From the NCBI GenBank assembly GCA_947497265.1, contig CANMFP010000003.1:124001-188000 (forward strand): 64,000 bases of DNA, written 5' to 3'. Origin of the DNA: an uncultured Isoptericola sp. (lineage in GTDB: Bacteria > Actinomycetota > Actinomycetes > Actinomycetales > Cellulomonadaceae). Under the pieces are notes generated by a model. That model worked only from the letters and a program-made list of their open reading frames with translations, had not been told where the DNA came from and ran no database searches. Both the position numbers and the translations under genes were made by a program. Below are positions 1 through 64,000 of the stretch, in pieces. How positions within the stretch are numbered: the first letter of the stretch is position 1; each line of letters starts with the position of its first letter.

Positions 1-215
1 GCCGCCGCGATCTCCACGAGGAACACCCCCGGGACGATGGGATAGCCGGGGTAGTGGCCGCTCAGGGCCGGGGTGCCCACGGGCAGCACGGCCGAGAACC
101 GGACCGTGCCGGGACCCGCCGCCGCCTCGCAGGACAGGTGCGCGCCCGCGAGGCGGGTGGCCGCGGGCCGGACGTCGGCCGTCAGGTCGGCGGTCCGAGC
201 AGCTCCGGCCGTCAC
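1..215 (-). CDS. FabZ/FabA-like hotdog dehydratase (N-terminal part)
   Basis: The gene starts at a GTG whose first bases overlap the stop of the upstream acyl carrier protein (GTGA), and runs off the window at base 1 after about 71 codons. The visible residues end in HYPGYPIVPGVFLVEIAA, which matches the start of the central helix of FabZ-type 3-hydroxyacyl-ACP dehydratases (family pattern FPGHPILPGVxxxE), including the catalytic-position histidine. It would remove water from the 3-hydroxyacyl-ACP intermediate of the polyketide operon. The catalytic Glu/Asp helix and second half lie outside the window, so a thioesterase-type hotdog is not excluded. Confidence 0.7.
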   Translation of the reverse strand, partial: MTAGAARTADLTADVRPAATRLAGAHLSCEAAAGPGTVRFSAVLPVGTPALSGHYPGYPIVPGVFLVEIAA

Positions 216-463
216 GAGGCCGTCTTCAGCTCGTCGCTCAGCAGGTCGTAGGCGGCCTGCAGGGAGGTGACCTCGGGCAGCCTCTCCTCCTTGAGCTTCA
301 CCTTGTACCGACGCTCCAGCACCATCGTCACCTCGAGCGCCATCAGCGAGTCCACGTCGAGGTCGTCCACGAAGCTCGCGTCGTCCGTCACGTCCTCCAC
401 GTCCTGATCGATCGTGTCCGCGACGAGATTCCGGAGCTCTTCCTTGTCGAGCACAGCCGCCAT
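212..463 (-). CDS. acyl carrier protein (internal start)
   Basis: An 83-residue carrier protein that begins at an ATG preceded by a near-perfect ribosome binding site (AGGAGG, five bases before the ATG). It contains D-D-L-D-V-D-S-L, with the serine that takes phosphopantetheine, and the usual acidic helix pattern. It carries the growing chain for the ketosynthases of this operon. It lies in the same reading frame as the phosphopantetheinyl transferase upstream with no stop between them; the strong internal binding site argues that free carrier protein is produced. A second carrier protein opens the operon at 12152 to 12406. Confidence 0.9.
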   Translation of the reverse strand: MAAVLDKEELRNLVADTIDQDVEDVTDDASFVDDLDVDSLMALEVTMVLERRYKVKLKEERLPEVTSLQAAYDLLSDELKTAS

Positions 464-1108
464 GACTTCCTCCTGGTGGGGTGGTGGTGAGAAGACGCCC
501 GGGCGGGCGCCGTCGAGCTGGTGAAAGGGCAGCGGTCCGGCGGACCGCGCCACGACGTGGACAAGATCAGCGGGCGCGCGCTGGTGCACGACCGACGCGT
601 GGTGGACCGGCCCGAGACCGGCGGTGATCCCGGTGCGCCGCAGCGCCGTCGGCCGCCCGTCGAGCTCCAGGACCTCGTCGCGGAACGCGATCCGGCGCAA
701 CGGCAGGGCGAACCCCACGCCGAGCGCCTTGAGCGCCGACTCCAGGGCGCACCAGCGTTCGATGACGGCGCAGGACTCGTCGTCCGGGCCACCGAGGCCG
801 ACCATGCGCAGACGTTCGGCGAGGGCCTCGCGCTCCCGCAGCGGACGGCACGTCTCGACGTCGACCCCCACGGGCCGGGTCGACGCCGCCGCCGCGACGA
901 CCGCCCGCGAGTGCGCCCACGAGACCCACACGCGCTCGCCGGCCTGGCTGCCCAGCGGGCGACGGCCCGTCCGCGAGCGCAGCTGCACCGGGGCCAGGCT
1001 GCCGGTCAGGGTGCGGACGGCCCGCACGGCCATCGCCCGAGCCGCCGCGGCCTCGGTGCCGGGCTCGACGTCCGTCCCGCACGTCAGCACGACGGTCCGG
1101 TCCCTCAC
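212..1108 (-). CDS. Sfp-type phosphopantetheinyl transferase, in frame with acyl carrier protein
   Basis: This 298-residue reading frame starts at a GTG overlapping the stop of the upstream ketosynthase-like gene (GTGA). Residues 1 to about 200 look like a 4'-phosphopantetheinyl transferase: GVDVE (magnesium-binding acidic motif) and W-C-A-L-E-S-A-L-K (the WxxKEAxxK-like motif). It would load the prosthetic arm from CoA onto the cluster's acyl carrier proteins. No stop codon separates it from the carrier protein encoded at 212 to 463, so the primary product may be a transferase-carrier fusion, with the carrier also made separately from an internal ribosome binding site. The linker, around residues 195 to 215, is rich in proline and histidine. 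Confidence 0.75.
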   Translation of the reverse strand: MRDRTVVLTCGTDVEPGTEAAAARAMAVRAVRTLTGSLAPVQLRSRTGRRPLGSQAGERVWVSWAHSRAVVAAAASTRPVGVDVETCRPLREREALAERLRMVGLGGPDDESCAVIERWCALESALKALGVGFALPLRRIAFRDEVLELDGRPTALRRTGITAGLGPVHHASVVHQRAPADLVHVVARSAGPLPFHQLDGARPGVFSPPPHQEEVMAAVLDKEELRNLVADTIDQDVEDVTDDASFVDDLDVDSLMALEVTMVLERRYKVKLKEERLPEVTSLQAAYDLLSDELKTAS

Positions 1109-2154
1109 GGTGCGTCCTGCGGAAGGCGCACGAGCGCGACGTGGACGGCGCCCTCCCGGTCGGTGCCGGAGATCAGGGCACAGTCCTGCGGCGCGTCCGC
1201 GCCGGCGGCCCGGAGGGCGGCGAGCGCCGCCTGGAGCTGCACGAGCCCGGACGCGGAGCCGACGTCACCGGTGTGCGCGGCGGCGTCGACCACGGAGACC
1301 GTCCGGAACTCTTCCGCGCCGAGGAGGCGTGCCGCGGCGCGCGTCTCGGCGGAGTCGGGGCCGGCATCGCCGGGTGCGACGACGCGGACGTGGGGACGGT
1401 TCGCGGCGGTCGGCTCCGACCCGCCCAGGACACGCTCGAAGAGCTGGTGCAGCACGGACTCGGTCGACTCCGGGTCGATCGCCAGTGCCGAGTCCAGGCC
1501 GAGGATCTCGCCGACCGGCTCCTCGCCGGCACCTCGCGGCTCGACGAGCACGGCCGCGGCCCCCTCCCCGAGCGTCGTGCTCCCTCCCCACACCTGCTCG
1601 AGCCGGGCGCGGGCGGTCGACAGCTCCTCGCTCGCCCCGACGATCATCCGCCGCGCATGGCCGCTGTGCAGCAGCCGCACGGCGTAGGCGAGAGCGGTGA
1701 ACGAGCCGACGTGCCCCGTCGTGACCGTCGCGTTGGGGCCCTGGATCCGGTAGCGGATGGCGCACTGGCCGGCGGCGAAGTTCATCACCGTGTTGGGGAA
1801 TCGTGCCGGGTCGACGTGGAACGGGCGGACGCCGGTGAACGAGTCCCTCGTGAAGTCCATCGTCGACTGGATGCTGCCCATGGTGGTCGCGAGGACGATG
1901 CCGACGTCGGGCAGGTCCGGCGTCTCGTCCCCCGGTCCGGCGTCCATCCCGGGCAGGCGCCCCACCGCGTGCATCGCGAGCCCGGCTGCCCGGTCCAGGG
2001 TGCGGGTGCCCTTGCGCCCGAGGTCACGCCTGATGTCGAAGTCGACGCCGCTCCCCCGGGCCGTCCCGTGCCCGCCGGGCGCGAGCAGGTCGGCAGGTTC
2101 TTGCTGGTTGAGCACGAGGCTCGCAGCCGTGATCTCGGCCAGTGGTGTGTGCAT
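1105..2154 (-). CDS. ketosynthase-like protein with Cys replaced by His (CLF-like)
   Basis: 349 residues of the ketoacyl-synthase fold. Aligning GPNATVTTGHVG with the normal GPxxxxxTACA places His148 where the nucleophilic cysteine should be, and the usual Lys/His pair region reads A-A-H-T-G-D-V-G-S. It therefore cannot form the acyl-cysteine of a condensing enzyme and is best seen as a chain-length-factor-like or accessory subunit. It shares an N-terminal signature (FDxRxxLGRKGxRxL) with two other inactive ketosynthase-like domains of the cluster. The ATG is preceded by AGGAGG six bases upstream. It follows the DsrF/TusC-like gene by ten bases. Confidence 0.75.
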   Translation of the reverse strand: MHTPLAEITAASLVLNQQEPADLLAPGGHGTARGSGVDFDIRRDLGRKGTRTLDRAAGLAMHAVGRLPGMDAGPGDETPDLPDVGIVLATTMGSIQSTMDFTRDSFTGVRPFHVDPARFPNTVMNFAAGQCAIRYRIQGPNATVTTGHVGSFTALAYAVRLLHSGHARRMIVGASEELSTARARLEQVWGGSTTLGEGAAAVLVEPRGAGEEPVGEILGLDSALAIDPESTESVLHQLFERVLGGSEPTAANRPHVRVVAPGDAGPDSAETRAAARLLGAEEFRTVSVVDAAAHTGDVGSASGLVQLQAALAALRAAGADAPQDCALISGTDREGAVHVALVRLPQDAP

Positions 2155-2164
2155 GCCGTGCCTC

Positions 2165-2536
2165 CTAGGCGTACCAGACGTGGTCGTGGGTGGTGAGCGC
2201 CTCGAGCACCCGCTGGGGCGACGCGACCTCGAAAAGCTCGGCGACGGCCTCGGTGACGCCGTGCTGCTCTGTCGCTCGCGCGTCCGCGAGGACCGTCAGG
2301 TCGCGCGCCGCGGCGAGGAGGCTCTGCGCACCCGCAAGGGCTCCCGGCACGTGCTCGTCAGGGGCGGCCGGGGCCGCCACCGCCGCGGCGCCGAGCAGGA
2401 CGCCCTGACCGGTCAGCAGGATCGACGCCCTGCCGAACTGGAGCGCTGCGACCCGTGCGAGGTGCACGGAGTCGGCGAACTGCCGTTCCAGCGCACCACG
2501 GAACGGTCGGTCGACGATGACGAGGACGGACGGCAT
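2165..2536 (-). CDS. DsrF/TusC-like small protein
   Basis: 123 residues. The N-terminus (VLVIVDRPFRGALERQFADS...) has the beta-strand, loop and helix layout of the DsrE/F fold and resembles TusC, the non-cysteine subunit of the TusBCD sulfur relay. Its ATG overlaps the upstream stop by one base (TGATG). It is the last of three consecutive genes of this fold, which suggests a heteromeric complex as in TusBCD/DsrEFH. The family assignment rests on fold pattern and gene order; the substrate is unknown. Confidence 0.55.
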   Translation of the reverse strand: MPSVLVIVDRPFRGALERQFADSVHLARVAALQFGRASILLTGQGVLLGAAAVAAPAAPDEHVPGALAGAQSLLAAARDLTVLADARATEQHGVTEAVAELFEVASPQRVLEALTTHDHVWYA

Positions 2537-2931
2537 CACAGCCTCCCGACCGTGATCGTCCGGCCAGCTGCGCCGACGAACCGGGGGTAGAACATCGCGG
2601 GCCGGGTCCGGACCCCGTCGATGTGCTCCGTCGCGCCCCGCTCGTGGCTGCAGAAGTGGCACACCGCCCAGTCCAGCCGTCCCGGGTGCCGCGCGAGCAG
2701 CTCCTCGACGAACAGGGCGCTCGTCGGGTAGTCGACGTCACGGGCGAAGACGTTCCGGGGCTTGTCACGTTCGAGGCCCGACTGGCTGATCAGGGTCGCG
2801 TTGCCGCACGCCCACACGCCCACGGCAGCGCCCTGGTCGAGCATCGCCGAGGCGAGCGAGAGGGCCGTACCGAGGGCGTCGGACTCGTGCGGAGAGCCCA
2901 GCAGGGTGACCAGGATGTCGCGAGACCTCAT
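2536..2931 (-). CDS. DsrE/TusD-like sulfur-relay protein
   Basis: 131 residues, with an N-terminal MRSRDILVTLLGSP strand and a DALGTALSLASAML helix typical of DsrE-fold proteins. Cys42 (W-A-C-G-N-A-T) and a C-x-x-C pair (Cys91, Cys94 in A-V-C-H-F-C-S) are available for persulfide chemistry; the C-x-x-C is followed by R-G-A, recalling the Cys-x-x-Cys..RG pattern of DsrE. The start overlaps the stop of the upstream gene by four bases. In Tus/Dsr complexes this subunit passes a persulfide sulfur to a carrier; here it may deliver sulfur to a cluster product or carrier protein, which is an inference. Confidence 0.6.
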   Translation of the reverse strand: MRSRDILVTLLGSPHESDALGTALSLASAMLDQGAAVGVWACGNATLISQSGLERDKPRNVFARDVDYPTSALFVEELLARHPGRLDWAVCHFCSHERGATEHIDGVRTRPAMFYPRFVGAAGRTITVGRL

Positions 2932-3224
2932 CGCCACACCACCCGCGTCCGTCCGTCGAGAGCACGTGCGGCGATGTCGTGGTGGGTGAGCCGCGCCGCG
3001 GGGGCGACCCGGTCGCGCAGGCCGCGCCGTACGAGCGCGGCGTCGTCGAAGAGCACCTCGACCCCGCACTCGCGCAGAGCGTCCGCGCGTCCGTGCACCG
3101 CGTCGACGACGAAGTCGTCGGTGGCCACCGCCACCACCGGGTGCCCGGACCGCGCCAGGAGCTCGGGCAGCGGCTCGGCGCCGGCCTGCTCGGGACTGCT
3201 GAGGAGGAACAACCACGGCGTCAT
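2928..3224 (-). CDS. DsrE-fold small protein (TusB/DsrH position)
   Basis: 98 residues, beginning MTPWLFLLSSPEQAGAEPL and continuing with strand-helix repeats (GHPVVAVATDDFVVDAV, GVEVLFDDAALVRRGL) of the DsrE/F/H fold. One cysteine, in R-E-C-G-V, is present. It is the first of three small DsrE-fold genes, and its ATG overlaps the stop of the alpha/beta hydrolase (ATGA). The assignment as the third relay subunit is based on context; by itself the sequence is only weakly diagnostic. Confidence 0.45.
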   Translation of the reverse strand: MTPWLFLLSSPEQAGAEPLPELLARSGHPVVAVATDDFVVDAVHGRADALRECGVEVLFDDAALVRRGLRDRVAPAARLTHHDIAARALDGRTRVVWR

Positions 3225-4174
3225 GTCGTGACCGCCCTCGCCTCGTGGTCGACGCCGTCACGCAGGTGCTCGTCGAGGAAGCCCACGACGTGCTCGACGT
3301 AGCCGGACGGGTCCGCCGACAGCGCACCGAGGTGCGCGGCCCGGGGCAGCACCCAGGTGCGGACGTCCTCCAGGTGGGGGGTCATCGCCGTCACCTCGTC
3401 GGCGGGCAGGAGCCGGTCGCGCCCACCCGCGACGAGGAGCACCGGCAGGCGGCAGCCGGACCGCGGCCACCGCCGCACCGCCAGGATGCCCGCGGCGACT
3501 GCCGGCGCGACCCTGCCGACGATGCGACGGGCCGCCGGTGTCGAGATCCGCTCGTCGCGCCAGGCGAGGGCCGCCGCGAACCGGGCGATGGCACGCCGGA
3601 TGTCGACGACCGGCCCGCTGTCGCAGACCACCGCGCGGAGCCCGAGGTGCTCGGCGCTCGTCGTGGCGGCAGCGCACACCGCGGGCCAGGTGGAGAACGA
3701 CATCGAGAGGCATCCGAGCGTCCCGCTCACGCGCGGGTCGCTGCGCAGCTGGCCCAGGGCGTCGAGCAGGTCCGAGGTGTAGCGCGAGGACATCCCGGTC
3801 ACGCTGCGGCAGCGTCCGCTCTCGCCGTGGTTGCGCATGTCGACGGTCAGCACGTGGAACCCCGCACGGTGCAGGAGCTCGACGTGCGCGAGGGTCTCCG
3901 AGCGCGACCGTCCCACGCCGTGCTGGACCAGCACCGCGTCCGGACCGGTCCCCTCGACGAACCAGCCCTGGATGTCCAGGCGGTCGCGATGCGTGCGCCA
4001 GCTCCAGCTCTCGAACTCGAGGCCACGCGCGTCGGGGGTCTCCTGCAGCGGACGCGGCGCCGGGTGGTACACCTGCCAGGCGACGCCGACGCCGAACCAG
4101 ACGGCCCGCACGGCCGCCGCCGCTTCGCGCCACAGGCCTGTCGTTCGCCCCGTCGCGCCGGTCGGCCGGCTCAC
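3221..4174 (-). CDS. alpha/beta hydrolase
   Basis: 317 residues of alpha/beta-hydrolase type. The nucleophile elbow is degenerate, L-S-M-S-F-S (GxSxG-like with serines), a GRDRLLP segment holds the usual acid, and AAHLG near the C-terminus holds the histidine. The N-terminus has a hydrophobic stretch (VRAVWFGVGVAWQVY) that could touch the membrane. Such enzymes can release or transfer chains from carrier proteins. It joins both neighbours by 4-base overlaps (enoyl-reductase-like SDR upstream, DsrE-fold gene downstream). A second hydrolase of this fold is encoded at 8037 to 8852. Confidence 0.75.
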   Translation of the reverse strand: MSRPTGATGRTTGLWREAAAAVRAVWFGVGVAWQVYHPAPRPLQETPDARGLEFESWSWRTHRDRLDIQGWFVEGTGPDAVLVQHGVGRSRSETLAHVELLHRAGFHVLTVDMRNHGESGRCRSVTGMSSRYTSDLLDALGQLRSDPRVSGTLGCLSMSFSTWPAVCAAATTSAEHLGLRAVVCDSGPVVDIRRAIARFAAALAWRDERISTPAARRIVGRVAPAVAAGILAVRRWPRSGCRLPVLLVAGGRDRLLPADEVTAMTPHLEDVRTWVLPRAAHLGALSADPSGYVEHVVGFLDEHLRDGVDHEARAVTT

Positions 4175-5019
4175 GTCGTCAGACCTTCGCCACCGTCGGC
4201 CGCGATGACGTTGCCCGTCATCCAGCTGCTGCGGGTCGCCACCAGGGCCGACACGACCTCGGCGACGTCGTCGGGCGTCGTGAGCCGCTCGTGCGGGTTC
4301 GCCGCCCGGGCGACGGCGGCCAGCCGGTCGCTGCCGGGGATGCGGTCGAACGACGGCGTGATGGTCACCCCGGCGCGGACCGCGTTCACGGCCACCCCGC
4401 AGGGCGCCGCCTCGACCGCGAGCTGGCGGACGTGCGCGAGCAGCGCCGCCTTGGCCGCGGAGACAGCACCGTAGGACGCGCTGACGCGCGAGTCACCGGC
4501 GCTGGTCATGGCGAGGACGTGGCTGCCACGGCCGAGCAGACCCGCGTCGAGCAGTTCACGGGTCCACCAGACGAGCGAGTGCGCCATCACCTCCAGCGTC
4601 ATGGTCATCTGGCGGGGCGTGAGGAGGGTGGCGTCCTCCCGGCTCTCACCGGGCCGGGACAGGTAGGGCAGCAGCGTGCCGAAGGCCAGCGAGTGGAACA
4701 GCAGCCCGACCCGCACCGGGCCTGCGGACGCGAGGTCGCTCACGATCTCCGCGCACGTCGCGTGCGACGCCGCGTTGGCGTTGACGAACCGGACCTCGAC
4801 CCCGGTCGCCTCCAGGTCCCGGACGACGCCGGCCGCCTCCTCGGCGCGCACGGCGGTGTCCAGGTGGACGCCCAGGATCGACATGCCGTCGGCTGCGAGC
4901 CGACGAGCCACGGCCGCACCCATGCCGCTGGACGCGCCGAGGACGACGGCCCACTCGCCCGTCCGGGTGCCCTGCGCCGGGCGGGACCGCGGCCGGGTCT
5001 CCACGTCTGCTGTGCTCAT
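4171..5019 (-). CDS. SDR with Y-x6-K motif, enoyl-ACP reductase-like
   Basis: 282 residues of short-chain dehydrogenase/reductase type. V-L-G-A-S-S-G-M-G near residue 27 is the dinucleotide-binding loop. The catalytic pair is Tyr183 and Lys190 with six residues between them, the spacing of FabI/FabL enoyl-ACP reductases and not the Y-x3-K of ketoreductases. It would saturate double bonds made by the hotdog dehydratases. No Y-x3-K ketoreductase is visible in the window, so either this enzyme also does that step or one is encoded beyond base 1. Start and stop overlap the neighbours by four bases each. Confidence 0.75.
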   Translation of the reverse strand: MSTADVETRPRSRPAQGTRTGEWAVVLGASSGMGAAVARRLAADGMSILGVHLDTAVRAEEAAGVVRDLEATGVEVRFVNANAASHATCAEIVSDLASAGPVRVGLLFHSLAFGTLLPYLSRPGESREDATLLTPRQMTMTLEVMAHSLVWWTRELLDAGLLGRGSHVLAMTSAGDSRVSASYGAVSAAKAALLAHVRQLAVEAAPCGVAVNAVRAGVTITPSFDRIPGSDRLAAVARAANPHERLTTPDDVAEVVSALVATRSSWMTGNVIAADGGEGLTT

Positions 5020-5888
5020 GGGGTCATGCTCCTGACGGGATCGGATTCGTGGGTACTGACCGGTGAGTGCTCGACGACGACGCCGGTGGCGGCCCCCGAC
5101 GGGTCGGCGACGACGACGGCGAGGTCGTCGCCGTCCCGGACGGCGTCGACCAGCCGCAGAGCACCTGCCAACGGGCCCGGGCCGTCGGACGACGATCCGC
5201 CCGGCTCGACGACCAGCACCGGGACGGATGCGGTCGGCTCGAGGTTCGCCCGCACCAGGCGTGCGGCGCTCGCCGGGTCTCCGGCCACGAACGCCGAGGC
5301 GGTGCGCACGTGCCCGCCGGCCCCGCCGGTGCGCAGCTGCAGCGCGATCGCGCCGCACTCCGTCGGCCTGCCACGGCTCTGCCCGCCGTCGGGCACCTCG
5401 ACGGCCACCACGGTCGCCTCGTCGACACGGCCCAACGCCAGCGCCCGCCGCGCACAGGCGATCGCGTCCAGCACCGCGGTGCCCGTGCTGGTCACGGTGA
5501 CGGACGGGCCGGTGGCGCCCAGGTCGTTCGCCGCGCGGGAGGGCACCAGGTTCACCGAGAAGTACGGCGCCCCGGTCGGCGGGAGCGACTCGGTCCCCTC
5601 GGAGAGGATCCGGCCGTCCAGGTCCGCCAGGCAGTGCGAGGCGGCCGTGCTGGAGCCGAGCCACAGCCCGAGCCGGTCCCCGGCGGTGGACTCCGCCGTC
5701 GACCCGTCCGGAGGACTCAGCCGGCGCACCGCCGCGAGGGCGAGCTGCGCGGGCAGGGGAAGCTGCCGATACCCGCGGCGGCCGAGGTGCTCCCGGACGT
5801 CGAACCACGCGCCGTCGGACGGTATCCGGGGTGCCTCCGGAGCGTCCTCGGGCAGGCAGACGGAGTGTGCGACCACTGTGACGCTCAT
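5016..5888 (-). CDS. short ketosynthase-like protein, Cys replaced by Thr (CLF-like)
   Basis: 290 residues, shorter than a full ketosynthase (about 400). GPSVTVTSTGTAVLDAI aligns with the active-site segment and puts Thr137 in place of the cysteine; the C-terminal His/Lys motifs are not recognisable. It carries the same FDxRxxLGRRGxR signature near residues 29 to 41 as the other two inactive domains. It directly follows an active ketosynthase gene (4-base overlap at 5885 to 5888), the arrangement of a KS/CLF pair, so it is probably its chain-length-factor-like partner. Confidence 0.7.
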   Translation of the reverse strand: MSVTVVAHSVCLPEDAPEAPRIPSDGAWFDVREHLGRRGYRQLPLPAQLALAAVRRLSPPDGSTAESTAGDRLGLWLGSSTAASHCLADLDGRILSEGTESLPPTGAPYFSVNLVPSRAANDLGATGPSVTVTSTGTAVLDAIACARRALALGRVDEATVVAVEVPDGGQSRGRPTECGAIALQLRTGGAGGHVRTASAFVAGDPASAARLVRANLEPTASVPVLVVEPGGSSSDGPGPLAGALRLVDAVRDGDDLAVVVADPSGAATGVVVEHSPVSTHESDPVRSMTP

Positions 5889-7042
5889 GGGACCCCCTGG
5901 AAGACGAGGGTGGCGTTGTTGCCACCGAAGGCGTACGCGTTGACCACGGCCGCCCCGGCGACCGGAGACGGGACGTCGTGCAGGTATCCCGTCATCTGCG
6001 GCATGAGCTCCCCGACGTCGCAGTTCGCCGGGACCTTGCCCTCACGCAGGCACAGCACGGCCATCACGGCGGCGAGCGCACCGGCGCCACCGCCCGTGTG
6101 CCCGATGAGTGCCTTCGCGCTGTAGACGGGTGGCGCGTCCGCCGGCTCCGGCCAGAGGTCGCGCAGCAGCTCGGCCTCGACCTGGTCGTTCAACGTGGTC
6201 CCCGTGCCGTGCGGGACGACCAGCCCGATTCCCTCCGGGGCGAGGCCCGCCTCCTCGAGCGCGACGCTGAACGCGCGCCGCGCCTGCACGCCGTCCGCCG
6301 CCGGTGCGGTCGCGTGCCCGGCGTCGCAGCTGAATCCTGCGCCGCCGAGCAGCACGTCACCGGCCGCTCCGGCGGCCGCACCGTCCGTCCGGTCGAGGAC
6401 GAGGGCGCCCGCACCCTCCCCGAAGGCCGTCCCCGCCCGGTCCACGGCGAAGGGGCGGCAGCGCTCGGGGTCCAGCGCCGCCATCTGGTTGAAGCACCCG
6501 AGAGCCACCCTCGAGTAGGCCTCGACCCCGACGACGACGACCCGGTCGCACTCGCCCGTCGCGATCAGGTCGGCGGCGTGGCCGACGGCGTAGGCACCCG
6601 CGGCGCACGCGTTGGCGACGTTGAGGACGGGCCCCTGGAGCCCCAGTTCGGTCGCCACGTCGGCGGCGATGCCGTACAGCTCCGGCGCCTCCTCGGCCGC
6701 GCCCTCCCGGACGCGCTCCGACTCGCCGCTGTTGCCCATGCACGACCCGACGACCAGCCCGGTGCGTCCCGGTCGCGGTCCAGGGCCGGCGTCGCGCACC
6801 GCCTCGGCTGCCGCCCGGACGGCCAGCCGCCCCGCGCGCGAGCGACCCGGACCGTCGAACGACCGGTCACGCTCGGACGTGCTGCCCGCGACGAGGTGGA
6901 TCAGCCGCACCGGTCCGTCCATGTGCGCGTCACCGATCTCCACCGGTGCCACCACGGCATCGGTCATCCCGTCCCACACCTCGGCGACCGTGCTGCCGGC
7001 ATGGCACACGGCGCCGATCCCGCTGACCTTGGCGAGGGGCAT
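5885..7042 (-). CDS. beta-ketoacyl-ACP synthase (KS), active
   Basis: 385 residues with all catalytic elements of a FabF-type condensing enzyme: Cys146 in N-A-C-A-A-G, His278 in P-H-G-T-G-T, and Lys310/His315 in K-A-L-I-G-H-T-G-G-G-A-G. The C-terminal FGGNNAT is typical. It elongates chains on the cluster's acyl carrier proteins, presumably with the overlapping CLF-like gene as partner. It starts five bases after the double hotdog gene. Confidence 0.88.
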   Translation of the reverse strand: MPLAKVSGIGAVCHAGSTVAEVWDGMTDAVVAPVEIGDAHMDGPVRLIHLVAGSTSERDRSFDGPGRSRAGRLAVRAAAEAVRDAGPGPRPGRTGLVVGSCMGNSGESERVREGAAEEAPELYGIAADVATELGLQGPVLNVANACAAGAYAVGHAADLIATGECDRVVVVGVEAYSRVALGCFNQMAALDPERCRPFAVDRAGTAFGEGAGALVLDRTDGAAAGAAGDVLLGGAGFSCDAGHATAPAADGVQARRAFSVALEEAGLAPEGIGLVVPHGTGTTLNDQVEAELLRDLWPEPADAPPVYSAKALIGHTGGGAGALAAVMAVLCLREGKVPANCDVGELMPQMTGYLHDVPSPVAGAAVVNAYAFGGNNATLVFQGVP

Positions 7043-7047
7043 CGTGC

Positions 7048-8040
7048 TCAGCCCCGCACGGCGGTCAGGAGACGCTCGTCGAAGTCCACGAGGCTCCAGT
7101 CGCGCCGGTCGTCGATGACGGCGTAGCCGTGGGTGATCTCACCGACGGCCACCGGGACGAGCTCGCCGTCCCGCTCCACGTAGCAGGTCATGCTCGACGT
7201 GTAGGTGACGCCCTTGAAGTCGTGGACGACCTCGAAGACGGTGACGAGCTCCTCCTCCATGAGCGCCTCGCCGGTCAGCTCGATCGTGGAGCTGGGGACG
7301 ACGGGGATCCAGTTCTGCTCGTCCAGGAGGGTGCGGATGCTGGCGCCGCGCTCCTCGAGGAAGAGGTCGACGACCTCCTCCATCTGGCGCAGGAAGCCCG
7401 ACATCTGCATGCGCACCGTGTGGTGGCAGTAGAAGTACGGGATGCGCCACGACCAGACGACCGCGGGGCGGTCCCCGCTGCGCAGCCGGGGGTCGACGGC
7501 GGTGCTCACGCCGCCGCGACCGGTCAGGAGCGTGTCGCCGAGCGCGTCGGCCGGCACGTTCGGCGGGACCGGCACGGTCGGCTCGAGCCGCGCGACGACG
7601 GCGGGCCGGAGGAACGCGGGGACGTCGTCGACACCGTCACCGTGGCGGTCCTCGGCACGCAGCTGGACGGTGACGGTCGAGGTGACGGCCTTCACCTCGT
7701 GCCCGTCACGGTCGACCTTCCCCGCCACCTTCGCCGTCAGGCCGGAGTCCCCGACGGCGACCGTCACGGCGAACCTCACCTCGTCGTCGATGTGCAGGGC
7801 GTGCAGGATCCGCGTCGTGATGCCCACGAGGTCGACCCCGACGCCTGCCTCCTCGAACAGTCTGCGGCTGGGCCATCCGTTCTGCCGCAGCCAGTCGAGG
7901 ACGGCTTCCTCGACGAGGTAGTTCACGTGCTTGAACCCGATCCAGGTGCAGATGTTGGTGCCCTCGAACCGAGGGCGGAGGGTCGTCTCGGTCGTCGCCC
8001 GGTCGGGTGCGGCGACGGTCTCGATCACAGCGGATGTCAT
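7048..8040 (-). CDS. double hotdog thioesterase/dehydratase-like protein
   Basis: 330 residues with two hotdog-type halves. The first (about 20 to 150: FKHVNYLVEEAVLDWLR..., DEVRFAVTVAV) has the 4HBT thioesterase layout; the second (about 200 to 320: RMQMSGFLRQMEEVVDLFL..., VVHDFKGVTYTSSMTCYV) repeats it. Such proteins act as acyl-ACP/CoA thioesterases or 3-hydroxyacyl dehydratases. In this operon it could dehydrate the chain or release it. The ATG overlaps the hydrolase stop by four bases. A precise subfamily is not assignable by eye. Confidence 0.65.
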   Translation of the reverse strand: MTSAVIETVAAPDRATTETTLRPRFEGTNICTWIGFKHVNYLVEEAVLDWLRQNGWPSRRLFEEAGVGVDLVGITTRILHALHIDDEVRFAVTVAVGDSGLTAKVAGKVDRDGHEVKAVTSTVTVQLRAEDRHGDGVDDVPAFLRPAVVARLEPTVPVPPNVPADALGDTLLTGRGGVSTAVDPRLRSGDRPAVVWSWRIPYFYCHHTVRMQMSGFLRQMEEVVDLFLEERGASIRTLLDEQNWIPVVPSSTIELTGEALMEEELVTVFEVVHDFKGVTYTSSMTCYVERDGELVPVAVGEITHGYAVIDDRRDWSLVDFDERLLTAVRG

Positions 8041-8852
8041 GTCAGCTCCTTGCGTGGTTGACGCCGTCCCCGCGGGACAGGCTGGTGGCTCGACCGCGCC
8101 GTCGCGGCTCGTGCGGACCGGGGGTGCACCGTCCGGTGCGCCGACCGGTCGATCGCGTCCCGGACGACCCCGGCCACCAGCGCCGGGTCGGTCGTCATCG
8201 GGAAGTGGTCGCCCGCCTCGACGGGGTGCAGCCGTGCCCACGGCAGCACCCGCGCCAGCTCCACCGCGTCGGCCGGGGGCGCGACGCCGTCCGCGGTCCC
8301 GTACACCACGTGCACGGGGACGGTGGCGGCCGCCGTCTCGGCGGCCGGCGTGGCCAGGTAGGCGGACATGAAGGCCATCCAGCCGTACGCCCCCATCCGG
8401 TCGCGGACGGACCGCGCCATCGCCCGGCGGATCTCCGGGTCGATCCGGTGCCCGGTCCGGGAGACCAGCCCCGTCTCGAGGAACTCGTCGAACCGGGTCA
8501 AGAAGTGCTCCAGGGTCGACCAGCGGAAGTCCCGGGCGGAGGACCGGTAGAACGGGGAGACGATCACGGCCGCCCGGGGCTGCACTCGGTCGCGGCCGCA
8601 CAGGTGCGCCAGCACGAGCGAGGCCGCGAAGGAGTGCGCCACCAGGACGTCGCCGGACCGCACGAGCCGCGACGTGGCCTGCTGCGGGTCCCACCCGGGC
8701 TCGGCCCAGCCGCCTCCCGCCTGTGCGTGCCACGGCACGTCCGCGACGTCGGCCGACACGTCGGGGCGCAGCCGGGTCAGCTCCGCGACAGTCTCGTCCC
8801 AGAGGCCGGGCGCGCCGGCCAGACCCGACAGGATGCGGACACGGGTGCTCAC
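8037..8852 (-). CDS. alpha/beta hydrolase (thioesterase-like)
   Basis: 271 residues starting at a GTG that overlaps the preceding stop (GTGA). V-A-H-S-F-A-A-S-L is the nucleophile elbow with the serine, YGTADGVAP supplies the acid region and GDHFPM the histidine, so a complete catalytic triad is plausible. It resembles the small RsbQ/MenH-like and type II thioesterase hydrolases. Likely roles are editing or release of polyketide chains. The C-terminal 30 residues are basic and probably disordered. Confidence 0.75.
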   Translation of the reverse strand: MSTRVRILSGLAGAPGLWDETVAELTRLRPDVSADVADVPWHAQAGGGWAEPGWDPQQATSRLVRSGDVLVAHSFAASLVLAHLCGRDRVQPRAAVIVSPFYRSSARDFRWSTLEHFLTRFDEFLETGLVSRTGHRIDPEIRRAMARSVRDRMGAYGWMAFMSAYLATPAAETAAATVPVHVVYGTADGVAPPADAVELARVLPWARLHPVEAGDHFPMTTDPALVAGVVRDAIDRSAHRTVHPRSARAATARSSHQPVPRGRRQPRKELT

Positions 8853-10894
8853 GAGGCGCTCACCCACCACGTGCCGGTCGGGCCCTCGACCGCGCTGACG
8901 CCGTCGTGGGTCGCGGGGACCGCCGCGAGCGCCGAGACGACGGCGAGCGCCGCACCCAGCGTGGCCGTGGTCCCGCGGACCTCCGCTCCCTGCGCCGGTG
9001 CGGCCCGGCCGTGGTCCACCGTCCGGGCCGGCCTCGTCGTCCCGGGACGTCCGAGCAGCAGCGCGACGGATCCGTGCGCGAGCTCGTCACCGGTCAGCGC
9101 GGCCACCTGGTCGGACGGCGCCTCGGCGACCAGGTAGAGCACCTCGTCGCAGCGTCCGGACCGGATGAGGTGGACCGCCCACCGCAGCGCGTCCCAGCCG
9201 CCTGCGGCGCCGGTGTCCATGGTCAGGCAGGGGCCGGTCACGCCCAGCCGGATCGCGGCGGTCGCCGCGAGGACGTTGCGGCTGGCGTTCGGCAGCTCCA
9301 GCGCGCTGGTCGACTGCACGCCCTCGGTCTCGATCTGACCGGCGACCTCGCACACGGTGGCGGTGTTGCCGTAGGCGGAGGCCGCCACGATCCCGCGGCG
9401 CAGACCGTCCTCGAAGAAGGTGCTCCCGTCGTCCCGGCTGCCCAGGGTCCACCTGCCGGCCGTGGCCTCCGCCGCGGCGACCATCGCGACACGCGTCGCC
9501 GGCGTCATGGTGCGGAAGCCCTTGCGCCCGACGGCGGCACGCAGGTCGAACGGTTCGCCGTCGGACGCCACGGGTGCGGACGACCCGGCGACGCCGTGGA
9601 CGCCGTCGTCGGGGAAGCACACTCCCGCCGCCAGCACCTCGACGGTGCCGTAGGGCCCGGCCAGCAGGCGGGCCGACGCCCCGTCGCGTGGCTCCGTGGT
9701 GGTGCCGGCGCGCTGGGCCCGGACCGTCCCGGCCCAGGCGTCCGCCACCGCTCGGGGGCGCGGGTCGCGTTCGAGGATCGCGACGGCGTTGAGGCCGCCG
9801 AAGCCGAACGCGTCGACCTGTGCCAGGCGCGGGTCGTCGAGGTCTCGGGTCCGGCCGCTGAGCGAGAGGCCCGCCGCGGCCGGGTCGACGTGGTCGAGTC
9901 CGACCGTGCCGGGGAGCGTGCGCCGCCGCAGCGTCTCGACAGCCATGCACAGGCTGAACAGACCGGACCCTCCCGACGTGTGCCCGGTGGCGCCCTTGAC
10001 GCTCGTCACCGGGACGCTGCCGGGCACGACGCGCGACAGGGCGGCCGCCTCCGCCCGGTCGTTGAGGACCGTCCCGGTGCCGTGCGCGTAGACGGCGTCC
10101 AGGTCGTCCGCGTCGATCCCGGCGGCGGCGTGGGCGGCCCGGATCGTGTGCTCGATGCCGGCGTCGTCCGGCGCGGTGGAGTGGAAGGCGTCGCAGCCGA
10201 GCGCCACGGCCCGCACCGCGACGAGGTCCGGGGAGCTCGCCCGGGCGTCACCCCGCCGCAGGACCACCGCGGCCGCTCCGTCACCCATGATCACGCCCAG
10301 GCGATCGGCGTCGAACGGCCGCACGCTCGTCGGCGGGTCGAGATGCACGCGGTCCAGGAGCCCGAACATGCTCTGCGAGAGCACGTCCACCCCGGCCACC
10401 ACGACGGCGTCCGCCGTCCCCTCGACGATCAGGTCGCACCCCACGGCCAGGGCGTAGAGCGATGCCGAGCAGGCGTTGGAGAAGACCTGGACGTCCTCCG
10501 CGTCGGTCGCCAGGCGTACGCCCTCGACCAACGAGCTCTCGGCGTCGTCGAGAGGCTTGCCGTCCAGCCACGCAGACTCCACGGTCCGGGTCTCGCCCAG
10601 GCCGGTACCGACGACGACGGGGACGCCCCGCAGCGACGCCAGACCGGCGTCGGCGGCCGCGTCCTTGACCGCCTCGACCAGCAGCCGGGACGCGAGCAGG
10701 TGCTCACGTTCCGCCCTCGGGGGCTCGCTCACCTGGTAGGCGTTCCGGACGCCGAACCGCGCGGCCGGGAACGCGACCAGCGGCCCGACGCCGCTGTCCC
10801 CGGCCACCAGCCGTTCGAAGCACTCGTCCACCCCCGCGCCGACGGCGCACAGCGCGGCCGTCCCGGCGATCACCGGGTACGTGTCACGTCGCAT
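8849..10894 (-). CDS. ketosynthase fused to an inactive CLF-like domain
   Basis: 681 residues forming two ketosynthase-fold domains in one chain. The first (1 to about 390) is catalytically complete: Cys142 in N-A-C-S-A-S, His272 in A-H-G-T-G-T, Lys301/His306 in K-G-A-T-G-H-T-S-G-G. The second (about 415 to 681) has Ala564 where the cysteine should be (M-D-T-G-A-A-G-G) and carries the FDLRAAVGRKGFRTM signature seen in the other two inactive domains. This is a covalent KS-CLF heterodimer, normally two proteins in type II systems. The ATG lies 11 bases inside the upstream ketosynthase gene. Confidence 0.88.
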   Translation of the reverse strand: MRRDTYPVIAGTAALCAVGAGVDECFERLVAGDSGVGPLVAFPAARFGVRNAYQVSEPPRAEREHLLASRLLVEAVKDAAADAGLASLRGVPVVVGTGLGETRTVESAWLDGKPLDDAESSLVEGVRLATDAEDVQVFSNACSASLYALAVGCDLIVEGTADAVVVAGVDVLSQSMFGLLDRVHLDPPTSVRPFDADRLGVIMGDGAAAVVLRRGDARASSPDLVAVRAVALGCDAFHSTAPDDAGIEHTIRAAHAAAGIDADDLDAVYAHGTGTVLNDRAEAAALSRVVPGSVPVTSVKGATGHTSGGSGLFSLCMAVETLRRRTLPGTVGLDHVDPAAAGLSLSGRTRDLDDPRLAQVDAFGFGGLNAVAILERDPRPRAVADAWAGTVRAQRAGTTTEPRDGASARLLAGPYGTVEVLAAGVCFPDDGVHGVAGSSAPVASDGEPFDLRAAVGRKGFRTMTPATRVAMVAAAEATAGRWTLGSRDDGSTFFEDGLRRGIVAASAYGNTATVCEVAGQIETEGVQSTSALELPNASRNVLAATAAIRLGVTGPCLTMDTGAAGGWDALRWAVHLIRSGRCDEVLYLVAEAPSDQVAALTGDELAHGSVALLLGRPGTTRPARTVDHGRAAPAQGAEVRGTTATLGAALAVVSALAAVPATHDGVSAVEGPTGTWWVSAS

Positions 10895-12149
10895 CGGTCT
10901 GCTCCTCCTCGACGCGGGGCCGGCCCAGGACGACGACCGCGTTGTTCCCACCGAAGGCGAGCCCGTCGTTGACCACGACCTGCAGGTCGGCCGCCCGGCT
11001 CTCGTTGGGCACGCAGTCGACCGGGCAGTCCTCGTCGGTCTGCCGGTGGTTGATGGTCGGCGGGGCGAACCCCGACTCGATCGCGATGGCACAGGCGGCC
11101 GCACCGAGCGCGCTGGCCGCGCCCATGGCATGGCCGAGCATCGACTTGATCGACACCGTCGTGGGGACCTTCTCGCCGAAGACCCTGCCGAGAGCGGCGC
11201 ACTCGGTGACGTCGTTGGCGCGGGTCCCCGTCCCGTGCGCGGACACGAGGTCCACGTCGGCCGGGGTGACGCCGGACCCGTCGAGCGCCGACTCGATGCA
11301 CCGGGCGATGCCCGTCACGTCGGGCGCCACAGGGTGGGACGCGTCGCAGGACAGCCCGTAGCCCAGGACCTCGGCATAGATGCGGGCGCCGCGGGCACGT
11401 GCCGCCGACTCCGTCTCCAGGTGCAGGACGCAGCTGCCCTCACCTGTCAGGATCCCCTGCCGGTCGGCGTCGAACGGCCGGCAGACGTCCGGGGTGATCG
11501 TCCCCAGCCGGTAGAAGCCGGTGAACGTCTTGCGGCACAGGGCGTCCGCACCCCCGACCAGGGCGTACTGCGCCTCGCCGGAGCGGAGGGCCTCGAAGCC
11601 GTAGCCGATGGCGTAGTTGCCGGCCGCGCACGCCGTGGCGATCGTCGCCACGTCGACGTCGGAGAGACCCAACGACCGCGCGACCGCGGTCGACAGGCGG
11701 AACGGCTGGACCCTGCTGCGCAGCCGGTCGGCGCCGTCGTCCCCGACGCCGTGCAGCACCTCGAGCCGGACGAGCTCGTCGATGTCCTGCGACTCGCCGT
11801 CGGTCGTCCCGACGGCGACCGCTCCGCGCAGCGGCCGCAGCTGCTCCGCCGTCAGCCCCGCGTCGGCGATCGCCTGCGTCGCCGCCCCGACGGCGAACTG
11901 GGCTGCGCGCCCGTCGGGGGACGTCGCGTCCGAGGCCCGGGGGACCTCGCACGCGAGCTCGCGGTCGTAGCCCGTGGTGTCGAACGCCGTGATCGGAGCG
12001 GCGCCGGACACGCCGTCGCGCAGCGCCTCGCGGAACTCGTCGACGCCCTCACCGACGGAGCTGATGACCCCGATGCCGGTGATGACGATGCGTTCGACCG
12101 GCGCCGGCGTGACGCCGACGGCGGGCTCGTCCAGGACGGTGGCGGGCAT
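10884..12149 (-). CDS. beta-ketoacyl-ACP synthase (FabF-like KS)
   Basis: 421 residues, a full-length condensing enzyme: Cys174 in T-A-C-A-A-G, His305 in A-H-G-T-G-T, and Lys335/His340 in K-S-M-L-G-H-A-M-G-A-A-S. Of the ketosynthases here it looks most like ordinary FabF. It starts two bases after the carrier-protein stop and overlaps the fused KS-CLF gene by 11 bases, so it is the second gene of the polyketide operon. Confidence 0.92.
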   Translation of the reverse strand: MPATVLDEPAVGVTPAPVERIVITGIGVISSVGEGVDEFREALRDGVSGAAPITAFDTTGYDRELACEVPRASDATSPDGRAAQFAVGAATQAIADAGLTAEQLRPLRGAVAVGTTDGESQDIDELVRLEVLHGVGDDGADRLRSRVQPFRLSTAVARSLGLSDVDVATIATACAAGNYAIGYGFEALRSGEAQYALVGGADALCRKTFTGFYRLGTITPDVCRPFDADRQGILTGEGSCVLHLETESAARARGARIYAEVLGYGLSCDASHPVAPDVTGIARCIESALDGSGVTPADVDLVSAHGTGTRANDVTECAALGRVFGEKVPTTVSIKSMLGHAMGAASALGAAACAIAIESGFAPPTINHRQTDEDCPVDCVPNESRAADLQVVVNDGLAFGGNNAVVVLGRPRVEEEQTDAT

Positions 12150-12151
12150 CC

Positions 12152-12406
12152 CTACTTCCTCGCCAGCGCCTCGTCGACGACGGACAGGACCCCGTCCATG
12201 TTGACCATGCGCGCCATGTCGGCCTGCGCGATGTCGATCCCGAAACCACGCTCCAGCGAGGAGACGATCTCGATCGCCCGCAGCGAGTCGGCGTCGTGGT
12301 CCTCCTTGAACATGCTGGTCCGGGTGACCTCGTCGGGTTCGACCTCGAGGATGTCGCAGACGATGTTCTTGATCTCGTCCTGGATCTCGTCGATGGTGAC
12401 AGTCAT
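12152..12406 (-). CDS. acyl carrier protein
   Basis: 84 residues, with D-A-D-S-L around Ser41 as the phosphopantetheine attachment site and the helix pattern of type II carrier proteins (LEVEPDEVTRTSMF; RAIEIVSSLERGFGIDI). The ATG is preceded by GGAG. It is the first gene of the polyketide operon, about 60 bases behind a predicted promoter. A second carrier protein lies at the far end of the operon. Confidence 0.92.
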   Translation of the reverse strand: MTVTIDEIQDEIKNIVCDILEVEPDEVTRTSMFKEDHDADSLRAIEIVSSLERGFGIDIAQADMARMVNMDGVLSVVDEALARK

Positions 12407-12467
12407 GGCGCTCCGCCCTTGTCGTGAGTTGGGTCCTGGTGTGCCGTGCGGCTGAACGGCCAGGACG

Positions 12468-12555
12468 AGTCTTGGCCGGACGCCGGGGCGGACCAAGGGT
12501 TCCGGCATGAAGGTGCAAGGCGGCCGTCTCCCCGGCGAGGGGCGTGGCAGCAACC
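12468..12555 (-). promoter_or_regulatory. promoter and operator of the polyketide operon
   Basis: Read on the minus strand, this region holds GGTTGCTGCCA (12555 to 12545), an imperfect palindrome GCACCTTCATGC (12516 to 12505), a -35-like TTGGTC (12496 to 12491), a 17-base spacer and a -10-like AAGACT (12473 to 12468), ending 61 bases before the carrier-protein ATG. The same four elements occur at nearly the same spacing before the terpenoid operon at 18522 to 18608, which is the main evidence. The palindrome sits eight bases upstream of the -35 in both, the place of an activator site. Confidence 0.65.
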
Positions 12556-12601
12556 GGTCAGTCCTGTACGCGGACGGGGGGCCGGTCCCTCAGCGGGCGC
12601 C

Positions 12602-13276
12602 TCAGGCCCGGACCGCGGGCAGGCGGCGCAGGAGGGCCACGTAGGCGACGTCGGCGACCAAGCAGACGACGTACAGCACGGTCAGGAGCGGTCCCCGTGC
12701 GAAGTCGTCGCGGCTGAAGAAGAACATGGCCAGCGAGAAGAGAGCGGTCCCGACGAGCTTCGCGACCGCGATCGGGATCGACTGCCCGCGCCGGTCACCG
12801 CGCGCCAACGCCATCTGCACGAAGCAGAGAGACATCATGACGTTGATCCCGAAGATGCAGTAGGCACCGCCGTAGTCGTCGAACTCGGCGATGAACGACA
12901 GCTGCAGCACGGTCGCGACGGCGATCGCCAGGGGAACCGTCAGGCGGCTCCACCGGGCGCCGAGCGACGGCAGCTCCCGGGGGACGTAGCGGATCACCTG
13001 GCAGACGATCACGACGTCGACCGCCGCCCACAGGAAGTTCGACCAGCGCAGCAGACCCTCGGCCGGGTGGACGACCGCGAAGATGAGCTCGTTGCCGATG
13101 TTCGCCGCCAGCGCCGCCAGCGGCATGCCGTAGGTGCGGTCCAGGAACCCCCGACGGACCACCAGGACGTACGCGAGGAGCCACGCGAGGGTCCCCAGAC
13201 CGCTGATCACCGTGAAGACGGTGGCCGCCGGCACCGAGCCCAGCGCCAGCGGCAGGTCGGCGCTCGCCGGGATCAT
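12602..13276 (-). CDS. Pyr4/PaxB-like integral membrane terpene cyclase
   Basis: 224 residues with about seven hydrophobic segments. The size, the topology and the motif N-I-G-N-E-L-I-F around Glu63 match the small membrane terpene cyclases (Pyr4, PaxB and bacterial relatives), where a conserved glutamate near residue 63 and an aspartate in the last helix act in protonation; here Asp209 in V-A-D-V-A-Y fits. It would cyclise the prenyl chain attached by the UbiA enzyme. It is the last gene of the terpenoid operon, overlapping the diphosphate synthase by four bases. Assignment is by motif and context. Confidence 0.65.
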   Translation of the reverse strand: MIPASADLPLALGSVPAATVFTVISGLGTLAWLLAYVLVVRRGFLDRTYGMPLAALAANIGNELIFAVVHPAEGLLRWSNFLWAAVDVVIVCQVIRYVPRELPSLGARWSRLTVPLAIAVATVLQLSFIAEFDDYGGAYCIFGINVMMSLCFVQMALARGDRRGQSIPIAVAKLVGTALFSLAMFFFSRDDFARGPLLTVLYVVCLVADVAYVALLRRLPAVRA

Positions 13277-14328
13277 CGCGTCCGGCCACGCAGTGCGGTG
13301 AGCACCTCCCGGAGCACGGACACACCCGGGGCGTCCCCGAGCGCCGTCAGCGCGTCGCCGGCAGCGGCGAGAGACTGCCCGGCGAGCTCCGTCCCTCGTC
13401 GCAGGTTGCCTGTCCCGGCGACGATCTCGACGACCGCCCGGTGGTCCTGGTCGACGTCCGGCGCCGCGAAGAAGGCCTCGAGCACCCGCCGCTCGGACGT
13501 GGTGCCGTGCTCGTACGCCGTCACCACGGGCAGGCTCGCGCGCCGGCACCGCAGGTCGCTCTCCGGTGACTTCCCCGACTCCTCGTGCGTGCTCAGGTAC
13601 GGGAGCAGATCGTCCTGCACCTGGAACGCCAGGCCGAGCTGGTTCCCGTACTGCCGCAGGAACCCGCGGTCGTCGTCCGCCCCGGCGACCACCGCCCCGA
13701 GCTCGGCGCACACCCGCAGGATGGAGGCGGTCTTGAGCATGACGACGCGGCGGTAGGTGTCGAAGGTCAGGTCGGCACGGACGGTCGCCTGCTCCTGCAG
13801 CACCTCTCCCGAGCAGAGCTCGTGCCCCATCGCCGCCACCAGCCGCACGGACTCCGCGACGGTCGCTGCCGGGAGGCCGCTCTCGGCGATCGCCCGGAAC
13901 ATGGCGAAGATCAGGGCGTCGCCCGTCAGGAGCGCACTCTCCGTGCCGTACGCCGACCACACGGACGGCCTCCCCCGCCGCGTCCGGTCGCCGTCGATGA
14001 TGTCGTCGTGCACGAGGCTCGCGGAGTGCCCCACCTCCATGGCGACCGCCACCTTCGCGACGGCCGAGAGGTCGGCCCCGCACCCGGCGGCGGCGGCCAG
14101 CATGATCAACGGACGGACCATCTTGCCCGCGGGCAGGCAGGCGTGCTCCATCGTCACCCGCAGGCCCGCGCCGCCCTCGAACGGCAGGGTGCGCAGGAAG
14201 TCCTCGAGCCCGCCGCGCGCCACCCGCAGCAGGTCGTCACGGGAGAGGTCCGTGGCGGTCCGGACGCCCGGACCGGGCACGCCCAGCGGCCGGACCGGGC
14301 GGGCCGACGTCGACGGGGCGGTGGTCAT
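13273..14328 (-). CDS. polyprenyl (GGPP-type) diphosphate synthase
   Basis: 351 residues of the trans-isoprenyl diphosphate synthase family. The first aspartate-rich motif is D-D-I-I-D at 108 to 112, followed by R-R-G-R-P. The second is D-D-L-L-P at 239 to 243, in which the last aspartate is replaced by proline; Lys253 of the following G-K-S-P-x-S-D-L is kept. It makes the allylic diphosphate donor for the UbiA prenyltransferase; C15 to C20 chain length is a guess. Both ends join their neighbours by ATGA overlaps. Confidence 0.85.
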   Translation of the reverse strand: MTTAPSTSARPVRPLGVPGPGVRTATDLSRDDLLRVARGGLEDFLRTLPFEGGAGLRVTMEHACLPAGKMVRPLIMLAAAAGCGADLSAVAKVAVAMEVGHSASLVHDDIIDGDRTRRGRPSVWSAYGTESALLTGDALIFAMFRAIAESGLPAATVAESVRLVAAMGHELCSGEVLQEQATVRADLTFDTYRRVVMLKTASILRVCAELGAVVAGADDDRGFLRQYGNQLGLAFQVQDDLLPYLSTHEESGKSPESDLRCRRASLPVVTAYEHGTTSERRVLEAFFAAPDVDQDHRAVVEIVAGTGNLRRGTELAGQSLAAAGDALTALGDAPGVSVLREVLTALRGRTR

Positions 14329-15719
14329 GCTGGGCTCACCGCCAGCCGGACCGGCCCCGCGACGCGTCCCAGCGGGGCGTAGACGTGCCGCGGGGCACGG
14401 ACAGCCGCGGGTCTCGACGGGTGGGCGATCTCGGCGCTCCGGAGCAACGTCGCGAAGACGGTCCGCACCTGCCGCTCGGCGAGCTGTCCGCCGACGCAGG
14501 CGTGCGGACCGACACCGAACGGCATGAAACCCGGCATCGCACCCCCGCGCACGCGCGCACCCTGCTGCCTCCGGTCGGGCGCGAAGCGCTCCGGGTCGAA
14601 CCGGTCGGGCTCCGGCCACGACGACGGGTCGCGCAACCCCGAGCCGAGCAGCCCGAAGACGAGACTGTCGCGCGGGATGGGCCTCCCGGCGACCTCGCAC
14701 TCCACGACGTTGCGCCGCATGACGTGCGAGGCGACCGGGTAGAGCCGCATCGACTCCCGCCAGACCATCCCGACGGTCTGCAGGGCGTCCTCGCCCGGAG
14801 CGGCGTCGTCGCAGACCTCGGCACGGATCCGCGCCTGCCAGTCCGGCGCGGAGGCGAGGAGATGGGCCATGCTGGCCGCCGAGTTCGCCGTCGTGTCGAA
14901 GGCCGCGAGCATCGTCGAGACGAAGGTGCGGACCAGCGTGTCGTCGTCCGCCCAGTCGAACGTGCCCCGAGCGGCCCGGAACCGGCTGAAGAGGTCGGGG
15001 CCGTCGACGCCGTCGCGCAGCCGGGCCATCAGGGCGTCGTGGAGCGTGCGGTACGTGCCGAGCAGGGGCCGGCGGACCAGGACGCCGGCCGGGCCGAGCG
15101 CAGGGGTGAAGCTGGCACGCCACAGGTTCGCGATCGCACGGTCGAGCTCACGCGCGCGCCGAGGATCGCGTATCCCGAGGAACGTCAGCGCCGTCATGTC
15201 CGCGAGGAGACGCCGGACGTCCGCCGCGAAGGAGGTCCGTCCCGACGCGACCCAGCCTGCCACCGCCCGGCGCACGAGCTCGCGACAGCCCGCCGCCGTG
15301 CCGTGACCGACGAGCTCCGGGGACAGCAGACGCCGTACGTCGCGATGCGGCGGCCCGTCGAGCGTCAGGATGCCGTCCCACCCCTGGATGCGGGGGTCCA
15401 TCCCGGACAGGTAGAAGCCCCAGGCCGAGGCGGCCGACCAGATCCCGTCACGGTTGCGCGCCATGCGGGCGACGGCGGCCGGGTCCGCCACGCACACGAT
15501 CGGGTCGACACCGAACATGTGCCGGTAGACGGGTCCGTGGCGTTCCCGCTGCCGCCGCAGATGGTCCTCGCCCCGCGTCGCCCATCCCACGAGGTTGGTC
15601 AGGCCGGCCGGGATGCCGGACCGTCCGGGGAGTTCCGACAGGTCGCGCGCGGGCCTGGTCCGGGGCACCCGTCGATCACCGCCGGGCGGGACGGCGACGG
15701 GCGTGCTCACCCGTGTCAT
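14325..15719 (-). CDS. cytochrome P450
   Basis: 464 residues. The heme-binding loop is F-G-V-G-P-H-A-C-V-G-G with Cys408; the I-helix oxygen-activation motif is A-F-D-T-T-A-N; the K-helix E-x-x-R is in W-R-E-S-M-R. It would oxidise the prenylated or cyclised product, for example by hydroxylation or epoxidation. No ferredoxin is visible nearby, so electrons must come from elsewhere. It sits in the middle of the terpenoid operon with 4-base overlaps on both sides. Confidence 0.93.
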   Translation of the reverse strand: MTRVSTPVAVPPGGDRRVPRTRPARDLSELPGRSGIPAGLTNLVGWATRGEDHLRRQRERHGPVYRHMFGVDPIVCVADPAAVARMARNRDGIWSAASAWGFYLSGMDPRIQGWDGILTLDGPPHRDVRRLLSPELVGHGTAAGCRELVRRAVAGWVASGRTSFAADVRRLLADMTALTFLGIRDPRRARELDRAIANLWRASFTPALGPAGVLVRRPLLGTYRTLHDALMARLRDGVDGPDLFSRFRAARGTFDWADDDTLVRTFVSTMLAAFDTTANSAASMAHLLASAPDWQARIRAEVCDDAAPGEDALQTVGMVWRESMRLYPVASHVMRRNVVECEVAGRPIPRDSLVFGLLGSGLRDPSSWPEPDRFDPERFAPDRRQQGARVRGGAMPGFMPFGVGPHACVGGQLAERQVRTVFATLLRSAEIAHPSRPAAVRAPRHVYAPLGRVAGPVRLAVSPA

Positions 15720-16480
15720 GACGAGGTGGTCGGGCTCGCCAGGTACACGGTGCAGATGCCGTTGCTCATCGGGCGCACCGTGACGTCCCCGAACCCGGCG
15801 TCCTCGAGCATCGTCCGGAACGCGCCGGGCGACGGGAACGTGGCGACCGACCGTGGCAGGTACCGGTAGGCCGCGGGGTCCGCCGACAGCACCCGGCCCA
15901 CCAGCGGGACGAACGTGCGGAAGTACGTCCAGAAGCCCAGCCGGAAGAGCGCTCCTCGTGGCCGGGAGAACTCCAGCACCAGGCACTCGCCGCCCGGAGC
16001 GAGGACCCGGCGCATCTCGGCCAGGCTCTCCTCGAGAGCCTCGAAGTTGCGCACCCCGAACACGGCGGTGACGAGGTCGAACCGGTCGTCGTCGAACGGC
16101 ATGGACGCGCAGTCGCCCTGGACGAGAGTCACCTGCGCGTCGGGCGCCTCCTTGGTGACCCGGCCCCGTGCGAGGCTCAGCATGCCGGCCGACAGGTCGA
16201 GACCCGTCACCTCGTCGACGTCCAGCATCCGGTGCAGGTCGACGATCATGTCCCCCGTCCCGGTCGCGACGTCCAGGGCACGGCCGGGGCGCCGACGGCT
16301 CAGCATCTGTATCGCTCGACGCCGCCAACGGCGGTCGAGCCCGAGACTGATCACCCGGTTGAGGGCGTCGTACCGCTCGGCGATCGAGTCGAACATCGAC
16401 CCGATCTGCGCCGTCTTCGCGCGGTCGTCCGCGTACGGCGTCACCCGTGCCGCCTCGTTCTTCGTCTCCTTGCGTGTCAT
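15716..16480 (-). CDS. UbiE/MenG-type C-methyltransferase
   Basis: 254 residues. FDSIAERYDALNRVISLGLDRRW and the SAM-binding A-L-D-V-A-T-G-T-G-D are characteristic of demethylmenaquinone/ubiquinone C-methyltransferases, followed by NGICTVY in place of the usual C-terminal GIVALH. In this context it is more likely dedicated to the cluster than to menaquinone, because it is translationally coupled to the prenyltransferase and the P450. It implies a quinone- or phenol-like prenylated intermediate. This could also be a housekeeping MenG recruited into the operon. Confidence 0.85.
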   Translation of the reverse strand: MTRKETKNEAARVTPYADDRAKTAQIGSMFDSIAERYDALNRVISLGLDRRWRRRAIQMLSRRRPGRALDVATGTGDMIVDLHRMLDVDEVTGLDLSAGMLSLARGRVTKEAPDAQVTLVQGDCASMPFDDDRFDLVTAVFGVRNFEALEESLAEMRRVLAPGGECLVLEFSRPRGALFRLGFWTYFRTFVPLVGRVLSADPAAYRYLPRSVATFPSPGAFRTMLEDAGFGDVTVRPMSNGICTVYLASPTTSS

Positions 16481-17574
16481 GGCGCGTCGATCCTCTCGGG
16501 TTCCTGGGGGTGTCGGCGCCACCGGAACACGCCGTTGCCGGACAGCCAGAACGCCGCCGGCAGGAAGCTCACGACCGCACAGGCCACGAGCAGCCACCGG
16601 TCCACGGGGTCGACGCCGGGCGGGGTCGGCAGCAGCGCCGTGGCGAGCAGCATGCTCGACCCGATGAGCACGAAGTTCCGGTAGACGAAGAAGTCGCTCA
16701 TCTTCCTCATGAAGTACGTGTGGTCACGCCACCGCCGCATGAACCGGAACGTCTCGACGGCGTGGAGGATCGCGGCGGGGAGCGCCACCAGGTAGAGCGG
16801 CCGGTCCACGGCCAGCCCGCACAGGAGCCCGACGACGACGATCGCCGTGACCCACGGGACGCGCGCGGCGTACTCCCTGCCGTACCGGACGACGAGAGTC
16901 CGCTTGCCGCCGGCCGCGTCCTCCTCCAGGTCCAGCATCTCCTGCACGTGGAGGCTGCCGAACCAGATGACCCCCAGGACGACGGAGACAGCGACCACCT
17001 GGAGGTCGAGGGAGGCGACCAGGTTCCAGCTGCCCGTGTCCGTGACGTCGGCGCCGGAGCCCAGCCGCAGCGCGAGGTAGGCCGAGCACACGAGGACGGG
17101 GCCGAACGCGACGAAGTTCGCCAGCTCGCCCAAGCCGTTGTACGACAGCTTGACGACGGCGTTGTACCCGAAGAGGAAGAAGAACCCCACCGCGACGCAG
17201 AGCAGGAACCGCCAGCCGACCTGGCTGATGATGACTCCCAGCAGGACCGCGTAGACGACCAGCAACGTCCAGAAGAACCGGCGCACCGACTCCATCCGCA
17301 GCCGCCGGCCCGTCAGGACGCCGCTCCCTCCCGAGAAGAGCGTCCGAGGGTCGGACGACTCCGCCGGGAACTCGTTGCGGTAGTGCTGGAAGTCCTTGAT
17401 CTCGTCCCACACCTCCATGAAGGCGTGCGAGGTGAAGGCGGCCGCGACGACGACCGCGGCGAGCCATGGCTTGCTGTAACCCTCCGACCACGCCTGGAAG
17501 ATGCCGGCCGTCGCGGCCAGCGTGCTCGCGATCGTCCAGTGCGGGCGGATCAGCCTGAAGTACGCCGAGCTCAT
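16477..17574 (-). CDS. UbiA-family aromatic/polyketide prenyltransferase
   Basis: 365 residues with eight or nine membrane segments. Two acidic motifs of the family are present: E-V-W-D-E-I-K-D (Asp57, Asp61) and M-L-D-L-E-E-D (Asp215 to Asp219). UbiA enzymes transfer a prenyl group from an allylic diphosphate to an aromatic or related acceptor in the membrane. The donor probably comes from the diphosphate synthase of the same operon and the acceptor from the polyketide operon. It overlaps both neighbours by four bases. Confidence 0.88.
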   Translation of the reverse strand: MSSAYFRLIRPHWTIASTLAATAGIFQAWSEGYSKPWLAAVVVAAAFTSHAFMEVWDEIKDFQHYRNEFPAESSDPRTLFSGGSGVLTGRRLRMESVRRFFWTLLVVYAVLLGVIISQVGWRFLLCVAVGFFFLFGYNAVVKLSYNGLGELANFVAFGPVLVCSAYLALRLGSGADVTDTGSWNLVASLDLQVVAVSVVLGVIWFGSLHVQEMLDLEEDAAGGKRTLVVRYGREYAARVPWVTAIVVVGLLCGLAVDRPLYLVALPAAILHAVETFRFMRRWRDHTYFMRKMSDFFVYRNFVLIGSSMLLATALLPTPPGVDPVDRWLLVACAVVSFLPAAFWLSGNGVFRWRRHPQEPERIDAP

Positions 17575-18455
17575 GGCGCCGTCCCCTCCTCGGAGAATGC
17601 CTGTGCCAGCACGAAGATCTCCGCGGGGCCGGCCACGACCTCCGGGCGCTCGCAGCCGGAGGCCACCAGGATGCGACGCACCTGGTCGGCGAGCGCCGTC
17701 GGACGCTGCTCGTCGAACCGCCCCGAGTCCGGGTCGTACATCCCGTGGACCTCACCGCCCGGCGCCTCGTCGCACACGTACCCGTTCGGCACGGAGTAGA
17801 CGAGCGTGCCGCCTGGACGCACCATGCGACGGGACTTCCGGACGAACTCGCCGACGTCCACGGAGGTGCTGTTGACCGTCCGCAGGGCGAAGAACAGGTC
17901 GAACGCGCCGGCCGGACCGTCCCAGCCCTCGAACGTGCTGTTCGTGCAGCGGACGGCGTCGTAGTCGTGCAGATGGGTCCCGGCGGCCGACAGCGCGCGC
18001 GTGCTCACGTCGACCAGGTGGAGCTCGACGCGGGGGTCGGGGACCAGCATCCGCACCTCGCGGGCGTCGTTCACGCCGACTCCCAGCGCCGAGCGCACGC
18101 CGACGCGCGGCAGCCGGTCCCGGATCGGTGCGGACCACGTCGTCGGATAGAGGTCGCGCAGGTCGTTGACCTCGTCCCAGCGTCCGTACTTGTCGTCGTA
18201 GGCGCCCCGGAGTGCCGAGAAGACCGTCGCGGCGAACGTCTCCAGCCCTGCACGCCGACCGGTCCGGCGCCAGGCCGCCTCCAGCGCGGCGTCCGAGCGG
18301 GCGTCTCGCGGGTGGAGGTCGGCGGGGTCGATCGGCCCGACCGACCCGCTCAGCCTGCTCCGGAAGGCCTCGACGATGCTCAGCTCGCGGTGCGGTCGCG
18401 CGGGCGCTGGACCCGCCGCCGCGGCCACCGCCGTCGGCTGCCCTGCCGCGGTCAT
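17571..18455 (-). CDS. class I SAM-dependent methyltransferase-like protein
   Basis: 294 residues from an ATG at 18455; a GTG at 18491 preceded by AAGGA would add 12 residues and is an alternative. A Rossmann core is visible: A-L-G-V-G-V-N-D (motif I position), VELHLVDVS, a central FDLFFALRTVNS and the later MVRPGGTLVYSVP. The long N-terminal part is mostly helical. It is the first gene of the terpenoid operon, about 66 bases behind a predicted promoter. The methyl acceptor is unknown. Confidence 0.7.
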   Translation of the reverse strand: MTAAGQPTAVAAAAGPAPARPHRELSIVEAFRSRLSGSVGPIDPADLHPRDARSDAALEAAWRRTGRRAGLETFAATVFSALRGAYDDKYGRWDEVNDLRDLYPTTWSAPIRDRLPRVGVRSALGVGVNDAREVRMLVPDPRVELHLVDVSTRALSAAGTHLHDYDAVRCTNSTFEGWDGPAGAFDLFFALRTVNSTSVDVGEFVRKSRRMVRPGGTLVYSVPNGYVCDEAPGGEVHGMYDPDSGRFDEQRPTALADQVRRILVASGCERPEVVAGPAEIFVLAQAFSEEGTAP

Positions 18456-18521
18456 CGTCGACCCGCGCAACACGTGGCGATCATGGCGCACCGTCCTTGT
18501 CTCCGATCGAGTCCTGGCGGG

Positions 18522-18608
18522 AGTCTTCAGCAGCGGAGTCGGCGGCCAAAGGCTTTCGGCATGAACATGCAAGGGCCGGCGTCGACACCTTCCCGGGTGG
18601 CAGCAACC
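18522..18608 (-). promoter_or_regulatory. promoter and operator of the terpenoid operon
   Basis: On the minus strand: GGTTGCTGCCA (18608 to 18598), the perfect palindrome GCATGTTCATGC (18570 to 18559), a -35-like TTTGGC (18550 to 18545), a 17-base spacer and a -10-like AAGACT (18527 to 18522). The spacing between -10, -35 and palindrome is identical to that before the polyketide operon at 12468 to 12555, and the upstream box differs by one base. The rest of 18456 to 18712 shows no other clear element except possibly the start region of the divergent GNAT gene. Confidence 0.68.
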
Positions 18609-18712
18609 AGACACGGTGCCCGGCCCGGCCCGGGCACCCACGCGCCGCTGGTGCTCCGTGCGGGCCGCGCCCACCGGGTCGGCGCGCCCGCCCCGGGTTA
18701 AAGTGCCTCACC

Positions 18713-19282
18713 GTGACTAAGGTGACCGCCCCGCTCCCTGCTCCCCTGCCCATCAGGACGAGCCGGCTCACGCTGCGCGCGTACCGCGACGACGACCTCG
18801 GGCCGCTGCTGGACTACTACGCCGACCCGGAGGTCGCGCGGTTCCTCCTCGAGGAGCCGTGGACCCGCGAGCATGCCGAGACCCAGCTCGCCCTGCGTCA
18901 GCAGCGCACCGGCGTCGACGGTCCCTCGTCGGCGCTGGCCCTGGTCGTCGAGCACGAGGGAACGGTGATCGGCGACGTCGCCCTGTGGACGACGGGAGAC
19001 ACCATGTCGCGCGGGGAGGTCGGCTGGGCCTTCAACCCGGCGTTCGGCGGCCGAGGCTTCGCGACGGAGGCGCTGCGCTCCCTGCTCGGCGTGGCGTTCG
19101 ACCGGTACCGGATGCACCGCGTGGTGGCCCAGCTCGACGCGCGCAACGAGCCGTCGGCCCGGCTCTGCGCCCGGGTGGGGATGCAGCGCGAGGGTCACCT
19201 GCGGGCGGACTGGTGGTCCAAGGGTGAGTGGACCGACACCCTGGTCTACGGGCTCCTCCAGCAGGAGTGGCAGCGACCCTGA
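18713..19282 (+). CDS. GNAT-family N-acetyltransferase (RimJ/RimL type)
   Basis: 189 residues from a GTG. R-T-S-R-L-T-L-R-A-Y at the start, the acetyl-CoA loop F-G-G-R-G-F-A-T-E-A and NEPSARLCARVGM near the C-terminus are standard for Acetyltransf_3 proteins of the RimJ/RimL group, which acetylate N-termini of proteins or small amines. It is transcribed away from the biosynthetic cluster and is probably not part of it. Confidence 0.85.
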   Translation: MTKVTAPLPAPLPIRTSRLTLRAYRDDDLGPLLDYYADPEVARFLLEEPWTREHAETQLALRQQRTGVDGPSSALALVVEHEGTVIGDVALWTTGDTMSRGEVGWAFNPAFGGRGFATEALRSLLGVAFDRYRMHRVVAQLDARNEPSARLCARVGMQREGHLRADWWSKGEWTDTLVYGLLQQEWQRP

Positions 19283-19294
19283 GGGTCGCGTGAC

Positions 19295-20377
19295 TCAGGC
19301 GGAGTCGCGCACCACGAGCGAGGTCGGCAGGGTGACGGCGGACGGCTCCTCGCCCTCGACGACGCGCAGCAGGAGCCGCACCATCTCGGCACTGATCCGC
19401 TCGTAGGGCTGGCGCATGGTCGTCAGCGCCGGGTGGAGCTGGGCGGCCACCCCGTTGTCGTCGAACCCGGCCACCGCGACGTCGTCGGGCACCGTACGCC
19501 CCGCCGTCTGCGCGGCGGTCAGCGCGCCCGCGGCCATGAGGTCGCTGTGGACGAACACGGCGTCGACGTCCGGGTGCTCGGCCAGGAGCCGCGCCATGCC
19601 GAGCCGACCGCTCTCGCGCGAGTAGTCGCCGTGGACCACGAGCCCCTCGTCGAACCGCTCCCCCAGCGCCTCGCGGTAGCCCTGCAGGCGCAGGACACCG
19701 CCGGGCGTGTCCAGGGGGCCGGTGATGGTGGCGATGCGGCGGCGCCCGGAGGCCATGAGGTGCTTGGTCATCGCGCGACCGCCGGAGAGGTCGTCGGCCG
19801 CGACGTACGCCACCTTGTCCTCGTAGCCGAGGGGGACACCGCACGCCACCGTCGGGATGCCGAGGTCCAGGAGCTCGGCCAGCATCGGGTTGCCCGCGTG
19901 GGAGCTGATGAGCAGGACGCCGTCCACGTGCCCCGCCTCGACGTAGTGCGCCACCCGGCGGCGCTCCTCGGCGGTGCCGGCGACGAGCAGGACCATGGGC
20001 ATCTCGCGCGCGGCGGCCGCCTGGGTGGCGCCGCGCAGCAGCAGGGAGAAGTTGGGGTCCTCGAAGAGCAGGTGCTGCGGCTCCGTCAGGAGGAACGCGA
20101 TCGAGTTGGAACGGCCTGTGACCAGCGACCGGGCGTGCTCGTTGGCGCGGTAGCCGGTGCGCTTGATGGCGGCGTCGACGGCGGTGCGTGCCTCGGGCGA
20201 GACCCAGTGGCCGCCGTTGATCACGCGCGAGACGGTCCCGCGCGACACACCGGCGACGGCGGCGACGTCACGGATCGTCGGCCGCTTCGGGGTCTTACGG
20301 GCTCGGCGTGCGGTGGACGACGGCGGAGCCTGCGCGGGAGCGGGGGCCTCGGCGTCGCCGGTGGTCGGGCCTTCCAT
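19295..20377 (-). CDS. LacI-family transcriptional repressor
   Basis: 360 residues. After a disordered 30-residue N-terminus comes the helix-turn-helix T-I-R-D-V-A-A-V-A-G-V-S-R-G-T-V-S-R and the hinge, then a periplasmic-binding-protein-like sensor domain ending in a usual V-A-V-A-G-F-D-D motif. The sensor suggests a sugar or similar small ligand. It is divergent from an MFS exporter, with a LacI-type operator in between, so it probably represses both. Confidence 0.92.
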   Translation of the reverse strand: MEGPTTGDAEAPAPAQAPPSSTARRARKTPKRPTIRDVAAVAGVSRGTVSRVINGGHWVSPEARTAVDAAIKRTGYRANEHARSLVTGRSNSIAFLLTEPQHLLFEDPNFSLLLRGATQAAAAREMPMVLLVAGTAEERRRVAHYVEAGHVDGVLLISSHAGNPMLAELLDLGIPTVACGVPLGYEDKVAYVAADDLSGGRAMTKHLMASGRRRIATITGPLDTPGGVLRLQGYREALGERFDEGLVVHGDYSRESGRLGMARLLAEHPDVDAVFVHSDLMAAGALTAAQTAGRTVPDDVAVAGFDDNGVAAQLHPALTTMRQPYERISAEMVRLLLRVVEGEEPSAVTLPTSLVVRDSA

Positions 20378-20399
20378 GGTCGACGAGTCTAGCCCGGTG

Positions 20400-20419
20400 G
20401 GCTGTGAACGATCACAGCC
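20400..20419. promoter_or_regulatory. LacI-family operator
   Basis: A perfect inverted repeat, GGCTGTGA-ACGA-TCACAGCC. Its core TGTGAaCGaTCACA has the central CG and half-sites of LacI-family operators. It lies in the short divergent region between the repressor start (20377) and the MFS start (20479), so autoregulation and control of the exporter are both likely. Confidence 0.75.
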
Positions 20420-20478
20420 AGCCCTTCGCTGCTCTGATGGGTCCGAATTCGCTCGACCTCCGCCGTAGAATCGTTTCG

Positions 20479-21705
20479 ATGACCACCGCCGGCCCCGCCG
20501 TCGACCCCCGCCGCGCCACCATCATCCTGGTCGCGCTGGCCTCGTCGACGTTCCTCTTCGTGACCGTGGAGTCGCTGCCCTCGGGGCTGCTGACCCTCAT
20601 GGCACCCGACCTCGGCCGCCCGACCTCCCAGATCGGGCTCCTGGTCACCGCCTACGCGCTCGTGGTGCTGGTCAGCTCGGTGCCGCTCGCGCACGTCACC
20701 CGCGCCGTGCCCCGCCGGTGGGTCCTGGCGGGCTGCGCGGGCGTCGCCGCCGTGGCCACGCTCTGGGCCGCGCTGACGCCGTCATACGAGCAGCTCGTCA
20801 TCGCCCGCGTGGTCACCGCGCTCGCGCAGGCGCTGTTCTGGGTGGCCGTCGTGCCCGCCACCGCCGGCCTGTTCCCGGCCGGCGTGCGCGGCAAGGCCAT
20901 GGCCCGCCTCGCGATCGGCAACTCGCTCGCACCCGTGCTGGGCGTGCCGGCGGGGACCTGGCTCGGCGAGCTCACGTCGTGGCGGACCACGTTCGTCGCC
21001 GTCGCGGTGCTGTCCACGATCATCACCGTGATCGTCATCGTCATGTTCCCCTCCGTGGCGCCGTCGGCCAGCGGCGCGAGCGAGTCCCCCTTCCCGTCGG
21101 GGCGGCGGTTCGGATTCCTCATGGTCACCACCGTGCTGGTCGTGACCGGGGCGTTCGGCGTGATCACGTTCGTCACCCAGTACCTGCAGGACGTCGCGGG
21201 ATACACGCAGTCCGACATCCCCGCCCTGCTCCTGCTGCAGGGCGGAGCGGGCGTGGCGGGCGCCGTCGTCGTCGGCAGGTTCCTCGACAAGCGACCCGTG
21301 GGCGCGTACCTCGTCGGCGCGACCGTGCTGGTCGTCGCGCTGGTCGGCCTGTGGGCCGCCGGGACGTCCCCGGTGGGCGCCGTGGTGTGCCTGGCCCTCT
21401 TCGGGTTCGCGTTCTCCACCGTGCCACCCGTGCTGTCGCACCGCGTGCTGCTGGTCTCGCCGCGCGGCACCAACATGGGTCAGGCGATCTCGTCGTCGCT
21501 GTTCAACCTGGGGATCGCGGCCGGTTCGGGGCTCGGGGCGCTGCTCGTGTCGATGGTCGACGTGCGTGCCGTGCCCCTCGTCAGCGCGGGCGTGGTCCTG
21601 CTGGCGCTCGCCGTCGCCCTGATCGAGGAACGGGTGTGCGAGCCGCTCGACTCCGTGGCCCGGCGGGCCGTCGGCGAGGTCGTGGAAGAGGAGTACCCGG
21701 CGTAG
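20479..21705 (+). CDS. MFS exporter (DHA1/AraJ type)
   Basis: 408 residues, with about 12 hydrophobic segments. The fifth segment region IGNSLAPVLGVPAGTWLGE resembles the antiporter motif C of drug:proton exporters, and a basic loop after the second segment (V-T-R-A-V-P-R-R-W) fits motif A. The best match in type is AraJ/Cmx-like sugar or drug efflux. The ATG lies about 60 bases downstream of the operator. The exported compound is unknown. Confidence 0.85.
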   Translation: MTTAGPAVDPRRATIILVALASSTFLFVTVESLPSGLLTLMAPDLGRPTSQIGLLVTAYALVVLVSSVPLAHVTRAVPRRWVLAGCAGVAAVATLWAALTPSYEQLVIARVVTALAQALFWVAVVPATAGLFPAGVRGKAMARLAIGNSLAPVLGVPAGTWLGELTSWRTTFVAVAVLSTIITVIVIVMFPSVAPSASGASESPFPSGRRFGFLMVTTVLVVTGAFGVITFVTQYLQDVAGYTQSDIPALLLLQGGAGVAGAVVVGRFLDKRPVGAYLVGATVLVVALVGLWAAGTSPVGAVVCLALFGFAFSTVPPVLSHRVLLVSPRGTNMGQAISSSLFNLGIAAGSGLGALLVSMVDVRAVPLVSAGVVLLALAVALIEERVCEPLDSVARRAVGEVVEEEYPA

Positions 21706-21722
21706 GGCTGCATCATGTCCTC

Positions 21723-22139
21723 ATGGACGACGCCGCACGCTGCCCCTGCCTGACCGGCCTCCCCTACGGCGAGTGCTGCGGGCCGCTGCACGCCGGTGCG
21801 CGGCCCGCGGCCACCGCCGAGGCGCTCATGCGGTCGCGGTACTCGGCCTTCGCCGTCGGCGACGCTCCGTACCTCCTGCAGACGTGGCACCCGACGACGC
21901 GGCCGGCCTCCCTGGAGCTGGACCCCGACCAGCAGTGGCGCCGGCTCGACGTCCTGGCCACGCGCGGCGGCGGCCCGTTCGACGACGACGGCGAGGTGGA
22001 GTTCGTCGCGACGTTCCGGTCGGGGGCGGGGTCGAGCGTGCGCGGGCGGCTGCACGAGCGTGGACAGCTGCACGAGGTGAGCCGGTTCGTCCGCGAGGGC
22101 GGCCGCTGGTTCTACGTCGACGGGGACATCGCCGGGTGA
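21723..22139 (+). CDS. YchJ/UPF0225-like protein with SEC-C motif
   Basis: 138 residues. The N-terminal C-P-C-...-Y-G-E-C-C-G-P-L-H is the zinc-binding SEC-C-like motif and A-E-A-L-M-R-S-R-Y-S-A-F is the signature of the YchJ family, followed by the NTF2-like body ending F-V-R-E-G-G-R-W-F-Y-V-D-G. The biochemical role of the family is not established. It follows the MFS gene by 17 bases and may be co-transcribed with it. Confidence 0.9.
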   Translation: MDDAARCPCLTGLPYGECCGPLHAGARPAATAEALMRSRYSAFAVGDAPYLLQTWHPTTRPASLELDPDQQWRRLDVLATRGGGPFDDDGEVEFVATFRSGAGSSVRGRLHERGQLHEVSRFVREGGRWFYVDGDIAG

Positions 22140-22244
22140 AATATCCCACTGCGGGTAGTTCTGTCCATGGACAGCGCCCCACCGCAGGCCCAGGCTCGGT
22201 ACCGTCAGCATCCCGCCACCATCAACTTCAAAGGGGACATCTCT

Positions 22245-24140
22245 GTGACCGACCACCCGCCGCAGCCCGGATCGCCTGCCGACCCGCCCTCGGCGCTGCC
22301 CGCTGACGACACCGCGACCGCAGTGAGCACCACGCCCGCCGAGCCCGCACGCCGGTCCCGCAAGGGCCTCGTGATCGGCGGCTCGATCGCCGCCGGGCTG
22401 CTCGTCCTCGGCGGCGCAGGCGCTGCCGCCTACGCGATGCTCGGCGGCGGCGGTGAACAGCCCGAGGAAGCGCTGCCCGCGTCCACGATCGGCTACGTGC
22501 GCATCGACCTCGACCCCTCCGCGGAGCAGAAGATCAACCTGCTGCGCCTCGCGGACCGGCTGCCGGACCTCAGCGAGGACCTCGGCATCGAGATCACCGA
22601 GGACTCGGACCTCAAGCAGGTCCTCGCCGAGGCGATCACGACCAGCGGCGAGTGCGAGATCGACTACGAGGCCGACGTCGCGCCCTGGATCGGTGAGCGC
22701 GCGGCGCTCGCCGCCGTCCCGGGCGACGACGGCGAGCCGCACCCGGTCGGGGTGCTGGCTGTCACGGACGAGGACGCCGCCCGCACCGCGATCGAGTCCG
22801 GCCTGGGCTGCGGCGAGACGGTCGACGCGGCGCAGGTCGCCTTCACCTCGGGGTACGCGATCATCACCGACGGCACGGCGACGGCCGCAGCCGACGTCGT
22901 GGCCGACGCCGAGGAGAGCTCGCTCGCGGACGACGAGTCCTTCGGCGCGGACATGGAGGCGCTCGGCGACGCGGGGCTCGTGTCGTTCTGGGCCGACGCC
23001 CAGAGCGCCCTCGACTGGTCGCTCGAGAGCGCCGGCGAGCTCCCCGACGACGCGCTGACCGAGGAGTACCTCGCCGAGCTGGACGGCTACACCACGATGG
23101 CCGGTGCCCTGCGGGCGAACGCCGACGGGATCGAGCTGGAGTTCCTCACGGCCGGTGACGAGGAGCTCCTCGCCCCGTACCAGACGTCCGGCACCTCCGT
23201 GGCGGCCGCTCTGCCGGAGACGACGCTGGTCGCCGTCGCCGGCTCGACGGCGCCCGACGCCATCGACGACGCGTGGGAGCAGTTCCGCGAGCTGTACGAC
23301 TCGATGAGCCCCGCGCTCGGCGGGGGCGCGCTGATGTCGAGCACCGGCACCGGCATCACCTCGCCGAGAGCAGGGCTGGACACCGACGTCGACCCGATGG
23401 CCGACTACTGCCGGGACGCTGCCGAGAGCAGCCTCGGGATCACCGGTGACGACCTCTCCGCCGAGGACCAGATGATGATGGACGCCTTCATGGACGCGTG
23501 CACGGGGGCCTCGGCCGAGGAGGAGCCGACGACGATCGCGGACGACCCCTGGGGCGGGACGGACCAGGGCGGGATGGGCCAGGGCGGGATGGCGCCGCCG
23601 GACCTCGACGGCATGGTCGCGCTGCTCGCCGACGAGTACGACATCCACCTGCCCGACGACCTCACGACGCTCGCCGGCGAGCAGGTCGCCGTCGCCGTCG
23701 ACTCGCGCGGACTGGAGTCGCTCGACACCGTCCAGACCATGGCCGACGTCTCCGTGGGCGTCCGCACCGTGGGCGACACGGACGCGCTGCAGGACCTCGC
23801 CGGCCGGATCGACAGCCTGCTCGTCGAGGCCGGTCAGGACTCGCTCGCGACCTCCCCCGCCGACGACGGGTTCGTGTTCGCGACGAACGACGCGTACGCC
23901 ACCGAGCTGGCCGGCGACGGCGGACTCGGCTCGACCGACGCCTACCGCAGCGTCGTGGCGGACGACGAGGTCAGCAGCGTGCTGTTCGTCGACCTCGACC
24001 AGCTCACCGAGGTGCTGCGGCCCGCTCTCGAGGCGGAGCCGACGAGCCTGGCCTACCTCGAGCCGCTGCGCGCGGTGGGGATGACCGGCAGCGCCGACGA
24101 CACGTACGTGACGGCGACGCTGCGCCTCAGCTTCGACTGA
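22245..24140 (+). CDS. DUF3352 membrane-anchored protein
   Basis: 631 residues from a GTG preceded by AAAGGGGA; an in-frame ATG at 22167 is less likely because it lacks a good binding site. The first 40 residues are proline- and alanine-rich and cytoplasmic, then one membrane helix (GLVIGGSIAAGLLVLGGAGAAAYAML) and a large acidic extracellular part typical of actinobacterial DUF3352 proteins. A low-complexity insert rich in Gly/Met/Gln (GGMGQGGM) lies near residues 440 to 455. Function unknown. A strong hairpin terminator follows the stop. Confidence 0.8.
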   Translation: MTDHPPQPGSPADPPSALPADDTATAVSTTPAEPARRSRKGLVIGGSIAAGLLVLGGAGAAAYAMLGGGGEQPEEALPASTIGYVRIDLDPSAEQKINLLRLADRLPDLSEDLGIEITEDSDLKQVLAEAITTSGECEIDYEADVAPWIGERAALAAVPGDDGEPHPVGVLAVTDEDAARTAIESGLGCGETVDAAQVAFTSGYAIITDGTATAAADVVADAEESSLADDESFGADMEALGDAGLVSFWADAQSALDWSLESAGELPDDALTEEYLAELDGYTTMAGALRANADGIELEFLTAGDEELLAPYQTSGTSVAAALPETTLVAVAGSTAPDAIDDAWEQFRELYDSMSPALGGGALMSSTGTGITSPRAGLDTDVDPMADYCRDAAESSLGITGDDLSAEDQMMMDAFMDACTGASAEEEPTTIADDPWGGTDQGGMGQGGMAPPDLDGMVALLADEYDIHLPDDLTTLAGEQVAVAVDSRGLESLDTVQTMADVSVGVRTVGDTDALQDLAGRIDSLLVEAGQDSLATSPADDGFVFATNDAYATELAGDGGLGSTDAYRSVVADDEVSSVLFVDLDQLTEVLRPALEAEPTSLAYLEPLRAVGMTGSADDTYVTATLRLSFD

Positions 24141-24171
24141 CGTCGGACGTGTGACCGCCCAGTGGGGCGTG

Positions 24172-24214
24172 ACGGCCGTGGAGCGGGCCCCGAGTGGGGC
24201 CGCTCCACGGCCGT
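24172..24214 (+). terminator. strong hairpin terminator
   Basis: A 43-base hairpin: the arms ACGGCCGTGGAGCGG and CCGCTCCACGGCCGT pair perfectly over 15 bases, with an inner CCCC/GGGG pairing, a bulged G and a GAGT loop. It sits 31 bases after the DUF3352 stop. Only a weak T-rich tail follows. The rest of the 318-base gap up to 24458 shows nothing else that can be supported. Confidence 0.75.
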
Positions 24215-24458
24215 TCTGCTGCGTGCACCAGCGCTGGACGTCATGCGGTAGATCGGCGAAAGTCGCGTTGCAGAATGGCGAGCCGAGGACTGCAGACCGG
24301 CGAGAACCTCGATGAACTGCGGGTTCGCCAGCCCACAGCACGACCACCGCTCCGCGGCGACCGTCTCGGCCAGAGACGCTCACCGTCTCGCAAGATCCGC
24401 GGTAAACACATCCTCGCGCTCCCTGTCATGCCCTCTGGCGCTGAGGGACACTGACCTC

Positions 24459-25838
24459 ATGGCGCGGGCCTCGGAGACCGACTACCTCGTGATCGGCGCG
24501 GGGGCCGCCGGCATGGCGTTCACCGACGCGGTGCTGGACCACAGCGACGCGCACGTGACGCTCGTCGAGCGCCGTGACGCCGTCGGCGGCCACTGGCGCG
24601 ACGCCTATCCCTTCGTCCGGCTGCACCAAGCGTCGCCGTTCTACGGGGTGGCGTCCACGCCGTTCGGCGGCGAGCTCCAGACCTCCGGTCCCGAGGCCGG
24701 CCTGCACGAGCGCGCCACCGGCGTCGAGGTCTGCGCCTACTACGAGCGCGTCCGGCGCGAGCGGTTCGAGCCCAGCGGGCGGTTCACGTTCCTCGGCGGC
24801 CATGACGTGTCCGACGGCGGACAGGTGGTCGCGCTCGGTTCCGGCGTCGAGCGCGACGTGCGCGTCCGGCGGCGCGTCGTCGACGCGCGGTACCTGTCCC
24901 CGCGCATCCCCGCGCTGGAGCCGCCACCCTTCGAGGTGTCCGACGGCGCGACCTGCCTGCCGGTGGGCGAGCTGCCGGCGGTCGCGGACTCAGCCGAGTC
25001 GTTCGTGGTGGTCGGGTCGGGGAAGACGGCGACCGACGCGATCGTGTGGCTGCTGGGCCGTGGGGTGCCGGCGGACGCGATCTGCTGGGTGCGGCCGCGC
25101 GACCCGTGGATGCTCGACCGGGCCGTGGTGCAGCCGGACCCGGCGATCTTCCTGGGGATGGCGGCGTCGATGATGGAGGCGGGGGCCGCGGCGGCCTCGG
25201 TGGACGAGTTCTTCCTGCGGCTCGAGGACGACGGCGTGATGCTGCGGGTCGACCGGGACGTGGTGCCGACGATGGCGCGCGTGCCGACGCTCGCGCGCTG
25301 GGAGCTCGAGCTGCTGCGGACCGTGGAGAACATCGTGCGGCTCGGGCACGTGCGGCAGGTGTCGCCGGGACTGGTGTCGCTCGACCGCGGAGACGTGCGG
25401 GTCGAGGCGGGCGCCGTCGTCGTGCACTGTGCGACGGAAGGGCTGCGCCAGCGGCCGGCCGTGCCCATCTGGTCGGACGGGCGGATGGTGCTGCAGCCCG
25501 TGCGGGCGGGGTTCCCGTGCTTCGGGGCGGCGCTCGTGGGGTACGTCGAGGCGACCCGACCGTCATGGAGCGACGCTTCGCTGAATGCCCTGTGCCCGAC
25601 GACGCCGTGCTTCTCGACGCCGGCCGAATGGGTCGGCGCACAAGCTGCCGGAGCCGTGGCGACGGCCTCCTATATGGCGGCTCCGGACGTGGCCGCGTGG
25701 TCGCACTCGACGCCGCTCAACCCGACCCGGCTGACCGCTGCGGACCGGGAGCGGGACGAGGTACTGGAGGCTGTCGGGAGGTTCAAGGCGGTGTCGGAGG
25801 CCGGGGTGCGGGGGATGGCGCGGCTCGGCCGGATGTAG
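24459..25838 (+). CDS. FAD/NAD(P)-binding oxidoreductase
   Basis: 459 residues. V-I-G-A-G-A-A-G-M-A near residue 11 is the FAD dinucleotide-binding motif, followed by E-R-R-D-A-V-G-G-H-W, which is typical of flavin monooxygenase-like proteins; V-V-G-S-G-K-T-A-T-D near residue 185 is the NADP-binding loop. The substrate is unknown. It stands alone, about 110 bases before the AAA ATPase gene. Direct repeats AAAACGTT at 25885 and 25908 lie in that gap. Confidence 0.8.
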   Translation: MARASETDYLVIGAGAAGMAFTDAVLDHSDAHVTLVERRDAVGGHWRDAYPFVRLHQASPFYGVASTPFGGELQTSGPEAGLHERATGVEVCAYYERVRRERFEPSGRFTFLGGHDVSDGGQVVALGSGVERDVRVRRRVVDARYLSPRIPALEPPPFEVSDGATCLPVGELPAVADSAESFVVVGSGKTATDAIVWLLGRGVPADAICWVRPRDPWMLDRAVVQPDPAIFLGMAASMMEAGAAAASVDEFFLRLEDDGVMLRVDRDVVPTMARVPTLARWELELLRTVENIVRLGHVRQVSPGLVSLDRGDVRVEAGAVVVHCATEGLRQRPAVPIWSDGRMVLQPVRAGFPCFGAALVGYVEATRPSWSDASLNALCPTTPCFSTPAEWVGAQAAGAVATASYMAAPDVAAWSHSTPLNPTRLTAADRERDEVLEAVGRFKAVSEAGVRGMARLGRM

Positions 25839-25949
25839 GGAGCAGGGCCGGCGGGCGGGAAGAGGCGTTGAGCCACGGGGGTAGAAAACGTTCAGTAGGA
25901 CGCTTCAAAAACGTTGACTAGAGGCGGTTGAGAAGGGTGGATAGGTCGC

Positions 25950-26960
25950 GTGAGCAGCCAGTACACGCGTCGCGTCGTGGACAGCTTCCTCGACGACTTC
26001 CAACCCCATCTGCGCGCCCTGGCCCTGCAGGGCCCCAAGGCGGTGGGCAAGACTGCCACCGCGAGCCAACGGGCCCGCACGGTCTACGACCTCTCGGACG
26101 ACCAGGTCCGCGAGATCGTCGCCGCTGACCCCGGAGTGCTGACGACTAGGTCCGGTCCGGTGCTGATCGACGAGTGGCAGCGCTTGCCTGCCGTGTGGGA
26201 CACGGTCAAACGAGCCGTGGATGCCGGTAGACCACCCGGACATTTCATCCTCGCGGGGTCGTCGGCCCCTCAGGGTGCACAGGTCCACTCCGGGGTCGGA
26301 CGCATCGTGCCGCGACGCATGCGCCCGCTGAGCCTGGCGGAGCGCGGGATCCAGGAACCGTCCGTCTCGTTGGCCGACCTGCTCGACGGCGGCTCCGACC
26401 TCACGGGGACCACCGAAGTGGTCCTGCGTGACTACGTGCGGGAGATCACCGCGTCCGGGCTGCCGCACCTTCGCACCCTGCCCGCCCCGGTGCGGGAGGT
26501 CGAGCTCGACGCCTATCTCGACAACATCGTGACCAAGGCCCTGGGGACCCGGCTGCTGCACCTGGACGAGGCCCGTCTGCTACGCGGCGAGTCGGGCTCC
26601 ACGCGACTGTCTCCGGTCAAGGGGGCGACCAAGTCCATCCTCGGCCGACTGTTCGAGAACCTCGTGACGTCCAGTGTGCGCACGTACGCCGACGCCGCAC
26701 GTGCGGGTGTGTTCCACCTGCGCACCGCCAAAGGTGACCGTGAGATTGACCTCATCATCCAGCGCCCCGACGGCAAGGTCCTGGCGATCGAGGTCAAACT
26801 GGCGACCACCGTGGACGCCGACGACGCTCGACACCTGCGCTGGCTGCGGGACAGGCTCGGCGACGACCTCGTCGAGGCCGTCGTGGTGACCACGGGCTCA
26901 CATACCTACCGCCGGTCGGACGGCATCGGCGTCGTTCCGGCGGCGCTGCTCGGGCCGTAG
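25950..26960 (+). CDS. AAA_14/DUF4143 ATPase, shortened
   Basis: 336 residues from a GTG. The N-terminal AAA_14 domain has Walker A G-P-K-A-V-G-K-T, Walker B V-L-I-D-E-W-Q-R-L-P and sensor L-A-G-S-S-A-P; the C-terminus has the nuclease-like DUF4143 core G-D-R-E-I-D-L-I and A-I-E-V-K. These ATPases are usually about 420 to 450 residues; here the text jumps from A-Y-L-D-N-I-V directly to T-K-A-L-G-T-R-L-L-H, so roughly 100 residues of the middle are missing. The frame is open, so this may be an in-frame deletion that leaves a broken or reduced protein. Role unknown. Confidence 0.75.
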   Translation: MSSQYTRRVVDSFLDDFQPHLRALALQGPKAVGKTATASQRARTVYDLSDDQVREIVAADPGVLTTRSGPVLIDEWQRLPAVWDTVKRAVDAGRPPGHFILAGSSAPQGAQVHSGVGRIVPRRMRPLSLAERGIQEPSVSLADLLDGGSDLTGTTEVVLRDYVREITASGLPHLRTLPAPVREVELDAYLDNIVTKALGTRLLHLDEARLLRGESGSTRLSPVKGATKSILGRLFENLVTSSVRTYADAARAGVFHLRTAKGDREIDLIIQRPDGKVLAIEVKLATTVDADDARHLRWLRDRLGDDLVEAVVVTTGSHTYRRSDGIGVVPAALLGP

Positions 26961-27194
26961 CGCAAGCCAGGTTCGCCCGCGGTCCCGTCGGATCAGACCC
27001 GCGCAGCGGCCGTACAGACCGAAGGCGAGCTCGCCGACGCTCACGGCTCGCCCTCCAGGAGTCGGTCAACCGACGCCGCAGCGCATTCGGATCGCTCGAG
27101 TCGGCAGTCGTGGCCATGCCGGCGCGTAACGTCGGCGAGCGCCGAGGGGCGCGTCGGCTTGTCACGAGCGAGCAGGCCGAGTGAAGCTCAGCTG

Positions 27195-27437
27195 ATGAAG
27201 GACAAGCGGATTCTCCAGGACTGGGTGCTGGAAGCGCTGGAACAACTGAAGGGCGAAGGCACTGTCATCGACGTCTGCAAGGTCATCTGGCAACGGCATG
27301 AGTCTGACCTCCGGGCATCCGGCGACCTCTTCTACACCTGGCAGTACGACATTCGTTGGGCTGCACAGGCGCTGCGGAACGATGGTCGCCTGCAGAAGTC
27401 CCCACCGAGGAGCCGGACCCCTTGGCGTTTACCCTGA
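27195..27437 (+). CDS. small winged-helix-like protein
   Basis: 80 residues from the ATG; a TTG at 27159 would add 12. The body (LQDWVLEALEQLKGEGTVIDVCKVIWQRHE..., TWQYDIRWAAQALRNDGRL) has the helix-helix-strand pattern of a winged helix, as found at the N-terminus of some restriction-associated proteins. It lies next to the C5-methyltransferase gene, tail to tail, and may be a regulator or a relic of the neighbouring defence locus. No family name can be given with certainty. Confidence 0.5.
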   Translation: MKDKRILQDWVLEALEQLKGEGTVIDVCKVIWQRHESDLRASGDLFYTWQYDIRWAAQALRNDGRLQKSPPRSRTPWRLP

Positions 27438-27475
27438 GCTCGTGGAGAAGACCGTCCTATCGCGAGCCGGGAATC

Positions 27476-29023
27476 TCAGGCGCTCGAGACGATCCCGCCG
27501 GATCCAGCTCCACTGAGGTAGGAGTGAATGGACTCGGCGACCTTGATGCCTAGGGCGATCGGCACCGCGTTACCGATCTGCTTCGCGATTTCCGTCTTCG
27601 ATCCGCACCAGAGGTAGTCCTCCGGAAATCCCTGAAGCACGGCCGCCTCGTAGTGGGTGATGGGTCGGTCCTCCGTGGGGTGTAGGTAGCGCCCCTTCTC
27701 AGGCTTGAAGAACTCCGTCCGGATAGTCACGGAGGGCGAGCCCAACCGAAGCCTTCCCATGACGTCACCAGAGCCGGTGTCGTGGCCGTCCCACACCGCG
27801 GTCGACAAATACTCGAGACCCGCTCGCCGAAGGTTCCCGTCGTCTTTGACCTCGACGCGGAAGCCCTCCGCACGATGCCGACCCGACGGAGCGTGTAGGG
27901 CCACGTCCACGTCGTTCACGCTGATGCTCAGCCTTCGCGAGGACGGCGAGCCGTTCTCAACCACACAGTATTCTCCGTCGACGAGCAGCGCACCGTCGGC
28001 GTCACGGAATTCGCCGAGCTTCTCGACGATGACCTCGTCGGCCCCGTCCTCGAACGTGCACCGGAAGCGCCCCCGGAGGTCCTTCCGGTTTCCACCTGAC
28101 GGGATCGCACGGTACCTGGCTCGCGATACCGGCTCAGGGCGCCTCGTGATGTGCAGCTCTTGGGTCCGGAAGGCTCGTAGGTCCCGACCGAGGATCTCAC
28201 TGGCGAGATCGCTGAGTTCCTGACCGCCGTCTAATTCTGTGGCTGTCGGCGTCCGGTGCCCTGTGCCACCGAAGACCTCATCGACGGTCCGCCACGGCTG
28301 GCGCGGGCCGGAGCCCAGATCGAACCCTCCGCGGCTGCGGGTATGGGTCGGTTCCGGGTAGCGGAAGTCGACCGCTCCTGCGGAGCCGCAGGACCGTACG
28401 CCGACGACGATCGCGCGGCGTCGCGCCTGCCGAGCCCCGTAGTCCGCAGAGTTGAGCAGGTATCGGCGTGCCAGGTCAGGGTCGATATGCTCGCGGTACG
28501 TCCCGGTGGGCGAGGCGAGCCGGTAGTCGGAGAGCTCGCCCCTTCCCATGCGAGCCTGCAGGTCGGCGAACTCTGGTGACCTGACGAACCGGTCCACGTT
28601 CTCGATGACGAATACCTTAGGCTGGACGATCTCCACCACCCGGATGAACTCCTGCCACAGCGTGTTGCGCTCGGCACGGATCTTCTTTCGGTTGAGGGCG
28701 GAGAAGCCCTGGCACGGTGGACCGCCGACGACGACATCGATGTCCCCTAGCTCCTCCGTCGGGTCCCACCCGGCGATATCCCGGCGGTAGACCTTCGGCG
28801 TCGCCCCACCGACCACCCGGGGCGACCCCGCGCCGAAGTTCATTGCGTACGTGGCGGCCGCGGCGGGGTCCCATTCCACAGCTCCGACGGCGCGGAAGAC
28901 CGGAGGGCCGCCGGGTACCGCACGAAACTGGTGGAAGCCCTCCGTCAGCCCGCCGCAGCCAGCGAACAGGTCCAGGACCCGGATCGGTTCCGCCGACTCC
29001 CCACCATGTGTCATGTCGCTCAT
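27476..29023 (-). CDS. drmMII: DNA (cytosine-5) methyltransferase 1, DrmMII-like
   Basis: 515 residues. Motif I D-L-F-A-G-C-G-G-L, motif IV G-G-P-P-C-Q-G-F-S with Cys104, motif VI E-N-V, motif VIII Q-A-R-R-R-A, and motifs IX/X A-K-Q-I-G-N-A-V-P are all present. The long stretch between VIII and IX, about 230 residues, is the target-recognition part. It methylates cytosines, protecting host DNA. The ATG at 29023 is followed by another at 29014. Class 2 DISARM uses such an enzyme; the nearby DrmA/DrmB genes support that, but the Vsr gene between could mean it belongs to an R-M system instead. Confidence 0.9.
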   Translation of the reverse strand: MSDMTHGGESAEPIRVLDLFAGCGGLTEGFHQFRAVPGGPPVFRAVGAVEWDPAAAATYAMNFGAGSPRVVGGATPKVYRRDIAGWDPTEELGDIDVVVGGPPCQGFSALNRKKIRAERNTLWQEFIRVVEIVQPKVFVIENVDRFVRSPEFADLQARMGRGELSDYRLASPTGTYREHIDPDLARRYLLNSADYGARQARRRAIVVGVRSCGSAGAVDFRYPEPTHTRSRGGFDLGSGPRQPWRTVDEVFGGTGHRTPTATELDGGQELSDLASEILGRDLRAFRTQELHITRRPEPVSRARYRAIPSGGNRKDLRGRFRCTFEDGADEVIVEKLGEFRDADGALLVDGEYCVVENGSPSSRRLSISVNDVDVALHAPSGRHRAEGFRVEVKDDGNLRRAGLEYLSTAVWDGHDTGSGDVMGRLRLGSPSVTIRTEFFKPEKGRYLHPTEDRPITHYEAAVLQGFPEDYLWCGSKTEIAKQIGNAVPIALGIKVAESIHSYLSGAGSGGIVSSA

Positions 29024-29137
29024 CGTATCCGGCTGCCGGCCTTGCTTTGACCTGTGCATTCGTGTCGTGGCGCGGCGTCCTCCCGAAACATGCAGACCTG
29101 CGTCCCAGCGTCCAGGGATTGAGGCTACCGTGGCGCC

Positions 29138-29596
29138 ATGGCACAGATCGGACCGCACCCCGGGGCTTCGAGTCCCGGCGTGAGCCTCCGCATGAGCGCC
29201 GCACGCCGTCGGGACACCAAGCCGGAGGTGGACGTCCGTAAGCTGCTGCATGCACAGGCCCTGCGGTATCGAGTGACGTACCCGGTTCCGGGGAAACCCC
29301 GCCGCACGATCGACATCGCCTTCACGCGGGTGAAGGTCGCCGTGTTCCTGGATGGCTGCTTCTGGCACGGCTGCCCGGAGCACGGCACCCTCCCCCGGGC
29401 CAACGGCGGATGGTGGACCGAGAAGCTCCGGGCCAACCGTGACCGCGACCGCGACACGACAGCTCACCTCGAGAGCGAGGGTTGGGTCGTCCTCCGGTTC
29501 TGGGAGCACGAGCCGCCCGCCTCTACGGTCGACACCATCGCCGCAGCGGTCAGATCGCGCCGAGAGCCGCCCCGATCCTCTCAACGTCCGGAATGA
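29138..29596 (+). CDS. vsr: Vsr-type very-short-patch repair endonuclease
   Basis: 152 residues. The motif V-F-L-D-G-C-F-W-H-G-C-P-E-H-G with zinc-binding Cys/His residues, the preceding R-R-T-I-D-I-A-F with the catalytic aspartate, and V-L-R-F-W-E-H-E are typical of Vsr. It nicks next to T:G mismatches arising from deaminated 5-methylcytosine, so it pairs with the neighbouring C5-methyltransferase, from which it diverges. Its last 47 bases overlap the end of the convergent DrmB gene. Confidence 0.93.
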   Translation: MAQIGPHPGASSPGVSLRMSAARRRDTKPEVDVRKLLHAQALRYRVTYPVPGKPRRTIDIAFTRVKVAVFLDGCFWHGCPEHGTLPRANGGWWTEKLRANRDRDRDTTAHLESEGWVVLRFWEHEPPASTVDTIAAAVRSRREPPRSSQRPE

Positions 29597-31571
29597 CCAT
29601 CGTCCAACCGGCGGACTCCAATTCCCGGACCGTATGCTCCGACATCTCAGGCGTCGTGACCGCCACCATCCGGTCCGGCCATGCCAACGAAAGAGGAATC
29701 CCGTCGAGCACCTCGTCGCCGAGAGTAGGTACGGGCGCCTCGGGCAGACGGCGGGCGATCTCACCGGCAAGCGCGGCCTCGGCAGGAGTGGCATCGACGA
29801 GCGAGCCGTTCCATGCGGCATCCGGCCCTGTGGAGCCCACGCGCCCGATGTCTCCGGCCATGTCGCCCAGCGCGCCGACGATCCCGGAGCCGGGGCGCTC
29901 GAGGGGACCCACGATCGACAGCCTGTCGAGGTAGATGTTCCGGTGCTCGCAGCTCGTCTCCGGCAGGAGGAGGCACGCGTGGCACGCCGCCATGTTCAGC
30001 CCGTCGGAGCCCGACGACCCGGATTCCGCGCACACCGGGTCGTGGGAGCACCACTGCGCCCGCGCGGCCGCCGCCATCACGATCTCCGCGAAGAGGTCCG
30101 CGTCTGCGAGCGCCGCCAACCCGCCGAGGCTTCCGGCGGCGTCCGACGAGGCGGTGTAGACGAGAAGGCCCGCCTGCCCGGGCTCGGCGTAGATCCGCTC
30201 GCGCAGGGAACCCACCGGGTATCCGGCGTCGAGGCTGAGTTCCTGGAGCAGCGCGTGCGCGAGGGAGTGGATGGCGAGGAAACGGGCGCTCGGCCCCTCG
30301 GCCACGGGTGCGCCCGACTCAGTGGCACGCCGGCGCAACGCCTCCTCCAGCAGCGATTCGCGCTCCTTGGCGAAGGCCCCGATCTCCCAGCGGGTGACGG
30401 CGTCCTCGTCAAGCCTGACGAAGATCCCCTCGCCCAGCACCTCGGTCGCGGGCAACCACGCGAGGCGGTTCTCGCTGAGCCGGGCGAGGCGGGGGTCTGT
30501 GTTGTCCGTGGGCATCGGCGTGACCCGGGAGAAGCCCTCCAGGGCACGTACCTCGCGAAGACGGGTGGCCTTCGACACCTGTGCGACCAGGCCGCTCAGA
30601 CGCGGGTCGTGCTCGACGCGGACGCACTGGAAGGAGTCGTGGGCCCCGCCGTCGTTCCCATCGGTCAACGCGCGGTACTCCTCCTCACGCAGGTCCCTTT
30701 CCGAAGGGGGCGATCCGGTATCCAGGCCCTTGCGCTGACGCAGGACGTCGGCGACCCCGTCAACCGTCAACCCGGGCTTCCCGGCGAGCCACTTGGGCAA
30801 CAGCACGGAGAGCTCATCCATCGACAAAGGCCCCAGTAGATCCCAATGCTTGGTGACGTACTGGGAGTTGGGACTCGACCAGGGTGGGATGGAGATGCTG
30901 GAGCGCACGGCACCGAACCAGACGTTCGATGAGCCGCGCTGGAGGGCCCGCAACTGCTTGTCGCACTGCTCGTCGGGCGCCGTGGGAAGCCAGGGTCGTT
31001 TGCCGCCGCACCGCTTGATCTCGGCCAGGGCGCCACGGGAGAAGGAGCCGTCGAGGTTGTACGGACGCACTCCGCACGAGCAGCTGACGACGACGTCCGC
31101 GAGGGACGAGGACGCACCCTTGGCCTCGAGCTTCATGCGGTGCTCCCCACCCGCGGCCGCGGTCCCGCGATGGACCCACTGGAAGTACGGGAAATCCTCG
31201 ATGTGCCCGTTCTCGCAGCACGCGACGAAACGCGAGGGGGCGATGTCCCGGACGCAGTCCGGGCACTGCATCTTCTTGGCGTCGAACTTCCAGAAGCGGT
31301 CGAGCCGCCGGCAACCCGGGCAGTAGTGGTACACCGGGAACCGGACGACCGGTACATCCCCTGACCTCTTGCCCGTCGCGGGTGCCCGGAAGCTGTGGAC
31401 GCCCAGGGAACGCGCCAGGCGCGGTTCCTCGACGGTCGGCGACCACTTCTCGTCCCACTCGTCGATGCCGCAGATCATGAAGCTCTGGTCCCCCGCGGGG
31501 AACAACGAGCCGATGCCGTAGGTCGTGACGAGCTGGCTCTGTCGGGCCTTGGGAAGCTCACTCGTCGCCAT
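29550..31571 (-). CDS. drmB: DrmB (DUF1998) DISARM protein
   Basis: 673 residues. The N-terminus L-V-T-T-Y-G-I-G-S-L-F-P and the zinc-like cysteine pairs C-P-G-C, C-P-D-C and C-S-C-G, followed by a DUF1998 region (HSLAHALLQELSLDAGYPVGSLRERIY; W-C-S-H-D-P-V-C-A-E-S; A-C-H-A-C-L-L-L-P-E-T-S-C-E-H-R-N) match DrmB of DISARM. DrmB forms a complex with DrmA that recognises unprotected incoming DNA. The ATG lies 14 bases inside the end of the DrmA gene. Confidence 0.9.
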   Translation of the reverse strand: MATSELPKARQSQLVTTYGIGSLFPAGDQSFMICGIDEWDEKWSPTVEEPRLARSLGVHSFRAPATGKRSGDVPVVRFPVYHYCPGCRRLDRFWKFDAKKMQCPDCVRDIAPSRFVACCENGHIEDFPYFQWVHRGTAAAGGEHRMKLEAKGASSSLADVVVSCSCGVRPYNLDGSFSRGALAEIKRCGGKRPWLPTAPDEQCDKQLRALQRGSSNVWFGAVRSSISIPPWSSPNSQYVTKHWDLLGPLSMDELSVLLPKWLAGKPGLTVDGVADVLRQRKGLDTGSPPSERDLREEEYRALTDGNDGGAHDSFQCVRVEHDPRLSGLVAQVSKATRLREVRALEGFSRVTPMPTDNTDPRLARLSENRLAWLPATEVLGEGIFVRLDEDAVTRWEIGAFAKERESLLEEALRRRATESGAPVAEGPSARFLAIHSLAHALLQELSLDAGYPVGSLRERIYAEPGQAGLLVYTASSDAAGSLGGLAALADADLFAEIVMAAAARAQWCSHDPVCAESGSSGSDGLNMAACHACLLLPETSCEHRNIYLDRLSIVGPLERPGSGIVGALGDMAGDIGRVGSTGPDAAWNGSLVDATPAEAALAGEIARRLPEAPVPTLGDEVLDGIPLSLAWPDRMVAVTTPEMSEHTVRELESAGWTMVIPDVERIGAALGAI

Positions 31572-34500
31572 CGTGGGCCACCGCCTTGGTCTTCTTGGTC
31601 GAGATGATCTTGAGAGTGCTCTCACGGTCGACGTTCCGCAGACTGGTGAGCGTCGGCCACGGGGTCTCCTGCGGAGGGAACGTCTCGAGGAGCGCAACAC
31701 CGTCGGACGCGTCCGACGTCGCACCGGCCATGGTCATGAGCCCCTTGACGTCGTCGCGCTGCATCGGCCAGCGGGGGTACTGCAGGACCGCCTCGTCGTC
31801 CACGCCCTCCTCCCACTGCTCGACGAGGGCATCGAGGGCCTCACGCACCTCCCGGGCCGTCGCCTCCCCCGCCACGGCGCGTGCGCGGTCGACGACGACC
31901 TCGGCCACGGATCGCAACCCGTCGGACTCCACGGGAACCCTCACCGACTTGTCGCCCGCCGCACCGTCGAGGACGTGACGGGCGAGGATGACGAGCAGAC
32001 CGTGGAGCCCCCGGTCCAGCGCCCGCGGCGCGAACGGCGTCGCCCCGGTCGCCTCCACCTGCCGGTAGAGGGACCGGTGGTAGGTGGTGAACGACTCGTA
32101 GTGCGAGAGGTCACGCGACCTGGACGCGTTGAAGAGCGTGAACACCAACCCGGGATGGCGTCGGCCGACACGGCTCGTCGACTGGATGTACTCCGACGTC
32201 GTCTGCGGCTGCCCCATGACGGCCATCAGCCCCAGCCGGTCGACGTCCACACCGACGGAGATCATGTTCGTGGCCAGCACGACGTCGGGGCTGGCAGGAT
32301 CCGGCATCGGCGTCTGCAACGCCTTGAGCTCCTCGGGGATCTCGCTGGACTTCTTGCGCGAGGTCAGCTCCCGCGGGTCCCGCGTCTCCCGCTTCGCCGA
32401 ACGGTTCCGGCCGGCGACGACGCCGATCCTGTCGCGGACGTCGTCGATCGACTGGATGTAGGCGGCGCCCAGGACCCGCAGGCTGTTGAAGTAGCCCAGG
32501 ATCGTCCAGTAGGCGTCCTTCACCTCGTCCGGGGCGTCCAGGTCCTTCGCCCCCTGCAGGAGGGCCGCGTACGTTCTGACCAACAGCGTCGCGTGGCTCG
32601 TACCAGGGGCCATCAGACCCACGTACCGCCGGGTGCCCTTCTCGTCGGCGGAGGCGTCGACGGCGAAGAACGAGTCGTCCGCGTCGATGCCCGGTGGCGG
32701 GAACTGCGCCGAGGGCCGGTTGAAGACCGCCTGCACCTGCCCGGCAGCACGACGGATCGTCGCAGTCGAGGCGACGAGCTTGGGACGCGCGCGGCTCCGC
32801 CGGTCGGTCGCGAGGTGATCGATCGCCGTCTCGTACAGACCGACCAGCGTGCCCAGCGGACCCGAGATCAGGTGCAGCTCGTCCTGCACGATGAGGTCCG
32901 GCGGTGCGTCGTGGCCCGATCCGAACAGGCGTCCGGCCCGCTCGCGCCAGGCGAGCATGGCGAACTTGTCGACCGTCCCGACGACCAGCGACGGGCGCTC
33001 CCTGTACACGTCCGAGTCGACGAGGTGCACCGGAAGGCCGTCGCCCCCGTGGAACCGGCATTCGACGTCCGGGCACCGCACGGTGACACGGTCCGCGTAC
33101 TTGTCCGCCTCGTAGTCATCGGCACTCAACGTGCTGCCGCACCACGGGCAGTGGAGTAGCTGGACCGGGTCTCCCCCGTCACCCGCGTCCTCGCCCATCC
33201 TGCGCTTGCGGATCGCCTTCGCCGCCGCCTTGGTGTCGTTTGGAGTCGCGCCCTGACCGACCCACAGCCCGAGGGAGAACGGGGCGCGCTCACGGAGTTC
33301 GGGGTCCTGTCCGCGGAAGTCCTCAAGCGCACAGATCAGTCCGGCCGCTCGTTCGAACTGCTGCAGCGTCAGAAGGCGGAGCGTGTATCGCATGATCACG
33401 CCGACTCCGGCACCGTCGCCGTCCTCACCGGCCCCGCGAAGGCGTCGGAGCACCAAGGCGAAGGCGATCAACCCGAGGTATGCCTCCGTCTTGCCGCCAC
33501 CGGTCGGGAACCACAGCAGGTCCGCGAGGTCTCGGTCCGCGCTCTCCGAGTCGGAGAGACCTTCGAGGTTCAGCAGGATGAACGCCATCTGAAACGGTCT
33601 CCAGGCGCCGACGACGGGCGCCTGCGCTGCATCCGCGCCGTTGCGGACGAGCTCCTGGCGGACCCTCTGCTCCTGCATGACGAGGTTCATCACCCGGAAG
33701 GCGCGCTCGACCTCGGGATCATTGCCGATCAGCTGGACGCCCCGGGTCATCCGTGCCGCGGCCGTCCGCGCGTCGTCGAGATGACGCCGTGCGGTGGCTC
33801 GGTGCGCGTCGGAGAGGTCGGCCAGCTTCTGCTCCTGGCCGGTGATCCACTCCTCGTAGCGCCCGACGAGCCCCTCGAGCGGGCCCCGAAGGGTGTCACC
33901 GTCCGGCGCCTCGCCGAGCAGGGACATCCCGAGGCCCGGGACGTCGTCCCGGTCCGCCTTGGCCAGGCTGAGGTCGTGACTCGGGAAGAAGGTCGTCCAC
34001 AGGTCCGTGACGGTCCGGCCCTCGTCCCAGGTGACCGCGACCCCGTGCCCGACCGCCAGGTGACGCTCCGACCGGTACAGGAGATCACCGCTCAGCTCGT
34101 CGGGGTCGCGGTGCTCCGATCGCGTCCGAGGGCTCCGATCGGCGAACTCGCCGTCGTCCGTCCGGACATGCATGACCGGGCGGAACCAGCTCAACGCGTC
34201 GGACCTGCCCTTCTCGGGACGGACCTTGGTGTTGACGAGGACCAGGGTCACGCTGACGACACCGTCCCGGGGCGGTCGGACCACGACGCGCAGCTCGAGC
34301 CCGTCGGCCACGGCCGTCCGGTTCGTCGAGGGTCCGAAGAGGTCGATCGTGACGGGGTCGGGCCGCTCGGTCCTGAGCTCCCACCGGTCGTGCCGACGTG
34401 CGTGGGCACGACTCGCGACGTCCTCCTCACCCCCCGCGGCGTCCGGCTCCGTCGCGACGGGCTCGTAGCGATCCGCCTCGATCTCGACCACGAGCCGCTC

Positions 34501-34797
34501 CGTCGACGCGGTCACCCCGCACGTGAGCCCCATCGTCGAGGGGTACCGCAGATGGGCGAACGACACACCGGGGTCGTAGTCGGCGTCGGGCGCCGTCCCC
34601 GCCTCACCCTCCGGCGCCTCGTCCGCGACCTCTACGGCCGCCCCGCCGTCGGACGCCTGCGGGTAGAGGATTCCGACGACGAACCTCTCGAGCGGCTCCT
34701 CGAGGAGGACGGCGTCGTCGGACGATCCGTGGAGGTCCGCGACGACCGCGTCGACCATTCGTTCTCGGGCCTGGTACCAGGGGTCGAGGTCACGCAC
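31558..34797 (-). CDS. drmA: DrmA helicase of DISARM
   Basis: 1079 residues starting at GTG. Walker A is W-F-P-T-G-G-G-K-T near residue 432, motif II is Q-D-E-L-H near 639, and motif VI is Q-S-T-S-R-V-G-R near 877. Four cysteines in C-P-W-C and C-P-D-V-E-C form a zinc site between the helicase lobes. The N-terminal 400 residues are acidic and beta-rich, as in DrmA. It translocates on DNA in the DISARM core complex. The start overlaps the UvrD-like gene by eight bases. Confidence 0.9.
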   Translation of the reverse strand: MRDLDPWYQARERMVDAVVADLHGSSDDAVLLEEPLERFVVGILYPQASDGGAAVEVADEAPEGEAGTAPDADYDPGVSFAHLRYPSTMGLTCGVTASTERLVVEIEADRYEPVATEPDAAGGEEDVASRAHARRHDRWELRTERPDPVTIDLFGPSTNRTAVADGLELRVVVRPPRDGVVSVTLVLVNTKVRPEKGRSDALSWFRPVMHVRTDDGEFADRSPRTRSEHRDPDELSGDLLYRSERHLAVGHGVAVTWDEGRTVTDLWTTFFPSHDLSLAKADRDDVPGLGMSLLGEAPDGDTLRGPLEGLVGRYEEWITGQEQKLADLSDAHRATARRHLDDARTAAARMTRGVQLIGNDPEVERAFRVMNLVMQEQRVRQELVRNGADAAQAPVVGAWRPFQMAFILLNLEGLSDSESADRDLADLLWFPTGGGKTEAYLGLIAFALVLRRLRGAGEDGDGAGVGVIMRYTLRLLTLQQFERAAGLICALEDFRGQDPELRERAPFSLGLWVGQGATPNDTKAAAKAIRKRRMGEDAGDGGDPVQLLHCPWCGSTLSADDYEADKYADRVTVRCPDVECRFHGGDGLPVHLVDSDVYRERPSLVVGTVDKFAMLAWRERAGRLFGSGHDAPPDLIVQDELHLISGPLGTLVGLYETAIDHLATDRRSRARPKLVASTATIRRAAGQVQAVFNRPSAQFPPPGIDADDSFFAVDASADEKGTRRYVGLMAPGTSHATLLVRTYAALLQGAKDLDAPDEVKDAYWTILGYFNSLRVLGAAYIQSIDDVRDRIGVVAGRNRSAKRETRDPRELTSRKKSSEIPEELKALQTPMPDPASPDVVLATNMISVGVDVDRLGLMAVMGQPQTTSEYIQSTSRVGRRHPGLVFTLFNASRSRDLSHYESFTTYHRSLYRQVEATGATPFAPRALDRGLHGLLVILARHVLDGAAGDKSVRVPVESDGLRSVAEVVVDRARAVAGEATAREVREALDALVEQWEEGVDDEAVLQYPRWPMQRDDVKGLMTMAGATSDASDGVALLETFPPQETPWPTLTSLRNVDRESTLKIISTKKTKAVAHDGDE

Positions 34798-36583
34798 GCT
34801 GGTGTTCCTTCCAGTCGAGGTCGAGCAATCCGGCGGTCACCGGGGCGAGCCACAGCCCGTGCGCGCCGACAGTGCCGGGCTGAGGTTTGCCGACCACCGT
34901 CGCCACGGACTCCACGCGAGCACCGGAGAGTCCCGGCCAACCGCGGCGGCCCTTCTCGATCGTGCGGATCCGGGCGACGAGGTCGTGGCCGAAGTCGTCC
35001 GACGTCCGTGCGACGGCCACGCCGTTGTGCAGCACCGTGTACACGGGCAGGGTGAGGGACGAGCGGTCCGGGTCGAGCTCGAGCTCGAGCCGGTCCCCCG
35101 GACGAACGACGGTCGAGAGGCGGTCCTGCGCCTCCATCGGGGCGACGCCACCGGGCTCGAGCGTGTCGATGTCGTCGACGCGGATCTCGAAGCCGAAGGT
35201 CTGCCACTGCTGACGCCCCCTCCGGTACCACCGGCGTGTTCTGGGGTGTCTGCTCAACCGGCGGTCGTCGGGACCGGTGGCCCGGGCGATCAGATCACGG
35301 GCGCGGGTGACCGCGACGAACCGGGTCCTTCCGGCTTCATCGGGTTCTGTGTCGTCGGCCCGCCAGGGCTTGGCGGGGAAGTCCACGAGGACGACGTTGT
35401 CGAACTCCAGCCCCTTGGCCCGATGCACGGTCGAGACCACGATGTCCGCCATCGGGTCGTCAACCAGATCGCGCACCAGTGAGCCACGGCCGGTCAGACG
35501 TCTGGCCAGTAGCTTGACGTCCACCTCCGTCCCGCGACCGCCCACGACACCCCTCACCGCACGCCAGAGCACCATGGGGTCGGCGTCCGGGAGGACATCG
35601 GCGACCCGGGACAGGAACTCGTCACGATTGACCGATGCGGTCGGGGCGACACCCAGCACACGCGCGACCCACCCGGCCAGCACCCGTTGCTGCGCGCCAC
35701 GCCTCAGCTCGACACGGTGCCCGCGATCCGCGACCTCCCGGGCGATCAGCATCGCCTGACCGTTGTTCGCCGTGAGGAAAGCCGTCGTTCCCGGCCATCG
35801 GTCGGCCATCTCGACGGCCTCGCCGATGTCACCGACCGGGGTGATCCCGGCCTCGAAGTCGGCGACCTCCTCGGCGCCGCCCTCCTCGAGCACGCGTGAC
35901 CGGAGCGCCGCGGCCGCCCGGGCGTCACGGCTCGTGGCCCGGTACTGACCGGTGAGCACCCGCGCCTCGACACCCCGCATCTCCCGGACGCTGTGCAGGA
36001 CGTCCGCCGACGTCGTCCTCGAGCGAGGGCGCCGGCCGCTCGGGTCGGCGCGGAACTGGAAGTCGTAGATGCCCTGGGCGGGGTCGCCCAGAAGGCTGAA
36101 GCCGGCATCACCGGGGAGGTGTTCGAGCATCGCGAGGAGGAAGTCGGCACGGACCCCGACGACGTCCTGCATCTCGTCGACGACCAGGTGCTCGACGTCC
36201 TCCAGGACCTCGTCGGCCTCGCCGTCCCGCAGGAGCCGCGTCGCCAGGGAGACACGGGCGTCGAAGTCCAGGCCCTCTCCGCCGTCGTCGGCGTGGTCAC
36301 GGACGATGCGGGTCGCCAGCGAGTCGAGTGTTCTGATCGTGACGGGTTCCGCACCGCGCCGGCGACGCCGGGCGTCGGCGGCGTGGACCGCCGCGTTCGA
36401 GAAGCTCACGACGAGGATCCCGTCGTCGGGGTCGACGCCCTCCTCCTCGATCAGCCGGTCGACCAGGGCCGAGACGACCTCCGTCTTGCCCGAGCCCGGA
36501 CCCGCGACCACGATCTGTCGCGCATCCGCCTCGACCTCCACGGCGGCCCGCTGGCTGTCGTCCAGCGCGATCACTTCCGTCAT
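34790..36583 (-). CDS. UvrD/Rep-like SF1 helicase
   Basis: 597 residues. Walker A G-P-G-S-G-K-T lies near residue 28, motif II is V-D-E-M-Q-D, motif III G-D-P-A-Q-G-I-Y-D-F, motif V S-T-V-H-R-A-K-G-L-E-F-D and motif VI V-A-V-T-R-A-R-D-L. This is a small UvrD-type helicase with an extra C-terminal domain of about 150 residues (W-Y-R-R-G-R-Q onward) without recognised motifs. It is translationally coupled to both neighbours, so it belongs to the DISARM-like operon, although UvrD helicases are not a core DISARM part. Confidence 0.88.
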   Translation of the reverse strand: MTEVIALDDSQRAAVEVEADARQIVVAGPGSGKTEVVSALVDRLIEEEGVDPDDGILVVSFSNAAVHAADARRRRRGAEPVTIRTLDSLATRIVRDHADDGGEGLDFDARVSLATRLLRDGEADEVLEDVEHLVVDEMQDVVGVRADFLLAMLEHLPGDAGFSLLGDPAQGIYDFQFRADPSGRRPRSRTTSADVLHSVREMRGVEARVLTGQYRATSRDARAAAALRSRVLEEGGAEEVADFEAGITPVGDIGEAVEMADRWPGTTAFLTANNGQAMLIAREVADRGHRVELRRGAQQRVLAGWVARVLGVAPTASVNRDEFLSRVADVLPDADPMVLWRAVRGVVGGRGTEVDVKLLARRLTGRGSLVRDLVDDPMADIVVSTVHRAKGLEFDNVVLVDFPAKPWRADDTEPDEAGRTRFVAVTRARDLIARATGPDDRRLSRHPRTRRWYRRGRQQWQTFGFEIRVDDIDTLEPGGVAPMEAQDRLSTVVRPGDRLELELDPDRSSLTLPVYTVLHNGVAVARTSDDFGHDLVARIRTIEKGRRGWPGLSGARVESVATVVGKPQPGTVGAHGLWLAPVTAGLLDLDWKEHQRA

Positions 36584-39500
36584 CGTGACCACAGGTACTC
36601 GAACTCGTTGAAGGCGAGCATGTCGCCGTACTTCTGAAAGTTGTCGCGGACGTTGACGATGAGGACCTCTTCCGAACCTCCGTTCTTCGGTCCGCGGAGA
36701 CCACGTCCGATCATTTGCTGGTAGACGTTCGGCGCGAAGGTCGGCCGCGCGACAAAGACCGCTTGGACCTTCGGGGCGTCGAATCCCTGCGTCAGCACGT
36801 TGTAGTTCGTGAGGACCCTGATCCGCCCCGCTTTGAACTCCTCGACGTAGTGCCTACGGGCCGCGGGCTCCGTGTCCGAGGAGATCGACACCGCCGGGAC
36901 ACCGCGATGCGACAGCAGTGCCGCCATGACCCGTGAGTTCTCGACCGAGGGCGCGAAGGCGATGACGGTCCAGTCCTCCGGCAGCTGAGCGATGGACTCG
37001 ACGACACGGAGTGTACGCGTCAGGTCGCCTCCGAGTCGTTCCGTGACCGCGGAGGGAAGCCTGCGGAGCTTCTCGATCTCGTCGACGTCTGTCTCGGTCA
37101 GCTCCACGTCGGTCCCGTCGATGACGTGCTGACGGACGGAGGCGAGAACCCCCTGCTCCTGCAGTTCCGGGTACGGATCGTCTGCACGGTTGAAAGAGCC
37201 TCGGTCCAGACGGTTTCCGTCGTACCGCTTGACCAGCCGCTCGGTCTCGTCGTGAGAAGTACCGCGGAACGGTGTCGCCGTCAGCCCGATGAGTGGACGA
37301 CGATCGCTCTCCGAACGACCTCTCGTCCCGCGGCCGAGCCAATCCAGGACCTGCGTGTACGAGGACGCGATGGATGTGTGGGCCTCGTCCACCACCACCA
37401 CCGACGGCTGGCGAAGCCACTCGTAGCTCGAACCGGCCCGGTCTTTGACGGACCGGAGCTTGTCGATGCTGGCGACGACGAGCTGGAACGCCCCGGGCTC
37501 CTCCGGCACGTCGTTACTGGCCCACAGCCTGCCGAGCCGCATCGGCACCTGCGGGCCGATCGCACGCCAGACATAGGTCCAGCTCTCGGCCGCCTGCTCG
37601 CACAGCTCATCGGTCTGCGCGATCCATACCAACGGCTTGGAGAAGTCGATGTCCCCGTCCCGCACGCCGTTGACCAGAGCTTCGACAGCGACACGGGTCT
37701 TGCCGGCGCCCGTCGGCAGGGACACCATGCCGCGGTCGGGACCGACGGCTCGCAGGAGGCTCTTGATCCGGTCGGTGACGTTCTCCTGATACTTGTGCAG
37801 GTCACCGAGAACCGCGGGACCGTCGATGACCTCGACGGCCGGACGTTGCGACGCGGGAAACCCTGCCCAGTCCGCAGGGAACCCGAGCGAGGCGACCCAA
37901 TGTCGGGTAATCCGGCGACCCGCCCACTCCTTCGGCGGCTCGAGGCCTGCCTCCTCCAGGGCGACCCTCAACGACTTCAGGATCCCGACACCATGAACGG
38001 CGCGTGCCAGCGCGGCGATCTCCTCGGCCCGGACCCTGTCCGGTCGACTCTCCAGGGCGTCCAGGGCCTGCTTGGGCACGATGCGCCGCAGGGCTTCTTC
38101 ACCGACCGCCTCGAGCAGTCTTAGGTCGTCGCACGTCGCTCTTCTGATCTTCTGGCGACGCTGGTTGACTTCTGACCGGGCCATCTCGTCGAGGATCTTG
38201 GCGACCGCTCGCCGATCGATATCGAGACCGAGCGCCTCCGACGCCTGGGCGAGTCGCTCGGCGGCGTCGGTGGCGGTCACGTGGACGACCTGGTCCTCAC
38301 GCAGCGCAGGGATCGGCTTCGCCTTCTGCCCCTGAGGCGTGGCGATCATCCTGACGATTCGTGTGCAGGGCTGCAGCTGCACGTCACGGTCCTCGTGAAT
38401 GAGCCGCAGCTTCAGGGGAGGAAAGGCGTCAGTGAGGTAGAACGGCTCACCGGAACGCTCGACGACGATCTCTTCCTGCAGCAGGTCCTTTCCCGGCTGG
38501 AGACCCCAGAACTCGATCAGTCTGTCGACGTCCTCGGAGTCCGAGACCAGCATCGCGGGCGCCATCGCCTCGATCATCGAGGAGTAGACAGCGGGGTCAT
38601 CGGTGACCCCGACGTGCGCGCGCTCGACGCTCTGCCGTCCACGTCCGACCCGGACCACCAGACGATCGGGGTCGATGTTGCCGGCGAGCCAGGTGTAGAA
38701 CTCGAACCGCCGCGCGTCGTCGCCGTCCGAGGTGGTCCATGAGTCCGCGACCCCCTTCATCATCCTCCAGTCCCCCGGGGTGAAGGCCTCGAAGTCCGTC
38801 CGAAGGCCGATCGAATCCGCGAGCTGGTCCCCCACTTCGAAGACCGGCAGAACCCGCGGATCGAAGGCGTCGTTCGCCACCAGGACCTGGTGCGGTGGCA
38901 GCAGACCGAAGGCCGTCGGCAGCAGGCCGAACTTCCGGACGAAGTAGATTTCCGGGGCACCCACGCGCAAAGTGCCGTAGCTGCTGTTGGAGGTGTGCCT
39001 GACGGTCCAGGCGTCAGGTTTTCCTCGCGCCAGGATGTGTTGAGTCGCCGCAGCTCGGGCCTCGTCGCTCATCTCCAGCAAGGATTGGAGCGGCCAGGGG
39101 GGCGCAGCACCGTCCACGACCAGCTTCGCGCGGTCGGGCCGAGGCCCTGACTGGCCTTCGATGAACTTGTCCCTGACTTCCTCGTCGTACACGTGGAGCC
39201 AAATCTCGTGGGGCGTGTCATGCCGCCAGACGGGGGCGTCGACAGCTCCGATCTCGCGGAGAATCTCCGCGTCATCGCGGTGGAAGCGGGGATCGATGAG
39301 CCGGTTGCGGTCGCGACTCCCGTCTGCCGGCACGATCGCGCCCCCGAGAAACGCGCTGGCCGGGGCGACCCAGGTGTCGGCGGCGGTCCGCACCCGGGTC
39401 TGCAGCTCGAGTCGGTGGCCCAGGTCCTCACGAAGAATCTGGAGGGCCGTATCCAGAGGGATGTCCCGCATGACCTCCCAGATCCGACCCCAGACGGCGT

Positions 39501-41307
39501 CGGGCCGTCGGACGAAGTCGCGATGCTTGGCACGGGTCAGGAGCGCCCGCAGCTCACCGCTGCGATCCATGACGACCACGCCCAGCTTGGCGAGCGCTTC
39601 CCGGACACCGGGCATAGCGGCCAGTTCCGGGTCGACGAACTCCACGTCGTCGCGGACGTCGCCCGCGACCCGGACGAAGACTTTGCCGCGGGTGGGCGCC
39701 CGGAAGGTCCCGTCCTCGAGCCGGACGATCGGTGCATTGGCCAGGCCCCGCTGTGCACGGACCCGAAGCCGCTCGTCATGGCGCCCGACATCGTCGACGA
39801 TCACAGCGGCGACCCGGATGGCCTCGGCCGACTCCTCGACGGTCCCGTTCTGAACGAGCGCGCCGAGCCACTCGTCGATCCCGGCGTTCCCCTCGTTGTC
39901 CGCGCCGTCACATCGAAGGAGGCGCCGAACCTTCATCCGGCGCTCGGGGTTCGTGTTGGCCTCCGGATGCACCCACGATCCCTTCGGCGCCCCCGGGACG
40001 TCCGACCACGCCTCCGTCCACCGTGCGGGGAGACTACCGGCCCACTTCAGCTCGCTCGGCACATGCAGCAAACCGTGGCAGTCCGGCAGGGACGGGACCT
40101 GTCGAAGCCGGTCGAAGACGGGCTGGTTGATGACGTCGTCTGCCCAGCCTCTCGCCTCGTTGCCTCGCGCCGGCATGGCGTCGAGAGCCCTGACACCATG
40201 CTCGGCCCCGGACAGGGCCGACATAACCTTTCCGACCAGGACAGGAAGTACACCGGTGAGGATCTCTTTGTTGAAGGTTCCCGCCAGGAGCCGGGTGCGA
40301 TCGTCGCTGAGCTTCCATGGCGCGTTCACCACTCCAGAGAGCGTCGCTCGCTCCCGGGTCGGGAAGTAGGCCCAGAACGAGCCGTCGCTCGTCCCCGGGG
40401 GAACCCTGAGCGCGTACTGCACGGAAACCTCCTCCCGGGCCGCCACGTGGCCGCCGTCCCGGAGCGCCTCCTTCCCGGGGCGATACCGGGTGCCGGCCAC
40501 CGCCCAGGTCGTCGTCTCCCCGCCTGCACTCAGCATCACGGTTCGTGGCTCCGAGCCGGCTTTCGCGAGCACCTCGCGAACAGCGGGCCTGCCGCGCTTT
40601 CCCACGGGGTCCTTCTCTTCCGCGAGGTTGCGGAGCCTCGCACGCCGGATGTGTGGCGAGAAGAGCACGAACTCAGCCGGGAAGTCGTAAAGCCGTCGCG
40701 ATAGCCCTGTGTACGAGGTGTTCAAGGTCAGAACGACGACGGTGCTGGCCCACGCCATGATCTCGGCCAGGTGCGGATCGGACGCCGCCTCCCCGACAGG
40801 GTCGAGAAGTCGGGCGAGGCGCATCGTCGGATACGACGGCGAGGCGTAGCCCTCGGCGCGAAGCATCTTCTCGGACCAGTTCTGGTCGAACCCGAACGAG
40901 ACCGAACGGCTCAGCACCTTGGGCGTGTCCGTGACGGCGAGGACCGACTTGAACCCGATGCCGAACTTCCCGACCGCCTCGTCGTCCTTGGTCGAGATGT
41001 CCGAGGCCATGACCGACAACAGGCCCTTCTCGTCGAACGGCACACCGTCGTTGGCGACGTAAAGCGCCTGCCGCGTGAGCAGGACCTCGACCCGCTCACC
41101 TCCGGACCGGGCGGCGTCAACGGCGTTCTGAAGGAGCTCCTCGAGCTGACGGTCGTTGTACCCGCCGGACGCGATGCGCAGCTCGTTGTTCGCGTCCTGC
41201 TCGACACGACTCGGGTCCTTCTCGTAGACCTCGAGACACCGCTCGGTCTGCTCGGCCACCACGTCGGCGAGACGCGAGGCGCCCCGCTCCCAACCCTGCA
41301 ACTGCAC
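36580..41307 (-). CDS. sacsin/Hsp90-like GHKL ATPase fused to SF2 helicase
   Basis: 1575 residues from a GTG. The N-terminus is a GHKL/Hsp90-type ATPase as in sacsin: E-L-L-Q-N-A-V-D-A-A with Asn61, V-A-N-D-G-V-P-F-D, and G-K-F-G-I-G-F-K-S. The last 400 residues are an SF2 DEAD/DEAH helicase: L-P-T-G-A-G-K-T near 1197, V-V-D-E-A-H near 1306, A-T-P-F-R-G and Q-M-I-G-R-G-L-R-G. The 700 to 800 residues in between are helical and unassigned. It heads the coupled operon with UvrD, DrmA and DrmB. The role may be ATP-driven remodelling of DNA or a sensor; this is inferred. Confidence 0.85.
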   Translation of the reverse strand: MQLQGWERGASRLADVVAEQTERCLEVYEKDPSRVEQDANNELRIASGGYNDRQLEELLQNAVDAARSGGERVEVLLTRQALYVANDGVPFDEKGLLSVMASDISTKDDEAVGKFGIGFKSVLAVTDTPKVLSRSVSFGFDQNWSEKMLRAEGYASPSYPTMRLARLLDPVGEAASDPHLAEIMAWASTVVVLTLNTSYTGLSRRLYDFPAEFVLFSPHIRRARLRNLAEEKDPVGKRGRPAVREVLAKAGSEPRTVMLSAGGETTTWAVAGTRYRPGKEALRDGGHVAAREEVSVQYALRVPPGTSDGSFWAYFPTRERATLSGVVNAPWKLSDDRTRLLAGTFNKEILTGVLPVLVGKVMSALSGAEHGVRALDAMPARGNEARGWADDVINQPVFDRLRQVPSLPDCHGLLHVPSELKWAGSLPARWTEAWSDVPGAPKGSWVHPEANTNPERRMKVRRLLRCDGADNEGNAGIDEWLGALVQNGTVEESAEAIRVAAVIVDDVGRHDERLRVRAQRGLANAPIVRLEDGTFRAPTRGKVFVRVAGDVRDDVEFVDPELAAMPGVREALAKLGVVVMDRSGELRALLTRAKHRDFVRRPDAVWGRIWEVMRDIPLDTALQILREDLGHRLELQTRVRTAADTWVAPASAFLGGAIVPADGSRDRNRLIDPRFHRDDAEILREIGAVDAPVWRHDTPHEIWLHVYDEEVRDKFIEGQSGPRPDRAKLVVDGAAPPWPLQSLLEMSDEARAAATQHILARGKPDAWTVRHTSNSSYGTLRVGAPEIYFVRKFGLLPTAFGLLPPHQVLVANDAFDPRVLPVFEVGDQLADSIGLRTDFEAFTPGDWRMMKGVADSWTTSDGDDARRFEFYTWLAGNIDPDRLVVRVGRGRQSVERAHVGVTDDPAVYSSMIEAMAPAMLVSDSEDVDRLIEFWGLQPGKDLLQEEIVVERSGEPFYLTDAFPPLKLRLIHEDRDVQLQPCTRIVRMIATPQGQKAKPIPALREDQVVHVTATDAAERLAQASEALGLDIDRRAVAKILDEMARSEVNQRRQKIRRATCDDLRLLEAVGEEALRRIVPKQALDALESRPDRVRAEEIAALARAVHGVGILKSLRVALEEAGLEPPKEWAGRRITRHWVASLGFPADWAGFPASQRPAVEVIDGPAVLGDLHKYQENVTDRIKSLLRAVGPDRGMVSLPTGAGKTRVAVEALVNGVRDGDIDFSKPLVWIAQTDELCEQAAESWTYVWRAIGPQVPMRLGRLWASNDVPEEPGAFQLVVASIDKLRSVKDRAGSSYEWLRQPSVVVVDEAHTSIASSYTQVLDWLGRGTRGRSESDRRPLIGLTATPFRGTSHDETERLVKRYDGNRLDRGSFNRADDPYPELQEQGVLASVRQHVIDGTDVELTETDVDEIEKLRRLPSAVTERLGGDLTRTLRVVESIAQLPEDWTVIAFAPSVENSRVMAALLSHRGVPAVSISSDTEPAARRHYVEEFKAGRIRVLTNYNVLTQGFDAPKVQAVFVARPTFAPNVYQQMIGRGLRGPKNGGSEEVLIVNVRDNFQKYGDMLAFNEFEYLWSR

Positions 41308-41487
41308 GTCTGCACCAATCCATCGGCAACTCTCACCGGCCCGAAGGTCTCGACCGCTTCACCGTCGCAATCTATGTGATGCCTGTGACACCGCGAAGCC
41401 ACATCGAGGCCGTATCCCATCGGGCGAGCGGCACACGGAGAGATTTCACCCGCTTCCGAACGCTTGTTCGAAGCGCGGCTCGTTCGC

Positions 41488-42627
41488 TCAGTTCAATGCG
41501 GCGGCGACATGTCGTCCCAGGGCCTCGCCCAGGGCGACGGGAACGGCATTGCCGATCTGCCTCGCAATATCGGCCCTGCCACCGACCCAACGATATCCGT
41601 CGTCGAACCCTTGGAGCCGCGCCGCTTCCCAGTGCGTGATGGCCCGATGCTGCGTCGGGTGGAGGAACCTACCCTTCTCGGGCCTGAAGAACTCCGTGCG
41701 TATCGTCACCGACGGACGCTCCCAGACCAGTCTTCCCATCACATCACTGGCGCTGCGCGGATTCTCCCGCCAGCACCTCATGGAGAGCTCCGGTGGTAGG
41801 TGAACTCGACTGCCTCCGTAGGGCACCGCCCGGAATCGCTCGAGGTCGATGTCGGCCCACATGCGTGTGAAGTGGAGTTCGGGCCCGTTGAACGGCCCAG
41901 GCAACCACCGTCCCCTGAAGTTCGTCCTCCCGGGACGGGGTTCGAAGTCGCCGACGAACGGCCTGACCCCGGCGAACGCATCGCGAACCGTGGCTGGTCG
42001 TGCGGTGGCCGCCGGAAGGGGACCCGGATGCTCCTCGTCACGACGGAAACCGATGACCACGGCTCGCTTCCGGCGCTGGGCCGCGCCGTGGTTCGAAGCG
42101 TCGACGACGTCGGCCCGCAGTTCGTACTCCGTCAGAGGTTCCTCGCGGAAGGAACTCAGAAAATCCCGGAACTCCTGGGAGCGCAGGAACGACGGGACGT
42201 TCTCCATCACGAAGGCACGAGGGCGGGCTCGCCTGAGCGTCTCGACGAAGTGGCGCCAGAGAGCATTTCGCTCGTCACTCGGGTCCCTCTTTCCAATGAG
42301 AGAGAATCCTTGGCACGGCGGCCCCCCGACCACAACGTCAACTCGCGGGACGTCGTCGTCGCGCAGCCATTCCTGGATGTCTCCCACATGCACGACGTCG
42401 CCAAAGTTGGCCGAATACGTCGCCGCGGCCGCGACGTCCTTCTCCACCGCAAGCACGGCGTGGAATCTGTCGGAACCACGGTGCAACCCGGCCGTCAGAC
42501 CACCGGCCCCCGCGAAGAGGTCGATCACCGTCAGAACGCCTGCGGGCCGCGTATCCACTTCGTCGACGACACCCGCTGTCTCCGCTGAACTCTTGTCCAC
42601 GCCCCGAAGGCGACCATCCCGCTGCAC
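41488..42627 (-). CDS. DNA (cytosine-5) methyltransferase 2
   Basis: 379 residues from a GTG at 42627 preceded by GGAGAGG; a GTG at 42600 is the alternative. Motif I D-L-F-A-G-A-G-G-L, motif IV G-G-P-P-C-Q-G-F-S with Cys105, motif VI M-E-N-V, motif VIII Q-R-R-K-R-A and motifs IX/X A-R-Q-I-G-N-A-V-P are present. The C-terminal half closely parallels methyltransferase 1 (DVMGRL...PSVTIRTEFF.PEKGR.LHPT), so the two are paralogues, but this one has a shorter target-recognition part. The upstream reading frame stays open for about 130 codons; see the adjoining frameshifted domain. Confidence 0.88.
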   Translation of the reverse strand: MQRDGRLRGVDKSSAETAGVVDEVDTRPAGVLTVIDLFAGAGGLTAGLHRGSDRFHAVLAVEKDVAAAATYSANFGDVVHVGDIQEWLRDDDVPRVDVVVGGPPCQGFSLIGKRDPSDERNALWRHFVETLRRARPRAFVMENVPSFLRSQEFRDFLSSFREEPLTEYELRADVVDASNHGAAQRRKRAVVIGFRRDEEHPGPLPAATARPATVRDAFAGVRPFVGDFEPRPGRTNFRGRWLPGPFNGPELHFTRMWADIDLERFRAVPYGGSRVHLPPELSMRCWRENPRSASDVMGRLVWERPSVTIRTEFFRPEKGRFLHPTQHRAITHWEAARLQGFDDGYRWVGGRADIARQIGNAVPVALGEALGRHVAAALN

Positions 42628-43216
42628 TCGAACCCTCTCCGAAAACTCCCTGTTCCGACCTGCTTCACGTGGGCTCGGGCCGCCCGACGGCGACCCACGC
42701 CGGATGCCGGCATCGGCCAACATCGACCATCTCCCGGACCGCCTCGAGGCGCGCGCGTGGTCGCGCTCAGGCGTCTGCCCAGCGCCGCGCGCGCCGGGTT
42801 CACCCTGCCGGAGCCACAGGTCGCGCGGCTGCAGGTCGACAGACTGCTCGAATCGAGCAAGCACCGGACCGCCGTCGCGCATCGCAAGCGTGATCGCACA
42901 CTCGGCACCGCGGCGTTCTTCCACCCGTGACATCGCGACCGCGGAAATCGGCACATGAACACTGTCCAACCGCAGCCACCCCGATCGGGCCGTCGTGCAC
43001 GACGACGGCGCCGTACCGGACGTCACCGTCGGTGAGGGTGACCTCGATCCGTGCGTGCGCCACAGGCGCCGGCACGGTCGCCACCAGGTCGTTGATCTGC
43101 GGGATCCGGGCGTTGGAGGCGGCCCAGGACCACTGGTCGCTGACCGCGGCCCGCAGCTGGATCGAGACAGCCTCGGCGTCGGACTCGGTGGGCTCTACGT
43201 TCAGCACGTCGGTCAC
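42628..43216 (-). pseudogene. frameshifted protein upstream of methyltransferase 2
   Basis: A gene begins at a GTG (43216) with a good binding site (GAGGAA, eight bases before). It reads sensibly to V-V-V-H-D-G-P-I-G, then runs into a cysteine/arginine-rich nonsense tail. If one G is removed from the GGGG run at 42979 to 42982, the text continues as W-L-R-L-D-S-V-H-V-P-I-S-A-V-A-M-S-R and stays open into the methyltransferase. So the intact form was either a separate small beta-rich protein or an N-terminal domain of methyltransferase 2. No family is recognised. A sequencing error in the G run is possible. Confidence 0.55.
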
Positions 43217-43410
43217 TCTGGTGTTCCTCGCCGGTCGCGTGTTCAGTAGTCCGGCGCATCACCGGCGATTGGGGCGATGGTAGCCCGAGCCATTCACCTG
43301 TCGGTCCGTTCTTGGCCGAGTCCGGCCAGGCGTCGCGGGTGAAATCTCCGTCGTCTGCGAGCGCAGCCCGCCCGGGCGACAACCACCACCGGGTCCGAGC
43401 GCTCCAGGCC

Positions 43411-43998
43411 TCACGGAGCGTTCAGCTGCTGTTCGTACTCGCGCGCGGAGTCCATGATCTCGGCCTCTGTGACGAAGTCGTCCCACTCGCGGAGGTGCGG
43501 ACGGTCCTCGTGCAACCCGTTCGTGCAGAGCACGTCGTTGTGCCAGTTCTCGTCGTAGGTCGGCGAGTACCGGCAGACCCAGGGCTCGTCGACCATCTCG
43601 ACCCGATCAGACCATTCTTCGCAGAGCCCGTCTTGACGCGCGAGCTCGATCGCGGCCGGAGCGACATCGTACTTCTCGTGCTCCGAGCATGCTCCGCCAG
43701 CATCCGCTTCAGCGAAGCCTTTGAGCGACACATAGTCGACAAAGACGTCGTACTCGCTCGGACAGGCGCCACCCATCAGGTCGAGCTCGGAATTGATGGC
43801 CCCCGCCGTGCCCCCTGTGCGCTCCCGCGTCACCACAGTCTCCAGGAGCTCGCTGCAGGAGACCGTTGCGTGGTCGGGAACGGCGGCCTTCGAATCGCCG
43901 CCGTCGTAGGACGAGTAGGTGGACGGCGCGCATCCGACCAGAAGGGCCAGGCATACGCCTGCGGCGGCGATCGCACGAGGAGTGGTCAACGCACTCAT
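43411..43998 (-). CDS. putative lipoprotein
   Basis: 195 residues. A signal peptide with basic start (T-T-P-R), hydrophobic core and lipobox L-L-V-G-C leads to a lipid-anchored Cys23. The mature part has eight further cysteines, probably in disulfides, in a fold that is not recognised. It overlaps the neighbouring membrane-protein gene by four bases, so the two form a pair. They lie between the two defence loci and their relation to defence is unknown. Confidence 0.7.
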   Translation of the reverse strand: MSALTTPRAIAAAGVCLALLVGCAPSTYSSYDGGDSKAAVPDHATVSCSELLETVVTRERTGGTAGAINSELDLMGGACPSEYDVFVDYVSLKGFAEADAGGACSEHEKYDVAPAAIELARQDGLCEEWSDRVEMVDEPWVCRYSPTYDENWHNDVLCTNGLHEDRPHLREWDDFVTEAEIMDSAREYEQQLNAP

Positions 43999-44381
43999 CG
44001 GCCCGAGTAGTCGCAGGCAATAGCGTTGTAGCTGTGCGTCGCTGGCTCATCCGCAACGTGGAAGTGCGAGCTGCCGCTCTTTCGCAGCGTGAGCGACGCG
44101 AGCTCGCTCGAGGTCAAGGCCGAAGATGCCACTAGCTCGATGACCTGGCCGCCTTGCACCTTTGCCGTCGCGGCCAGGGCCTCGCCCCCGTCCGTCAGGA
44201 CCTCGTACTTGCCCGCGTCGTTCACAAAGACGGCGTTGCAGGCGTAGGCACCATCCTTGAGTCCGGCTACCGGCGACTGGCTGTTGAACCACCAGACCAC
44301 TCCGACCGCGGCGGCAGCCAAGACGGCATACGGCTTCCAGGTTCGCCAGACCGATTCGCTTGTCTCGTAGCTGTACGCCAC
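43995..44381 (-). CDS. small membrane-anchored protein
   Basis: 128 residues with one membrane helix near residues 17 to 32 (PYAVLAAAAVGVVWWF), followed by an outside domain with two cysteines. No family is recognised. It is encoded directly upstream of, and overlapping, the lipoprotein gene. The 261 bases between it and the DrmD gene hold the divergent promoters of both, without a motif that can be assigned. Confidence 0.6.
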   Translation of the reverse strand: MAYSYETSESVWRTWKPYAVLAAAAVGVVWWFNSQSPVAGLKDGAYACNAVFVNDAGKYEVLTDGGEALAATAKVQGGQVIELVASSALTSSELASLTLRKSGSSHFHVADEPATHSYNAIACDYSGR

Positions 44382-44642
44382 AGGGGGCCTTCCGTCGAGA
44401 ACATCAAGTTGACCTGGCAGAACGTATCGGACAGCACGGCTCCGATCACCGTCTGAACTGCGATTTCACCCACCTCCGGATCCTTCGCCGCACGGGGCCC
44501 CGGTCTAGCCTCGCGGGGAACGGCACCGCGTCGAGCCCGGCCAGGTCGATACGTGCGACGCAGCATCGATACGGGAGAAGATGACCCGAGCGACAGCGGG
44601 CGCTCCACCGCCACGAACCAAGCACCACCGAGAGGTACACGC

Positions 44643-47600
44643 GTGACAGCACCGACCACGGCGCCACGGATCACCGAGCTCGACGCCGCTCCCGGTTCCA
44701 CCGTGGTGGTCCGTGACGAGGAGTGGCTCGTCACCCAGGTCGAGCCGACGGCGGACGGCCACTTCGTCCACGTGGTCGGCCTCTCGGGTCTGGTCCGGGA
44801 CACGGAGGCCGTGTTCTCCACGGCGATCGACCACGTCGCCGTCGCGGACCCGGCCGACGCCGCCGTCGTGGCGGACGAGTCCCCGCGCTACCGGAAGTCC
44901 CGGCTCTGGCTGGAGGCGATGCTGCGCAAGACGCCGGTCCCGGTCACGCAGGACGCGTTGACGACGGCGCACCGCGCGTTGGCGGACCCGCTGCCGTACC
45001 AGTTCGACGCGGTCCGCAAGGCGCTCGCTCCGGACAACCTGCGGCCCCGCATCCTGCTGGCTGACGCCGTCGGCCTCGGCAAGACGCTCGAGATCGGCAT
45101 GATCCTTTCCGAGCTGGCCCGCCGGGGCCGGGGTGAGCGCATCCTGGTGGTCACGCCCAAGCATGTGCTCGAGCAGATGCAGTTCGAGCTGTGGACGCGG
45201 TTCGCGCTGCCGTTCGTGCGCCTTGACTCGACGGGCATCCAGCGCATCCGCCAGAAGCTCCCCGCGAACCGCAACCCGTTCGCGTTCTTCAAGCGGGTCA
45301 TCATCTCGATCGACACGCTCAAGAGCGACAAGTACGTGACGCACCTGCGCCGGCACCGGTGGGACGCCGTCGTCATCGACGAGTCGCACAACGTCACGAA
45401 CTCCTCGACGCAGAACTTCCGCCTCGCCTCGATGCTGGCCCGGCAGACGGACGCGTTGGTCCTCGCGTCGGCGACGCCGCACAACGGTGACCCGCGGTCG
45501 TTCGCGGCGCTGGTCCGCATGCTCGAGCCGTCGGCGGTGAAGCCTGACGGCGTGGAGCTGGACGAGAAGCAGGTCGAGCGCCTCATCGTGCGGCGGCACC
45601 GGCACTCTCCCGAGGTCGCCTCGGTGGTGGGCGCGGACTGGGCGGAGCGCAAGGAGCCGCAGAACATACCGGTGGCCCCCTCGCCGATCGAGGAGGAGAT
45701 CGCGGTCGAGCTGGAGGACACCTGGCTGTGGCCGACGAGCGGCTCCTCCCCGTACTCGGGCCGGGGTGGGGCCACGCTGTTCCCCTGGACTCTCGCCAAG
45801 GCGTTCCTGTCCTCGCCGGCGGCGCTGGAGGAGTCCGTGCGCAAGCGCCTGCGCGCGCTCGACGCAGGCACGGAGACCTCCGACGAGGACGAGTCGCTCG
45901 TCACGCCGGACGCCGACGACGGCGGCATCCCGGACGCGCGAGCCACCGCGGGCACGGGCACCCGTGCCACCGAGCGCACCGCCCTGGCTCGCCTGCACGA
46001 TCTGGCGACCCGCTCGCTCACCGAGCGCTCGGCGAAGTACGACGCGCTGCGCGACCATCTACGCGGCATCGGCGTCGGCAAGGGCTCCGACATGCGTGCG
46101 GTGGTCTTCGCCGAGCGCGTCGCGACGCTGGGCTGGCTGCAGGGCCGGCTGACCAAGGACTTCGGCCTCAAACCGGAGAACGTGGCCGTCCTGCACGGCG
46201 GGCTCTCCGACGTCGACCAGCAGCGGATCGTCGAGTCCTTCAAGCTCGCCTCCTCCCCCATCCGGGTCCTGGTGACCGGCGACGTGGCGTCGGAGGGCGT
46301 GAACCTGCACAGCCACTGCCACCACCTGGTGCACTACGACATCCCGTGGTCCCTCATCCGGATCGAGCAGCGCAACGGCCGCATCGACCGCTACGGGCAG
46401 AAGAATCCTCCGCAGATCACGACGCTGCTGCTGGACCCGCAGCGCACGCGCCGGTTCGGGGGCGACCTGCGCGTCCTGACGCGGCTCGTGGACCGCGAGC
46501 ACCATGCTCACCTCGCGCTCGGGGACACCGCCTCGCTCATGGGGCAGTACTCCGTCGCGGCCGAGGAGAAGACCATCGCCGACGTCCTGCGCCGGGCCCG
46601 CTCCCTGGAGAGCGTCGTGAAGGAGGTCGAGGAGGTCGCGGCGGACGACGGTCCCGCGGGGCTCCTGGCCCGCATGATGAACCTCGGCGCGAGCACCGAG
46701 ACTCCCGCCGCACCGGCGAAGGCCCCCACGGGCGGCCGGACGGGCGTGTACGACGACGATCTGGCGTTCCTCGAGGACGCCCTCCTGCAGATCTACCCCA
46801 CACCGGGGCAGGAGCCGTCGAACGGGGTGGCGTGGAAGAAGGCAGCGAACGCCTCGGTCGCCTCGCTCAAGCCGCCGAAGGACCTCCGCCAGCGCCTCGA
46901 GGTGCTCCCCCAGTCCTACCTCGCCGACCGGCGCGTCACGGAGGTGCTCCGTCTGGCGACGACGACGGCGCAGGGCACGCGCGAGCTCGCCAACGCTCGC
47001 AGCGCGGAGTCGACGTCGGTGTGGCCGGAGGCTCACTACCTCGGCCCGCTGCACCCGGTTGTCGAGTGGGCGTCCGACCGGGCGCTCGCGTCGCTGGGCC
47101 GCAACCAGGTCTTCGCTGTCCGCGGTGACGTCACCGAGCTGACGGTGCTGATCCAGGCCGCGCTGTACAACGTGCGCGGGCAGGTGGTGGCGACGTCGTA
47201 CCTGACGGTGGCGTTCCCGAACCCGGGGAACCCGGGCTTCGCACTCCCGCAGCCGCACGGGTCCGCCGCGGCCGCGACCGAGGCGCTGCGCCTCGCCGCC
47301 GCGAACAAGGGCGCCATCGCCGGGGCGTCGGCCCTCCAGCCGTACGTGCGCCAGGCCGTGCGCTCGGCGGAGAGCGCGGTGGGCGACCAGGTCGAGTCCA
47401 TCGAGATCAGCGCGCAGCAGCGGGTCGAGGCCTGGCTGGAGCGCAGCCAGCACTGGCGCATGGAGGCGTCCGCGCTCATCAGCCGCGAGGTGGGGGCCGC
47501 CCGGACCGGCATCACGACCCGGCAGTCCGACGTCGACGAGGAGTCCCGCCTGGCGCGCGAGATGCTGCCCGAGCGCACGCTGCTGCGCCCGCTGCTCGTC

Positions 47601-47675
47601 GTCGTCCCGCCCGGCCTCGACCTTCCCGCGCCCGAGCCGGAAGCCGAGCCGCACCGCATCGAGGAGAACAACTGA
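44643..47675 (+). CDS. drmD: DrmD SNF2-family helicase (DISARM class 1-like)
   Basis: 1010 residues from a GTG preceded by GAGAGG; an upstream in-frame start at 44553 is less likely. Motif I D-A-V-G-L-G-K-T near 143, motif II V-I-D-E-S-H-N near 245, motif III A-S-A-T-P-H-N-G, and the second lobe with V-L-H-G-G-L-S and E-Q-R-N-G-R-I-D-R-Y-G-Q are of SNF2/RapA type. DrmD-like proteins of this size mark class 1 DISARM. Translation is coupled to the methyltransferase gene by a TGATG junction. Confidence 0.9.
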   Translation: MTAPTTAPRITELDAAPGSTVVVRDEEWLVTQVEPTADGHFVHVVGLSGLVRDTEAVFSTAIDHVAVADPADAAVVADESPRYRKSRLWLEAMLRKTPVPVTQDALTTAHRALADPLPYQFDAVRKALAPDNLRPRILLADAVGLGKTLEIGMILSELARRGRGERILVVTPKHVLEQMQFELWTRFALPFVRLDSTGIQRIRQKLPANRNPFAFFKRVIISIDTLKSDKYVTHLRRHRWDAVVIDESHNVTNSSTQNFRLASMLARQTDALVLASATPHNGDPRSFAALVRMLEPSAVKPDGVELDEKQVERLIVRRHRHSPEVASVVGADWAERKEPQNIPVAPSPIEEEIAVELEDTWLWPTSGSSPYSGRGGATLFPWTLAKAFLSSPAALEESVRKRLRALDAGTETSDEDESLVTPDADDGGIPDARATAGTGTRATERTALARLHDLATRSLTERSAKYDALRDHLRGIGVGKGSDMRAVVFAERVATLGWLQGRLTKDFGLKPENVAVLHGGLSDVDQQRIVESFKLASSPIRVLVTGDVASEGVNLHSHCHHLVHYDIPWSLIRIEQRNGRIDRYGQKNPPQITTLLLDPQRTRRFGGDLRVLTRLVDREHHAHLALGDTASLMGQYSVAAEEKTIADVLRRARSLESVVKEVEEVAADDGPAGLLARMMNLGASTETPAAPAKAPTGGRTGVYDDDLAFLEDALLQIYPTPGQEPSNGVAWKKAANASVASLKPPKDLRQRLEVLPQSYLADRRVTEVLRLATTTAQGTRELANARSAESTSVWPEAHYLGPLHPVVEWASDRALASLGRNQVFAVRGDVTELTVLIQAALYNVRGQVVATSYLTVAFPNPGNPGFALPQPHGSAAAATEALRLAAANKGAIAGASALQPYVRQAVRSAESAVGDQVESIEISAQQRVEAWLERSQHWRMEASALISREVGAARTGITTRQSDVDEESRLAREMLPERTLLRPLLVVVPPGLDLPAPEPEAEPHRIEENN

Positions 47676-50600
47676 TGGCCGCCAGTGACGCGATCGTCGT
47701 CGGCGAGGACTGGATCAGCGAGCACTACTTCTCCACGGACGGCAAGCAGTCGTTCCAGGCGAAGGTCCTGGAGCGGCGCAAGGCGTGGGACGACGGCGGT
47801 ACGGACGCGCCGTCGGCCCGCACGCGCTTCGTCGCGGCCCGGGCGGACCTGCTCTCGACGCTTGCCGGTCTCGGCGAGGAGGGCGGCCGGTTCGCCGTGC
47901 TGCCCGAGCTGTACGAGCGGCTGCGCGCCGTCCTCGGCTACACGACGGCGGCCCTGCAGGCCAAGCGTGAGGGCCCGGTCGAGTGGGTGCACGCGACGGG
48001 CCTGGAAGCCAAGGCGCCCTTGGTGCTCGTCGAGGCCGTCGCGGTCAAGGACGTCGAGTCGCTGCTGGCCAAGGGCGACCCGGCCAAGCCTTCGGAGCGG
48101 GACCGGACGCTGCTGGAGCCGTACCAGGCTGACGAGAAGACCCAGATCCACTCGGTGGCCCGGCTGCTCTCGCACCTGTTCGTCCAGGACGAAGGGCCGG
48201 ACTACGCGCTCGTGCTGGCGGGCGGCTGGCTGCTGGTGGCGGAGAAGGCCCGCTGGGCCGAGGGGCGCTACCTGGCCGTCGACCTGCAGCTCGTCGCCGA
48301 GCGCGCCGACGACAAGCGCGGCGGCGAGACCGACCGCGCACTGACGTGCGTCGAGGCGGCCTCGCTCGCCCCGGACCCCGAGGGCAACCTCTGGTGGCCC
48401 GGTGTGCTCGAGGAGTCGGTCAAGCACACCGTCGGCGTCTCGAAGGACCTGCGCGAGGGCGTACGCCTGTCCATCGAGATCATCGCCAACGAGGTGGTCC
48501 GCCGCCGTGCCGCCCAGGGGCTCGAACCGCTGCCGCAGGCCGAGGCGCAGAACCTCGCGCGGCAGTCGCTGCGCTACCTGTACCGCGTCCTGTTCCTGCT
48601 GTACGCGGAGGCCTCCCCCGAGCTCGGCGTCCTGCCCGTCGGCGAGCGGGTCTACGAGCGCGGATACAGCCTCGACCGCTTGCGCGAGCTGACGCTGGTC
48701 GAGCTCCCCGGCCCGGCCGCCGAGCACGGCACCCACCTCTACGCCTCGCTCGGCACGCTGTTCCGCATGGTCGACACCGGGCACGACGGCGGCGGCACCG
48801 GTCCCGAGGCGGGCGACGCCGGGCTGACCTTCAGCCCGCTCAAGGCCGACCTCTTCCGGCCGGAGGCGACCGAGCTGATCGACGCCGTCGGGCTCGGCAA
48901 CGCCGCCCTGCAGCAGGTGCTGCGCCACCTGCTGCTCAGCAAGGAGTCGCGGGGCAAGGACCGCGGGTTCATCTCGTACGCCGAGCTCGGCATCAACCAG
49001 CTCGGCGCGGTGTACGAGGGCCTCATGAGCTACACGGGCTTCTTCGCCACGGAGGACCTGCACGAGGTCGCCAAGGACGGCAACGCCGAGAAGGGCTCCT
49101 GGGTGGTGCCGGTCGTGCGGTCCCAGGGCATCGCGCCCAAGGACTTCGTGACGATCGAGGACCCGGTGACCGGCGAGCCGAAGCCCGTGGTGCACGAGCA
49201 GGGCACGTTCGTGTTCCGGCTCGCGGGGCGCGAGCGGCAGCAGTCGGCGTCGTACTACACGCCCGAGGTGCTGACCCGGTTCACCGTCTCCCAGGCGCTC
49301 GTGGAGCTCATCGGCCCGGACGACCCGGACCCGGAGTCGGTGGAGTGGAAGGGACGAGAGATCCCGCGCAAGCTCTCGGCGCGCGAGATCCTCGACCTCA
49401 CCGTCTGCGAGCCGGCCCTCGGGTCCGGCGCGTTCGCCATCGAGGCAGTGCGTCAGCTGGCCGCTGCGTACCTGCGGCGCCGTCAGGCCGAAACCGGCGT
49501 GAAGATCGAGCCCGACGAGTACGCGCGCGAGCTGCAGAAGGTCAAGGCGTACATCGCCCTGCACAACGTGTACGGGGTGGACCTCAACGGCACCGCCGTC
49601 GAGCTCGCCGAGATCTCCCTGTGGCTCGACACCATGGGCAAGGGCCTCGCCGCCCCGTGGTTCGGCCTGCACCTGCGGCGCGGCAACTCCCTCATCGGCG
49701 CACGGCGAGCCGTCTACCGGCGCGACCAGCTCGCCAAGAAGGCATGGCTTAAGGAGGTACCCGCGGACGTCCCGCTCGCGCCGTCCGACGGCGATCGTGC
49801 GGCCGGGCGGACCAGCTCGCTCGGCGACGTGGGCGGCCGTATCCACCACTTCCTGCTGCCCGCCGCCGGCTGGGGCAGCGCCGTCGAGGCCAAGGAGGCC
49901 AAGGAGCTGGCGCCCGAGGCGCTCGCCCGGCTCAAGGCTTGGCGCAAGTCGGTGCTCGTGACGCCCTCGAAGAAGCAGACCGACGAGCTGGTGAAGCTGG
50001 GGCACCGCGTCGAGGTGCTGTGGGACCTCGCGCACCGGCGGTTGGAGATTGCCGAGCAGCAGATCCGGCGGTCGCTCGATGTCTGGGGCGCCGAGGACCT
50101 GCCCGTCGGCGGTGAGGTGACCCGCGAACAGATCGAGGAGGCCCTCGCCGACGCGCGCGGTGCCTACCAGCGACTGCGGCTCGTCATGGACGCCTGGTGC
50201 GCGCTGTGGTTCTGGCCGCTGACGGACGGGTTAACCCGGGTTAAGGCCTCCGACGGCTCCGGCGAGGCGGGCGTCGTGGAGCCGCCGAACCTGGACGAGT
50301 GGATCGCCGGGCTCCGCGCCGTGCTCGGTGTGCACACCGAGACCGGTCCCACCGGGCGTGGCAAGGGCTGGCGCGGCGGCGACCAGACACTGGCGTCTTC
50401 CGCCGACTGGGACGAGCTCAACGAGACCGAGGAGCTCGAGCTCTCGTTCGCAGGGGCTGTCGCGTCCGAGCGGGTGCTCGCCGACTACCCGTGGTTGCGC
50501 GTGTGCCAGCGGGTTGCCGAGCGGCAGGGCTTCTTCCACTGGGAGCTCGACTTCGCGCCCGTGTTCGCTGCGCGGGGCGGGTTCGACCTGCAGGTGGGGA

Positions 50601-52573
50601 ACCCGCCGTGGGTGCGTCCCGACTTCGACGAGGGAGCGGCACTGGCCGAGTACGAAATCGCCTTCGCCCTCGAAGGCAAGCTCGCGACCGCCCGCGCCAA
50701 CGAGCTCCGCACCTCCACGCTCGCGAACCCAGCAGCGCTCGACTTCTATCTGGACACACTCGCCAACACGATCGCGACGCGCGAAGCAGTGTCGAGCGTG
50801 CCTGACTTCCCGCATCTGATGGGACTGCGCCCGGACCTCTACCGCTGCTTCATGGAACAGACCTGGCGCCACCAGGCGCCGCGCGGCACGACCGGTCTGA
50901 TCCACTTGGAGTCTCACTTAACGGACGAGAAGGCGGGCCGTCTGCGGGCCGCGACCTACGAACGTCTCCGTCGCCACTGGCAGTTCATCAACGAGTTCCA
51001 ACTTTTTGAGATTCAGCATCAGAAGCGCTTCGGCGTCAACGTGTATGGCGAGGAGCGTCAGCCACGATTCTTACAGGCAGCATCGATCTACCACCCGGAC
51101 ACCATCGATCGATCGTTTGCGCACGACGGGGTAGGCGCTGAACCAGGGATCAAGGATCTGGATGGACGTTGGGACATTCGTCCCCACGCAGGCCGGGTCC
51201 TGCTGGTAAACGAGACCGTGCTCGCTTCCTGGCATGCAGCCCTCGAGGATAGCAAAGTCCCGAATCGGGAGAGCCGGATGGTCTACACCGTCAACCGATC
51301 AGCCGCCAATGCCTTGGAACGAGTTGCTGCCGCACCACGTATCGGCTCGTTCAGATTGAACTTCTCCCAGGGCTGGAACGAGACGACGGACTTCAAAGCA
51401 GGGCGTTTCGTCAGGGAATGGGGCGCCCCGCCTTCCTGGGACGACGCTGTCCTTCAGGGGCCACATGTGTTCGTTGGCGACCCCGCCTACAAGTCACCCA
51501 ATCCGTCAATGAAGCACCACCTCGACTGGACGGACGCCGACCTCGAGGACCTGGCCTCCGACGCGATCCCGGCGACCTCGTACAAGCCGCGCGGTGATCG
51601 TGGGGCCTACGACTCTGCGTACATGCATTGGACCCGCGACGTCGTGCTCAACCCGGACGGCAACCCAATCGACGTCCCCACCGTCGACCCGAAATACGTC
51701 CGCGACGTCGAGACCGCCACACGCGTCGACGAGACCATCGTCCGCACTGAGACCGTCTCCGCACGAGGCTTCTACCGCCTCGCTTGGCGGTGCATGGCGG
51801 CCAACACAGGCGAGCGCACCCTGATCCCCGCGCTCATCCCGCCCGGTGTTGCCCACGTTGACGGCATCTACTCCATGGCGCTGCCGGAGAACAGCCATCG
51901 AGATCTCGTGCGCATGTCTGCGGGATTCCAGTCGCTGGTGGCAGACTTCGCGATTCGTGCAGCGCCAAAATCGACGATCCGGTCAGGCACGGCCTCCCGA
52001 CTCCCTGTGATTCCGGACGGGCCGTTGGCCAATCCGATCCTTCTTCGCACGCTCCGGCTGAACTGCGTCACCGATGCCTACGCCGACCTGTGGGCCGAGT
52101 GCTACGACGGGGCGTTCCGCGACGATTCCTGGACCGGGCTGCCGGAACGCACTGGCTGGGTCGACCTCGGCGACGTCGCGCCGGAGTGGAGCCCGGACAC
52201 CCCGCTGCGCCGGGCCGAGGACCGCCGTCAGGCCATGCTGGAGATCGACGCCCTCGTCGCGCTGTCCCTGGGCCTGACCGCCGACGAGCTGTGCACGATC
52301 TACCGCACCCAGTTCCCGGTGCTCTACGGCTACGACCGCAACCGCGACCACTACGACGCCAACGGCCGCATCGTCCCGAACAGCGTCCTGACCACGTGGC
52401 GCAAGCGCGGCGGCAACGACGGCCGCTACTCCGACGAGGACCTCACCGCCACCCACCCGGGCAGCGGCGTCGACTACCTCTACGAGCTCCCCTTCGAGAC
52501 CCTCGACCGCGAGGCCCACATGCGCCAGGCCTACGCCGTCTTCGAGTCCCGCATCCAGGAGGGTCGTTCATGA
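47675..52573 (+). CDS. drmMI: class I DNA methyltransferase, DrmMI-like
   Basis: 1632 residues, very large. After an N-terminal part with YTPEVLTRF near residue 530, motif I is E-P-A-L-G-S-G-A-F near 578 and motif IV is N-P-P-W near 975, about 400 residues apart, which is a type IIG/PglX-like layout with a long insertion. It probably methylates adenine at N6. The part from about 50.9 to 52.1 kb (residues 1080 to 1470) has visibly more A and T than its surroundings and likely holds the target-recognition domain. It overlaps the TM2 gene by four bases. Confidence 0.9.
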   Translation: MAASDAIVVGEDWISEHYFSTDGKQSFQAKVLERRKAWDDGGTDAPSARTRFVAARADLLSTLAGLGEEGGRFAVLPELYERLRAVLGYTTAALQAKREGPVEWVHATGLEAKAPLVLVEAVAVKDVESLLAKGDPAKPSERDRTLLEPYQADEKTQIHSVARLLSHLFVQDEGPDYALVLAGGWLLVAEKARWAEGRYLAVDLQLVAERADDKRGGETDRALTCVEAASLAPDPEGNLWWPGVLEESVKHTVGVSKDLREGVRLSIEIIANEVVRRRAAQGLEPLPQAEAQNLARQSLRYLYRVLFLLYAEASPELGVLPVGERVYERGYSLDRLRELTLVELPGPAAEHGTHLYASLGTLFRMVDTGHDGGGTGPEAGDAGLTFSPLKADLFRPEATELIDAVGLGNAALQQVLRHLLLSKESRGKDRGFISYAELGINQLGAVYEGLMSYTGFFATEDLHEVAKDGNAEKGSWVVPVVRSQGIAPKDFVTIEDPVTGEPKPVVHEQGTFVFRLAGRERQQSASYYTPEVLTRFTVSQALVELIGPDDPDPESVEWKGREIPRKLSAREILDLTVCEPALGSGAFAIEAVRQLAAAYLRRRQAETGVKIEPDEYARELQKVKAYIALHNVYGVDLNGTAVELAEISLWLDTMGKGLAAPWFGLHLRRGNSLIGARRAVYRRDQLAKKAWLKEVPADVPLAPSDGDRAAGRTSSLGDVGGRIHHFLLPAAGWGSAVEAKEAKELAPEALARLKAWRKSVLVTPSKKQTDELVKLGHRVEVLWDLAHRRLEIAEQQIRRSLDVWGAEDLPVGGEVTREQIEEALADARGAYQRLRLVMDAWCALWFWPLTDGLTRVKASDGSGEAGVVEPPNLDEWIAGLRAVLGVHTETGPTGRGKGWRGGDQTLASSADWDELNETEELELSFAGAVASERVLADYPWLRVCQRVAERQGFFHWELDFAPVFAARGGFDLQVGNPPWVRPDFDEGAALAEYEIAFALEGKLATARANELRTSTLANPAALDFYLDTLANTIATREAVSSVPDFPHLMGLRPDLYRCFMEQTWRHQAPRGTTGLIHLESHLTDEKAGRLRAATYERLRRHWQFINEFQLFEIQHQKRFGVNVYGEERQPRFLQAASIYHPDTIDRSFAHDGVGAEPGIKDLDGRWDIRPHAGRVLLVNETVLASWHAALEDSKVPNRESRMVYTVNRSAANALERVAAAPRIGSFRLNFSQGWNETTDFKAGRFVREWGAPPSWDDAVLQGPHVFVGDPAYKSPNPSMKHHLDWTDADLEDLASDAIPATSYKPRGDRGAYDSAYMHWTRDVVLNPDGNPIDVPTVDPKYVRDVETATRVDETIVRTETVSARGFYRLAWRCMAANTGERTLIPALIPPGVAHVDGIYSMALPENSHRDLVRMSAGFQSLVADFAIRAAPKSTIRSGTASRLPVIPDGPLANPILLRTLRLNCVTDAYADLWAECYDGAFRDDSWTGLPERTGWVDLGDVAPEWSPDTPLRRAEDRRQAMLEIDALVALSLGLTADELCTIYRTQFPVLYGYDRNRDHYDANGRIVPNSVLTTWRKRGGNDGRYSDEDLTATHPGSGVDYLYELPFETLDREAHMRQAYAVFESRIQEGRS

Positions 52574-53037
52574 CCAAGATGCCGCACGGGAGCGTGCCAC
52601 CGAACCTCCCGCCGCCCCGCCCGGCGTCGTCCGCCCCTGCGCCGGGCTCGGGCTACCCACCGCCATCGTCGCCTCCGACGATGCCGCCGCCTCCGCCGGG
52701 CTACGGCCCACCGCCGCCGGCGCCCCTGCCCCCACCGGCCCCGGGCACTGGCGCGAGCAGCCAGTGGCAGCACCGGGCGCAGGCCTCCGCACCGCCCGCC
52801 TCCCCGAACCCCTACGCCTACTACCCGCGCCCCGACAAGTCGCTCGCCGTCGCGTACGTGCTGTGGTTCTTCTTCGGCTACCTCGGCGTGCACCACTTCT
52901 ACCTCGGCAAGGTCGGGCGCGGCGTGGGCTACCTCCTCACCGTGGCGTGGTTCCTGATCGGCTGGCTCGTCGACCTGTTCACCCTCCCGGCGCAGGTGAG
53001 ACGCATCAACGCCGAGCGCCGAGTGGGCCTGCGATGA
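52570..53037 (+). CDS. TM2-domain membrane protein
   Basis: 155 residues. A proline-rich, disordered N-terminus (residues 10 to 80) leads to a TM2 domain: S-L-A-V-A-Y-V-L-W-F-F-F-G-Y-L-G-V-H-H-F-Y-L-G and a second helix YLLTVAWFLIGWLVDLF. The function of TM2 proteins is mostly unknown. The ATG overlaps the methyltransferase stop (ATGA), so it is translated with the defence genes and could place part of the system at the membrane. Confidence 0.85.
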   Translation: MTKMPHGSVPPNLPPPRPASSAPAPGSGYPPPSSPPTMPPPPPGYGPPPPAPLPPPAPGTGASSQWQHRAQASAPPASPNPYAYYPRPDKSLAVAYVLWFFFGYLGVHHFYLGKVGRGVGYLLTVAWFLIGWLVDLFTLPAQVRRINAERRVGLR

Positions 53038-53050
53038 GACGAGGCGAACG

Positions 53051-54022
53051 ATGAGCACAGACGCGCCGGACGGGTATCGCAAGGAGATTCGCGAGGTCTA
53101 CGTCAGGGAGGGCGCAGAGCTCTCCGACTCCCGCGCCCACCCGGGGTACAAGAGCGACCTTGCACGAGACCGGGACACGAACGACTTGTCGCACACGGTG
53201 ATCGGCGACGAGGTGGACCCCGCGAAGTCCTCGGAAGACACGGCAGATCCCGTCCACGCCGGCCACGTCGTCGACGACGAGCTCGAGATCCCAGGAGCGC
53301 TTCTGGCCGTCGGGGCGGGCATCGCGATCGGCGCCGTCGGGTTCAAGTACATGCAGTACCGGAGGAGCGAGCGGCAGAGCGAAGCAGTCGCGGACGAGGC
53401 CTCGACTCCCGCCGCGGCAACCCCGGCCAGTTGGTACGCGGACCCGTCGGACACGACGCAGTGGCGCTACTGGGACGGGCGCGGCTGGACCCATCATGTC
53501 GCGCCGATGTCAGCACCACCGGCGATGCCGGCCGAGTGGTATCCGGACCCCTCGGACGCGGCGCACCTGCGCTACTGGGACGGGCACGGCTGGACACACC
53601 ACGTCGCACCACGCCCAGGGACCGCCCCGGCAGTCCGTGCGGCCGAGGCGTCGCTGCCGCGCGCGCTCCCCGCCGACGGCTCCGAAACCTCGGTCACGAT
53701 GAGCAGCGCCGAGTGGCAGGCTCACGGCCGTGCCTGGGCCGCGGTCGCCGCCATGGAGCAGGAGCTGTGGTGGAGGCTGGTCCATGCTCGGATCGCCGAC
53801 GCCGACCCGACCCTGCTGGCAGCGCAGCACGAGCTCGCTCGACTCACTCCGGAGCAGGGTGCACAGCGCATCCGGCTGACCCTGGATGCCAACCCGCACC
53901 TGCGCGACGGGCTGGATCTAGCCCAGCTCCTCCGCATGGTCGGCGACGTGCGGACTGCGGAGCATCCCGAGAAGATCGGACATGTCGCAGCGCCGCGCCG
54001 CGAGATTGGAGGACACGCGTGA
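53051..54022 (+). CDS. protein with membrane helix and two DUF2510 repeats
   Basis: 323 residues. An acidic N-terminus, one membrane helix near residues 80 to 97 (GALLAVGAGIAIGAVGFKY), then two DUF2510 repeats (W-Y-A-D-P-S-D...W-R-Y-W-D-G-R-G-W-T and W-Y-P-D-P-S-D...L-R-Y-W-D-G-H-G-W-T), then a helical C-terminal part of about 120 residues. DUF2510 modules occur in actinobacterial membrane proteins and probably bind a partner. It lies 13 bases after the TM2 gene and its stop overlaps the glycosylase-like gene. Confidence 0.8.
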   Translation: MSTDAPDGYRKEIREVYVREGAELSDSRAHPGYKSDLARDRDTNDLSHTVIGDEVDPAKSSEDTADPVHAGHVVDDELEIPGALLAVGAGIAIGAVGFKYMQYRRSERQSEAVADEASTPAAATPASWYADPSDTTQWRYWDGRGWTHHVAPMSAPPAMPAEWYPDPSDAAHLRYWDGHGWTHHVAPRPGTAPAVRAAEASLPRALPADGSETSVTMSSAEWQAHGRAWAAVAAMEQELWWRLVHARIADADPTLLAAQHELARLTPEQGAQRIRLTLDANPHLRDGLDLAQLLRMVGDVRTAEHPEKIGHVAAPRREIGGHA

Positions 54023-54720
54023 TGGCAGCACTGGCCGGAGGACAGCAGATCCTCGACCTGCTCAGCGGGACGGAGGACCTGCTCGGCCAGGATTTCAAGT
54101 TCCGTCCCAACTGGTGGACCGGCCGGGTCGACCCGTCCGTGTCGGCGTGGCTTCACGAGCTCCCCGGCGACCCGGGCGGCCGCGGATATCACCGCATCGA
54201 CCGTGGCCGGATGCTCGCGACCGGCGATGGGAGCGCGGGCTGGGAGTCCCGCGCCCTGCTGGCAGGTTATGTCTGGGGTACCGGGCATCTCGCGTTCCTC
54301 GTCGGGCGACGAGCACGCACCTTTCGCGACACCGAGCCCGCCGACCTGCAGAAGCGGTTGGAGTCTTCCGTCGAGGCGCTCGCCGCGGACGGCCCGACGA
54401 TGGCCTACCGGGCGCTGCACCGCGGCCCAGGGTCGATCAAGCACCTGGGCCCGGCATTCTTCACCAAGTTCCTCTACGTCGCCGACGCGTCGAGGGTCGA
54501 TCGGCCGGACGGCGCGCTGATCATGGACCAGTTCGTGGTGAAGTCGCTCAACGCGCTCCACGGCTGGTCGGAGCCCACCTACGGGTGGTCGCCGTCCCGC
54601 TATCCCGAGTGGCTCGCCGTTGCCACCGAGCAGGCAGCTATCGCCTCCGACGAGCTGGGCCGCCACGTGCGCCGCGACGAGATCGAGCTCGCCTATTTCC
54701 GCCACGGCAAGTCCGTCTGA
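54019..54720 (+). CDS. OGG-fold DNA glycosylase-like protein
   Basis: 233 residues from a GTG six bases after GGAGG; the next codon is ATG. The segment G-S-I-K-H-L-G-P-A-F-F-T-K-F-L-Y with Lys150, followed by G-A-L-I-M-D with Asp170, mirrors the helix-hairpin Lys and the catalytic Asp of OGG1-type 8-oxoguanine glycosylases (spacing 20 against about 19). If right, it excises an altered base and could attack modified phage DNA. The overall similarity to OGG1 is weak, so this rests on one motif pair and should be tested by structure prediction. Confidence 0.55.
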   Translation: MMAALAGGQQILDLLSGTEDLLGQDFKFRPNWWTGRVDPSVSAWLHELPGDPGGRGYHRIDRGRMLATGDGSAGWESRALLAGYVWGTGHLAFLVGRRARTFRDTEPADLQKRLESSVEALAADGPTMAYRALHRGPGSIKHLGPAFFTKFLYVADASRVDRPDGALIMDQFVVKSLNALHGWSEPTYGWSPSRYPEWLAVATEQAAIASDELGRHVRRDEIELAYFRHGKSV

Positions 54721-54733
54721 CGAAGGAGTCACG

Positions 54734-56647
54734 ATGAAGGCCGACGCGCTCACACCGCGGCAGCTGTTCGACGGGAAGATGCACTACGAGATCCCTTCGT
54801 TCCAGCGCCCCTACGTCTGGAACGAGGAGGACCAGTGGGCGCCGCTGTGGGAGGACATCCTTCGCGTCGCGGTGAGCTACGTACCGCCCGAGTCCGGGGC
54901 CGCGGTCGACCCGGAGCGACACTTCCTCGGCGCGATCGTCTACGAGTCGCGGCCGCCCGTCGTCGGCGACGTCACCCGTCACCTCGTGATCGACGGCCAG
55001 CAGCGCACCACGACGCTCCAGCTCGTCATCGACGCCGTGCAGTCCGCCATCTCGACGCGTGGGCACGAGACGCTCGCCGAGGACCTCGAAGACCTTGCCC
55101 TGAACAAGTCCGCGGCTTTCCGCGGCAAGCCTGAGCGCTTCAAGCTCTGGCCCTCCCGCCAGGACCGCGCCGCGTTCGAGCAGGCCATGGACGACAGTCG
55201 GCCGTCCGACGGCGAGCACCGGGTGCTCGAGGCCCACCGGTTCTTCAGCAGCGAGGCCCGTGCGTGGCTCGAGGGCAAGCCCGACGATGACGGCAACCTC
55301 CCGCCCGGCACTGAGGAGCAGCGAGCCTGGGCACTGACGTCCACGCTGCAGGACGGCCTCTACGTCGTCGCGATCAACCTCACCGGGCACGACGACTCGC
55401 AGCTCATCTTCGAGACCCTCAACGACCGCGGCACACCCCTGCTCAAGGCCGACCTCATCAAGAACTGGGTCTACAAGGTCGGCACCGACGTCGGGGCCGA
55501 CGTCGACAAGTGGCCCGACACCCACTGGGTCGACTTCGACGACGAGTGGTGGCGCGCGGAGATCACCCAGGGTCGGCAGATGCGGTCCCGCATCGACATC
55601 TTCCTGCAGTACTGGCTCACCATGCGGATGCGGGACGAGGTGAAGACCGAGCAGGTGTTTCGCACCTTCACCCAGTACGCCAAGCCGCACATGGCGGACG
55701 CGACAGGCGCAGAGGAGTTCCTCGGTGCGATGCGACGCGACGCCGACACCTACCGGCAGCTCACGCAGCTCGATCCGACATCGCCCGAGGGTTCCTTCCA
55801 CTCGCGCGTCGTGGAGACGATGGAGCTCGCGGCCACCAGCCCGCTCCTGCTGTGGTTCGTCTCCGAGAACCACGAGGTCCCTGCGTCTCAGGTCGCCGTA
55901 GGGCTCAGCGCGCTGGAGAGCTGGGTCATCCGTCGGACCCTCGTCCGCGCCACCATGAAGGGCGTCAACCAAGTCATGGTCGCCATCCTGAAGGTCGTGG
56001 CCGACGCGCCTGTGGACACTGCTGGTGACGCCGTCCGCGACTACCTCGCCAGACAGTCCGCGGACGCCCGGTACTGGCCGACGGACGAGCAGATGCTCGC
56101 CGTGCTGCCCGGCCTGCGCCTCTACGGCAACATCCGGCAGTCACGGATCGCCGAGGTGTTGTGGGCCGTCGAGACGAGTCTGCGCACGAAGTTCAACGAG
56201 GACCTACCGCAGCCGCCCAAGCTGCAGGTGGAGCACGTGATGCCGCAGGGCTGGCGCACCCACTGGGACACCGAGCCACGCCTCGGGCCAGAGGCCGCTG
56301 CGGCACGCGACCAGCTCGTCAACACGCTAGGGAACCTGACGCTCGTGACGCAGCCACTCAACGGGTCCTTGTCCCACCGCCCCTGGACCGACTCCGAGGC
56401 GACCGGGATGAAGACCGGCGGCATGGCAGGTCGCGGCAAACGCGGGCTCCTCGAGGACTTCGCGCTCCTCGTCCTCACCAAGCACATCGTCAAGCAGCAT
56501 CCGGACGCGTGGACCGACGAGAACATCCGGGCCCGGTCCAAGAACCTCACCCAGGCCATCTGCAGCGTGTGGCCCGGCCCGCCGGAGTCATCGATTCCGG
56601 AGACCGTGGCCGAAGCCGTCGACCCCGGCCACGCCTCTGAGCAGTAG
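54734..56647 (+). CDS. DUF262/DUF1524 protein (GmrSD-like)
   Basis: 637 residues. The N-terminal DUF262 (ParB/Srx-like) has I-P-S-F-Q-R-P-Y-V-W and the nucleotide-binding V-I-D-G-Q-Q-R-T near residue 85, with F-E-T-L-N-D-R-G near 235; the C-terminal DUF1524 has an HNH nuclease signature E-H-V-M-P-Q and G-N-L-T-L-V. This is the layout of GmrSD type IV restriction enzymes, which cut modified DNA when driven by NTP hydrolysis. It is encoded 13 bases after the OGG-like gene in the same operon. Confidence 0.88.
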   Translation: MKADALTPRQLFDGKMHYEIPSFQRPYVWNEEDQWAPLWEDILRVAVSYVPPESGAAVDPERHFLGAIVYESRPPVVGDVTRHLVIDGQQRTTTLQLVIDAVQSAISTRGHETLAEDLEDLALNKSAAFRGKPERFKLWPSRQDRAAFEQAMDDSRPSDGEHRVLEAHRFFSSEARAWLEGKPDDDGNLPPGTEEQRAWALTSTLQDGLYVVAINLTGHDDSQLIFETLNDRGTPLLKADLIKNWVYKVGTDVGADVDKWPDTHWVDFDDEWWRAEITQGRQMRSRIDIFLQYWLTMRMRDEVKTEQVFRTFTQYAKPHMADATGAEEFLGAMRRDADTYRQLTQLDPTSPEGSFHSRVVETMELAATSPLLLWFVSENHEVPASQVAVGLSALESWVIRRTLVRATMKGVNQVMVAILKVVADAPVDTAGDAVRDYLARQSADARYWPTDEQMLAVLPGLRLYGNIRQSRIAEVLWAVETSLRTKFNEDLPQPPKLQVEHVMPQGWRTHWDTEPRLGPEAAAARDQLVNTLGNLTLVTQPLNGSLSHRPWTDSEATGMKTGGMAGRGKRGLLEDFALLVLTKHIVKQHPDAWTDENIRARSKNLTQAICSVWPGPPESSIPETVAEAVDPGHASEQ

Positions 56648-56730
56648 GACAGCGCTTCCTGCGGAGGAGGTCTGTGTCGGTGTACAGGGTGCGGCAGGCA
56701 CCTCGCGCGCCAAAGTCTGCAGCCGAGTAC

Positions 56731-56743
56731 CCTGGTACCCAGG
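56731..56743. promoter_or_regulatory. inverted repeat, candidate operator of the small RHH gene
   Basis: CCTGG-TAC-CCAGG, flanked by further GTAC steps (56727 and 56743), lies 58 bases before the small ribbon-helix-helix gene. Ribbon-helix-helix proteins usually bind such repeats before their own gene. The rest of 56648 to 56800 shows no clear element beyond the AGGAGAG binding site. Confidence 0.35.
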
Positions 56744-56800
56744 TACTTGCCGCTACCTTCGGTATCAACGTATCCTGCCTGGTCCCTACAGGAGAGAGTC

Positions 56801-57064
56801 ATGGCCACCACACTCGCCCCCGTGAAGGTTGACGCCGCGACCGACCAGCTGCTCACCCAGACGTCGCACTTCCTCGGCACCTCCAAGAAGGACGTGCTCG
56901 CTCGCGCTGTGCGTGAGTACGTGGACAACCATCGAGACGAGATCCAGGCCGGCGTGACCGCGGCGCTAGCGCAGCTCGACGGATCCGTCACCTCCGCGGT
57001 CGCACTGCTCGCCGACGCCACCGACGACGAGATCGCGCGCTACGGCGGCATCACCGAGCGCTGA
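56801..57064 (+). CDS. small ribbon-helix-helix-like protein
   Basis: 87 residues, preceded by AGGAGAG. The first 50 residues (VKVDAATDQLLTQTSHFLG, then KKDVLARAVREYVDNHR) have the strand-helix-helix pattern of antitoxin-type RHH DNA-binding proteins; the acidic helical C-terminus could hold a partner. No toxin gene in the usual position is visible; the next gene, at 57106, is unknown and might be one, but there is no motif for it. Confidence 0.6.
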   Translation: MATTLAPVKVDAATDQLLTQTSHFLGTSKKDVLARAVREYVDNHRDEIQAGVTAALAQLDGSVTSAVALLADATDDEIARYGGITER

Positions 57065-57105
57065 AACAGGGTCGGTGTCGGCCGTGGCCGGTACCGTGAT
57101 CCGGC

Positions 57106-57879
57106 ATGGCGGAGAATCCTCCCGTACGCCCCACGGTGCGCTGCCTCGAGAACGATCTCGGGCAGTCGTTGCCGCCTCTCGAAGTTGCCCTCCACGACGT
57201 CGACCATCCGTTGGTAGAGCGCGCTCAGGACGTCCCAGCCCAGGTGGAGGCACGCTCCGCCGAGCGGATCATCAGCCTCACCGACCGAGTCTGGTTCAAG
57301 CGACGTGCCGGGAGGTGGCGTGGCGCCGTCGGCGAAGTGACCGATACCGACGACGTCCTGAGCGGCTGGTGGCTCGCCGCTGCCGGCCGACGCGAGGACG
57401 GCAGCCTCGGAGACTTCTACGCCGATCTTGCCGCGACCGCCACCCGCAACGGCCGTGGCACCGGCGAGCCCGACTCGGGATGGCTGCTCCCCGAGGCTGC
57501 GGACACTCGTCGTCTCCAGCTGGAGACGACGACACGTGCGGTCCTCGCGATCCGACGCGACATCCGCCGGCTCATCGCTCGCTCTGTCCGCTCCGGCCAC
57601 GGGTGGGCGCTGGAATTGGACCAGCATCGGCTCCTTGTGGAGGTCCGTTGCCGTGACGAGGCGTACCTCGCGCTGGGCACCGACGGGTTCGTCGACCCGC
57701 GGATGATCGCCGTCGTCCTCGACAGCGTTCCCGGCATCCCCAGCGACGCATGGCAGGCCGAGCCAGCCGCAGTGCTCGGCATCCAGCCTGGTGCGGGGCA
57801 GATCGTCTATTCCACCCTGCTACCGGCCGACGTGCAGAAGGCCCTCCTGGAGGAGTTCCCCGACGAGGGCGCCTGGTGA
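57106..57879 (+). CDS. hypothetical protein
   Basis: 257 residues, mostly helical, with charged and aliphatic patterns (TTTRAVLAIRRDIRRLIARSV; RLLVEVRCRDEAYLALG) and no recognised motif or membrane segment. It starts 41 bases after the RHH gene and its stop overlaps the HIRAN gene (GTGA), so it is co-translated with that gene. No function is proposed. Confidence 0.65.
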   Translation: MAENPPVRPTVRCLENDLGQSLPPLEVALHDVDHPLVERAQDVPAQVEARSAERIISLTDRVWFKRRAGRWRGAVGEVTDTDDVLSGWWLAAAGRREDGSLGDFYADLAATATRNGRGTGEPDSGWLLPEAADTRRLQLETTTRAVLAIRRDIRRLIARSVRSGHGWALELDQHRLLVEVRCRDEAYLALGTDGFVDPRMIAVVLDSVPGIPSDAWQAEPAAVLGIQPGAGQIVYSTLLPADVQKALLEEFPDEGAW

Positions 57880-58658
57880 CCGGCGACGCCGCCCGCCGAC
57901 GTTCCGCGCAGCAGGGAACCGGCACCCGGCGCATGATCGTCGCTCGGCGGTGCCCGACCACGCCCGTCGGCGTCCTCGAACGCAGCGAGCAGGTATACCG
58001 GTTCGCGTACTTGGAGACCGTCCTGCGGATCGACGGCTTTCGGCCCCTCGTGGGTTTCCCGGACGTCCAGCGTCGATACCAGCGCGAGAACCTCTTTCAT
58101 CTGTTCGCACAGCGCGCGATGAGTCCGCGCCGTCCTGACTACCTCCGGTACGTCGCCGAGCTCGGCCTGACGCCGGAGGAGCACGAACCGTGGGAGCTGC
58201 TCGCCCGATCCCACGGGACCCGGGAGGTCGATCACCTTCAGCTCTTCCCAGTCCCCGAGGTCGTCGACGGAACGGTGGTCTGCCGATTCCTGATCCACGG
58301 CATCCGGCACACCCCGGGCAGCCCTGAGGAGCGCGAGCGCACGATTCGAGGCCTGACCGTCGGCGAGCGCCTTCAACTGGTCGCAGAACCCAACAACGAG
58401 GCCAACCCAGCAGCCGTGCTCGTCACCACCGAGGACGGCGCGGTCCTGGGCTCGCTGCCCGGCCTCCTCGTCCGCGACCTCAACCAGCTCATCGCACACG
58501 CTGACATAGAGACCCGGGTGCTGCGAGCCAACGGGCCTGACGGCCCGGAGCACCTCCGTGTGCTGGCGCAGCTCTCGGCGTCAGGGCTGGGAGACTTCGA
58601 GTTCTTCAGCGGGCCGGGATGGCGGACGGTCCCCGATTCACTCGGGTCTACGGCCTGA
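57876..58658 (+). CDS. HIRAN-domain protein
   Basis: 260 residues from a GTG overlapping the upstream stop. Residues about 20 to 110 (VGVLERSEQVYRFAYLE; QRRYQRENLFHLFAQRAM) form a domain that recalls the N-terminus of HipA-like proteins; residues about 135 to 230 are a HIRAN domain (GIRHTPGSPEERERTIRGL; GERLQLVAEPNNEANPAAVLV). HIRAN domains bind DNA 3' ends or damaged DNA. It sits within the second defence locus and could act with the nearby helicases. Confidence 0.7.
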   Translation: MTGDAARRRSAQQGTGTRRMIVARRCPTTPVGVLERSEQVYRFAYLETVLRIDGFRPLVGFPDVQRRYQRENLFHLFAQRAMSPRRPDYLRYVAELGLTPEEHEPWELLARSHGTREVDHLQLFPVPEVVDGTVVCRFLIHGIRHTPGSPEERERTIRGLTVGERLQLVAEPNNEANPAAVLVTTEDGAVLGSLPGLLVRDLNQLIAHADIETRVLRANGPDGPEHLRVLAQLSASGLGDFEFFSGPGWRTVPDSLGSTA

Positions 58659-58686
58659 CCAGCCATGGTCTGGGGCAGTCGAGCGG

Positions 58687-59445
58687 TCAGTCGTCGACGA
58701 GCTCGCCGTCGACGATGTCATCGTCCACCACGCTGTCGGCGGAGGCCGACGTCGAACGCAGATGCCCCGGGATCTCAGCCGGTGGTGGGCCGAAGGACTT
58801 CCTGGTGGACCTGATCGTGAACTGCGCGAAGCCCGCGTTGCCGCCCGCTCCGATCGCGGCGCCGATCCCGAACGGCACCGATTTGCCGAGCACGAGGATG
58901 CCCTGCTTCGTCCCGTACTTCGTCACGAAGTTGTGGCCGAGCACCCGGTTGACGTTCTTCAATGCCTGGACCGGAACGCTCTGGACGACCTTCTTGCCCC
59001 AGTGACCGCCCGTCCGTCCGGCGACGCTCGTGATCGTGGAGCTGGCGGAGTCGCCGATGAGAATGCCGAGGAGCAGGGTGCGACGCCGGACGACGTCCTC
59101 GGTCGGGATCCCGTGGACCTCAGCGACAGCGAGCACGTACGTGGCCGCTGCCGTGGTGAAGACGCCTGCGTCGGCGACACCCAGGGCGAGACCTGCCGGT
59201 AGCCCGACGGCGGGAGCGGCGGCGACGCCTCCCGCCGCGCCGCCCGCGGCAGCCACGGCGCCGGTAAACTGCCGACCCAACAGCTTGATGACCTTCTCGG
59301 TGCTCGCCTCTGGGTCGCGGCGGACCGTCGCCCGAACATGGGCGAGGATCGCTGGACGGCCGATCTGCACCGACTTGTCGAGGCCCTTGAGCAGGGTCCG
59401 GGCGACAGCGTTGGGCTCCGTCGGTTCGTCGGTCGCCGTCACCAT
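58687..59445 (-). CDS. EcsC-like hydrophobic protein
   Basis: 252 residues from an ATG preceded by GAGGAG; a GTG six bases upstream is possible. The centre is glycine/alanine-rich and hydrophobic (GGAAGGVAAAPAVGLPAGLALGVADAGVFTTAAATYVLAVA), as in EcsC-family proteins. It is the only minus-strand gene in the second defence locus, interrupting the plus-strand run. Function unknown. Confidence 0.55.
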   Translation of the reverse strand: MVTATDEPTEPNAVARTLLKGLDKSVQIGRPAILAHVRATVRRDPEASTEKVIKLLGRQFTGAVAAAGGAAGGVAAAPAVGLPAGLALGVADAGVFTTAAATYVLAVAEVHGIPTEDVVRRRTLLLGILIGDSASSTITSVAGRTGGHWGKKVVQSVPVQALKNVNRVLGHNFVTKYGTKQGILVLGKSVPFGIGAAIGAGGNAGFAQFTIRSTRKSFGPPPAEIPGHLRSTSASADSVVDDDIVDGELVDD

Positions 59446-59589
59446 GAACACTCCTCGTGCATCGGATCGATATCAGCGACGAACCTAGCGGTGCCGCCGG
59501 GCACCGCGCAGTCACGGTGCGGGTGAAGTCTTGGCCTCCGCCCCCTCCGGACGTGGGAAGTTGCCCCGGGAGTCTGAAACGATGCCCAG

Positions 59590-62500
59590 GTGAGCGAGCT
59601 CCTCCCCGTCGTCCAGGCCGAGTCCCTGCGCACAGCACTGCTCGAGTACCTGGGCACCACGTTCGCTCTGGCCGACGCGAGCACCCGCGCGTCACTGGAG
59701 GACTTCCTGCGCTCGCCGTCGTCGGGCCTGTTCCGCGGCCCCTACGTGCGCCTGCGGCTGCCGTTCCGGCCGGCCGAGGACGGCTGGCGCGACTCGCTCG
59801 ACTGGTACGGCGGGTATCCCGTCCCCTACGGCCACCAGGCCGCGGCCTTCCAACGCCTCTCGTCGCTCGGGCCGGACGGCTCGATGCGCCGCCCGGAGCC
59901 GACGCTCGTCACCACCGGCACCGGGTCCGGCAAGACGGAGTCGTTCCTCTACCCGATCCTCGATCACGTGCTGCGTGCCCGCCGCGCCGGGATCGGCGGC
60001 ACCAAGGCGATCATCCTGTACCCGATGAACGCCTTGGCCAACGACCAGGCGAAGCGCCTCACCGAGCTACTCACCGCCGACCCGGCGCTCCAGGCCGTCA
60101 CCGCCGCCCTCTACACCGGCCAGCAGGGCGCCGAACGCACCAAGGTCTCGCCCGCCGGTCTCATCACCGACCGGTCGGTGATCCGCGACTCGCCGCCCGA
60201 CATCCTGCTCACCAACTACAAGATGCTCGACCAGCTGCTCCTGCGGCACGCCGACGCCAAGATCTGGTCCGCGAGCGCCCGCTCGCTGCAGTACCTCGTG
60301 CTGGACGAGTTCCACACCTACGACGGCGCGCAGGGCACCGACGTCGCGATGCTGATCCGGCGGCTCGGGCTGGCCCTCAAGGCGCACTGGCCCACAGACA
60401 CCGGCGGGCTCGCCGACGCCGGGCTCACCGAGGACGACATGGCCCGCCCGCTCGGCACCGTCACCCCGGTCGCGACCTCCGCGACCCTCGGGGACGAGGG
60501 CGACCCGACGGCGATGCTGGCGTTCGCGCGCACGGTGTTCGGCGAGGAGATCACCGAGGACGCCGTGGTCACCGAGTCGCGGCTGCCCCTGACCGAGTGG
60601 GTGGGGGACGCGGCCGACGTCGCGGCCGCCCGCGGCCTCTCACCCATCGAACCCGAACCGCTGGTGGTCGACGCGCTCGGCGACGACCTCGGAGGGTGGG
60701 ACGGCGACATCCTGCCCCGCCTGCGCGACGTCGAACCGGCCACGCTGACCCGCGCCGTCGTGGCCCACCTTTTCCGCGAGCGCCCGGCGTCCGCCGAGCC
60801 GGACGACGTCGTCGAGCCCGGGTGGGCGCGACCGGACCTGGCCGCCGACGACGCGGACGACCTCCTGACCCTGCTCAAGGCGCACCCGCTCGTCTCCCGG
60901 TTGATCACGGAGACCGCTGACGCGAGCGACCTCACCGCCCTGGCGCGCGCCGTGCCGAACCAGTCGACCGACCCGGCCCGCACCGCACGCACCGAGGCTC
61001 TGCTCGCCGCCGTGCTGTCCGCACTGTCGCACCTGCGCAAGGTCTGCGGCCGTTCCGCCCTGTCCGTCGACGTCCACCTGTGGATCCGCGAGCTCACCCG
61101 GCTGTACCGCACCACGTCGGGCGCCGCGGAGTTCGGCTGGCAGGACGACGGCGTCGGCAGCGACCCGGACGACGCCGGCACCGAGGCCCGCGCGTTCCCG
61201 GCGCTGTACTGCCGGCACTGCGGGCGCTCCGGCTGGGGCGTGGCCCTCGCGCCCACCGGCACCGACCTGGACGCCCACGACCACGACATCCGCGGCCGGC
61301 ACCTGCGAGGGGACGACCGCTTCCGCACGCTGATCCACGCCCCGGCCGAGGGCGAACGCGCCGAAGGTGGCGAGAAGGTCGAAGGGCTGTGGTGGTTCCT
61401 CGTCGACCAGCGACGGCTCGTCACGTCTGCCCCCACCGAGGAGGACGCCGACGGCGGAGTCCTGCCCGTGCTCGCCCATCCCATGGACGACGGCGGCGGC
61501 AAGCCGTCCAAGGACGACGACTGCCCGTCCTGCGGCCAGAAGGACGGCATCCGGTTCCTCGGCTCGGCGATCGCGACCCTGCTGTCCGTGTCGCTGTCCA
61601 GCCTGTTCGGGACAGCAGGACTCGACGCCGCCGAGAAGAAGGCGCTGGTCTTCACCGACTCCGTGCAGGACGCCGCCCACCGCGCCGGGTTCGTCCAGTC
61701 GCGTTCGCACGCCCTGACACTGCGAGCTGTGCTGCGCCACGCCGTCGGAGACGGTCCTGCCGACCTGGAGACCGTCGTCGACCGGATGGTGAGCGAGGCG
61801 GGCGACGACGGGAGGCGGCGCTACCGCCTGCTGCCGCCCGAGCTGGCCGAGCGGGAGAAGTTCGCCGCCTTCTGGCAGAAGAAGTCCTGGGCCCAGGTGC
61901 ACCACAGCGTGCGCCGCCGGGTGCGCCGCCGACTCCTGCTCGACGTGCTCCTGGAGCACGGGCTGCGCTCCGCCGTCGGGCGCACGCTGGAGGCCACCGG
62001 CACCGTCGTGGCCGAGGTCCGGGCCGATCCCGGCGTGCTGCTCGCGGCCGCACGGGCCACCCTGGCCGAGGTCGACCGGCAGGGCGTGCTCGAAGGCTTC
62101 GAACCCACCGAGGCGGACCTGCTCGCGTGGGCGCGCGGTGTGCTCGAGCACATGCGGCTGCGGGGCGCGATCGACCACGAGTGGTTCCAGAAGTTCCGGG
62201 AGGAGGACGGCAACCGGTGGTGGATCACCGGTGGTCGCAAGCGGCACGAGGGCATGCCCGGGTTCGGCAAGGGATCCAGCGCACCCGGGTTCCCGCGCGT
62301 CGGCGGCGCTGTGACCACGGTGAGCGGGCGGTCCAGGGCCGCCGGCGAGGACCTCGAACCCGTCGCCTCGCCCCGCGGCTGGTACGCCACGTGGACGGTC
62401 AAGTGCCTGCGGACCGACACCACCGAGGCCGCGACGCTCGCCCGCCTGCTCCTGGCGCACCTCGCACGCCTCGACGTCGTCGGCTCGCTGCTGTCCTCCT

Positions 62501-64000
62501 CCGGCGCCACCACGTACCACCTGTCGCCACGGGACGTCGTCGTGCAGGGCGCCGACCTCGACGCGCTGGTCGCCGGCAACCTGTGCCTCGAGTGCTCCGA
62601 CTGCGGCTCCACCGTGCCCGCATCCACCGCCGTCGTCGACCAGCTCGACGGCGCGCCCTGCCTGGTCGCCCGGTGCACGGGGTGGCTGCGTCGGCACGCC
62701 CTCGCCGACAACTTCTACCGGAGCATGTACGGCGACTCCGACCCCGCCCGGGTGGTCGCCCGCGAGCACACGAGCATGCTCGAGGACGAGGTGCGGCTCG
62801 CCTACGAGACGGCGTTCAAGGCCAGCGACCCGCAGCCCGACGCCCCCAACGTGCTCGTCGCGACGCCCACCCTCGAGATGGGCATCGACATCGGCGACCT
62901 CTCGACCGTGATGCTGTCCTCCCTGCCGCGCACGGTCGCCTCGTACACCCAACGCGTCGGACGTGCCGGCCGCCTCACCGGCAACGCGCTGGCACTCGCC
63001 TACGTCACCGCACGCGGCGACCAGCTCCCGCGGTTCTCCGACCCCACCACGGTGATCAACGGCGCCGTGCGCCCACCAGCGACCTACCTCGACGCCGAGG
63101 AGATCCTGCGCCGCCAGTACGTCGCCTCGATCGCGGACGAGCTCGCCCGGCGCCCCGAGGCACCACACCCTCGCACCGCCACCGACGCCCTCGGCTCCAG
63201 CGAGCTCAGCACGTTCCTCGGGGAGCTCCTCGCGGTGTCCGAGGCGGAGGGCCCGGCGCTGCTCGACCGGTTCCTCGCCGGGTTCCCCGAGGTCTCGATC
63301 GCCGTGGCGGACCGGCTGCGGACCTGGGCGCTCCCGTCGGTCCACGCGACCTCCGGTGAGATCGTGCCCTCCGAGCTCGCCGCGCGCGCCCACGCGGCGT
63401 CGATCGCCTGGCGCACCCGCATGGAGACGCTCGCCCACCGCGAGAAGGAGATCCAGTCGGCGATCAACGCCCCCGACGGCCTCCGGGTCAAGGCCGAGTC
63501 CACGGCGGCCACCAGCGACGACGAGCGCGCGCTGCGGACGGCGCAGGCAGCCCTGCGCCTCACCCAGCACCAGCGCGGCCAGGCCTCGTCCGACCATTGG
63601 GTCGGCGTGCTCGAGGAGCACGGGCTGCTACCCAACTACACCCTGCTCGACGACTCCGTGGCGCTCGAGGTCTCGCTGTCCTGGATCGACCCCGACTCGC
63701 GCGACTACCGCACCGAGCACCTGGAGCTCAGCCGCGGCTCGGCCCAGGCCCTGCGCGACTTCGCCCCCGGGTCGACGTTCTACGCCCGCGGGTACGCCAT
63801 CGCCATCGACGCCCTCGACCTCGGGCGCGGCGACGACGCCGTACGTACCTGGGCCTGCTGCCCCGCCTGCGGGTACTCGACAGACGTCACGGACGCAGAC
63901 GCCCCCGGCAACGAGCCCGTGCCGGCGTCCTGCCCCCGCTGCGGGGACGAGGGCATCAGCGACGTCGCCCAGCAGGTGGAGGTGGTCGAGCTCCAGCGCG
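59590..64000 (+). CDS. giant DEAD/DEAH helicase with zinc sites (5' part)
   Basis: At least 1470 codons from a GTG, open to the window edge. Motif I T-G-T-G-S-G-K-T lies near residue 113, motif II V-L-D-E-F-H near 238, motif III A-T-S-A-T-L, motif VI Q-R-V-G-R-A-G-R near 1117. Cysteine pairs (C-R-H-C, C-P-S-C, C-L-E-C-S-D-C, C-C-P-A-C, C-P-R-C) suggest several zinc sites. The layout is that of the Lhr/MrfA-like helicases that end in DUF1998, the domain of DrmB, so it may replace DrmA plus DrmB in one chain. The C-terminus lies outside the window. Confidence 0.85.
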   Translation, partial: MSELLPVVQAESLRTALLEYLGTTFALADASTRASLEDFLRSPSSGLFRGPYVRLRLPFRPAEDGWRDSLDWYGGYPVPYGHQAAAFQRLSSLGPDGSMRRPEPTLVTTGTGSGKTESFLYPILDHVLRARRAGIGGTKAIILYPMNALANDQAKRLTELLTADPALQAVTAALYTGQQGAERTKVSPAGLITDRSVIRDSPPDILLTNYKMLDQLLLRHADAKIWSASARSLQYLVLDEFHTYDGAQGTDVAMLIRRLGLALKAHWPTDTGGLADAGLTEDDMARPLGTVTPVATSATLGDEGDPTAMLAFARTVFGEEITEDAVVTESRLPLTEWVGDAADVAAARGLSPIEPEPLVVDALGDDLGGWDGDILPRLRDVEPATLTRAVVAHLFRERPASAEPDDVVEPGWARPDLAADDADDLLTLLKAHPLVSRLITETADASDLTALARAVPNQSTDPARTARTEALLAAVLSALSHLRKVCGRSALSVDVHLWIRELTRLYRTTSGAAEFGWQDDGVGSDPDDAGTEARAFPALYCRHCGRSGWGVALAPTGTDLDAHDHDIRGRHLRGDDRFRTLIHAPAEGERAEGGEKVEGLWWFLVDQRRLVTSAPTEEDADGGVLPVLAHPMDDGGGKPSKDDDCPSCGQKDGIRFLGSAIATLLSVSLSSLFGTAGLDAAEKKALVFTDSVQDAAHRAGFVQSRSHALTLRAVLRHAVGDGPADLETVVDRMVSEAGDDGRRRYRLLPPELAEREKFAAFWQKKSWAQVHHSVRRRVRRRLLLDVLLEHGLRSAVGRTLEATGTVVAEVRADPGVLLAAARATLAEVDRQGVLEGFEPTEADLLAWARGVLEHMRLRGAIDHEWFQKFREEDGNRWWITGGRKRHEGMPGFGKGSSAPGFPRVGGAVTTVSGRSRAAGEDLEPVASPRGWYATWTVKCLRTDTTEAATLARLLLAHLARLDVVGSLLSSSGATTYHLSPRDVVVQGADLDALVAGNLCLECSDCGSTVPASTAVVDQLDGAPCLVARCTGWLRRHALADNFYRSMYGDSDPARVVAREHTSMLEDEVRLAYETAFKASDPQPDAPNVLVATPTLEMGIDIGDLSTVMLSSLPRTVASYTQRVGRAGRLTGNALALAYVTARGDQLPRFSDPTTVINGAVRPPATYLDAEEILRRQYVASIADELARRPEAPHPRTATDALGSSELSTFLGELLAVSEAEGPALLDRFLAGFPEVSIAVADRLRTWALPSVHATSGEIVPSELAARAHAASIAWRTRMETLAHREKEIQSAINAPDGLRVKAESTAATSDDERALRTAQAALRLTQHQRGQASSDHWVGVLEEHGLLPNYTLLDDSVALEVSLSWIDPDSRDYRTEHLELSRGSAQALRDFAPGSTFYARGYAIAIDALDLGRGDDAVRTWACCPACGYSTDVTDADAPGNEPVPASCPRCGDEGISDVAQQVEVVELQR

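What the first reader, a model, noticed from the sequence alone, without database searches (positions are those of the whole stretch)
1..18608. Reducing type II polyketide and terpenoid operons joined in one cluster
Minus-strand block with KS, KS-CLF, CLF-like, carrier proteins, hotdog dehydratases and enoyl-reductase-like SDR next to UbiA prenyltransferase, prenyl diphosphate synthase, UbiE methyltransferase, P450 and a Pyr4-like cyclase. Seen: the genes and their overlaps. Known: each family's chemistry. Inferred: the product is a prenylated and cyclised polyketide (meroterpenoid). I do not recognise a described cluster with this set.
Basis: partly seen in the sequence, partly recalled or inferred. 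Interest (0 to 1): 0.85.

Follow-up and report, generated by a model that had tools for sequence, protein, structure and literature searches.

The report
Aryl polyketide plus cyclised terpenoid cluster
An actinomycete carries, as one inherited block, a known kind of gene set for benzene-containing fatty acids joined to a rare gene set for ring-shaped terpenoids, a pairing not seen in the other genomes checked and possibly a source of a new hybrid natural product.

Summary
The polyketide half is known in kind: gene content and order fit the three-KS/CLF 'cinnamoyl-lipid' highly reducing type II PKS (globisporamic acid and youssoufene type). The terpenoid half (methyltransferase, divergent UbiA, UbiE-like methyltransferase, P450, prenyl diphosphate synthase, Pyr4-like cyclase) is rare: UbiA has only two weak matches in 393 other class genomes, and the cyclase's best relative in the genome scan is 46% identical. 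Two results tie the halves together here. A genus relative has 38 bp where this genome has the 24,659 bp that hold both. The two operon starts share an upstream element, the best non-coding pair among 2010 compared. Best reading: one co-inherited, probably co-regulated cluster for an aryl fatty acid and a C20-class cyclised meroterpenoid, perhaps joined in one product. The link and the prenyl acceptor are unproven; a quinone-type acceptor is the main rival. New variant of a known kind.

The parts
1..215 (-). N-terminal 71 aa of a double FabA/FabZ-type dehydratase; the gene continues left of the window (L002:5256-6215)
   Evidence: PF07977 E 5e-12, two stretches; fabZ models 4e-22 and 4e-21
212..1108 (-). 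PPTase (ACPS domain) and acyl carrier protein in one open frame; an internal ATG at 463 with a Shine-Dalgarno-like stretch could also start the ACP alone
   Evidence: PF01648 and PF00550; junction
1105..2154 (-). chain length factor, probable partner of KS1 (no active-site Cys)
   Evidence: best solved relative is 6kxd chain B, E 5e-40; KS1's best is chain A of the same entry
2165..2539 (-). small protein 3 of a triad (candidate ring-closing partner)
   Evidence: conserved in the same place in L150, L156, L157, 29-31% identity; no Pfam hit; a weak uroporphyrinogen-III synthase model hit, E 0.0012
2536..2931 (-). small protein 2 of the triad, perhaps DsrE-like
   Evidence: 43-49% identical homologues; DsrE Pfam E 0.12, below cut-off; best PDB profile hit YchN E 0.036
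2928..3224 (-). small protein 1 of the triad, perhaps DsrE-like
   Evidence: best PDB profile hit yheL (2d1p_C) E 0.029; homologue in L157 hits DsrE at 0.0071, below cut-off
3221..4174 (-). alpha/beta hydrolase (ABH2)
   Evidence: PF12146
4171..5013 (-). SDR with Y-x6-K motif, enoyl-reductase type; start codon uncertain
   Evidence: PF13561 7e-37; FabL model best, below its cut-off; motif
5016..5888 (-). chain length factor of pair 3 (CLF2)
   Evidence: PF00109 1e-9, no Cys motif
5885..7042 (-). ketosynthase of pair 3 (KS2), Cys-His-His present
7048..8028 (-). double hotdog (4HBT) protein; used as cassette marker
   Evidence: PF13279, two stretches; found in 51 of 333 genomes of the genus of G999
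8037..8870 (-). alpha/beta hydrolase (ABH1), thioesterase-like
   Evidence: PF12697
8849..10873 (-). fused KS-CLF (pair 2): KS half with Cys-His-His, CLF half without Cys
   Evidence: hits separate KS and CLF places in relatives
10884..12149 (-). ketosynthase KS1 (pair 1)
   Evidence: 6kxd_A E 1.3e-136; 55-62% in most cassettes, 48-51% in a few
12152..12406 (-). acyl carrier protein, first gene of the PKS operon
   Evidence: PF00550 4e-10
12503..12555 (-). shared upstream element, copy 1 (before the ACP gene)
12602..13276 (-). Pyr4-like transmembrane terpene cyclase; E63 and D209 conserved
   Evidence: PF25129 E 1.1e-24; alignment A1 of 6 sequences
13273..14328 (-). prenyl diphosphate synthase, probably C20 or longer (recalled rule)
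   Evidence: PF00348 2e-56; DDIID motif with small residues before it
14325..15668 (-). cytochrome P450 (candidate prenyl-chain epoxidase)
   Evidence: PF00067 2e-40; I-helix and haem motifs
15716..16480 (-). UbiE/MenG-like C-methyltransferase
   Evidence: PF01209 1.5e-58; NCBIfam 240.5 bits over a cut-off of 216; 37% to the genome's other full MenG/UbiE match
16477..17574 (-). divergent UbiA-family prenyltransferase with two Asp motifs
   Evidence: PF01040 4e-16; nearest named models are MenA; motifs
17571..18473 (-). class I methyltransferase, first gene of the terpenoid operon; start uncertain (18455, 18473 or 18491 fit; longer starts up to 18674 are open)
   Evidence: PF08242 6e-8; start options
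18557..18608 (-). shared upstream element, copy 2 (before the methyltransferase gene)
1..18661 (.). window part of the 24,659-bp block (by BLAST edges) absent from genus relative G186; full block C3:118003-142661

Best explanation
A single co-inherited and probably co-regulated biosynthetic cluster. Step 1 (inferred from the cassette's known relatives): three KS/CLF pairs, a ketoreductase, a double dehydratase, a GST-kappa/HCCA-type cis-trans isomerase and a triad of small proteins build an ACP-bound polyene, turn one double bond to Z and close it to an ortho-substituted benzene. The third pair with the Y-x6-K SDR then extends and partly saturates the chain, giving a cinnamoyl-lipid or aryl fatty acid. 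Step 2 (inferred from families): the prenyl diphosphate synthase makes a C20-class chain, UbiA attaches it to an aromatic acceptor, the UbiE-like enzyme C-methylates, the P450 epoxidises the chain, and the Pyr4-like cyclase folds it into rings. Step 3 (least certain): the halves meet in one product, either because a hydroxylated aryl polyketide is the UbiA acceptor or because the aryl acyl chain is later joined to the terpenoid.
For: Same strand, gene starts and stops overlapping or close within each operon, 195 bp between operons. Genus relative G186 passes from the left neighbour gene to the right neighbour gene with 38 bp between, where this genome has 24,659 bp holding both halves. Neither half's marker (4HBT protein, UbiA) is found in the 17 other genomes of the genus at E 1e-5. 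Shared upstream element before the first gene of each operon: local score 44, reached by 0 of 1000 dinucleotide-type shuffles, 0 of 1000 mononucleotide shuffles (highest 42) and 0 of 2941 random window segments. Among 2010 upstream pairs one scores higher (48) and one ties (44); both lie in homologous coding sequence. KS1 and the CLF 9 kb away match the two chains of one solved heterodimer. Gene order fits the gla description and G1046, G1296, G1238. A bacterial precedent for P450 epoxidation followed by a Pyr4-like cyclase exists (zigralone).
Against: The PKS cassette occurs without UbiA, UbiE or Pyr4 at all 53 other places, 31 of them near NRPS-like genes, so it needs no terpenoid partner. 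The expected aryl product has no phenol for a UbiA to attack unless a P450 adds one. UbiA and UbiE resemble MenA and MenG, which points to a quinone-type acceptor from primary metabolism. The upstream element was found after the fact, has only two copies, and is not seen in other cassettes (of the 271 loci then held, only 5 overlapping ones from this genome have the exact second part; best of 42 cassettes 7 mismatches); chance pairs reach 40. The site can be read in only 2 of the 4 relatives fetched. No ligase or acyltransferase that would join the halves was recognised.
Confidence: 0.5

Rival explanations
1. Two products from one co-inherited block. The PKS half makes a free aryl fatty acid like globisporamic acid; the terpenoid half prenylates, methylates and cyclises a menaquinone-pathway acid (DHNA) or a similar quinol. 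The two act together biologically but are not joined covalently.
For: UbiA's NCBIfam hits are mostly MenA-type (7 of 9) and UbiE passes a MenG/UbiE equivalog cut-off. The genome has another full UbiE/MenG match (C1:209250) and five other UbiA-family genes, so the cluster copies are spare. The gla cassette makes free acids (PMC9381841).
Against: UbiA's MenA-type scores are far below cut-off (best 56 against 225 bits). One insertion block and a shared upstream element favour one pathway.
Confidence: 0.33
2. Chance neighbours: an ordinary cinnamoyl-lipid cluster with an unrelated terpenoid operon that landed beside it.
For: Separate occurrence of the PKS cassette (53 of 53 other places).
Against: Empty site without either half, same strand, 195-bp gap, shared upstream element, both markers absent from the rest of the genus.
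Confidence: 0.12
3. The Pyr4-like gene is not a terpene cyclase but a related membrane protein of other function.
For: Its closest relatives (46%, Rubrobacteraceae and unplaced actinobacteria) have no UbiA or prenyl synthase match within the DNA held, some of it short; PMC13307353 kept only 264 of 1107 bacterial candidates after asking for terpenoid neighbours.
Against: Here it overlaps a prenyl diphosphate synthase gene and lies in an operon with UbiA and a P450; both acidic positions are conserved. One of the more distant Pyr4 loci (L052, 35%) also has prenyl synthase and P450 matches nearby.
Confidence: 0.1

Closest known systems
gla cluster (globisporamic acid, Streptomyces globisporus C-1027) and ysf cluster (youssoufenes)
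   Same: Three KS/CLF pairs, one split far apart (GlaE-GlaQ) and two adjacent (F-G, J-K), two ACP, two DH, KR and isomerase GlaV; by gene letters the order ACP-KS1-pair 2-pair 3-CLF1-ACP-DH-DH-KR-isomerase is the same (PMC9381841: section 8 and passages read).
   Different: No terpenoid genes are mentioned in what I read. The PPTase is GlaB near the start there and shares a frame with the second ACP here; KS-CLF of pair 2 and the two dehydratases are fused here; a 6-gene terpenoid operon is attached. gla and ysf sequences were not compared directly, and functions of several gla letters were not in the text read.
Cinnamoyl-containing nonribosomal peptide clusters (kitacinnamycin, skyllamycin, epoxinnamide)
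   Same: Polyene PKS machinery and isomerase; Kcn17-18-19, three proteins, reported for ring closure (PMC9321520 passages; PMC6510318 part 1 of 3).
   Different: No NRPS gene was recognised in the 24.7-kb block.
Zigralone cluster (zig) and other bacterial Pyr4-like cyclase pathways
   Same: Polyprenyl synthase, UbiA-like prenyltransferase, methyltransferases, P450 and Pyr4-like cyclase together (PMC13307353, parts 1 and 2 of 3 read).
   Different: zig makes its acceptor from tryptophan with a TPP enzyme; no PKS is listed. The cyclase here is 43% identical to one in Longimycelium (L080), a locus I take to be zig-like by eye, not by a family scan.
Menaquinone genes MenA, MenG and a polyprenyl synthase
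   Same: The UbiA + UbiE + polyprenyl synthase trio has the make-up of quinone prenylation and C-methylation.
   Different: UbiA is far below the MenA cut-offs; a Pyr4-like cyclase and a P450 are added.

Membership tests
Cinnamoyl-lipid highly reducing type II PKS | polyene-type KS with its CLF | tested here: met
   KS1 and CLF match 6kxd chains A and B (that 6kxd is the ishigamide KS/CLF is recalled); 52 and 50 of 53 cassettes hold them
Cinnamoyl-lipid highly reducing type II PKS | two or three KS/CLF pairs | tested here: met
   three KS with Cys-His-His, three partners without Cys
Cinnamoyl-lipid highly reducing type II PKS | KR, DH, ACP and HCCA/GST-kappa-like isomerase | tested here: met
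   isomerase homologue in 52 of 53 cassettes
Cinnamoyl-lipid highly reducing type II PKS | three-protein ring-closing cyclase (Kcn17-18-19 type) | tested here: inconclusive
Cinnamoyl-lipid highly reducing type II PKS | product with ortho-substituted benzene | not testable with these tools
   needs chemistry
Cinnamoyl-containing nonribosomal peptide cluster | NRPS in the cluster | tested here: not met
   none among the Pfam-scanned proteins of the block; the one-sequence NRPS profile does not list the window region
Pyr4-like transmembrane terpene cyclase | family score over cut-off | tested here: met
   87.8 bits against 27
Pyr4-like transmembrane terpene cyclase | conserved acidic residues | tested here: met
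   E63 and D209 invariant in A1, 6 sequences; that these are the catalytic pair is recalled from Pyr4
Pyr4-like transmembrane terpene cyclase | terpenoid genes next door | tested here: met
   prenyl synthase, UbiA, P450
Pyr4-like transmembrane terpene cyclase | cyclisation activity | not testable with these tools
   needs enzyme assay
UbiA prenyltransferase | family score and two Asp-rich motifs | tested here: met
   59.4 bits against 34.2; motifs at residues 57 and 215
MenA (DHNA prenyltransferase) | NCBIfam equivalog cut-off | tested here: not met
   56.4 against 225 bits
MenG/UbiE methyltransferase | NCBIfam equivalog or subfamily cut-off | tested here: met
   240.5 against 216 and 233.5 against 158.35 bits

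The most novel reading that the evidence does not exclude
A new hybrid class: a benzene-forming highly reducing type II PKS whose aryl lipid is joined to (or itself prenylated and built into) a Pyr4-cyclised C20-class terpenoid. This would be a cinnamoyl-lipid meroterpenoid, made by two operons captured as one 24.7-kb block under a shared promoter element.
Probability: 0.45. Interest if true: 0.75.

Novelty: new variant of a known kind. Interest (0 to 1): 0.6.

Why it matters
Bacterial Pyr4-like pathways are described in print as largely unexplored (PMC13307353), and the cinnamoyl-lipid PKS products in the papers seen go to peptides, free acids or lipids. A cluster that joins the two would show a new fate for this PKS and a new acceptor for a bacterial UbiA/Pyr4 pair. 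It is compact (24.7 kb, one strand apart from the regulator) and has defined borders, so it can be cloned whole. The third KS/CLF pair plus Y-x6-K SDR also suggests how partly saturated aryl chains such as globisporamic acid may arise; the gla paper reports no enoyl reductase.

Tried and rejected
Chance reading frames: rejected, Pfam hits and gene order are consistent. A wider cluster to the right: rejected. After a GNAT, a LacI and an MFS gene come DUF3352 and DISARM-like defence genes, and G186 keeps GNAT and MFS genes without the block. An NRPS partner: none recognised in the block. KS-CLF as a search marker: 255 of 396 order genomes matched (this one included), the listed non-self hits at 29-41% identity, which I take to be general ketosynthases, so the double 4HBT protein was used. 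UbiA in plasmids: no match. Pyr4 genome scan with two peptide patterns: 261 relatives, best 80 kept; no match to the window's UbiA or prenyl synthase at E 1e-4 in those 80; distant Pyr4 groups may be missed by these patterns. Of 7 regions fetched around one search hits, one (L052) has prenyl synthase and P450 matches. Promoter and terminator scan between the operons: nothing found. No 14-base match is shared by the two border regions (400 bases each side). No integrase or transposase was recognised in the block. G074 and G1108, also fetched, keep the left neighbour but show no homology on the right, so the site cannot be read there.

Rows dropped: of 58 HotTE places in 51 of 333 genomes 42 were fetched and 16 not, several on short contigs; of 12 other genomes, 10 were fetched; of 7 plasmids. 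Together 53 places, two genomes being in both lists. Flanks are shorter than 17 kb on one side in several loci (for example G573, G1041, G1320, G1226, G1252). The NRPS profile came from one ORF that I took for an NRPS by eye. The UbiA profile contained one wrongly extracted row; it was rebuilt without it (same result; it found UbiA in L185 and L186, but in none of nine other control loci, among them the zig-like L080 within its flank). So distant UbiA genes could be missed.

Full report
Observation. The window is C3:124001-188000 of an unnamed 3.77-Mb genome. From 18473 down to 1 on the minus strand run: methyltransferase, UbiA, UbiE-like methyltransferase, P450, prenyl diphosphate synthase, Pyr4-like cyclase, then after 195 bp ACP, KS, fused KS-CLF, hydrolase, double 4HBT protein, KS, CLF, SDR, hydrolase, three small proteins, CLF, PPTase-ACP and a double FabA-type dehydratase cut by the window edge. 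Left of the window the same strand continues with ketoreductase, HCCA-isomerase-like protein, hydrolase, P450 and a weakly assigned SRPBCC-like protein; an HTH gene, LuxR-like just below cut-off, lies on the other strand. The cluster is about 6 kb longer than given.

PKS half. Three KS have the Cys-His-His set and three partners lack the Cys. KS1 and the CLF 9 kb away find chains A and B of the same solved heterodimer (6kxd; E 1e-136 and 5e-40); that this is the ishigamide KS/CLF is recalled. The gene order fits the gla cluster by its gene letters: pairs E-Q, F-G and J-K, ACP D and R, DH S and T, KR U, isomerase V; the PPTase lies elsewhere (GlaB) (PMC9381841 section 8). The double 4HBT protein served as a marker: 12 of 393 other class genomes at E 1e-8, 7 plasmid records, all Streptomyces, and 51 of 333 genomes of G999's genus (the genus is unnamed, Streptomyces is my inference). 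At 53 fetched places the cassette genes recur: KS1 52, CLF 50, KR 52, isomerase 52, KS2 20, SDR 17, triad member sm2 17. The 17 SDR-bearing places all have KS2 and CLF2. With the Y-x6-K motif this suggests that pair 3 plus SDR extends and saturates the chain. That is an inference: the gla paper reports partly saturated globisporamic acid but no enoyl reductase. Ring formation by isomerisation, 6pi-electrocyclisation and dehydrogenation is the published scheme for such acids (PMC10054270 passages).

Small triad. The three small proteins recur in order in L150, L156 and L157. DsrE support is weak: Pfam 0.12 for the window's sm2, 0.0071 to 0.2 in three of eight homologues scanned, all below cut-off, with a glycosyltransferase model scoring better in two of them; best PDB profile hits yheL 0.029 and YchN 0.036, each followed by unrelated chains. 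Small protein 3 hits only a uroporphyrinogen-III synthase model, 0.0012. Kcn17-18-19 are reported to close the ring (PMC9321520 passages). Equating them with this triad is inference, since no Kcn sequence was compared.

Terpenoid half. UbiA, UbiE, prenyl synthase, P450 and Pyr4-TMTC pass their Pfam cut-offs. The Pyr4-like protein keeps E63 and D209. In the phylum sample 10 of 396 genomes, this one included, have the family. In the genome scan the best relative is 46% identical, and none of the 80 kept loci has a match to the window's UbiA or prenyl synthase; one Pyr4 locus from the phylum sample, L052, has prenyl synthase matches. UbiA has two weak matches among 393 other class genomes and none in 17 other genus genomes. 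UbiE is 37% identical to the other full UbiE/MenG match of the genome. The prenyl synthase has small residues before its first Asp motif, which by a recalled rule suggests C20 or longer. PMC13307353 (parts 1 and 2 of 3 read) gives the closest worked-out logic: P450 epoxidation, then a Pyr4-like cyclase.

One unit or two. Against one unit: UbiA, UbiE, Pyr4 and the first methyltransferase are at 0 of 53 other cassettes; prenyl synthases are near 6 and NRPS-like genes near 31. For one unit: genus relative G186 has the left neighbour (90% DNA identity) and the right neighbour (83%) with 38 bp between, where this genome has 24,659 bp; G008 has 1,254 bp with two small genes there; in two more relatives fetched the site could not be read. 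Neither marker is found in the other 17 genus genomes, so gain of the whole block is simpler than repeated loss. The upstream regions of the two first genes align at score 44: 0 of 1000 dinucleotide-type shuffles, 0 of 1000 mononucleotide shuffles (highest 42) and 0 of 2941 random segments reach it. Among 2010 upstream pairs one scores 48 and one ties at 44. The first lies in two KS coding ends. The second lies over the nucleotide-binding motifs of the SDR and of the ketoreductase, whose true start is further upstream than called. The next pairs reach 40, so the support is good but not overwhelming. The combined element occurs exactly at these two places in 84 kb, next best 8 mismatches of 27 positions; the best of 42 other cassettes has 7. 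Exactness is by construction, since the pattern came from the two copies. Copy 2 would fall inside the methyltransferase frame if one of its longer possible starts were used.

Mechanism. Most likely the PKS makes an ortho-substituted aryl polyene or partly saturated acid, and the terpenoid enzymes make a methylated, C20-class prenylated aromatic whose chain is epoxidised and cyclised. Whether the aryl polyketide is the acceptor (it would need a hydroxyl, which either P450 could add), is joined later, or stays separate cannot be decided from sequence. I put a joined product at about 0.45-0.5 and two co-regulated products at about 0.33.

Novelty. Not found in print within an open-access library; the supplement listing 264 bacterial Pyr4-like cyclases could not be read, so this locus may be in it. 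The PKS half is already known in kind and the cyclase family is known; the pairing, the fusions and the rare UbiA make this a new variant.

Noticed in passing
window 27476-52573: Defence-type genes beside the cluster: DruM/DrmMII-like DNA methylase, DrmB, DrmA, UvrD-type (GajB-like) helicase, TmtA-like giant helicase, DrmD-like SNF2 helicase and a type IIG or DrmMI-like enzyme; looks like a DISARM locus, perhaps mixed with others.
   Followed up: partly
window 54734-56647: GmrSD-type (type IV restriction) protein next to the DISARM-like genes.
   Followed up: no
window 4171-5013; L156:3367-4161; L152:23256-24098: The SDR with Y-x6-K occurs only where KS2 and CLF2 also occur (17 of 53 cassettes): a candidate enoyl reductase for cinnamoyl-lipid PKS.
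   Followed up: partly
window 212-1108: PPTase and ACP in one open frame, with an internal ATG and Shine-Dalgarno-like stretch at the ACP start.
   Followed up: partly
L002:1165-2958: The left P450 frame stays open about 200 codons past its domain, antisense to the LuxR-like gene; true 3' end uncertain.
   Followed up: partly
L056, L059, L065 (Rubrobacteraceae/Rubrobacter), L111, and L061, L063, L064, L066, L070, L071 (Nitrosopumilus and relatives): Pyr4-family genes without a match to the window's UbiA or prenyl synthase nearby occur widely, including ammonia-oxidising archaea; their role is unknown.
   Followed up: no
L151:6771-8168: Prenyl synthase genes lie near cinnamoyl-type PKS cassettes at 6 of 53 places, without UbiA or Pyr4.
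   Followed up: no
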